This document shows, in pieces, positions 1 to 42,629 of a stretch of DNA of 42,629 bases (within the stretch, counting starts at the first letter, position 1; each line of letters opens with the position of its first letter). The translations under genes were made by a program, and so were the position numbers. The DNA lies in NCBI GenBank assembly GCA_009602725.1, contig WELB01000002.1, positions 768,546-811,174 on the forward strand. The letters are read 5' to 3'. The DNA is from Spirogloea muscicola (taxonomy: Eukaryota > Streptophyta > Zygnematophyceae > Spirogloeales > Spirogloeaceae). The notes below the pieces were generated by a model. That model was not told the origin of the DNA, searched no databases, and saw only the letters and a program-made list of their open reading frames with translations.

Positions 1-1020
1 CGCGCCACGTCAGCGCCCGGCGGCCGTGCGGCGGGGCTCGGGCGCCCGTGCGGGCGCCGCTCGTGCGCCACCTCAGCGCCGCCTCCGCCCGGCTTGCCAC
101 CACACCCGTTCGTGCCGTTTCCAGAACCTCGTGTCTTTCCATTTCGGCTTTTCAGCGCCCTTTCGGCCCTTTATCTTGAAAGGGCTCGCCCATTGAGGAT
201 AGGGGCTGGACCCTTTATCACCTTGCTTGTTCATTCTGGGCTCGTCATTTACAGCCCCCGCCCCCTCTGGCCTCTCGCAGCCATCGCCGTGCATTGGATG
301 GAGCTGTTTCCTCTGGCAGAGCTCACTTCTAGGCTGGCTTTTCACAGCCCGCCCGCTTTAAAAAGAGCTCATGTCTTGTACCTTCTTCCAGAAGACGGTA
401 ACAGGTCTAGACACTGAGACCCGTGAGTGCAAGTAAGCTTATCCAAGTTTCTTTTGAATTCTTTTGCCCCTCCGGCCCTTTTATTTTTCGGACATTGTCT
501 TTCTGGGCTGGCTTTTTCTTAGGGCGAGCACTTTCTTTCAGACCTCGGGCGAGCCTTTTGCTTCAGACCTTGTTCATACCTTTGGGCTGGCGAATTCAGC
601 CATCTCCCTCTAGTGGAGGAGTCTTTCGTCTCAAATGGGCAAGGGCCCCCAAAAGCCAGCCCGAAAAGAACGGACCGAGTGAGAGGCTAGCCCAGAAGGG
701 TCTCCCAGAAAGGGTCGATAGTTGCAAAAGATATACCTCTGCTCTACTGGAAGAGTATTCTCGCCGTCTACGAAGTAAAGCCTTCTCCAGGGAACGGAGG
801 GCTGTGGAAGGCCAAGGGAGAAGGTCTGAGGGTGCCGGAAAGGTACTGCTCTTGCGTAAGGAAGGCTCTCAGAGGCCAACCGAAAAATATGGCGAAGGTC
901 TGACAACAGTGCCTATCGTCGACTCCTCTCGTAGACCACGTCAGGGCCAGCGTGAGAGGAGCTGTGGTATACGCCTCTGGAGGCTCTGTTGCAGACTTGT
1001 TCCGCGCCTCAGCAGGCTAA
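1..1020. repeat. Intergenic repeat block with degenerate hairpin repeats
   Basis: No gene is supported here. The block holds degenerate copies of the GGGCTGGC...CAGCC hairpin repeat near 181-215 (reverse orientation, with the ATTGAGGATAGGGGCTGGA form), 335-355, 505-535 and 582-602. The open frames in this stretch encode Pro/Ser/Leu-rich translations of the repeat and no recognisable protein. The first 80 bases are very GC-rich and include CCACGTCAG and CCACCTCAG near 5 and 66; they could belong to the promoter or first exon of a gene outside the window. Confidence 0.6.
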
Positions 1021-2017
1021 GGTGAAACAGAAGACTTCTGCTTACTGCCGCATGGTCAATGCTTCAACTTCTGTCACTCAATGTCGGCTGGCAACTGTCC
1101 CTCATTTTGGAACGTGACAAGGCTTGAACAGGTGCTTGCCAATTGCCACAAGGTCCAGTGCCCCTCTCACTAAAGTGCGCTGCAGAGAGCAGACGGAGCA
1201 GCATAGCCAGAGCCTTGTACAAGCTGGAGGGCCATGCTTCGTCAGAGCCGTGACTACCACGTTCCATTTCACTCCCACATCCTCGCCATAATATACACAA
1301 CAGCCAAATTGGTCACAGACTGTTGCCGTGGTAACAGCGCACTCGCCACCTCAATGTCCGCTATTGACCCCTTCACCAACTCGTCCTTGGCTGCCTAACC
1401 CTTTAGACTCTCTCTGGAGTAGGCCGCAGGATTGATGGCAAGCTTTGACATGACAGTGCAATCATATAATCTAGTCTCTAATCTAGGTCCACAAACCGCA
1501 TGCGGCTAGAAAGCAGCACCAGCAAACAAGCTTTCATTGACCACGGAAGGCGTCATTGACCGTGCTTAATAAGCGGAGGTCACATTGCAAGAGCCAAAGC
1601 ATTGCAAATCCACCTTGTGAGTAAATCATGCCATCGCTACCTTTCTTAGCAGGGAGTCTATCGACACCATTTGTTCTCGCAAGAGCAGGAAGCAATGTGA
1701 CAAAGACGAGCCTCATGTGACGCAATTGAATAGAGCGAAGCTTCAGTAAGACTGCAGCACTCTCTTGCGTCGAGGCCGTTGCCATTTGGGCCCAAACAGC
1801 GGCGTGTCACAGCACTGGAGGATGCGACTGAGGAGCGTCACCGACTCCGCCTTGTCCTCATGCTCCGCCTGCAAGAGTCACATCGGCCCACAAGCACCAT
1901 AGAAGCCGTCAACACAGGATGCGATTGCTTCATCAAGTATGAGAAAATTTCACTATAAGTTTGGCGGTTATGGTTTCAATCATCAAGGTCTGGCTTTTGA
2001 TTTCTAAAATTGCCTAC
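1021..2017. other. Stretch with no supported gene
   Basis: I see no convincing gene. A minus-strand open frame (1534-1785) starts with an ATG and gives an 83-residue peptide with no family I recognise. The A+T content is higher than in the flanking repeat blocks, as expected of introns or spacer. It could hold 3' exons or the UTR of the weak minus-strand gene to the right. Confidence 0.35.
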
Positions 2018-3283
2018 TTAGACATAATACAGTCCCAGGTAAGGCATTCGAAGAGGCTTGGAATGAATGGCCCCTTCAGCTATACTGACACTTCTCCAAT
2101 TAAGAGTGTGCTTCTTGCTCACCCCCTCAGCTCCATCCATGTGTTCCAATGTAGGGGCTGAACTAGCTTCAGCATTACATGTAGTAAGAGGCGTCGCCTC
2201 TTTGTTAAGACTGCACCCCTCCTCCTGAGACATCTCAATATCAGTTTGAACAGTGCCGAGCTGTCCTCGACCTGCCGCCTTCCTGCTTGACAAGGTGTTC
2301 CTCATCCCCTCCCCTGCTCTGGGCCCACTCCCTGTTTCTGCAAGATCAAGCTTTTTCTCTGCTCCTCCACTTATGCACTGCTCAGCTGTTGCGATGCTGG
2401 CTATGGCCGAAGGCAATTTTGGCTGAGGCGCTAGCATTTCAGTCGACCCAAAAGCTGCCAAGGAGTGCTTCAGAACTTTTGCATTGGATGAAGTCCTTGC
2501 AGGAACAGAGGTTGCAGAAGACTTCTTAAAAGCGGCGTCAGCTTCTGCTCGCCGCTCCCAGTCCGAGATGAGTGGATGCAGGCTATCTACACTCGCCAAT
2601 AAGCCCGGCTTAAGTTTGCTGCTGCCATTGGAGGTCTGGCCCTCCCAGAAGCTCACCAGGCTGGAAACATGTACAGCACTCCTGTCCTCATCCCTCTCTT
2701 GGCGTGTACGAGCCAAGACTTCATGCTGCTGATCAGCACCATTTTTGCCAGCTTCTTCAAGGTCCTGTCTTTGCACCATGTGGGGGCCTGCCAAGAGAGG
2801 GACTGTCTGCGTAGGGCCACTGGTCATGGAGGTTGCGGCTGTCCTCCTAGCCGTCCAGCTCCAAAGTCTTTGATGCAACCAAACCCTCCGATTGCTAGCA
2901 TTGGCCAAGGGGAGCGTGCCACAGAGCGAAGTGTTGAGGTTGAGGTTGGATGTTCATCAATAAGAGCAATGCTGGAGCAATGCTGGAGACAGGGAAATAT
3001 ACAGGCTCGGTCAGTGGCCATGCAAAATGACCAATTGTGGCACGCAAAGCAAGTGCTTAGTCAACAGACTTATGGTGTGCTACCTGTTGCCGCCGTTCGC
3101 GTGCTGACATTTATAACATTCGTGCAGCACAACTTCAGATTTCTGTGGAAGGTACTGCTGCAGGAGGTATCAGTTTGCAGCTCTTCTGCACCTTGTTGTG
3201 AGAGCGGATCCTCGCAAAAGTGTGCATTGATAGGTATTGCCTCCATGAGACCAGCGTAAGATGCCTTGTGGCAGGTCCCTGCA
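2018..3283 (-). CDS. Possible multi-exon protein, unrecognised
   Basis: A minus-strand gene is plausible but weak. One segment at about 3084-3283 follows a possible acceptor (AGCTGCAG) and ends at a donor (ACAG/GTAGCA) in phase 1. The next starts after TTGGCAG near 2788 with exactly the two bases needed to restore the frame, and stays open to a TAA at 2018-2020. The translation has a charged, Gln/Glu-rich stretch (QDLEEAGKNGADQQHEVL) followed by Ser/Ala-rich sequence, suggesting a partly disordered protein. There is no signal peptide, membrane segment or domain I can name. The 5' end is unresolved: the frame closes at a TGA upstream of the GC-rich stretch near 3450, so a separate first exon is needed. 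A long chance open frame remains possible. Confidence 0.35.
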
Positions 3284-3590
3284 GCTTTGTCGTTGTTCGC
3301 GCTTTCTTGACCTGTGCGGCCGAAATGCCACGACAGCAGAGTCAGCGCAAGCTTTCGACCAGTCGGCGGCCACGAGGTCGACTGGGGCTCTGCTAGCACC
3401 TCAGAGTCTTCAGCACGCTGTGGCAGAAGCCTGAGTAGACCTGCCCAAGGCACTGCGGCGCGACGACCAGGTGGCGCTGGGACCCAGCGTCTTCGAGAGC
3501 ACCCACTGCTGATAATGCGTCGCCTGGCCAGTCAATGCAGCGCTCTGAGCCTCGGCAGCTCCGAGGCCGTGCTCCTCGTCCCCTGCGCGT

Positions 3591-3628
3591 GGCGGCTCTC
3601 TGGGTAGCCGACGACCCAGAGAGCCGCC
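3591..3628. repeat. Perfect GC-rich inverted repeat (15-bp arms, 8-nt loop)
   Basis: The arms GGCGGCTCTCTGGGT (3591-3605) and ACCCAGAGAGCCGCC (3614-3628) are exact reverse complements around an 8-base loop. A second small hairpin (CCTCGG / CCGAGG) lies just upstream at about 3550-3566. Both sit in a GC-rich island that could be the promoter or 5' UTR of the minus-strand gene at 2018-3283. They could form a very stable RNA or cruciform stem. The function is unknown. Confidence 0.85.
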
Positions 3629-3944
3629 TAAAGCGGCAAATGACTTATCGCCTTACTAATGCGAGACAGGTACCGCTCGTCTGGGGCGTCGTTCCACTTA
3701 TGCGCGGCGCTCACATTCTGCTTACACCGTCGAAGAGAGGGAGAGAGATTGCGCGCGGTGCGCACAGGGAGGGTGGCCTGGCCAAAGCAAGCCAGCACAC
3801 TATTTGTGAAGATCACAAAAAGTTGAAGAGGGGCTAAGGTCACACGAAAACTACAACTGAAAATGGGACTCTTGTATCCACGATTGAGCACATACTTATC
3901 TGCGAGATAAGACTGGTGCCGGAGCACCATTGCCCCCATCGTAC

Positions 3945-4005
3945 TTTGTTCATTTTTGGGCTGGCTTTTCCAGCCCCTATCCTCAATGGGCGAGCCCTTC
4001 TTATT
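3945..4005 (+). repeat. Hairpin repeat copy
   Basis: This copy has the leader TTTGTTCATTTTTGGGCTGG, the short inverted repeat (GGCTGGCTTTTCCAGCC) and the downstream CCCTATCCTCAATGGGCGAG. Almost the same sequence recurs at 4805-4865 in the 3' tail of a LINE fragment, and in reverse near 181-215 and 37625-37680. Confidence 0.8.
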
Positions 4006-4329
4006 GGGAGTGCCACTTCTTCTTCACTCCGGGGTTGGATCTCCGACACCAGGGTTGCGAGTCGTGAGTCCGGGGCCTCCCACCGTACTTGGCGTTAGGG
4101 GGTGTAGCAAATTTAAGGGGTGTAGCAAATTTACTCGCACCGTTTAGGATTTATCGATTGGCGACCTTTATGTTTTGACCCGCGGTTACTGAGCGGGTCA
4201 TTTTGCTGTAGGTTATATAGGTCTTAGATATAGGTCTTAGAGCTTGCCTTTGTACTTGGCCATTTGGCCTTCGTTTGTTTCAAATACACGAATTTTCGCG
4301 TTTAGGAGGAGTCCCAACGGTAGAGATGA

Positions 4330-4731
4330 CACGATCATGTAAGGTTACCGGCACCGTTGGCACTCCCAGACGGAGGGAACGTTACAAGCTGTGCCCTTGC
4401 TGCCGCCTCCAGCTGTGGCAGGGGGAGTGCTATTCAGTTGGCCATAGACACCCATGGGGCGCTGGGCGCTCGGTGGCTCGAGATGCTCACCCAGCTCGCC
4501 CGCCACACCATCGCCCGTCGCTTCCATGGGGAGCCTGTAGACTTCCCTGCAGCAGGGTCGCTGGCGCAATTGTATCGCATGCGCCTGGCCGTCTCGCTGC
4601 AGCGGTCGATGGCCTGTGCGCTGCACCTTCGTGCCGGCCGGGCTCTTGCTGCTGCCTCTGGCTCTGGCCAGGGGACCCACTTTCAGGACCCTAGCCTCTC
4701 TGATTTGCGGCTGCTTAGCAGGGGTTACTGA
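4330..4731 (+). mobile_element. LINE-type reverse transcriptase, C-terminal fragment
   Basis: The plus frame ending at the TGA at 4729-4731 is the extreme C-terminus of a non-LTR retrotransposon polyprotein. The segment IQLAIDTHGALGARWLEML matches the post-RT motif of the family, in which a P-L-A-V-D-x-H/Y-G-type sequence precedes a helix and Arg-rich stretch. It ends in SLSDLRLLSRGY. A second copy at 37858-38164 shares the same landmarks (PLAVDVHGALGSQWLDLL, YRMRLSVSLQRSM, SLSDLRFLTRNY), so this is a family. Only about 130 residues survive; no palm domain or endonuclease is present, so this is a 5'-truncated dead copy. Assignment as LINE is confident; the clade is not known. Confidence 0.8.
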
Positions 4732-4870
4732 GTGATTTGCAGCTGCTTTCTTTCTTTGTGTGCTTTGTTTACTTAGCGCTTCCTCTGCCCCCCCCCTTCT
4801 CGTACTTTGTTCATTCTTTTTTGGGCTGGCTTTTCCAGCCCCTATCCTCAATGGGCGAGCCCCCTCCCTA
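4732..4870 (+). mobile_element. LINE 3' untranslated tail with hairpin repeat
   Basis: Directly after the LINE stop comes a T/C-rich tail ending in the hairpin unit (TTTGTTCATTCTTTTTTGGG, then GGCTGG...CCAGCC, then AATGGGCGAGCC). The same order (stop codon, about 70-100 bases, hairpin) is seen in the copies at 37621-37800 (minus), 37858-38340 and 38351-38530. This ties the dispersed hairpin repeat to the 3' end of this element. Confidence 0.7.
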
Positions 4871-5581
4871 TTCAGTGCCCTCTCCTGGAAGCGTCCATCT
4901 CCTGTCCAGACGTTGTACGATCCTTGGGGCAGCTTGGGGCATGAGAAAGTAAGCTTTTTCAAAGGGGGCGGGCGGGGGCTGTGAAAAGAATGTGAGCTTT
5001 GCAAGAGAGAAGTGACATGAAATGAGAGAGAGGCCAATTCAAGCCAATACATTGTTCAGGCAGAGTCGAGTGCAAACGAAACAAGGCTACATTATACGGA
5101 AAGGGGGCGGGGGCTGTGAAGCCAGCCCAGAAAGAATGGACTTGTACCAAACAGGGGAGAAAAACTATACCAATATAGGGCGATGGCTGTGATTAGTCAG
5201 CCCAAGACTAAGAAATAAAATAGTTCGAAGGGTCCAGAAAAGCGCTAAAGCACACAGCGACTCAAGTGGCCACTGGGTGTTCAACAGCTCCAGGTTTGAT
5301 TCAAAGGGCCGAAAGGCGCTAAAACCACACAGCTATAGGGCTCGACGGACTCCTACAGAAGCTGCACAAGTATTGAATTTCCAATTGTCGGACTACCGAC
5401 GAGGGTCCAGGGGTTCAGGGTCGCCGCTCAGCTCCTCGACGTCGGGCGCAAGGGGCTTTGGATTGGCGGGGGTTGGCCGTCAGCCTCGGCTGCCGTCAGG
5501 CTGACGCACCTGGCAGGCGCCAAAATGCAACATAAACAGAAAGCTCCAGTTGCAACTGCCGTCAGCAACGCCCCCCGCGCC
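4871..5581. repeat. Reverse-oriented hairpin repeats and APC2 upstream region
   Basis: Reverse copies (GGGGGCTGTGAAGCCAGCCC) lie near 5106-5140 and 5180-5205, with a partial copy near 4965. At 5228-5345 a short phrase (GCGCTAAA..CACACAGC) occurs twice. The sequence becomes strongly GC-rich from about 5400, matching the promoter and first exon of APC2. No TATA box is obvious. Confidence 0.6.
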
Positions 5582-8500
5582 ATGGGCGCCGCGGAACGCG
5601 GCGGCGGCGGCGGCGCCAGTGGCTTTGGTCGTGGCGAGAGCGCCACGCCGGACGCTGCCGCGACGGAAGCCGTGACGGATGCGTGGGCCGGCTTCGTGGA
5701 GGTGCGCCAGAGCACGACGGATCCCCCACTCCCCAGCTGCCTGAGCGGCGGCTCCTTCGCCAGCCCGCCGTCTCGCGGCCACGATCAGCTGAAAGCCCGC
5801 GTGCCCGGAACAAGCCTCGCCCAGAGGCTGGGCTCCTGCGAGCCCAGGGTGCCTTCATCAGAGCTCGGCAGGGTTGGACCAGGCGCGGCTCAGCCAGCTC
5901 GCTCGGTGGAGTCTCCTGCTGGGTCCCACTTCCTCGTGAGCTCAAGCTGACCGGCTCGCTCCTCCTGTTACCGCCTGCACCGCAGCGGCTCGACCACCCG
6001 CGCCCGGAGGAGCTGCGCATCCTTTGCCGGCATGGCCTTGCCCCCTTGGTCGCGAGCTACTTCATTGGAGAGCTCCAGGTTACAAACCTCTGAACATTGA
6101 CTTCCTGAATCTTGGTTCTCGAGAATGTATCGTGGAATCTTCCCTCATTCTTACGGTCCAAAGTCTCAGGTTGACTTCAGATCTGCCTCTTCTAGACACC
6201 TTCACTGACCTCGTAGTAAGTGAATTCGGTTGATAATTCATACAAGTCGGCTTGCTCAGACTCTTCTGCAAAGCAAAAGCGCAACCAATATAGGACAGCT
6301 AGCTACTGTCATTTCCATCTTCCAAGGGCACTGCCAAAAGCGGAGGCTAAACAAGAGCAGCACAGGGCCTCTGATTGTATGAGCATGGTCGAGCTTCTGA
6401 TGACAAGGATATCCAAGTGGCCTGTGCTATTGCCTCTCTGAGAACCACATGACCGCACAGCCCTTGACATATCGCGAGTAGACCCAGAGGAGAAACATTA
6501 TGGTGTCTCTTGTTCTGTGCTATATACATGCACTGCCAGTACTTGGTCCTGAGGTCTTGTGATGCTCAAGCTCCGTGCAGATAACTCATAGCTGACAAAG
6601 CATGCGGCTGGCAGAAGGAGCTCCAAGAGCAATACATGGTGCCCTTCTGGCGCTCTGTGGAGAGCTTGGCAAGCCTCGTCAAGCAGGCGGATGCACAGGT
6701 AAGGCCTGAGGTCCCTGCACTGTGGTGATGAGCCAAATGAACAGCACATCTGAACAGGGGTCTACTGCTCCATATTTGTGCCAGTGCAGTGGCACCCATG
6801 CCACTCGTACTGGGTGGTCCTATAAGGTCCTCAAGCTCTAGATCACTAAGAGCTCACAATGCTAGTTCTAAGCTTATGCACTATTTGCTCCAGAGTAAGA
6901 TACAACACAAAATAGGCCATACACGTGAAGCACGCCAGCTGTGAAATGCCAGCCCTGTTGCCCTCCTCCTGTCTCAAAACACCCAAAGGTTGACTGTTGC
7001 AATTGCTCCTGCGCTGCAGGTCGATCGGCTTGTAGAAGCGGGACTGGTGGAAGCTCTGGAAGTCGTTTGCACCGCGAGAACTGCGCAGGAGCGTCGCGTT
7101 GCAAGGCTAGACTCTCTGCTGAGCGAATTTACGCTTGGCGATCAATGGCAAGAGTGCAGCAGAGAGGGAACCTTAGCCTTGTACCCCAAAGGCCTCCTAC
7201 GGCAGTACCAGACCTCTGCTGCTGCTACCGCCCTACGTTGTGCACCACTGCACCTCTCAGGTTCACAATCGTCAGCAGAACCTGCCAACAGAACCTGCTT
7301 ATTTCCGAACAGGGATTTGCAGAACGGCCCCAACCGTTGCTACAATGACGGTCATGTGCAGCTTTGTCTCCAAGATGGTTCCATGGTTCCAAGAGTGTGA
7401 CTCTCAACATTGACTTTGAGTGGTGGTTCTTGCTGTGAAAGTACAGCTGTCCTGAAGACATACTTCAGGGCGCAGCTGCAGGAGCTTCACAAGGCAGTTC
7501 AGAAGAGGCGAATGCTGCACAAGGGCAGCTCGATGGATACTGAGTTGGAAGGCAGCAGTGACGGTGAAGCCTCGCCAGACGCCTTTGGCAGCAAAGCGAG
7601 GATGGCTGACACGGGACTTGCATGCACTACACCGGGGCTCCCATCCGCTAATCAAGACATGGACGAGGAAAGAGCCGAGGACTTGCTTTCAGCTGTTGAG
7701 CGTCAGCCTGGGCACGAGTGTGAAGATAGTGAGCAAGAGGAAACCATACCAGATGCCAAAGACTTTGGACTCTTGGGTATTTTTGTATGTGAAGAGAACG
7801 ATGAGAGACTACCTCAAATAGGTATCGTTTCGGAATGGCATCTTGGACTTGTCATGTATACTTTCCTGAAAGTCAAAGAGTCAAGAGCCAGGACTTTGAC
7901 TGAAGTGCAGTCTGGGATGAGGGTGCAAAGCATGGGGCATTAAATTACGGAGGTCATCCTCTTATTGGAGAAGCCTCTCACATCAAGATTGACCATCCTG
8001 GGTAACTGTGACAGATGTTTCCAGGCCGAATGAGGATGAGAGAGACTCCATGGAAGTGGTGCAGGTAGCACCAGAAGATGGTGGTGGGCAAGAGCTGCGG
8101 AGAAAGTCTGACATGCAAGCATTGCAAAAGAAAGTTGACGAAGTGGTCACAACAATGGGGCCCTTGTGGGTCTCCAAGCTGAGCCAGGTTGTTCATTGGC
8201 TGCGGGCTTTGGGTCTGGCCTCTCTGAGCGAGTCAGCATCAGGCTCGGTCATCGTCGACCAGCTCAATGTCAGTACACCACTTCTCCTCTCGTCCTTTCC
8301 GTATGCATCAACGCTCAGCATCAAGGCGTAGCTTTGACCAGCATGTACAGTCAGCCACTTATATGATGCCTGTAGTGCATTTGTCGCGCCCCAGAGCTGG
8401 TTGCCTTGCTGGGGTTGCCGATGCAATCATATAGCTTGACTGTGGCACAGGCATTGCTCACCATAGACTTCGTGCTGCCGTGCTCATAGCACTATGTCAA

Positions 8501-11500
8501 GATGGTGGCAGCAGGCTCCTACGAACAGCATGTTCTGCGGACAATATGGAGATTGGTCGCAGTGAGTCAAGCTCCATCCTTCCAATCACACAGTTGTGGT
8601 TTCTCAGTGACACTTCTGCTGCTGGCAGTCATGTCCGCCTGGCATGCCTGACAGCTTCTTGACGGTGACTTTGCATTAGCCGTTCCAGTGACGTTTCTGC
8701 TGCACACTGAAGTCCTATTGGCAACTTTGAATGTCTAATGTCTAATCCTGTCCGGGGATTGTCAATAGCTTGTATCATGGATCTATGGATCAGGGATTGC
8801 AGGATGCATGGGCAGGGATCTGTCCTCTCTGATGGTCAGCGCCTGCTCCCACCAGGAGGTGCTCCTTGGATACCTGTCCATCATCCTGCCACCATCTTCT
8901 GCACTGGCACCTGATGCCCAGCTCTCCCTGGGTTTGTCCTCAAGAGAGGAGGAACTTCGTGAGCCTCTTCCACTGAGCTTCTCTGCAGCAGAGCAAGCAG
9001 CAAGGGCAAAGGCACTGACAGAGTGGAAGGTCCAGTTGGCGTATATGATCTACCAGTCGCTCGGCGACCTTCGAGTCGCCGAGCTCTTTGACATTATCGT
9101 GGACTATCCCGACAGGTTTGCCTCCCAACATGAAGGCCGTCGGTTTGCCTGCCTCTTGCAACTTGTGTCAATGCTTGCCTCAGACACTGTCCTTGACCTG
9201 GCGTCCTCCCTGCAACTTGTAGAGGCTACTAGATAGGTCAACTAAGTCAAGGTGCCCTGTATCTCCTTCTCCCTGCTCATCACCTACTTCGTTGCTTCTT
9301 GTCACATTCTTGAGCTAGTGGAGTGTGCATAACGTTCTGACCATGTTCATATTCTTCTGCAGCCTTCCGGCAATTGAAGACCTTCGCACCTGTCTACAGC
9401 AGATGGAGCGGCAGTCTCACCTGGTGTCCTCCTTCCGAGCAGCTCTTGCGAATCGGCTGCTGACAGCGGGCGCATCTACAGCTGACATCCTTCACCACTA
9501 CGTGTCCACCATCAGAAGCCTGAGAGCTTTGGACAGGACAGGCGTCCTCCTTGAGGCTGTCGGCCACCCAATCAAGTGCTACTTGAGGAGGAGAAAGTAA
9601 ACCCTACAAGTCCTTCTCTTCGGACTTGTTGCTCTCACTGAGCTCATCTTAGAATGCCATGCAACTTGCTGCAAAAATACTGTGCATGATCTGAGAGCTT
9701 TTGCTTGTGCGCAGAGACACAGTTAGGTGCATAATGTCAATGCTGACGGACGATTCTGGAGATGCCGGAGGAGGCGGCGCATCCGGGGGTGTGAGCCTGT
9801 ACGGAGAGCTGGGGAAGGTTCCTGAAGATGCTCAGGGCAATCATCACGATGATGCAAGCATTGCGAGAGGCGACACAGGGGTGGATAGTCTTGAGGCAGA
9901 CATGCTGTAAGGCCATTCGAATCTCTACAAACTGCAGATGGACGTTAGTGACTACTTGTGCTGACCACATAATCTTCCACGCCTGTTCACCAGACGTCAG
10001 TGGTGCGTACTTTCTGACCCAATCAGAAACTTGGGTTTGAGTATTTGAGATCCCTTCCAGATATGTATTGCTGCAGTTGGGAACCTGATCCTATGGAGGC
10101 GGACCCCGCTCCAGCCAGCAGGAGGAGGAGATTGTTGGATACTATTGGTTTGCTAATAGGAATTGTTGGCTCCAGGGAAGTCTTTGTCAACGAGCACCGA
10201 GTCATGCTCGCTGACAAGCTGCTGAATAAGCTTGACAATGACACCAACAGGGAGGTCCGCACCCTGGAGCTGCTGAAGGTTCGAACTTCAACACCTTCAC
10301 AAGCTCTAGTCAAAGTCCAATGCAACTTAAATATAGATATCACATTCAAGAAGCCAGTCAAGCCCAAATTCTGCATCCTTCTTGCCTCTGTGTAACTTTA
10401 ACACCTAAATACATGGCATGTTAGTATTCCTCCTGTGCATGATTGATGATAACATGATAACCTGATTTACTGCGCTTGCATGTTGCCCACGCAGCTGCGC
10501 TTTGGAGAGAGCAACCTGCGCAACTGCGAGGTGATGCTGCGGGACGTGGCAGACTCCAAGCGCATCAACGCGAACATCAAGCAGAGGGCAGCTGCTGCTG
10601 CGATGTCCACGCCCGCCGCTGCATCCGGGCTTGCGGCTGTAGGCTTGTCTACAGGGCGGAGCAGAGGCCCGCAGCTCCAGAGGCCTGACACCGTGCGAGA
10701 GAGACCCCGGGCTCACGTCCCAAGGCTGCGGCCCCAGCAGTTGAGCTCACCGGACGGAGGTGGCGGCCAGGTGCCAGGCAGCCCTCCCGCTGTGCAGCTG
10801 GAGCAGATGTCGCCGGCCGGCACCTCCCAGGCGACGCTGGCGGCTCTGCGGGCCCGGATGATGGTGCTGAGGGACGCCGCAGTCAGGGGAGCCGCCGCCA
10901 CCCCGCCACAGGGCTTAGCGCCGCAGCCTCCGCCACAGGCACTGCACCAGGAGGAGGATGCTGAGCCCCTGGATGTGCTCCAGGCGACCATTGTTTCGGC
11001 CCTCTTCTGGCCCCCATTTCAGGTTATCATTGTGCTTAAGGAAATGCTTAAGAAGGCTGTAGTGTAAGAGCTTGTTGAATGGGTTCTCTCAATAGATTGT
11101 TTCATTTGAGATCGTGAAGGAAGGTAATTATTGTGCGTAAGGAAATGCTTAGAAAGACAATAGTGTAAGAGCTTGTAAATCGATTCTCTCTGAAATGGTA
11201 GTAGTGACCTGAGCGAGTCTTCTCTTGGCGGCTCACAATGTCAGGAGGAGAGCATGATTTTGCCTCCTGCAGTGGAGCGGATGCTGCAGGCTTACGCAGT
11301 TCATTATCACGCACTTAGAGATCCGCGTAAGCTCATTTGGAAGAAGCACCTCGGCTCTGTCAGAGTAAGAATCCTTGTGCACATTGCAAGTAATTATAGA
11401 GTTGCTGAACAGAGGTCCAAAGCAGCTGAATCGTTTTAAGATCCCGTGTATTCAATCACTTAAGTTGTGTGAGAATTAGCAGACCTTTGGTATGCTTGGA

Positions 11501-13148
11501 CCTCTGCTCGTGTTGATGCTCTTGCAATCTTGAAATAGGACAGATGTACAATCACTACATTCTAAGCCTGTATTCTTAGCCTGTAATTTCGCTGTTGCTG
11601 TCTCTTACTTCAGTCACTACACGGCTCTTGCAGGTGGAGCTGGAGTTTCAAGATCAATCTGCCCAATACGTTGTCTCTCCTCTCCATGCAGCCATTATCG
11701 TTCTCTTTGAAAACACCAAAGAGTATGGCTTTCCTAACCGTGTCACACTTGATTTTGCTGGTCCTCATGAGTTTGATGTGCTTACTTTGGTAGCGGGCTA
11801 CTCTTCAACGAGTGGATGACGAGGACTGCTTGAGATATTGCTACTTATAGCTCCTGTAGAAGCTTGCAGTGCTCACCGTGTGATGCCGCTTGTCCTCATC
11901 AGAGTCTTGTGCTTACATCAAAGTTGGGCTACTCAGAAAGTGGAGGACAAGGACCTGCTTGATTTTCGCGATCCATAGGTCTTGTAGAAGCTCCTGAGCA
12001 CTTGTAAAAGTTACTGAGCTTGTTTATGGTGCAGATGGTCTTTGGCAGACTTAGCCTTCGCTGTCGGTGTCAGCACAGCATCCCTGCAAAGACGAATAGG
12101 CTACTGGCAAAGCCAGGTATGAGAGTTACTGATCGACTCAGAAACTATGTGAATTTTAACTCCAACCTCTTTTCACGTACTATCTACTACATCTGTACCT
12201 GATGCATATGGTGGTCAGGAGTGTCAGACTCTGTGCCACTTCCCTATTGTCCAAAATGCAACCGGCAAGGCAAGCTGCAGCCTGTCCATCTGTTACCCTT
12301 GCACAAAGTGAGGTGGCAATTCGCATCCACCGAGCAAGCTAACACTATTGATGTGTGGCCTTTATGTCTGCTATGTCACTTGAATTTTGTAGGGTGTGTT
12401 GTTTGAGGGGGTAAATTCCTCTGGAGATGTGACATACACGGTGGTTGAGAACCTGGGAGGATCCAAGGATCACGCACGTGGAGGCAGTGGTGCACTTGTA
12501 GAAAGGCGCCACGTAGAGGAGGATGGAGAAGCGGCACTATTGTCCACGGAAAATCAAAGCGAGTCAGACTTTATTGTATACCAGGTAACACAAGCTGGCC
12601 CACCAACTAAAGCTTGCAGGTTTTTCCTGGGTGGTCTCCTCCTTTACGACCTTATAGTAATTTCAGCCACCACCTTGCCAAACAAGCGCCCCTTCTGCAT
12701 CCATGAGATTGCGGCCTTGCCCTATGAAGACGGCCGTGGAGGTACCAAGTCAGTCTAGATTGAGATCCTGAAGTAAGGCATCTTTGCAACTGCAGCAATA
12801 CATCATGGGAATGTTGACAACGTTTGTGGACGGTCTCCCCATTGACAGGATACACAACATGCTCAAGGTGCACATTGCTTGCATTTTTTGGAACTCCTTT
12901 CGCATCAAACATGTTCTTGGATGACTGCTTATTCTGCTGCTCAGCAGTAGTATGGTGTTGCCAGATTTGTTTCCTGGCGGCCTTTGCACCTCGCCTTCCC
13001 ACAGCATGGTGGAGGGCTTTTGGTGCAGATGTTCGTGGCAGACCCTCCATATGACAAGCCCATCCAGCAGCTGCAAGCTTTCCTTGCGAAGCTTGTGGGT
13101 GAGGAGAAGTTGGAGATGAGGGATGGGCTGTACAGGAAGAAGCAATGA
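5582..13148 (+). CDS. APC2: Anaphase-promoting complex subunit 2 (cullin-like), 18 exons
   Basis: Cullin-type scaffold of the APC/C ubiquitin ligase, which pairs with RING subunit APC11 to ubiquitinate cyclins and securin; nuclear/cytosolic. Exons: 5582-5701, 5986-6078, 6615-6698, 7020-7260, 7447-7776, 8015-8268, 8490-8561, 8856-9115, 9363-9596, 9715-9906, 10077-10278, 10495-11022, 11245-11364, 11634-11722, 12035-12116, 12393-12584, 12796-12867, 13029-13148. All phases close on one frame of 1,094 residues. Plant APC2 signatures in order: LCRHGLAPLVASYF (residues about 54-67), LTAGASTADILHHYVSTIR (about 510), WEPDPMEADP (about 628), NREVRTLELLK, LRFGESNLRNCEVMLRD (about 695), PRKLIWKKHLGSV, QYVVSPLHAAIIVLF (about 921), then the winged-helix end IQQLQAFLAKLVGEEKLEMR. 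It is longer than the roughly 865-residue Arabidopsis protein because of an acidic insert (exon 5) and an Ala/Pro/Gln-rich insert (exon 12). The acceptor at 8856 and the ATG (GCCATGG) are the least certain choices. Confidence 0.95.
11027..11190 (+). repeat. Tandem duplication inside an APC2 intron
   Basis: A block of about 65 bases occurs twice, about 99 bases apart, in the intron between exons 12 and 13 (copies near 11027-11090 and 11126-11190). Shared landmarks are AAGGAAATGCTTA and AGTGTAAGAGCTTGT. The copies differ at many positions, so the duplication is not recent. Confidence 0.75.
11790..12010 (+). repeat. Diverged tandem duplication inside an APC2 intron
   Basis: Two diverged copies of about 85-90 bases lie about 131 bases apart in the intron between exons 14 and 15. 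Shared landmarks, in order, are GGGCTACTC, GAGTGGATGACGAGGAC / AGTGGAGGACAAGGAC, CTGCTTGA and TTGTAGAAGC or CCTGTAGAAGC. No coding potential is seen. Confidence 0.6.
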
Positions 13149-13379
13149 TGGCTTAAGTGGTGACTCTTGCTCCTGTTCAAAAACATGTCTTCCACTTGTA
13201 GTCGAGCAGAGCAGATGTCATGCAACAATGAGAGGTAATTCAGTAGATAGCTGTAGCAGCATCGATTACACACTGCATCTTATAGGAGATATTGAACAGT
13301 ATGGAGACTTATGACCATGACAAGTTTTGCTACTCTGATCTATGAGACTGAGAGCTGAAGGACAGGCCGAGACATGTCC

Positions 13380-13880
13380 AGCAAAGTGGTCACTGAGTAA
13401 ACCTCGCACATGCCCAGGTTATTTTGCAGCAAGCCGGTTGTGACGGCTATCCCAAGACAGCGGTGACTGTGGAGTCATCATGTAGGAAAGATTTTGCATG
13501 CCGTGTCCCACCCCTAAACACCAGATGGGTGCCATGTGTCTCTGTACGTCACGCTGCAACGCCCGTAGCACCACCGCCGGTCGTCATCTCCAGCAACCCC
13601 TTGCGCATGCAATATGTGGGCACGATCATCAGCAACAGTCGTCTTTAGCTGTGTGCTTTGTGTCACGGCAAATTCTCTTGAAGAGAATTATCTATCTGAT
13701 ACCCATGATAAGTTTGCAACAAAGCAGAGTACTTCTGCAAGACATGACACTTCAATGCGCGTATCGTGGCTTCTAAGTGAATGTGTCCCAGCACAGCGGT
13801 CGCTGAGTGAGCTCCGCACATGCCCAGGTTATGCAATGCTTTGATGCAATGAGCCGGTTGTGACGGTCATCCAAAGTAAG
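13380..13880 (+). repeat. Diverged tandem duplication, about 411-bp period
   Basis: The block at 13384-13450 (GGTCACTGAGTAAACCTCGC, GCACATGCCCAGGTTAT, GCCGGTTGTGACGGCTATCC) recurs at 13795-13875 with substitutions (GGTCGCTGAGTGAGCTCCGC, the same GCACATGCCCAGGTTAT, GCCGGTTGTGACGGTCATCC). Sequence between the copies (CATGACAAGTTTTGC versus CATGATAAGTTTGCA) suggests that the whole unit was duplicated. It lies in the spacer downstream of APC2. Confidence 0.75.
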
Positions 13881-14930
13881 CACAGGGCAAAAGATGGTCG
13901 TGGCGATGTCCATATAAATATGCCAATTATTATGGTCTCTGGCTTATCTGCTGCAAATTCTTATTTGTGGAATTTCTGATATATTCACGTTGTATTTCTG
14001 GAAGTATGATAGAACCATGTTAGCGTGGGAGAATGAAGATGTTCGTTACAAATACCCACTACCAAATCTTGCACAGTTACCGATGAAAAGTGGACTGTTC
14101 TCTTGAAGCAGTCCAACATCCCAAATGCCTTCTGATAGTCAGTACTAGGTGTTTTATAACTAATGTAAAATGGGGTGTCCACAGGAGCGACCAAACCAGC
14201 ATCCGGGAGTTGGAAGAAATCTTCGGCACTCTCCTTGCTGCAAGCATATCAAGACTTATGACCAGTACGCCCACATGCGTCTAATCCAGCCCCACATGAC
14301 GACATGCCGACCCCTTCCAGGTCAATGAAATTGGCAGTGTCACTGCTATGTCATGATCAGGCTGTCATCTTTGGCTTGGGAAGAAGACAATCAACAATTA
14401 GCTTGCTCCACTGAGTTGTGGCTGACACAACCATGCTCATGTCACATAAAGGATGTTCCTCACAATGCTCATGCCTCTAAAAGCAGGCCCCAGAGGCACC
14501 TTCCTAGATTCTCCTGTAGCTTAGTCCAATTGAGGAATGTGAGGTTGTCTATTCCTGCCGTTGCTCTATACCGACTTATCACTGGTGGCTGCCAGCGTGT
14601 GCCCAACTTGCAGACAGGCGGCTGCACATTCACTGCAAGTATATTGAAACTTGCAAAGCTGCATCAATCAAAGGCTACAGATTACAAGGTGCACTTTGCA
14701 GATGTTAGATCTGCTGTCTTTGTGCCAATACTTCATAGATGTGAAGTCTATCAACTTGCCTAACACATCACCCATGGTCCGCCAGCTAACAGCATCTAGC
14801 CATCTGCTCTGCAATGAACAAGCAAGTCACATGCAACCTGGAGAAGATTAAGACGACCTGAAAGCTGAACCTGAAACCTGGAGTCCTGAAAGCTGGTATA
14901 TGGACCTGGGATCTAGAATCTGGGACCTGA
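13881..14930. other. Spacer between convergent genes, no supported gene
   Basis: This is the shared downstream region of APC2 (+) and the mitochondrial intermediate peptidase gene (-). Open frames on both strands near 14000-14850 have no recognisable domain and no coherent splice phasing that I could find. I support nothing coding here. Confidence 0.4.
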
Positions 14931-14936
14931 AACCTG

Positions 14937-15100
14937 TGACCTACGATCTGGGACCTGGGACCTGGGACCTGGGACCTGGGACCTGGGACCTGGGACCTGA
15001 GACCTGGTACCTGGGACCTGGGACCTGGGACCTGAGACCTGGGACCTGGGACCTGGGACCTGGGACCTGAAATTGGGACCTGGGACCTGAGACCTGGGAA
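14937..15100 (+). repeat. GGGACCT minisatellite, 7-bp unit
   Basis: About 20 units of GGGACCT (often read as CTGGGAC) run in tandem, most exactly from about 14950 to 15065, with variant units (GAGACCT, GGTACCT, GAAACCT) at both ends. It begins about 30 bases upstream of the stop codon of the convergent minus-strand gene, so it must lie in or beside that gene's 3' UTR. It is not the plant telomere repeat and is too short and uniform to be a CRISPR array. Confidence 0.95.
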
Positions 15101-15131
15101 TTAGCCAGGTGTATTTGTCAACCGCAGCTAC

Positions 15132-18100
15132 TCATATGCCAGCTTCGAGCAGGGCTTGCCGCATGCAAGGCCTGATGCCGCCATCCTCAGTGCTGATGAC
15201 TCCATCTTCACCGAGCAAGAGTCTGACAATCTCCACAGGATCTCTGGCGCCGCCGTGCCTGAACAGGGCCGTCCTCAAGATCTCCCCTGCTTCTCTATCC
15301 AGTGATTTGCCAGCTAAGTGCCGCTGCCAGATCTGGGAAGCAAAGCACTTGGCATACAGGTAGCTGTAGTATCCTGCCAAACATGCACAACAACCCTGAA
15401 AATGCTTCAATGGAGATTCACATAGGTCAATGACACCGGCAGAGATGAACACAGTCAGCGTGTGGTGGTGATCATTTGTGAAGCCCTTGGAAAGGACTTG
15501 CTGCGCTGCTCACATGGGCCTTACATATCAGGGATTGTTGTTGGGCATGATTGAACTGTCACTGAACAGTTAGTAGCAGCACTCCTGCTCACCTCCACCA
15601 TATCCAACAAGGTGAGAAAAGCGGGTCTGCCAGTGCGTTCCTTCCTCATGCGTCAGGTTGGTATGTTGCTTTTGCAGCTCCACGAGAACAGAAGTCGTGC
15701 TTTCTGCCCTTAGAGGCTGCCGCCCAAATAACTCCTGATCGACAAGGGCGTACAAGACCTGATGATAGTCAACCACACGCACCAACAAGCAGTAAAGGTA
15801 AGGGCGTATTTGAGAATCTCAGTTATATTGACAAAGATCTTGCAATAACTTTGGTCTTGTTTCTTACAGATCAAGCTAGTACTTTTGTCTTGGTGAGTTG
15901 ACCTGGCTTTGAAGGTCATTAGCTGCAAACATGGCCTTTGAGCTCCTCAGACTTGTAACCATGTTCTCCGGAATGACTTCATCTGTTAAATAGTGCCTCG
16001 CAAATCGACACAGAAAGGTATAGTCCCACGCATATAATCTGCATGCAACAATCTGCTCCTTAGTTGCAGAGTAAGTACAATCTCTGATATAGTTGCACAT
16101 GAAATAGGAATCAGTGCACCAAGCTGCTGCATGGACTCACACAGAGGCCCAAATGCGATAGGAACATTAGTTCCATCAACGGCAACTAAGCACCTGCTCT
16201 TGTGTATGTCAAGCAACTATGCTCACTCGATAAGATTCGATGGCGTCTCTACAAAATCCAGGACTCCTCTAGTACCAGAGAGGTGCTGAAATTCCTGCAA
16301 TGAAAAGAAGGGCGGAGCTTCTGACCAGGCTTATCAGCTGCACTGAACCCATATGAGAGATGCAGGTCAAGGAAATGAGCCTGAGTTACTTGGCCAGTCT
16401 TTGCAAGGAAATGGCAGATCAAATCTGGAATCTCCATGCAACCTCACCGTATCGGACAGAAGCGTATGAAGTGCATGACCAAATTCATGGAACAAAGTGT
16501 CAACCTCCATGTGATTTAGTAAAGTAGGGGTATGTCTGCTGGATTGAGGAAAATTGCACACCAAAGCCAAGACCTGTAATGCAGGAAGCAGCTTCGACAT
16601 AGAAGGACATAGAAGGAAATCTTATCCTTACCGCCACCTTTTCAGATATTGGAATTGGAAAACATGAGACAAAAGTCAATTCACTAGAGGTGATTGCATG
16701 AGTCAGGTCTGGCATACTGGAAGTTGCCGCTGAGACGTCCTTGCACCATGTCCACATCGGAGTGTGAAGTGTGCAGAATGACTGAACTTGGTGTTACGAG
16801 GATGGAGGTCTAAGTAAACAACTCCTAGTGGACCCTGAGTACAGAGATAAATCATACAGGGGTCATGAATCCGACAAAAAAACACAATACATCTGCTTTG
16901 ATGACACCAGCCCAGCTTGAGACCTAATAGTATAGGTGACCTTTATCATACATGAGTACTTGATATCAAAATGTTGTCTATGATTTAAGCAGATAGATTC
17001 TTCGCCGTGCAATACCTCATCAGGATGCTGCAGTGTAAATTTTCTCACAGTAGAAGCCCAACCTTCTCCTGGTTGCATGCCCTCTTCTTGTAGACTTATT
17101 TCAAATAGTGAGTCTAAAAGCACGCCCAATCCTCTAATGCAGCTCTCCAATGGGAAGTAGCCAGCGACCACCTTGACCAGCACCCAAATGTCTGTTAGCA
17201 AACTCATATCTTGCAAACATAATAGCTGTCAACAGTCATAAAGAAAGAGCTTCATGTCTACAGCTTGAGAGTTACCCTTGAGTCCAGATTGTGAGCATGA
17301 GCTTTTGCCAGTCCTATGTAGTATGGACGATCCCATGCCCTAAGAACATTGTCCCTGTTTTCGGGCCTGTACTTAGCCAGGGCCTGCAGCTCCTGCATTC
17401 AGTAATTCCAAGTGCAAACAATAGAATTGCCTGCTGCTCAACAAACAGTAGTAGCAGAAAGCACACGAAATTGCTCTGAAGTAAGGGATACGTTGATCCA
17501 GGTTGCACACAGGGTGCAGCCAAGGATCCAGCATTGGGCTTAACTCGATCCTTTCTCAGAAAACTAAGAGTGTGCAGGGTGGCCTGCAGGCCCCCCTCTG
17601 TCTGACTTGTAATGCAAGGTGAGGCATCAGTAGCATCACTGTCAAGCCACAGCATGTCTGCCCAGTGCACACCTGGTCAGCTCTTTGCCTACTTTGTCGG
17701 CTGAGCTCATGGAGAAAATCAAGAACGGCCTTCGATGTCCTGGCCATGAGTGGAGCAACCTGGTAGGCGGCATACGACTCATAACCTAGGAGCTGGAGGC
17801 AAAGAACTTTTGTCAGTCTATGTGTGGTCTTGGCTTGAGCAAGTAATTATTGCTCAGCGATCTAGAACTGAAGCTTGAAGATAAGATGGTGACTGGAGGC
17901 ACGTACTTGAGCGAGTTCGTGTCTAGCATTGATGAGGTCGTCAAGAACACGAAGGTTGCTCCGCGGCGCACTATGGCCTACCATGTAGACTTGCTTCCTC
18001 ACCTACATCAATTCACTGCACTTAGTCAAAAACGCATGACAGGGAACAATCACTGATACTAAGTTCAACCCCTCAGCACATAAGAATGCACTTGATAAGC

Positions 18101-20013
18101 CATTGGCGGCACATCCGATCAGGTATAGCAATAAGCAGGATCGACCTCGGGGTCAGCCACCCACTTGAGAACGGCAGGAACGACCACAGGATCAGTAGGA
18201 ACACAAAGGCCACCCTTCTGACGCACTGCATCTCCTACAGAGGTCCTCAACATGGCCTTGATGCTTTCTGGCAGTGCTCGCAGCTTGGATGCTGGGAAAA
18301 CATCTACTTGACCACATTCGGCAACTATATTGGCATTGAACCTGCACGTCCAGAGAATATCGTCAACCTCTGCCCTGAGAGGTATTCTCATGACAGACTA
18401 GGATAGAGACTGCAGGCACGCAGAGGTTGTTGAGAAGAGAGCAAGAGAGATCAGGATTGACCACCTTCAGCATTCAGCAATCAAAGGAGGTAACAATCGT
18501 ACATGCCACCAAGACTAAGGATGGTTGTCTGAAGCTTGTCAACCCTCTCCATTGTCGTCTCTGGCAGGTGTATGCCCCCACGCTCAAAGTCAAGCTGGAG
18601 CATGGTGGCCACTCTGAATGCTTCACTAGAAGGACTCAATGTGCTTATTGAAGATATGAGGGCAGTGTAGAGGACCTTGGAAGTGTTCAGCTTCTGCAGT
18701 CAAGCAAGCCTGCATCAGGCAGATGCTTCTGGTGCAAAAGAACAAGTGAACCTATGAGGTTGGAAAGAGGATGCACTCAATTGCATTGCAGGTGCTTTTC
18801 TGCCCTCTGTAGTAACTTGCATGAGACCAACCTGCACCAGCGGCAGACACACACACAATGAATCTGCACGAACCTGGATATAGCTCTCTAACCTACCTGC
18901 ACATATTGAGAGAGCTCCATAAATGCTTTGTCGGCTTCCTCAACGTACTCCCTGCTTATGGCAGAGCTGACGAGATTTTCAGAAACTTCAGCTTAAGGAT
19001 TAGCTCTACCAAAAGCACACAGTAGAGAAGAACTGCGCAATGCTCTTATACACAGCCAATATCGGGACTCAGTGGTGCACATGACTGCCTGCTTTGGGCA
19101 ACTCATTCTTTTGCAACTACCACAAATGAGCTGCGAAGTTGACCTACCGGTCACTGTGCACATTGCGGCACAGCTCGGCAGCGTCCAAGACCAGACAGAC
19201 CTGCAAGCATCACCTTGACCAGCTTGGCATATAATCAATGCATGCTCTTCAGCGTAACAAGCAAAAATTGTCCTGAATTGAGGTCGTGCTCAGCTGGTGA
19301 TTGCTGCCTTTGACATCGAATGCGAGCCACTTCTTACAGAATCAAGAGTAACACATGGCACTGCTTCCATCGTTTAAGCGGTGCGAGAGTCATCTTTTGC
19401 ACTCATGCACCACAAGATCTACCAATGCAACCTTACCTAGAGACTCGTCATCATCAATGAGATGAGCTTCTCTGCAGGCTTTCTCTGTCTTGTTGTCGGA
19501 TGCTGATGCAAGGGGCGCGGCTGTCTTCAAGCTGAGACTCTTGAGCAGTGCTCTTACCGTGTTAGATATGTTGTCGAGTTTGCGGACCACTTCCACAGAA
19601 GGCTGTGTGGTACGCACATCCTCTATCAGGCCCTCCGACCTGGAGGCTCCAGCACAATTTTCACCCTCAGCTAGCCAGCAGACCGACAACTTGCTGCTGG
19701 AAGTTGCAGGTCTCGCATCGCTGTTAGCGCCAAGCTGTACTACTATCAATGTCGAGGTCAAGATCAGGATTGAGGGATTGAGGCGGCAGTTAAAGCTCCT
19801 GAAAGCGCGGCAAGGCAGGCGCCGCCAATGCCGGCCTTGTGGCCAGAGCTTGCAGCCGAGCAGTCAGTTGTGTACGCACTTGGCGATGGCGTCCCTGACC
19901 ATGCGGCGGAAGCCCCGGGCCTCGCGCAGCTCCTCGTATCCAAAGAGCCCCGTTCGGGTCGGCCGGCCAGCTGGGGCGCGCTCCGGCGGCGCAGCGGCCG
20001 CCGTCGTGCGCAT
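15132..20013 (-). CDS. MIP: Mitochondrial intermediate peptidase (M3 zinc protease), 16 exons
   Basis: Matrix zinc oligopeptidase that removes an octapeptide from imported precursors after the main processing peptidase. Exons, 5' to 3' on the minus strand: 20013-19880, 19639-19558, 19200-19148, 18951-18897, 18693-18503, 18341-18146, 18002-17907, 17792-17673, 17392-17276, 17171-17016, 16834-16718, 16573-16448, 16294-16227, 16038-15903, 15758-15593, 15373-15132. Every junction is GT-AG with matching phase, giving 684 residues, near the usual length. Landmarks in order: [15 protein letters not shown] (about 21), [20 protein letters not shown] (about 77), [32 protein letters not shown] (about 329), YLDLHPR, then zinc motif HEFGH at 468-472 and the third ligand Glu in [10 protein letters not shown] at 497, 25 residues after the last His as in thimet oligopeptidase. 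The C-terminus has [16 protein letters not shown]. The start is uncertain: an ambiguous base at 20046 lies between an upstream Arg/Ala-rich presequence-like frame (ATG at 20093) and this frame. Confidence 0.95.
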
Positions 20014-20159
20014 GCCGCGCCCGCCGCCATGCGCGGCCGCAGCAGNGCGGCCCTCGCCACGGCGGCGACGGGCGCGGCGCGCCCGGCCGCCATGGCTGCG
20101 GCGCCTGCAGTATGCTCACTCGTGGGGGACTTACGTCACACTGTTTCCTTAGCCACCTT

Positions 20160-20300
20160 AGCATAGGGCTTCGCTTCATGTGCCCCAATATTTACACTAC
20201 GATTTCTCTGGCCCTGTGCATCGTATTGGATTGGGTTCGCCACCCTTTCATGTTATACGCACCGCGTGCCTTCCTTCTGTCTCGGCTGGGAGTCGTTTGT
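20160..20300 (+). repeat. Second dispersed repeat (GCATAGGGCTTCGCTTCATG type)
   Basis: GCATAGGGCTTCGCTTCATG (20161-20180) recurs almost exactly near 30276. Further on, TTTCATG...CGCACCGCGTGCCTTC (about 20247-20275) recurs near 29028, 30359, 30873 and 32335 as TTCATGCGCACCGCGCGCCT. It lies just upstream of the intermediate peptidase start and is a separate unit from the hairpin repeat, although both share the blocks at 29-32 kb. Confidence 0.7.
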
Positions 20301-21412
20301 GGCGTTAAGTGCAGATGCAGATGTTCGTAGATACCCAATCGACAATTTTTTTCGGATTACGGGTTTGCACTGTATCCATGTCAAGTGCTGACTGCGCCGC
20401 CCAAGCGTTTGGTCACGTAGTTGGTTACGGAGATTGCATCAAGTATGGTGCTCTTTGATGCACCGTACTTGGTGATAGGAGCTTCAGCAACCAGATGCTG
20501 TTGGCATGCCCAAGCGCCAGCTGCAGCTGCTTCCCGCTCACCCCGTAAGCTTCTTGCTGCTTAGGCTGAAGTTGCTTCCTCAGCTAAGTGACCAGCAAGT
20601 TGCCCAGCCAGACTGTCGCCTCTCAGGCAGTTGTCACGACTGGACACCTCGAGACACCTCGACTGGACACCGCTTCAGACACCTCTTGAACAAGCTCCTT
20701 GCAGAAGGGGCGACTGTGGAAGGCCAGCGAAAAAGGATGACAAGATCTTCCAAGGGGCCAGAAAGCAACCATGCAGCTACACAATGGTGCCTGTCTCCAC
20801 AGACACCTTAGAGCAGACAACTCATGTGTGGCCCTCCTGTGTACCAATACGAGGCAGCCCTGCAACGTCGTTGGTGTGGTCTGCACTGTGCAGGAGAGTC
20901 CGCCAGTCTGGCAACATCATAAGGCCATGGCTGAGGCAAAGAATGGACTTGCTTGCCAAAGTCGGTGCGGCAAGAAATCTAGCAAGGGAAGCGCGACAGA
21001 CAGGTTGCCGGCCAGATAATTAGTGGCAGCACTTTTACCTGTGCTTGCCCACGACAAGCCACGCACAGCTCACTGCAGCTTTGGGTCTTGCGCCTTGTCC
21101 AGCACTTGATACTGAATCTAGACAGTGTTGAGACTATAATGGCAAATCATTGCTACTTTTAGCGGCAGCAAGATAAGATGCAGATGGGGCGCAACTCTCT
21201 TGGGCTTAAACCAGAGGGGATAATATGGGGTTCACATTGTCCTGCTGTGGTACTTTGACTTCAGTAAGCAGGACATCAATGACTTGCAAGTCGACAATGC
21301 TTCAAATTCAGAGGAGCAAATTTAGAGAAATGCATGAGCAGGACAACGCTGGCGCACGCCCAAGACAGAGGGTGCTGACGACCTCTTCAGACCCACAAAG
21401 TCACTAATGCTG
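20301..21412. other. Intergenic spacer
   Basis: This is the region between the 5' end of the intermediate peptidase gene and the 3' end of PDH E1-alpha. Overlapping open frames near 20500-21020 on both strands have no domain I recognise. A short phrase (GACACCTCGA / GACACCTCTT) is repeated near 20640-20690. No gene is supported. Confidence 0.4.
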
Positions 21413-24130
21413 TCATTGCAGCTGCACCTTCACCTCCTTGCGATCACAACCAAAAGCCTGGACCCATTTTCACATACTCTTGTCAGCATGCTTCCAGTCG
21501 AAGCTTCCACACGTAGCAGCCACTAATGTTGCCTTTACTTTTCTGCAAGCAGCATACAGTGCGGGTGACAACATTTCCATACCTCAATGCCATCGGCCTT
21601 GAGATAGACATGGCTCCACAACTCATCAGGCTCAGGTGGCGAGCCATCCTGCAGAATGTGCACTCACGTACAGACATATATTAAGGTCAAGCTCGGAAGC
21701 AAAATGTAAGCACCAAAAATGGCATGAAGTACCTCACACTTGCAGTGGAGGCGAGTACCTTGGTCTCATTGACAACAGCATCCACCTCTTTTCTCACATC
21801 CTTCTCAATTGCCTGGCAGCCATGAAAGGTCAAATGAGCTGACAGAATGAAACCACATTGTGCTGATTTCTGCAATCTGCTTATGTCTGCAAGATAAGCA
21901 GTGAGTGTCCATTGTCTCAGCCGAAGAAACACCTGTAATCATGCATCTTCCACAATTACTAGCTGACATCCGTGTGAGCAGTGTGGTCCTGATAAGCTCA
22001 TCACCTTGAGGTCGCTCACGCTCACAATCTCTTTTGCTAGCAGTAGCTTACGGATGCGCTCAATGGGGTCACGCTCCTGTGTTTGTAAAAAGACAAAGTC
22101 CAAACAATGTATGTAGAGCATGAGGGCCAGCATCATGGCAGATGTTGATTTCCTGTGCAGAGCAAAAGCCAGCCAAAGGACCCTACAGGTTCCCTACAAG
22201 ACTTTTCTGACAGGATCACCTGCCGCACGCCGCTGATTTCATCACGGGTGCGATACGTGCTTCCAGGGTCGGACATAGAGTGCCCATGATATCTGTAAGT
22301 ATCCATCTCCAGGACCTGCCCGCAAGTTGCACATGAGAGGTATCACAGATCTCATCGACTTCACAATAATGCAATTCTGAAGAGGCACATCCTTGTCCTT
22401 CGCAGGCGGAAATGCATGCAGCCTCACTAGTCAGTAACACAGTAGTATACAATGGTTAGAACAGTATATTAGCAAGTTGTATCTGCTAGCTGAAGGTCTT
22501 CCAATAATTGCCGCAACATACTATTGGCCCATGCTCAAGAGCATGCTCCTTGGCATACTTGACAGCCTGCTTGACCGCCAGGGCGTCCATGCCATCGACC
22601 TGCATACAAACGAGCATCTTGACAAATTAGCCAGCAAATGGAAGCTCTCCTGGCATCCTAGATATAGTAAGCTGGTCCACGATGTGCTGTGGCACGTTCA
22701 ACGAGCTAGGCTGAAGGAGCTGAGCTTGCTAGCTGCTGACAGTGTTGACAATGTTGACTCTGACCCACTGCAGCATGCATACCTTCAAGCCAGGAATGTA
22801 GTCCCCGCGGCTGAAGTACTCAGGACTCTTCGCTGATCTCCACTCCGCAGTCCCCATACCATCTGCACAACCCACAAAAGCCACCGGAGGCTTCAGGATC
22901 AGTGACGCACTAGCAGGAAAGCAAAAGTTGCAGTGGTCGAAGGATTATAACCAGCCAATAGAGAAAGTCTTACTGCATTACAGGTATGACGAGCACAAAC
23001 TTCCGCTTCATGTCTAGGTCTCCCAAGTCAAGATGCTCACAGTGGTTGTTTTCACACACGTAGATTACAGGGAGATCCCAAAGAGCTGAGATGTTCATGG
23101 CCTCGAAGAGCTGCCCCTGGTTGGCCGCGCCGTCGCCATACAGGGCCATCGTCACGCCCTTGACTTTGCTATACTTCTGGCCAAAAGCCAATCCAGCACC
23201 AAGCGGAGTCTGCAGAGATATGCATCAAGAACTGACATGTCAGAGCACTGAGAACTTTGCATTTTGGTCACTCAGATAAAGAGTAGGTGCAGTAGGAAGA
23301 AGCCTCCAAGGCTGACCGCAGCCTGGCGGGCGCAACGGCTAGCCTGTTGAAGGCTGGCTTGTGCTTTGGTAGCAGCTGCAAACCTGCGCTCCTACAATGC
23401 CGTTGCCACCGTAGAAGTTGTTCTTCTTGTGGTACATGTGCATGGAGCCACCCTTCCCAAGCGAGCAGCCGTCCTTGTGGCCCATCAGCTCGGCCATGAC
23501 TTCCTTGACGGTGCCCCCGCGGCCAAGGTGGGTACAGTGATCCCGGTAAGCCGTGATGATGCAATCGTCATAGTTGAGTGCCGCCTCCATGCCAACGCAC
23601 ACTGCCTCCTGCCCGTCGTACAGGTGGCAGAAGCCCCGGATGAACTTGCTCTTGTAGAGGCTGTCGGCAGCAATCTGGCGGGACAATGCAGCAGCAGTCA
23701 ACATATCGACACAACGCAAATGGATACCGAAATGTTGACAAGCACCAGCCAATGCACACATGCGCCTGCCAACCATTGCAGGCCTGTTGCCGCTGGCAGG
23801 CACGCCAGCCCGCCGGGCAGGGCGACCAGCCGCCGCGTCTCGGCTGGCAGCTGAAGCTGACTCACAGGAAGAGGAGCTGCAACCCCAGCTCAAGATAGCT
23901 GCCGAGAAACTGATGACAGGGCGGTCATGCTGTGCAACGGACCTCCATGCGGCGCATGCGGAACATGTCGGTGAAGAACTTCACGAGCTCCTTCGGCGAC
24001 GTCTCCACGGCCTGCGGCGGCACCTCGATCTTGTGCCCCTTGAACGGCACTGGGATGTCGACTGCAGCAACACGCCACCGCCACCGCCAGCCGTCAGAGC
24101 TGCCGAGAATACGGACGTGAAACACGCCAT
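21413..24130 (-). CDS. PDHA: Pyruvate dehydrogenase E1 component subunit alpha, mitochondrial, 11 exons
   Basis: With the beta subunit it forms the thiamine-diphosphate E1 of the pyruvate dehydrogenase complex, decarboxylating pyruvate and acetylating E2 lipoyl groups in the mitochondrial matrix. Exons, 5' to 3' on the minus strand: 24130-24085, 24061-23943, 23674-23384, 23209-23041, 22862-22783, 22599-22522, 22315-22220, 22076-22005, 21812-21759, 21648-21583, 21457-21413. All junctions are GT-AG and in phase; total 371 residues from ATG 24130. Landmarks: [47 protein letters not shown], the thiamine-diphosphate motif GDGAANQGQ...CENN (about 177-207), [16 protein letters not shown], and the phosphorylation loop [20 protein letters not shown] (about 270), whose Ser at 274 matches the site used by PDH kinase. 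Plant-like E1-alpha lengths are about 390, so the 15-residue presequence is short: the frame is open upstream (Arg/Ala/Ser-rich) to a stop near 24325 without an ATG, and an extra 5' exon may exist. Confidence 0.96.
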
Positions 24131-24440
24131 CGAAGAAGAGTGGCGGCTGAGTCCGGCGCGAGCACACTGAGCTCGTGCCGTCGCCGTGCTGCGGCTACCC
24201 CCGTCTCGAGTGGCTCGGCCGACCTCTGCCGCGAGCCGGGCAGGCAGCGGCCGCCCTCTCCAGGCTCTCTGGACGTCGAGAGACGTCAGAGCGCTTGCTG
24301 CTCCGAGGGCGGCGGCGATCACCCGTCAAGGTGGTATCGTCGTCGGCAGCAGCAGCTGCGAAGGCCCGGCGGCCACCGCACGCCCCGGCGGCCGCGCCGG
24401 CGCCGCGCAAGGCTTCCTCCTGCAGGTCCGCCCTTTTGCT

Positions 24441-24443
24441 CCG

Positions 24444-24481
<38 letters not shown>

Positions 24482-24490
24482 GGCGATGGC
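24441..24490. repeat. CGG trinucleotide microsatellite
   Basis: About 15 CGG units, broken by GTGG and GATGG, lie in the GC-rich island upstream of PDH E1-alpha. On the minus strand they would fall in its promoter or 5' UTR. A similar GGC tract ends the window at 42575-42629. Confidence 0.9.
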
Positions 24491-24654
24491 GGCGGCGACG
24501 GAGCGGGAGCGGCTGCTGAGTGTGGGACCGGCTTTCGTCTGCAGCTGCCCGACCATGCTCGCCCCATCATTGGCCAGTCATTGTCCGCCTGCAGACCCTC
24601 AGCCCAACTGCCGTCGTCGTGCCTCTCAAGCCCTTGAAGAGTCGCTGATGGCCA

Positions 24655-25470
24655 AGGTCACTGAATCAGCGATCCTTGGCCCCTGTTCTGACATAGCATC
24701 TTCCGGCCCCTTTGTAGCTGCTAATCGCTTGTAGGCCCCCTCCAAACCTTTGTCAATTCTTTTTGGGCTGGCTTTTCGCAGCCCTTGCCCCCATTGCGAG
24801 TGCCACTTCTCTCTGGCTCGCCTTGCTGCTTAGGGCCTCGGGTGCCGGTGCCCTGGCACCCTTGACCTTGTACATTCCCGTTGGGCTGGCCATACACAGC
24901 CATTTTACATCGGGTTGGCTTTTCGCAGTAGTTCTCGCCCCTTCGAAAGAGCTCACTTCTCACAGCCATTGCCTTACATTGATGAGAGCTTTTCTTCATA
25001 GCCGCCGCCTCAGGCGATTGATGGGGCCGCGCTTTGGCTGCTGCTTCTAGGCTTCGGCGCGTTGACATTCTTCTGGTTGCAAGCTTCTCTGACTTGCGGC
25101 TGCTTACTAGGTGCTTCATTGATCCTTTGGGCTGGCCTCGCACACCTGATAGGGCTTCTTCTTTTGGGTTGTGCTTTCTCGTGGGCTGGCCTACTCAAAG
25201 TCATTGCATGAGATTCTTCCCTTCTGGGCCGGCCTTCTGGAAAGCTTCTACTCCCTTTTGGGCTGGCCTTCCACAGCCATCGCCCCCTTTAGAAAGCGCA
25301 ATATCTCTTTCCTCTGCTACTTAATTAGCTTTGCGGCTGTTAATTCAGGGGGACTGAGTGGCCTTCCATTGGTTCCACTTGATCAACTCAGTGGTTTACG
25401 CTTTTTCTAGGCCCTTTGGGCCTTGTCCACTCTTTTGGGCTGGCCACTCACAACCATCGTGTCCTTCTTG
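24655..25470 (+). mobile_element. LINE 3' tail and array of hairpin repeats
   Basis: The stretch 24665-24810 (CCTGTTCTGACATAGCATCT, GGCCCCTTTGTAGCTGCTAA, CTTGTAGGCCCC, then hairpin and TTGCCCCCATTG) matches the LINE 3' untranslated tail at 38180-38300 nearly base for base. Near 25079-25112 a remnant of the LINE C-terminus is readable (ASFSDLRLLTR). Hairpin copies follow in the same orientation near 24762, 24889, 24913, 25130, 25183, 25225, 25258 and 25435. Confidence 0.75.
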
Positions 25471-26053
25471 GAGGGCATTTTCTTCTTGCTGTTGTCAAGC
25501 GTGTGTCTCCGTGGCATAAGACTTACCAAGACAGTTCTCCTCCAAGTTTCTGTAGCTTTGGAATTGACGGATGGTCGCCAAAGTAGGTACAGGCGGGACC
25601 ACCTGCTACACCCTAACCACTACACCTTCCCACCTAAGCCTTACCACATTGCATTGAGATTTTGCAACTGCAGTTACTTTCACGAGACAATGTGAAGCTT
25701 AGGGGTGGACACTGCATGTTCCCCAGGAGCTGAAAGCAGCTTGAAGCACTGTGATAGTGCTCCCGTTCTGATCTATAAGTGTGCCTTTTTGCGCTTCAGC
25801 AAAGAGCCCCTTGGCGGTGCTAATGTTGCCGGCAGATGCACCCCAGCTTTTGCGAGCATGCAGTCAGGCATTCTTGACCAGTATACAAATACAGTGTCCA
25901 ACGTCAGAGTAGGTCAATGCTGGCCTCAGGGGTTGTATCAATTGCTAAGATCGCTTAGCATTGAGCCGGGAACTTGGCAGAAACCCTCCTGATCTCTGTT
26001 CCATTATTTGCTGAGCATGGTGTACGAGGACTGAGGCCGCTCAGTGATCGCAG
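25471..26053. other. Spacer downstream of the At1g16860-like gene
   Basis: This lies between the LINE/hairpin block and the stop codon of the minus-strand gene at 26054. Plus-strand frames (25705-25992) are short and unrecognised. I see nothing else to support. Confidence 0.4.
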
Positions 26054-28220
26054 CTAGCTGTTGTCCGCGACAACGAGTGCATCCACCCACAGAGGCCAGA
26101 AGAAAGGCACGACGTGCCAGGCAAGTAGCAGCCGAGGGAGCCGCTGTGGTGCCTCCCCTGCCGCAAGGACAAGCTCGCTGTTGCTGCCTACGTTGACATT
26201 CACAGTGCCAAGTACGCGCACCACTTGGCCAACCCTCAAGCTTCTGCGTAGTGGCAAACACGCACAGGTCGCAGGTCAGAGCTCCCGCTCAGTCACCGAG
26301 GACCACCAAGAGATCAAAACATCTACTTTAGCAGGGAGATGGTTGTTGGTGACCCTTACTTCTCATGTACGACCTCCTCGAGCGCAGTCCCGGCATTCAG
26401 GGCACCGCTGACGGCCATTTCGCTTTGCAGGTATGTTGCGAGTTGTCCGGCCATTGCTGCCGAAGAAGCAAGCACGGTGACCTGCTGGCCAGTCACCTCG
26501 TCTTCCAGGCAGAAGTCCACGGCCGCCTGATGCAGGAGCATCTCGCTCACACCCCGGCCCTGCGCCGCCACCCTCCGCTCCAGGACGACCAGGCCCTGAA
26601 CGGTAACCTCACCATGACAGTGTCAATTCAGCAGATAATTGCATCTGCGCAGACTTCTGCATGGTCCAAAGAGAACAGCGGTCTTGTCAGGTGTTGCAGC
26701 TGCCGTGTTGATATGTATTCAGGGACAACAAACTGGCGGTCTTAAGCAGCACCTTGTTGGTCGCCGTTGCAAATAAGGGCTTGCCCGCTTTTGGGAGGCA
26801 GACCGTTCCCTGCAGCACCACGCTGTGGCCCTCTGGCAGTAATTCGCCAGGGCAGGCGGCCTTGCCGCTCTTCAGGTAACTTTTCAGCAGGGAGGCTGGC
26901 CGACAAGCCAGACCAATATTTGCGACAAGGAGCAGGGCCCACGCCCCACCGCCTGGCCACCAATGCACGACATTGTGAGGCGGACATCATCGTCAAACAA
27001 TCAGTGTGGACTGTTCAAAGTAAGCTAGTCTACCAACTAACAAAAGTCAAGCAAGATGAGATTCTTTACATCACTGCTTAGTATTAGCAGTGTGGATGTA
27101 TCCACGCATGTGTTCCAGGGACGGGTCCAGTGCTGCAAAGGTGCGGTCATGCACGGCCCAGCTCCTGCAACTCTAACGCTGACATACCTACTGTAAGAAC
27201 AGCAATCCACGCCGCGTTGTTGCTGACCAAATGCTCTGTGAGCATGGTGGCGCACGCGAGTATGCCCATGACAACGGCGTTAACCGCGATGAAGAAGGCG
27301 TACTCCAGGCAGCGCCGGCCTAGGCCAACCTGGTTGTCATGAGTGGAAGAAGAGATCAGTGCTTTTGGTGTGCAGTTTCCCCACGGGGTCAGCACCGGCA
27401 GAGGCGGACTGCTGTGGTGAGGAGGCAAGATGCGAGAACTGCCAGAGCCGCCGGACGCACGCTGCCAAGCGGCTGCCACCCTCTTGGTGGTCTTGGTGAG
27501 TCGCTGCAGATGAGATGAACGAAGGCGGAGCTGTACCTGGCCCCTGCGCCGCCTGCTGAGGCACGACCCACAGCCTCCAGCATGCGGTGCGCCGCCGCGG
27601 TCGGCCGGGATGTCGACGGCCACGCTTTCCGACAGCCCATTGCCGCTGGCATCCTGTGGGTCCTTGGCCGCGACGCCTTTCACTACCGGCGCGCCGTCGA
27701 TGCCTCCCAGCAGCTCCGTGAGGGCGGCCACATCGGGCGCGCCGTCCGCCGCCAGCAGGCTGGCCAGAGTGCTGCGCAGGGTCGTCAAAGGCGGCGAGTC
27801 CTCGCCATTGCCGCTGCTGCCGACGCCGTCGTGGACGCCGTCGTCGCGCGTTCGGGCCACCTCGTCGAGCACTGCCGTCCGCGGGGGGCTGTCGTTGCCG
27901 AAGCCGGGCCCCCTGCCGCGGGCCGGCTTCACCAGGCTCAGCAGGTACGCCACGGCGCCCCGGGATTGCTTATCACCGTCGCCACTGACGGCGGAGGCGG
28001 CATTGGCGTCCGCTTCTCCATCGGAATCGGCGTCGGCTGCCGGAGGCTTCCAGCGCTCGCCTCCGGAAAGGAAGTCGGCGCCGCCGCCGCCACTTTCCAA
28101 AGCGAAGGCCAGGAGCGCGCGGGCCTCGCGCTCGCCCGGGCGGTCCAGCGCGCCGCTGGCGACGACGGCCTTGTTCTCGGGGATCGCCGGCAGCGCCTGG
28201 CGGTGGTGGAGCGCCGCCAT
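26054..28220 (-). CDS. Membrane protein, plant At1g16860/At1g78880-like
   Basis: Exons, 5' to 3' on the minus strand: 28220-27537 (Kozak-like GCCATGG start), 27329-27192, an exon ending at 26753 with unresolved start (no higher than about 26968), 26595-26360, 26243-26054 (TAG). Junction phases agree except around the middle exon. The N-terminal 228 residues are Asp/Gly/Ala-rich and probably disordered. Exon 2 carries hydrophobic segments (AFFIAVNAVVMGILACATML and NNAAWIAVLT). The C-terminal half follows the order of the plant At1g16860 family: GHSVVLQGTVCLPKAGKPL for its first beta domain, AVDFCLEDEVTGQQVTVLA for its VDFYISD region, and LRVGQVVRVLGTVNVNVGSN for its second domain. That family is named ubiquitin-specific-protease-C19-related but has no demonstrated protease activity; the fold resembles the GIDE region of MUL1/SP1-type proteins. 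Identification is by motif order from memory, so it is tentative; the gene itself is well supported. Confidence 0.5.
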
Positions 28221-28439
28221 GGCGGCCCCGCGGCGGGCCGCCCGCGAGGCCCCCCTGCTAGCTGCGGCTTCGCTGCGCCCGACTGGGTCCTCTCCGGAGT
28301 CCGAACAGTCGCGGTAACTCGCTAACCGACATCAATCTGCATCAATTGACAGGCTGGCTGGCGCGGTCAGCCGCCGTCGCTGGCCGGCCTCCGTAACCTG
28401 GTTGCACCCACAAGTAGCAAGCATTGCTCCCAATATCCT

Positions 28440-29260
28440 CCTTGGAGGAAGGGCTCGCCCTCCTTGGGACTTTGTCCATTCTTTTCCACTCTTTTTGCGC
28501 GTAACAAAAAGAGTGGAAAAGAATGGACATACGGCCCCTTTCTGACCATGAACATTCCTTTGGGCTGGCCTCTCACGGCCGCTGCCTTGACCTTGTCCAT
28601 TCCTTTTGGGCTAGCTTCTCCCAGCCACCAGTCAATTCGGCCGCGCTTTTCTGCCTTACATCGGATGAGCTGTTGCCTGTCGGGCTGGCTCTTCACAGCC
28701 TCACCCGTGTGTTTGACAGTATTTTCCTCCTTCGAAGGGGCCGAGGGCTGTGAAGAAAGGGCTCGCCCATAGAGAAGAGGGGCAAGCTCATCCAAGGGAT
28801 GAGCTCCATTCTTATGATGAGCTCCATTTTCCTCCCCCTCTCCAGTCAGCGGGCTGCCGAGGGTAGTGCCTTGGCCACTCCAATTTTGGGCTGACCTTTC
28901 TTCTCCCCAGCCGTCGGCCCCTCTTGTCTCACTTGTCCTCTTCGCTCACTCTTGTACAATCCTTTGGGCTGGCCTCTCACAGCCATTGCCGTCAAGATGG
29001 AAGTGCTGTTCTCTTTGGTTGCTTCATTTTCATGCGCACCGCGCGCCTTCTCTCTTTGGGAAAACCTTTCCTACTGTTACAGGTGGTTGGAACAACGCTA
29101 AACGCAAACCCAGAACTTTCAACATCTTCGCCACGACCTGGGATTCGGGGGCCCGTGCTAGATTATGGCGGCGGCGAGCTCGGGCATGTGCCTCCCCAGG
29201 CTGGCTTTTTGGGCTGGCTTTTCGCAGCCCTTGCCCCCATTGGGAGTGCCACTTCTCTCC
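28440..29260. repeat. Hairpin-repeat cluster
   Basis: Copies in plus orientation lie near 28555, 28605, 28680, 28885, 28965 and 29205, and a reverse copy near 28740-28775. The last copy runs TTTTTGGGCTGGCTTTTCGC then AGCCCTTGCCCCCATTGGGA, the same 3' tail form as the LINE copies at 24760 and 38255. TTCATGCGCACCGCGCGCCT of the second repeat family is at about 29028. Confidence 0.75.
28474..28528. repeat. Perfect inverted repeat, 23-bp arms with 9-nt loop
   Basis: The left arm 28474-28496 begins GTCCATTCTTTTCCACTC and ends in five T; the right arm 28506-28528 is its exact reverse complement; the loop is GCGCGTAAC. The left arm begins with the TTTGTCCATTCTTTT leader that precedes most hairpin repeats, so this looks like two repeat leaders joined head to head. 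A transcript of either strand would fold into a 23-bp stem. Confidence 0.95.
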
Positions 29261-29466
29261 AGGCGCCAGCGGGGCCCACCGAGCGGAAAGAGGGGGGAGA
29301 GGAGGGAGGGAGGAGGGAGGGAGGGAGTCGCGCACGTCGCGGCGTCGTGGCGCGGGCCTCGGGCTTCCCGCCGCTGCCGCTCGCACGCGGGGCAGGGCAC
29401 CACCCGGCCCCTCCTCCCCATTCGTTCTCTAGCCGCCTCCCCCCAGCCCCGCCGCCCCCCCCCTCC

Positions 29467-30053
29467 NNNNNNNNNNNNNNNNNNNNNNNNNNNNNNNNNN
29501 NNNNNNNNNNNNNNNNNNNNNNNNNNNNNNNNNNNNNNNNNNNNNNNNNNNNNNNNNNNNNNNNNNNNNNNNNNNNNNNNNNNNNNNNNNNNNNNNNNNN
29601 NNNNNNNNNNNNNNNNNNNNNNNNNNNNNNNNNNNNNNNNNNNNNNNNNNNNNNNNNNNNNNNNNNNNNNNNNNNNNNNNNNNNNNNNNNNNNNNNNNNN
29701 NNNNNNNNNNNNNNNNNNNNNNNNNNNNNNNNNNNNNNNNNNNNNNNNNNNNNNNNNNNNNNNNNNNNNNNNNNNNNNNNNNNNNNNNNNNNNNNNNNNN
29801 NNNNNNNNNNNNNNNNNNNNNNNNNNNNNNNNNNNNNNNNNNNNNNNNNNNNNNNNNNNNNNNNNNNNNNNNNNNNNNNNNNNNNNNNNNNNNNNNNNNN
29901 NNNNNNNNNNNNNNNNNNNNNNNNNNNNNNNNNNNNNNNNNNNNNNNNNNNNNNNNNNNNNNNNNNNNNNNNNNNNNNNNNNNNNNNNNNNNNNNNNNNN
30001 NNNNNNNNNNNNNNNNNNNNNNNNNNNNNNNNNNNNNNNNNNNNNNNNNNNNN
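29467..30053. other. Assembly gap (587 N)
   Basis: This is a run of undetermined bases. It is flanked on the left by a very GC- and C-rich stretch (a C tract of about nine just before the gap). The left flank resembles the GC-rich first exons of other genes here, so a gene start could be hidden in the gap. Confidence 0.99.
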
Positions 30054-30269
30054 GTGTCGATTGCGGCCGGGAGGAGGTGGTCACTGCGGGGGTAGTCTGA
30101 GTAGTGTCGGAGCTTTTTCTGCTCAGCACCTCCCACTGCGTGGCCAGCAATGTGTGTGGAAGCGGAACTCTTGTATGCCTCAGTCACCACCACATCAACC
30201 AAAGCTCGTGGGCCTCCGCCAGGTTGTACACCCACAATGTCCAGGGTGCGACGGTGATGGCCTCCCTGG

Positions 30270-30900
30270 GCATGGCATAGGGCTTCGCTTCATGTAGCCC
30301 CACTTCTTGCACTAGCTTTTCAATGAACAATATATCGGCTCGAACTGGCCACTCTTTGAGTTCATGCGCACTGCGCGCCTTCTCTCTTTAGAGATTACTC
30401 GGTGATTATCCTACATGGTACTTGCTTAGTCATCGGTTTCAGCCCTTTATCGGCCACTTCGGACCTTGTCAATCGTCTCTTTATCTTATTTCAAAGTCTT
30501 CATCTTTCGGGCTGGCTTTTCACAGCCTCGCCCTTTTTGGGAGAGCAACTTTTTTTGACAGCCCCTCTCATAGCTGCGTCTCCTCCTCCACCGGCACATC
30601 GCCCCCTCTAGACCTTGGGCTGTTTCTCACTTCTCTCCTGTTTCTTGGGACCTCGTTCATTTCTTTGTGGGCTGCATTTTCACAGCCCTCGCCCCCTGAT
30701 AGAGACAGCCCTCGCCCCCTGATAGAGCTGCTTCTTCTTCTTGGTAGAGCTACACTGAGCCTACTTCTCAGCCCGCTAATTATACAGTTGCCTTACAGCA
30801 TAGGCCTCCGCTCCACGTTCTTCCCACTAGCTTTTGCCTGAACAGTGCATTGGCTAGATAAGGCCTCCCTTCCCTTCATGCGCAATGCACGCCTTCTCTG
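30270..30900 (+). repeat. Mixed block of both dispersed repeat families
   Basis: GCATAGGGCTTCGCTTCATG lies near 30276 and TTCATGCGCACTGCGCGCCT near 30359, with a diverged pair (GCATAGGCCTCCGCTCCACG, then TTCATGCGCAATGCACGCCT) near 30800-30895. Hairpin copies in plus orientation are near 30510 and 30670, and the downstream phrase CAGCCCTCGCCCCCTGATAG is duplicated in tandem near 30684-30728. Confidence 0.7.
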
Positions 30901-31840
30901 AGCCCCCGTCCGCTTGTGTGTGAAGCAGCCAGACCGTGGGCAGCTGGCTGCTGTTCAGCTGTAACAGCCAGCTCGATCGAGTCTGTTGCTGGAGCTCCTC
31001 CTGCTATGCTACCCAGTTGCTGCTGCTCGTCCTGAACATCCTTGACGGGCCGGCCCACTCACCATCAGCTGCCACCACATGCAGGAGCTTGCATATTCTA
31101 CCGACGCCCTTCTCCCCCATCTTTCACTGTACGCGACCTTGTAGATAGGAACAAACACATTAAGCTGAAGACCAGCAAATGCTCTTGTGGAGGAGCTCAC
31201 ACTCTGTCACTCAGCATCGCCTGGACGAAGCTGGTACTCTTCAGAGCTCCTCAAACTGTTGCGCTAGGGTCCAACCCTAAGGAGACACATATGAGGTCAA
31301 TTCTGTGCTGCGGCCGGCATGTGGAGTTGGCAAATGACTTCAGTGGTAGTGAGGGCCCTAAATGGTGGTCGTACTAAAAGCTTGAACGGCACTTGCACAC
31401 CTTGTCACGATTGTGCCTATGGTACTCGTGCATGCCACTTGTTGTGATCTGTCTGGGACGAAACACCAATTCAAGCCAGAATCAGAAGTAAATAGCTACT
31501 ACCGAGAACAAAGGTCACTTGTGACCATCAAGTTGTGGAGCCTCTGAGACAGCAGTCATCTTGCAGACGAGTCTTGCCATGTGGGAATAGAAGACTGGAA
31601 AGCATCTCTCAATGAATGGCTATTTCAACGATCTCAACAGTTTCTATGTCCAACTCATGGAGCTAGTAAGCAATTCTGGCTGATGGCTAGATTTTTGCAA
31701 TCACTCATTCCTAACTTGGAACCCTGTAACCTTGTCTTTTAGATTTACTTGAGAGTCTTGGCTTTCTAGGGTTTGAGACTCCAGCCATCAATGTAGCATG
31801 GCTAGGAAACGTGCACAAGCACTCGCGACCCACTGGACCC
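30901..31840. other. Unresolved stretch, possible exons
   Basis: No gene can be assembled with confidence. A plus-strand stretch near 31600-31665 reads well (NGYFNDLNSFYVQLMEL) up to a GTAAGC donor, and a minus-strand frame at 31009-31200 ends near a possible donor, but neither could be linked to neighbours in phase. Confidence 0.25.
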
Positions 31841-31844
31841 TTCG

Positions 31845-32650
31845 GACCTTGTCCACTCTTTTCGGGCTGGCTTTCACAGCTCTCGTCGCTTTTTGAAGAA
31901 TTTTTTCCACAGACATCGCCCACTTATAAAAAGCTTTTGCTCTTGGAGCGGCCATCTTTTCGGGATTGCTTTGATTTTGCTAGCTTTCTGCTTTCAACTG
32001 GAGAGAGTGTCTTCCCAGGAGGGGGCGATGGCTGTGCAGGGACATCTCAAGAAAGACTTCAGTTACCGACTCCCGTGACCTTTTTCTCTTAACGTTTTGT
32101 GGGCCGGCCCTTCACAGCCTCACCCCATTTGCAAATGGCTGCTTCTTTCTTCTTTGCCCTCGCCCCCGCTGAAAGACCAGCTTATTACTCTTGGAAGTGC
32201 TTCTCCTTCTTTCTGGCTCCTCAGTATAGCTTGTCAGATATGCATGTGATCACTCGGGGACATTAGTGTCCCCCTTGGCCAGCTCATTACCCAGTTACCA
32301 GGGCATATGTAAGGCTAGAATTGGCCTCCCTTTCAATTTCATGCCCATCGCGCGCCTTCCCTCTGGGCTGCCGGGGTTAGGGTTTAGGCTTTCTCTGACT
32401 TTGTGGCTGCTAAATGCGACACTCCTTTTGGTCACGTGCTTTCTTGCTTCTCGACGCCTTGAGACCTTGTTTACTCTTTTGTGGGCTGGCCTCTCGCAGC
32501 CCTCGCCCCGTCTGGAAATGGTACTTCTCATTATTTCTTCTCTTGTTGAAGCTTCTTTGCCCCACAAGAGAGAATGCTTCTGATAGAAGAAGAAGAGGTA
32601 TAATTTAGACGCGAAGATGTCCACCGAAGTGGGTGAGGGCCAGCCCAACA
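31845..32650 (+). repeat. Hairpin-repeat cluster
   Basis: Plus-orientation copies lie near 31860, 32098 and 32480, with a reverse partial copy near 32015-32040. TTTCATGCCCATCGCGCGCC of the second family is at about 32335. A degraded LINE terminus (TTTCTCTGACTTTGTGGCTG) may be present near 32390. Confidence 0.65.
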
Positions 32651-32694
32651 AGGATGGGCGTTAACAGGTTGCGCCCGCTTCTTCTTCCCTTGGC

Positions 32695-33208
32695 AGAGGT
32701 CCCATCAGTACTTCGTCTCTCCCCCGGCCTTTCATCCTACTATGGACATATTTGCTTCAGGTGAGCTCGTGCAGGCTGGCCAGCACACATGGAAGGAGCC
32801 ACTGCCAACATTGACATATTCACGCCTTTCAGTCCTCGTGAAGAGCTTCTGTGTCGATCCTCTGAGCATACATACTTGACAAAGACTGCACGCAAGATAT
32901 GACAGTCTCCAATCAACTGACTGTCGAGCGAGTCACCTGAATATGCTAAACCGAGGTGGCCACATGTATATCCATATTCGTGCTTCTCAACACTCTTTCT
33001 GCTGTAGCAACTTCTGTCAAGTTGCTCCCAAATTATTCAAATGTAGTGTCAATGCGGGGTGACAAGGATGTTCAGGTAGGTCACCACCAAGAATGAAAGA
33101 ATGTCTGCCGTCGAAGCGGACGACCTAAGAATGCTGTAGCTTTGCTTGGAGGAAATACAGCAATGATTGTGATCCTTGACCATGTTGGTAGGAGCACTTC
33201 TCGACCTG
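32695..33208 (+). CDS. Possible 3' exons of an unrecognised plus-strand gene
   Basis: Three stretches read like exons. About 32696-32759 ends in a GTGAGC donor. About 33009-33078 follows TGCTGTAG, ends at GTAGGT and encodes SVKLLPNYSNVVSMRGDKDV. About 33133-33208 follows CTAAG and encodes NAVALLGGNTAMIVILDHVG, then a few residues to a TGA. The last two join in phase to give one peptide. Upstream linkage is not resolved and the protein family is unknown to me. The stop lies about 60 bases from that of the minus-strand gene at 33272, so the two would be tightly convergent. Confidence 0.3.
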
Positions 33209-33271
33209 CTTGACGGTCTTCAGCTATTTCTAATGTCACTCTTCTTTATTTTGACATAAATGGATGTGACA

Positions 33272-34419
33272 CTAGGCCAACGCTACTGCACAGTTATTAC
33301 ACCCCGCGCCAAGGGCGATCGGGGCCTGGATCCTCCTAATGACGCCTGGTAATGCGCGCCTTCGATGCTTTGCCTCCTGCGAGCTCTGAAGGGCTGGATG
33401 GGGTTTCCTGCTGCTCAGGAAGTCCCAGTATCCTGCACCTTGCGGACCAGGGCGGCTTGCTGCGACGTCATCAAAAGGAGCAATGACTGCAGCATGAAAG
33501 ACAGGCGGCGAGCCACTTCTGTCCTCCTTGTCACTGGTCCCAATGCTGGATGTGGGGGACAGGACGCAGTCGGGGCTCTGTTCGCGCTCAAAGGCAGCCT
33601 TCTCCTCCTGCCACGAGCTACGAAAGGCCGGTAACCCGTGCTGCAAACCCGCCAAGGACGCACCAGAGCTCTCGGCTGTGTCCGACAGAGTTGCCAGGCT
33701 CGACACACTGGAGACCTCTGAGGATGTGCACGAGGACGCAGACGAGCCCACATCCACGTCTGGCTGGAGGAACCGCAGGAGGTCGACTGTCGACTGAGGG
33801 GATAGTGGGAAGGATGTGGTCCTTGTGAACGAGCGCTCTGCCGGCTGCACAGCAGAAGCAGGAGGGCAGGGAGCCTCGTGTCAGAGTCGGAGAACGGCAG
33901 GAAATTGATCAAACTGAGCCTCTCATTTAAGCATGGGCATTGACCACAGCATCCAGAGAAAGCAATGGGGCTTACCTTTGCATCCGTGGCGCCAGGGAGC
34001 ACCTGGCCAGTACTCCAGACACGCTGCTCTCCAGCCCAGGCGCCCAGCGAGGCCGGCGGAGAAGGCACCTCGAGCCGCCCCAGCCGAGCCGGCACATAGG
34101 TGGTGTCCTGACTGCGGTCGTGGTGCTGCCCATCACCAGGAACCACGGCAGCAGACGGCAAGCGCTCCATCTGCGCGGCGCCTAGCAGACGAGGCGGCCC
34201 CTGACGGGCCCACTCCTGCGTCCGTATCCGCGGCAGAGCCGGCATGTCGAGCATCCCAGCCCCAGATGGGAACCCCCTGCGCTGCCGTGGCGCGCAGTCG
34301 ACAACTGGGTCCGGGATGACCAGCGGCGCCGGGCGGGGCCGCCTCCCCAGCCTCTGCGGCGCAGGGCCAGCCGCCGCCGCCGCCGCAGTCGCCGTTGCCG
34401 CCGGCACCGTCTCGCCCAT
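33272..34419 (-). CDS. Unrecognised Ser-rich protein, two exons
   Basis: Exon 1 (34419-33976, 148 codons) starts at an ATG (MGETVPAATATAAAAAAG) and ends at the donor GCAAAG/GTAAGC. Exon 2 (33844-33272) follows CTGTGCAG in the same phase and ends at a TAG, giving 338 residues. Exon 1 is Arg/Pro/Ala-rich with RRPRPAPLVIPDPVVD. Exon 2 has an acidic-hydrophobic patch (STVDLLRFLQPDVDVG), a run of Ser (SSASSCTSSEVSSVSSLATL) and GYWDFLSSRKPHP followed by a basic segment (KHRRRALPGVIRR). There is no signal peptide or membrane segment. The composition suggests a disordered regulatory or phosphorylated protein. The frame is also open upstream of 34419 to beyond 35000, but that part is antisense to repeat and LINE sequence and I exclude it. 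Confidence 0.55.
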
Positions 34420-34486
34420 CAGAGCACCGGCGCAGCCGCCGCCTTCAGGACGACCGGCGCGGAGCGAGCTCACGAGCGGGCCAGCG

Positions 34487-34520
34487 AGCCAGCGAGCGAG
34501 CGAGCGAGCGAGCGAGCGGG
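34487..34520. repeat. GAGC tetranucleotide microsatellite
   Basis: About seven GAGC/CGAG units in tandem lie just upstream of exon 1 of the minus-strand Ser-rich gene, within its presumed promoter. Confidence 0.9.
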
Positions 34521-34779
34521 CGAGGCGGCAGCGACGGCCGGGGGCCGTGGCGGCGAGGGAGCCGGCACAGGGCGGCGGCGGGGGGGCGGCCTCGTCGTCG
34601 GGAGGAACCGCGACTGGTGGTGTTGCTACAGCGGCGCTGAAAGGACACGTCCAGCGGGGCCTGTACAGCGGGGCGGGCTGTGGGAAGCCAGCCAGAAGCC
34701 AGCCAGAAGCCCCCAAAGCGGGGGAGATGGGCGCCGCGTCGTCTGTGCCACCACCGAGTACGGCCAGGCAAGCAGCGGC

Positions 34780-34870
34780 CCCTGGCTCTGTCCAGGGGAC
34801 CCACTTCCAGGACCCTAGCCTCTCTGATTTGCGGCTGCTTAGCAGGGGTNCCCCCCCCCCCCCCCCCCCC
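34780..34870 (+). mobile_element. LINE C-terminal fragment ending in a poly-C run
   Basis: The stretch 34783-34849 repeats the last codons of the LINE at 4665-4726 (GTHFQDPSLSDLRLLSRG) almost exactly, then stops abruptly at an ambiguous base (34850) followed by 20 C (34851-34870). The other copies continue into TACTGA at this point, so this copy is broken at the ambiguous base. A sequencing or assembly artefact at the C run is likely. Confidence 0.75.
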
Positions 34871-35330
34871 GTCTCGGCAATCCCGAGGGCGATGGTGTGC
34901 GGTGGGCCCCACGCCGGTGGCGGCTGCACCCTCCCCGCTCCCCCCCTCCTCTCCGCCCCTTCCTCCCTCCTCGCCCGCGCCCGCGGCGCCGCCAGCTGGC
35001 GCCCCGCCCCCTGGCCGGCGGCTGGCGCGCTGTCGCCTTGTGGCTCCAGGGCCCACCTGGCGGCGGCCGCCAGGTGGGGGCGCGTGGCTCGCACGTGCCG
35101 GCGTCGCGCTCCACGTGGCGGCTGCCGCGGGTTGGGCTCCACCGCCTCGTCGCTTGCGCCGGCGCGGGGGTTCGATTCTCGCTGAGGGGAATTTCCGGCG
35201 GTTTTTCCTCCTCCCTCCTCTCTCTCGCGCCGTCGTCGCTAAGGCCGGCCGCTCTTTCTCCCCGTTGACCTCGACCCGTCGTCCCAGGCTGAGCCACCGT
35301 CCTTCTCAGCCCCCGCCCCGTAGCATGAGG
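34871..35330. other. GC-rich stretch, no supported gene
   Basis: This is strongly GC-rich, like the first-exon islands elsewhere in the window. Plus-strand frames are Pro/Arg/Ala-rich with no domain. CACGTGCC and CCACGTGG lie near 35093 and 35113. It may be a promoter island for a gene I could not identify. Confidence 0.35.
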
Positions 35331-36330
35331 CTTATTCAGTTGCTGGCGTCTTTTAAGACTCGGTTCCTTTTATTTTGGGCTGCCCTCTCACAGCCATTGC
35401 CTCTCCTTGGAAGAGCTGTTTGATTTGGGCTCGTTTGTCACAGCCACTGCCTTCCTCACCCGGCTTCTAAGCGGAGGCTCGGATCCTGGACATCGCCCCC
35501 TTGACCGCCCCGCGATCCTCCACGCCGGCGCACGCGCCCCAGGCACACGCTACAAAGCCGGCAGGCGAGCCCCAGAGGAGGCAGCAGCACAGGCGATGCG
35601 GCACGAGGTGGTGGGCTGTTGCCCGCGGCTCCACAGGAACCCAAGCCTCCTGCGCGCCTGCCCCCAACTGCCCCCAACCCTCGCCGTGGCCTTCCCAGGT
35701 TGCCGTAACTATTGTATAGACGGAAGACTATCCAAACTCACTAGGGACACTTGAGCGGCAAAGTGAGGCGGCGGCCGACGCCACCGCCGGCGGGCGCTAT
35801 CCTGGCGGCCGAATCAAGGAGCAAAGCGACAAAATGTTGCGGGGCTGCGAGCGAGTTGCGGGCCGAAGGGTGCAGGCCACCGAGCAACGGGACGCTCACC
35901 TTCTGAATCCTGGAACCTAAGAACTTGTTCATGTTGATGGGGTGATGCCTGTGAGAAAATTAGGCAATGGCTGTGAGAGGCCAGCCCGACGGAATGTTCA
36001 AGAAGTGAAAAAATAAGCTCAGGCTCAGCGAAGGCTGTGAAAGGGCAGCCCAAAGAGGGTCCAAGAAAGAAAAAAGACAGAAAGCAAAGGAAGGCTTGTC
36101 CATCCTTTTTCGGCTGGCCTCTTAGTTACTTTTCGAGGAGAGGAACTCCGGAATGGTATCATATAGACTGCAGTGCCAGCCCTCAGCTCGTTTCCTTGTG
36201 CTGAATCCTCTCGCCGTACTGCAATGATACAGGCTAAGGCAGCAACTTGCAGGTATGTCTACTCTACGAAGAGATGAAGCTCATCTAGAAAGGGCAATGG
36301 TTGTGACAGGCCAGCCTAGAAGAGTGTCAA
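35331..36330. repeat. Hairpin-repeat copies in both orientations
   Basis: Plus copies lie near 35373-35402 and 35425. Reverse copies lie near 35965-35990, 36025-36060 and 36295-36325 (GCAATGGTTGTGACAGGCCA then GCC), and a plus partial copy near 36105. The stretch 35470-35700 is GC-rich with unrecognised open frames. Confidence 0.6.
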
Positions 36331-37410
36331 GGTCTTGGAACAGTTGTAGACAGAGGAGGGGAGTTGAAGAAGGAAAGCTGAGGCCTTCACTAAACACCTG
36401 CCGAATACGCCAGGCACTCTTCTTTGCTCTTCCAGACTGAACGATGCCATGACACTGTGCCCATATTATTTCCATATCAATTGACTCAGAAAGCCGACCA
36501 AGCTTGACTGATGAATATTGCAGCATCAGTCTTACTGAGAATGAGGGGGGCCTCTTCCTGCTAATGTCAAGGCAGAACATCCGCAAAAGCTCATCATGAC
36601 TGCAGCAGAAAGATGACGAATGCCCCAGCCCCTGCAAACCACCAGCCAAGAAAAGACCGTCCAAGGGGCAATGACGGGAAAAGCCCTTGTAAGGTGCACC
36701 ACCAGCACCCCTGCAAGTAGTGGAGGTGGGTGCGGCAGAAGCACGGGCCACGCCAAGGAGGAGCTATGCCTTATCCATCAACACGCAGTCGTGTTGACTA
36801 GTGCCTCGAACAACGATCATAGAATGATAGGGGCAAAAGGCTCAGCTACCCACCAAACGCTGCCCTCTTCATTGTGGGCCTCATTCCCATTGTGACCAGC
36901 ACTGGGAAGGGGAGCCCGAGCCAAGCAGCTGGCGAGTCTAGGCTTGAGTCTAGGCAGTCTATTGCGGGGCATCTTCTCATTCTTGCCTTTGTTGAATAGC
37001 AGTGCCTTTTTGAAACTGCTATCTCTGGCATAAGTTAGATCAAATCCACTACTGAGGTTTTCTTGGCACGTGTTTGTAAAATACCTGACCACAATGTCTG
37101 GCAGCGGTCTCTGGCTTGTCTACAAATTCGCCAGAGCGTCAGAATCATTTCAGGCACTCCGATCATTCTGCGGTCAACTCTTGTTCTGACTCTGCCTTTT
37201 TCGACGGTCAAAAGTGTCTCTTCTAAGCACACATATCAGACCACCTCCTCTCCAGTCGTCATTCTGGCCAACGTGATCTACTTGCCGAAGAAGTGCTTGC
37301 TACATGATTTTATGCATCGGCATTGAAGTCTATTAGCAGTCTGACGTCAACAGGCAAATTACGCTAGAGCGCCAGAGCTAGCGAGTTGGGGTGCCGGGGA
37401 GGTGCGGAGT
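36331..37410. other. Unresolved stretch with long open frames
   Basis: Overlapping frames on both strands (minus 36281-36751, 36817-37092 and 37035-37232; plus 37063-37326) look partly protein-like but have no family I recognise, and I could not decide the strand. It may be an old gene or retroelement remnant. No gene is claimed. Confidence 0.2.

Positions 37411-37413
<3 letters not shown>

Positions 37414-37474
<61 letters not shown>
37414..37474. repeat. GA dinucleotide microsatellite
   Basis: About 30 uninterrupted GA units end at an ambiguous base (37475). A GGGA/GGGAG tract follows at 37570-37605 and a short CG run at 37606-37617. Length calls here are likely to be unreliable. Confidence 0.97.
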
Positions 37475-37620
37475 NGGGCGAGAGATAGCGAGCAGCGGCA
37501 GGACGTGGGCGGCACTTAGTGAGTGACAGAGTTGACGAGAAGAAGAGAGAGATGGAGAGATGGAGAGAGGGGGAGGGGAGGGAGGGAGGGAGGGAGGGAG
37601 GGAGAGCGCGCGCGCGCGAG

Positions 37621-37800
37621 AGAAGGGCTCGCCTATAGAGGAGAGGGGCTGGGAAAAGCCAGCCCAAAAAAGTATGAACAAAGTACGAGAAGGGGCCAGG
37701 GGAAGCACTAAGATATTAAGCAGCTACGAAGCACTCAGTAACCCCTGCTAAGCAACCTCAGGTCAGAGAAACTTGGCTCCTGGAAGCGGGTCCTGGCCTG
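37621..37800 (-). mobile_element. LINE 3' end, minus strand
   Basis: Read on the minus strand this gives the degraded LINE C-terminus, GCTTAGCAGGGGTTACTGAG with its stop (37735-37755), then a tail ending in CTCGTACTTTGTTCATACTT, the hairpin, and GCGAGCCCTTCTCT. It is the same arrangement as at 4700-4870. It abuts the plus-strand copy that begins near 37800, so two elements lie tail-outward beside a microsatellite. Confidence 0.75.
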
Positions 37801-38340
37801 GCTTGGCTTTTTCCAGCCCCTATCCTCAATTGGCGAGCCCTTCTTCTATCCACCCAGTTGCAGATGTGTTCGTACCCCTGGCTGTGGACGTGCACGGGGC
37901 TCTCGGGTCCCAGTGGCTCGACCTGCTGGCCAGGCTTGCGCGGCGCGCTGTGTCCCGCAGGCGCGGTGAGCGGACTTCAACGCCGCTGGCTCGTTGGCTC
38001 AAGTCTATCGTATGAGATTGTCTGTATCCCTTCAGCGGTCCATGGCCCACCCTCTGCATCTGCGTGCTGGCCGTGGTCTCACTGCGGCCTCCGGCTACCG
38101 TCAGGGGGATAGTTTTCCGGCAGCTAGTCTGTCGGATCTGAGGTTCCTCACTCGTAACTACTGAGTGATCCATCCTCCCCCTGTTCTGACATAGCATCTT
38201 CAGGCCCCTTGTAGCTGCTACACGCTTGTAGGCCCCTCCGAACCTTTGTCAAATCTTTTTGGGCTGGCTTTTCGCAGCCCTTGCCCCCATTGGAAGTGCC
38301 ACTTCTCTCCTCCATGGGCGAGCCCTTCTTCTTACTCTTG
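37800..38340 (+). mobile_element. LINE C-terminal fragment with frameshift, plus 3' tail
   Basis: From about 37855 the frame encodes FVPLAVDVHGALGSQWLDLL and an Arg-rich stretch. The frame is then lost near 37965-37980, and a shifted frame continues with AAGSLAQVYRMRLSVSLQRS to SLSDLRFLTRNY and a TGA at 38162-38164. One indel explains it, so the copy is dead. The 3' tail (38165-38340) contains the CTGTTCTGACATAGCATCTT phrase, then the hairpin (about 38262-38282) and CCATGGGCGAGCCCTTCTTC. Confidence 0.8.
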
Positions 38341-38350
38341 GCTTTGGTCA

Positions 38351-38530
38351 GGGGGATAGTTTGTCGGCAGCTAGTCTGTCGGATTTGAGGCTCCTCACTC
38401 GTAGCTACTGAGTGGTCCATCCTACACCCGTTCTGACATAGCGCTTCAGGCCCCTCCGTCATTTGGCCCTTTCGAACCTTCGTCAATTCTTTTCGGGCTG
38501 GCTTTTCACAGCCCTTGCCCTGCTCCCTCC
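38351..38530 (+). mobile_element. LINE 3' end, second tandem copy
   Basis: GDSLSAASLSDLRLLTRSY ends in a TGA at 38409-38411, followed by the same 3' tail (GTTCTGACATAGCG, GGCCCCTCC, TCGTCAATTCTTTTCGGGCT, hairpin). It lies immediately after the previous copy in the same orientation and is 5'-truncated to about 20 codons. Confidence 0.8.
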
Positions 38531-38699
38531 TGCCGTCCACTCGCGTGCAGGCCGCGCTATCGCGGCTGCTTCTGGGTCGCGTCTGAAAGCTTCTTTTCGA
38601 GCTACTCTGACCTGATGTTGCTCACCTGCGGGTATTGAGCTTCCTGTGCTTTCGTCTTGTCTTCTTGAATAGCTGCCTAGCTGCGTGTTTCTTCGCTAT

Positions 38700-38920
38700 A
38701 TGGCTTTGGACTTTCTCCATTCTTTCTGGGCTGGCTTTGCTAGCCCCCCCTTCTCTATGGGCGAGCCCTTTCTTCTTGCCCCCATTGAGAAGAAGTGGCA
38801 CGCCAAAGGGGGGCAAGGGCTGTGATAAGCCAGCCCAAAAGAGAGAGCCCAAAAAGAATTGACAAGGGTTCGGAGGGGCCGACAAGCGTTTAGCAGCTGC
38901 AGAGGGGCCTGAAGATGATT
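38700..38920. mobile_element. Head-to-head pair of LINE tails
   Basis: A plus-strand hairpin copy (about 38718-38775, ending GCGAGCCCTTTCTTC) meets a minus-strand copy (about 38780-38915, reading GGGCAAGGGCTGTGATAAGC then CAGCCC, GAATTGACAAGGGTTCGGAG, GAGGGGCCTGAAGATG). Together they form a large interrupted palindrome of about 130 bases. Confidence 0.7.
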
Positions 38921-39632
38921 GAGAGAGCCACTTTCCTGGCCAGGGCCAGGGCCAGGGCGGGGCAGCTCAGCTGGCCGCGGACAGGTTCTTCGCGGCCATG
39001 TCAGTAGGCACTTGGCAGTCGTCGGATCCGGGAGCACCAGATCGGATGGACCGGCCGGGCGCCGAGGCACCGCCATCGTCAGGCTTAGCGGCAGGTTAGG
39101 GCGGCTGCGTGGCCGGCACGGGCCCACCACCCAAACTGTGATCACCCAGTGTGAACTGATAACTTTTGCCGTTAAGGGCGGCCCCAGTCGTCGGCCGCCC
39201 TCTTGAAAACGGTCGTGAATGGGCCCAACCTTGGCCTAACGAGAGTGCTGGAATACCACTGAATGACTGCCATATTTACGTCATTTAATCGACCGTCCCA
39301 GGCCTGGCCAGACGAAAGCCATTGACGGTAAGGAGCTCGAGGCGCGGCGCAGCGCAGGCGACCGCGCCGCGCGCCGCGATTTGCGGCAGGCCTGACTCCT
39401 GGAGGGCCCTCTCCCGCGATCTGCGGCGGGCCTTCCGCCGAAGCACCAGCCTGCGCCTCGCCGCGTGCTGCCGATCCAGGGCGTTGCGCCGCCGATCGGA
39501 GCCCTGCGGCGCAGGGGCGGCCAGATCGGGCTCGGCTTGCCGTCAGGGTGTGGCGTAGATCCGGCTGTGCGGGCTTGTTGCGTCGACGCGGCTGGGCCTG
39601 GATGACGGGAAAGTGATACCGGCTGAGAAGAC
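38921..39632. promoter_or_regulatory. GC-rich upstream region of the Pro-rich membrane protein gene
   Basis: GC-rich sequence precedes the start codon at 39633. CCAGGGCCAGGGCCAGGGC (about 38939-38957) is a short tandem repeat. No TATA box is obvious. Open frames on the minus strand (39172-39813) are by-products of the GC bias and show no domain. Confidence 0.35.
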
Positions 39633-41305
39633 ATGGCGCGGCCCGGCTTGGAGTACTGCATCGTGGCGTGCCTGTTCTGCGCTCTTGTCCTTGGAGACTC
39701 TCGGTCTGCAGTTGCGCAGGTGCACACTCCCTATCACCTGAGCCTCTCCCGGGCCTCCAGTCCATTCCTCCACCATTGCCATCGGGTGTAGTTGCACAGT
39801 CTGGGCCTCCCACAACGAATTAAAGTAGGCCGTGAGAACCCTACGACCTCGATAATGAATTACGATGCTTCGACATCTTCATTTGTTGCTGTTGGCAATG
39901 ACTGGACTTGATTCCCGGGCTAGATGGAAGAAAGTCGAAGCCTTGACCTTCCCTGTAAATCTCAGACATTTGCTGCCAGTGTTGATCGGTCCTCTGGAAC
40001 ACAATCTGCCACTGCAGCCTCAAAGGCTGTCTCTCAAGTCCATGTGTCATTGAGCGCAAAATTGGGGTCAGAATACTATGCGATGCTGAAGCTTACAATG
40101 TTGCACTTACAACAACCACTCACTACAACAGCCACCCTTGTGCTCTTTGTGGCAAAGGTGCTCAGTCTCTGATTGCACCTTCATGATTGATCTGACTGAG
40201 CAGGCACCTGCTCCAGGGCCAGCTGCTCTGGGATCGCCTCAAGGGCCATCATCTGGACCAAGTTCAGGGCCAGCAGGCGTACCGCCACCTCTATCAACAT
40301 CAGCCGCACCAAGTCCAGGGCCAGCAGCTGCTGCACAAGAACCAGCCCCTCCTCCTGCTGCTGCCCCCGTCCCTGCATCCAGTACAGGTATGTACTACTT
40401 ATGCCTCGCTTGTACGTCTCTATTGCACCTGTGGTGTGCATACAAGAACGTGTATGGCCCAGGCATTTCTTTCAGGTCATCCAGATCAGTCGCTGTTGAC
40501 TGGCTGCTTGCTCCCAAATGAGCGTGAAGGTCCCCACAGACAGCAGCAGGGAAATCTTCCTTGTTTCCATTCTGATTTACATTTCTTGATTAATACGTGG
40601 TAAAAGAGTGGTCAACTAGGATGTTATGCAGATTGAGTGTTCTTTCCAAAGGAAGAGATTTCAATTACATGCTAGTGATAGTTTCAAGTGCACTAGCGTG
40701 CTGTTTATGAATATGACTATGACTATGAGATATACTGCAGCATTGCAAAGACCGCACTAGTTGACTTCTGCTAGGCTTTTTGGCACCAGCAGGCAAGGCA
40801 AGCCCCCCCCCTCCCGACACTGGTCTTCCTCCAGGCTTTACTCCTCCACCACTACCCAGTGCACCTGACGGACCCCCAGGCACACCACCTGTTGCAAAGG
40901 ACAACAGCAACGGCGGAGGCTCAGGTTCATCGTAAGATTCCGAGCACCAGCTGGTGGATGTCGATTGCATATAGGAGCACCGAAGTAACAATTCAGCATG
41001 TTGATTGTACTCCCGCTGTATACCTGCCCTTTCTGGGGCTCGTGAAGCTATTGGCAACGGCGGCACCGAAAGACAAACGATCATGCAAAGGATAAAGCGA
41101 AGAGTTGACGGGACAAGCTCCACTTGTTGCAGTGTTTCACTTTTTGTCCATCTCCCCAGATGCTCCAATGCTCATAGTTGGCGGGCTGACAGTGCAAGTC
41201 TTGATCTGCATTTGCAGCTTAAGTGGTGGTGCTGTGGCTGGCACTGTTGTCGGCGCCCTAGTTGCTGCAGCAGTGATCGCAGCACTAATTTGGATCTTTG
41301 TCCAA
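39633..41305 (+). CDS. Secreted/type I membrane protein with Pro-rich ectodomain (5' part)
   Basis: Four exons join in phase: 39633-39719, 40204-40387, 40793-40931, 41218-41305. Exon 1 is a typical signal peptide (LEYCIVACLFCALVL, then SRSAVA/Q). Exons 2 and 3 give a Pro/Ala/Ser/Gly-rich stretch of about 100 residues (GPSSGPSSGPAG, APPPAAAPVPASS, PPPPDTGLPPGFTPPPLP) with AP, SP and PPPP motifs, typical of hydroxyproline-rich or arabinogalactan-type wall domains. Exon 4 is one membrane segment (GAVAGTVVGALVAAAVIAAL then IWIFV) preceded by LSGG, the usual boundary of plant receptor-like kinases such as PERK. No kinase domain is visible: after the donor at 41306 the cytoplasmic exons are not recognisable, and a new gene starts at 42532. 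It is either a short membrane-anchored proteoglycan or a receptor whose later exons I missed. Confidence 0.6.
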
Positions 41306-41537
41306 GTGAGCATAGGCTTCATATCACTTGTCACCATTTATTGCCTCGTACATCTGACACATCTATTATGGGGCTGTGAGTGGCGGGTTCCTATGCTTGA
41401 TGTCAAGTGGGAGTACAGCCCAAGCGTCGCTGCAGCTGTTCTCATATTCGGTTGCCATTTTCGTGACAGAGGAGACGGAATAGTGCTCGTGATGGCTATG
41501 GCTACTCTAGGGACAGGTATGACATTTCCAGTACTGT

Positions 41538-41561
41538 CTTGGCTGTACCCCTACAGCCAAG
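41538..41561. repeat. Perfect hairpin, 10-bp arms with 4-nt loop
   Basis: CTTGGCTGTA (41538-41547), loop CCCC, TACAGCCAAG (41552-41561). It lies downstream of the last resolved exon of the Pro-rich membrane protein gene. It could be a fold in an intron or the 3' UTR. Confidence 0.85.
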
Positions 41562-41599
41562 AAATACCCTTCCCTTCTTCGTGCTTTGACGCTCACAAT

Positions 41600-42190
41600 C
41601 AGCCACTTTAACAAGGCAATGCTTCTTCGTACTCAAATGTCCGATGGACCCTTGACAATCACCACTCATCACATTGTAGCACCATTGTTACATGCAGGGA
41701 CCTGGAGATGAGGTGGACAGGTGGGCGCTGAGATGCTCAACTGAGTCCATGGATTGTGGCTAGAATGGTTGCCTCATTGCATATGCTGCCGACCTATAGA
41801 AGGGGCCACTGGGGAGATTCTGCCAGTCTCTCTGCAAGGCAGGACTCCTGAATGATAGCCCAGTTCGCGGCTCTGTTTGCTGCCATAGTACACCTCCAAA
41901 GACTTGCCCTGTCAGAGGTGCCAGCATGTTGACAACTGTCCGGCGCTGTGGAGCAAGTTCTGAAATTTATTGCTTGAGTTTCTTTGCATTTGTATGCAGT
42001 CATTCCTCACGTGCCTGTAGTTCTTAAGGCTTGACTTCTTTTTAGGCGCAGCTTTGGTGATGACTCCGGTGGATTGAGGAGCTAGCGGACAATTTCGGGC
42101 TTGTGTGCAAGGGATGAAAGTATCTCTAGCAGATAAGGTATGCCGCAACCTGAACTGTCTCCATCAACGGTGGAGACTGTCACTGAATAC
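41600..42190. other. Spacer or unresolved 3' exons
   Basis: No coding sequence is convincingly linked to the membrane protein upstream. A possible acceptor (CATGCAG) near 41697 precedes a short open stretch only. Nothing else is supported. Confidence 0.35.
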
Positions 42191-42199
42191 AGCGAATGG

Positions 42200-42370
42200 C
42201 ACCTGCGATTGTCCAGCCCAAGAAGAATGAAGAGGGTGCAACGAGTGAGGGGAGCTAACAGTTTGCGACTCTAGTGAGGCAGCGAGGAATTACTACTATC
42301 GATTAACAGAAGGAGCAGGTCTTCCAGAGGGGAAGAGAGAGCTGGGAAATGCCCAGCCCACAGAAGAATA
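42200..42370 (-). repeat. Reverse hairpin-repeat copies
   Basis: TGTCCAGCCCAAGAAGAATG (about 42210-42230) and GCTGGGAAATGCCCAGCCCA (42341-42360) are reverse-orientation copies of the hairpin unit. The second has a perfect GCTGGG / CCCAGC stem. Confidence 0.65.
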
Positions 42371-42531
42371 GTAAATATCGCCTGAAAATTGTCATCGTAG
42401 TGGAGAAAAACCGGCGCTACGCGGTATATGCGATCTCCCAGAACATTGGCCACGTAGGACGGAGGCTGACATGGCACTACCGACACGTCAGCCCAACCAG
42501 CAGAAAGTGGTCCCCCCGCCCCACCGCTACC

Positions 42532-42580
42532 ATGGCCACTATTTCACCGGCGGCCACGGCAGCGGCGGCGGCTGGCAATT

Positions 42581-42612
<32 letters not shown>

Positions 42613-42629
42613 TGCGGCGGCGGCGGCGG
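42532..42629 (+). CDS. Start of a gene, truncated by the window end
   Basis: ATG in a strong context (ACCATGG) opens a frame beginning MATISPAATAAAAAGNC followed by poly-Gly from a GGC repeat. Upstream, GACACGTCAGCCC (about 42481-42493) carries an ACGT core like those bound by plant bZIP factors, and the region is GC-rich as at other gene starts here. Only 32 codons are in the window, so the product is unknown. Confidence 0.5.
42575..42629. repeat. GGC trinucleotide microsatellite at the window end
   Basis: A run of about 18 GGC units with a single TGC interruption reaches the end of the window. In the frame of the gene starting at 42532 it encodes poly-Gly. Confidence 0.95.

Follow-up and report, generated by a model that had tools for sequence, protein, structure and literature searches.

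Hairpin tails in the window and in the genome

The window, that is, the whole stretch of 42,629 nucleotides of the Spirogloea muscicola genome analysed here (C2:768546-811174), contains 30 copies of a short hairpin-bearing repeat, hereafter called the tail, at a profile threshold of E<1e-3, together with C-terminal remnants of LINE coding frames. Tail copies were sorted into subfamilies A-F, labels coined in this analysis, and L010 is the locus that provided the coding frame used as query. The features found are as follows, with profile E values for the tails:

214-270 (+), 323-368 (+), 561-625 (+) and 623-679 (-): four tails (3.1e-5, 1e-4, 1.5e-9 and 1.6e-5)
3934-3998 (+): tail, subfamily B (4e-13)
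4438-4731 (+): remnant of the C-terminal coding part of a LINE, with SLSDLRLLSRGY-stop as its end and the tail at 4798 following directly (residues 388-484 of the L010 frame matched by tblastn at 95% identity; hairpin 95 nt past the stop)
4798-4862 (+): tail of subfamily B, continuous with the remnant at 4438-4731 (1.9e-14; aligned with nine other copies)
5101-5150 and 5165-5235 (-): two tails (4.5e-7 and 1.7e-8)
24738-24810 (+): tail, subfamily A (1.3e-14)
24863-24904 (+): tail (2.3e-7)
25250-25306 (+): tail (1.7e-9)
25410-25483 (+): tail (7e-12)
28537-28586 and 28589-28649 (+): two tails (3.2e-7 and 4.2e-10)
28951-29009 (+): tail (1.5e-11)
29206-29256 (+): tail, subfamily A, 5'-truncated, starting at profile position 25 (3.1e-11)
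30452-30551 (+): tail (6.5e-13)
30644-30698 (+): tail (8.6e-9)
31835-31907 (+): tail (2.9e-13)
32457-32528 (+): tail (1.8e-12)
35350-35420 (+): tail (6e-11)
35960-36002, 36024-36057 and 36272-36335 (-): three tails (5.3e-7, 3.8e-4 and 5.7e-9)
37624-37690 (-): tail, subfamily B, 73 nt past the coding end SDLRLLSRGY-stop at 37735 (-) (9.9e-14)
37804-37841 (+): tail, 5'-truncated (1.1e-4)
37851-38164 (+): remnants of the C-terminal coding part of a subfamily-A LINE, with SLSDLRFLTRNY-stop at the end (tblastn 50% over 37851-38009 and 73% over 37973-38161; hairpin 100 nt past the stop)
38231-38306 (+): tail of subfamily A, continuous with the remnant ending at 38164 (1.6e-16)
38465-38521 (+): tail, 87 nt past the coding end LTRSY-stop at 38411 (2.3e-11)
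38705-38773 (+): tail (2.4e-10)
38791-38880 (-): tail, subfamily A (1.4e-12)

The abundance of the hairpin was measured both in the window and in the whole assembly (153 Mb, 471 contigs). The window holds 31 motif matches at up to 2 mismatches, against 5.4 expected and a maximum of 11 in 100 shuffles. Genome-wide, the pattern GGGCTG-N6-12-CAGCCC has 17,115 exact matches versus 62 for the reversed control; as this pattern is its own reverse complement, plus and minus counts refer to identical places. The stretch TTCTTTTNNGGGCTGG appears 2,951 and 2,948 times on the two strands (control 0 and 0), and a 36-nt end of the subfamily-B tail has 919 exact copies (control 0), which are scattered over contigs C1-C14 in the 100 places listed.

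The tail profile (nhmmer, 75 columns) was built from 60 seed copies and iterated on 27 loci of at least 5 kb each (272,629 letters including Ns), where it recovered 125 copies at E<1e-3, while the reversed sequences of all 27 loci gave zero matches at the same threshold. Coordinate was the sole criterion for picking 24 of these loci, which comprise 151,456 non-N bases and include two that are all N; 55 tails were found there, present in 13 of the 24. Extrapolation to the genome gives around 40,000 tails, with a bootstrap over loci of 21,000-61,000, a rough estimate because the sampled loci also trained the profile. The first-pass annotation of this DNA had proposed a dispersed hairpin repeat and named a lack of other copies in the genome as refuting it; the exact counts and the profile estimate both show such copies, in far greater number than the window alone could reveal. 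A search of the window against Rfam returned no family at gathering thresholds.

Other parts of that description have to be modified. The copies had been placed between 3945 and 42360, and tails also lie before that range, at 0.2-0.7 kb; from 5.3 to 24.7 kb there are none at E<1e-3. The blocks of uniform orientation at 24.7-25.5, 28.5-29.3, 30.4-30.7 and 31.8-32.5 kb hold, all of them on the plus strand, but the one proposed at 35.3-38.9 kb is mixed, with five plus and five minus copies. Finally, the unit is longer than the 55 bases attributed to it: the conserved part measures about 75-80 nt, and in long copies it is preceded by more of a 3' UTR and by a coding frame.

Tail structure and stem conservation

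The tail starts with GGCCCCTTC..ACCTTGTCCATTCTTTT, followed by GGGCTGG-loop-CAGCC and by a last segment of 25-30 nt that ends in CACTTCT or CACTTTCTTCT. Among the 125 profile copies the 3' end is sharp, often running into CTT/TTC, and the 5' ends are variable, with 41 copies beginning at position 1 or 2 of the profile and another 24 at position 6. In 86 of the 125 the hairpin could be recognised together with its complete flanks, and in 83 of these oriented copies the stem has at least 5 bp. The stem had been described as the best-kept part of the repeat, which is right for five of its pairs but not for the outermost G-C, a standard pair in only 16 of 46 non-redundant copies.

The proposal that RNA structure is under selection, as compensatory stem changes would show, is not supported by the analysis. 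In the 46 non-redundant copies none of the 276 cells (six stem pairs) was altered on both sides, and five of the six pairs showed one-sided variation only. Paired cells amounted to 82.6% versus 82.3% in shuffles, 225 of 500 shuffles being equal or higher, so pairing stays at the shuffle level. Lack of covariation in the stem, named beforehand as the outcome that would speak against the proposal, was thus the actual result. The flanks of each copy, moreover, pair no better with each other than permuted flanks do (P=0.57, 60 copies), and, both results considered, selection on structure as such is not shown; the missing covariation is nonetheless weak evidence either way, because the copies are alike and many are young.

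Folding of eight tails gave z-scores between -4.82 and +0.21, with three tails under -2, and the stem was part of the best fold in seven of the eight. RNAalifold predicted no pairs on the 46-sequence alignment, in which some rows are misaligned or gappy, a possible reason for this outcome. Two candidate features were discarded: a longer outer stem, hinted at by two subfamily-B folds (z of -2.53 and -4.82), was not general in the flank-pairing test, and inspection by eye led us to drop a tRNA-like B box in the reverse strand of subfamily A, because the other subfamilies differ there.

Coding frames upstream of the tails and the encoded protein

Alignment of ten subfamily-B copies, each taken with as much as 700 nt of the sequence before it, shows a common 3' end and upstream extensions of different length that lead into a single coding frame. 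In L010 this frame has 484 amino acids and ends in SISDLRLLSRGY-stop, with GGCTGG starting 80 nt past the first base of the stop codon. Scanning the 27 loci for C-termini of the pattern SDLxLL(T/S)RGY-stop gave 31 coding ends, 23 of them with the hairpin pattern at no more than 260 nt, which in 20 cases lies at 56-103 nt (one in an antisense form). Five further ends are followed by a same-strand profile tail that starts 16-97 nt past the stop and whose stem departs from the search pattern. In the other six the hairpin is missing from the first 103 nt and a profile tail from the first 97 nt: two show the hairpin pattern at 129 and 133 nt, one is interrupted by a nested LINE so that the next tail comes 1,511 nt on, two carry other tails, of families H and I, and one has no recognised tail.

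Subfamilies A, B, C and D have coding ends that differ in sequence but finish alike, which indicates that several LINE families share the hairpin, and in all four LINE 3' UTR precedes position 1 of the profile. Families H and I bear different stems near their 3' ends, GGCC-ATTT-GGCC in family I, where a 29-mer has 367 exact copies (control 0), and a GCGC-type stem in family H, which is the repeat found in the window at 29023, 30355, 30869 and 32332. The supposed stand-alone repeat of unnamed form is, instead, the 3' terminus of LINEs, and most of its observed copies are tails truncated at 5'.

The 484-amino-acid piece gave by itself no Pfam or PDB match. In the genome it has at least 25 near-full matches at 99-100% identity, its own place included, among 88 scored of 18,074 candidates, and at least 17 of them sit in open frames of 1,142-1,403 codons. 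A 2-kb piece upstream of one match (L047) contains an open frame of 666 amino acids with RVT_1 at 2.8e-16, FADD at residue 568 and a weak N-terminal C2H2 finger (0.06-0.1, below the curated cut-off), and among proteins of solved structure those of R2 retrotransposons match it best (1.2e-7). A profile built from eight sequences matched R2 at 3.5e-30 and human LINE-1 ORF2p at 3.1e-15 across the reverse transcriptase (RT) part, to which only six database relatives contribute, in such a way that this match speaks for the relatives and not for the frames of this genome.

The C-terminal alignment shows the motifs C-C-H-C, R-V-D-x14-D, in which V replaces P, and K-E-L-K-Y, the first K being invariant in all eight rows. 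According to passages of PMC5678591, LINEs of the restriction-like-endonuclease kind have a CCHC knuckle spaced CX2-3CX7-8HX4C, and their catalytic lysine, in KX2KY, occupies an unusual position. By motif reading, K-E-L-K-Y fits the latter, whereas the knuckle-like motif of L010 is spaced CX1CX12HX3C and differs from the published form; from these motifs we propose a putative C-terminal restriction-like endonuclease. An AlphaFold model of the C-terminal half was uninformative (mean pLDDT 41).

A protein search with the 484 amino acids, in which roughly 8,000 candidates of 5.8 billion sequences were scored, returned five matches, all of them EukProt entries with SM000 names. Pieces of one of these, P0001 (labelled s25:949777-954042, minus), map to C25:949991-950416 and C25:953352-953783 on the minus strand, at the labelled place, which shows that the EukProt SM000 set derives from this same assembly. 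Two LINE remnants among the predicted proteins, P0002 and P0003, also bear unrelated Pfam domains. The RT segment gave 125 matches, again with roughly 8,000 candidates scored of 5.8 billion sequences, and the best named relatives among those scored come from Riccia fluitans (P0006, 48% identity over 89%) and Closterium sp. NIES-54 (P0008, 39% over 90%).

Insertion pattern and probable role of the tail

The clearest insertion was found at locus L011, where a 3' UTR of C type is broken by a D tail, with TTTTGTAGTG at the end of the left flank and TTTGTAGTG after the insertion. In L025, an uninterrupted relative of the site, TTTGTAGTG is present once, versus on both sides of the tail in L011, so that the target has been duplicated, and the arrangement is the one that target-primed insertion with a duplication of around 9 bp would leave. 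The search for empty sites yielded a candidate for 22 of 110 tails, and only one read as a clear duplication, the remaining ones being self matches, same-family repeats or unclear. A second case in L011, a D tail inside an A tail, has a duplication of GGGC that is too short to decide. Adjacent tails less than 1 kb apart form 94 pairs, 60 in the same orientation, 20 tail-to-tail and 14 head-to-head. In L010 a B LINE is nested within an A 3' UTR, and nested insertion of this kind can account for the tail blocks.

Taken together, we consider it very probable that R2-like LINEs end in the hairpin unit, which makes up the final 75-80 nt of their 3' UTR and is a likely RNA handle for their own protein. 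The tail is contiguous with the coding frame, its 3' ends are common to copies with varying 5' ends, the reverse transcriptase encoded is R2-like, and near-identical LINE copies exist, which point to recent activity. The role of handle is suggested by precedent. The proteins of stringent-type LINEs bind the stem-loop of the tail (in the account excerpted from PMC4176376), and the R2 protein recognises the 3' UTR of its own RNA, where many R2s have a stem-loop (from sections of PMC12503042); by analogy, the hairpin is most likely a recognition handle for starting reverse transcription. The LINE protein would bind the hairpin, and binding would keep the stem constant. The element's protein would most likely bind the stem-loop in its own RNA and then nick the target, and reverse transcription would start at the 3' end of the RNA (target-primed reverse transcription). 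As copying would often stop early, many insertions would be short tails, all with the hairpin, and new copies nesting in old ones would produce clustered blocks, often of a single orientation.

Other origins of the short copies were weighed against this reading. Some tail-only copies might be SINE-like parasites, short RNAs transcribed independently, carrying the LINE tail and moved in trans by the LINE protein; tails do outnumber coding ends in the 27 loci (125 versus 31), their 5' ends cluster at the profile positions given above, and tails common to SINEs and stringent-type LINEs are described in parts of PMC4176376. Upstream of profile position 1, however, A-D tails continue into LINE 3' UTR, so the clustering partly marks where homology between subfamilies ends; no head of non-LINE sequence common to the tails was noticed among the copies read, and we find this origin unlikely. 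A self-moving MITE or other short palindromic DNA element would agree with a short unit that has an inverted repeat and lies in both orientations, and with the 20 tail-to-tail arrangements among the 94 adjacent pairs. It is contradicted by an inverted repeat that lies inside the unit, flanked on either side by 25-30 conserved nt, and not at the ends of a unit of fixed length, by one sharp and one ragged end, and by long copies that reach into an RT-encoding frame, and we give it practically no credence.

The hairpin might also serve the host or the LINE transcript in another manner, as a signal for transcription or 3'-end processing or as a source of small RNAs, and be kept by that function. 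Its location near the transcript 3' end is a usual one for processing signals, and what is conserved in the stem is its sequence rather than its pairing; but related families of the same genome have quite different stems in the same region, which is hard to reconcile with a host signal and makes this option distinctly improbable, more so than SINE-like parasites. Within the LINE reading, the same distribution of stems admits a tentative extension, which we put forward as possible and not as the likelier case: several diverged families sharing a near-invariant stem-loop may encode enzymes that copy each other's tails in trans, the stem sequence being frozen by several readers, and the sister families with GGCC-ATTT-GGCC or GCGC-type stems would be separate recognition groups.

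Compared with known systems, these elements resemble the R2, R4, NeSL, CRE, HERO and Utopia LINEs in their R2-like RT, in a C-terminal CCHC-like knuckle and putative endonuclease motifs including KX2KY, perhaps in a weak N-terminal C2H2 finger, and in a 3' UTR stem-loop, which a figure legend of PMC12503042 gives for many R2s. Copies truncated at 5' with a common 3' end are likewise known from LINEs with a restriction-like endonuclease; the knuckle spacing, as noted above, is different. Excerpts of PMC4640811 state that most of these LINEs integrate at specific repeated targets and that HERO includes many non-specific elements. R2 sits in 28S rRNA genes, whereas the Spirogloea copies, mostly tails, are dispersed in tens of thousands among many different flanks. 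With the stringent-type LINEs UnaL2, ZfL2-1 and ZfL2-2 they share a conserved stem-loop in the 3' tail, short terminal repeats and many 5'-truncated copies, although those belong to the L2 clade and the RT here is R2-like; binding of the tail is demonstrated for them, in the portion of PMC4176376 that deals with it, and is proposed for the Spirogloea LINEs.

Among the titles found in the literature on hairpin repeats, on Spirogloea transposable elements, on algal and streptophyte non-LTR elements and on restriction-like-endonuclease LINEs, no description of this group appeared. The original Spirogloea genome paper may describe its LINEs in general terms. As a dispersed group of R2-like LINEs that have a stem-loop in the 3' tail, it is ordinary in kind and, going by those titles, new as a lineage. 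As LINE remnants have entered predicted protein sets, a repeat model of the group would clean up the annotation.

In an alga that is a near relative of land plants, a dispersed R2-like LINE group has thus left tens of thousands of tails, and the nearest named protein relatives of its RT segment, among the candidates scored, are in a liverwort and in Closterium. Families with the same and with different stems coexist in one genome, and this would make it a test bed for how LINE proteins recognise their own RNA; if the shared-stem reading were true, they would constitute a natural series for the co-evolution of LINE proteins and tails.

Tails and coding remnant of LINE families H and I

A second repeat in the window, with sequence of the CATGCGCACCGCGCGCCTTCTCTCT type, belongs to H, a related LINE family, and forms its tail; the coding end of this family, at L017:3191 in a sampled locus of the same genome, reads SDLVVLTRGY-stop. 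A third family, I, has a tail with the stem GGCC-ATTT-GGCC, and a 29-mer of this tail was found in 367 exact copies genome-wide.

Window 29023-29055, 30355-30387, 30869-30901 and 32332-32364: family H tail
Window 4257-4271; sampled loci L013:7426, L013:3587 (minus strand) and L028:8075 (minus strand): family I tail
Window 30053-30274, minus strand: LINE coding remnant, 44% identity to the LINE C-terminus

The coding remnant adjoins a run of N at 29467-30053 and, judged by its motif, is assigned to the L028 type (family I).

5' ends and folding of the hairpin tails

The tail copies tend to start at a few positions of the profile, in such a way that 41 of the 125 begin at position 1 or 2 and another 24 at position 6. 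Random 5' truncation does not fully account for this clustering, which is in part the limit of homology between subfamilies. When folded, two subfamily-B tails, at window 4798-4862 and L010:1092-1161 (minus strand), form a longer stem in which the leader pairs with AATGGGC (z of -2.53 and -4.82), a structure that is not general among tail copies. The leader also builds an inverted repeat, which looks like two leaders placed head to head.

Window 28465-28530: inverted repeat, arms including TTGTCCATTCTTTTCCACTCTTTTTG

Host gene and LINE remnants in predicted proteins

Window 23339-23980, minus strand: gene exon, pyruvate-dehydrogenase-like E1 alpha (PF00676, 3e-28)

This gene is among the few clear host genes of the window. 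In two EukProt predicted proteins, P0002 and P0003, LINE remnants are joined with aquaporin or alpha/beta-hydrolase domains, as identified by Pfam accessions, and these mixed proteins are probably gene-model artefacts or the product of read-through into insertions.
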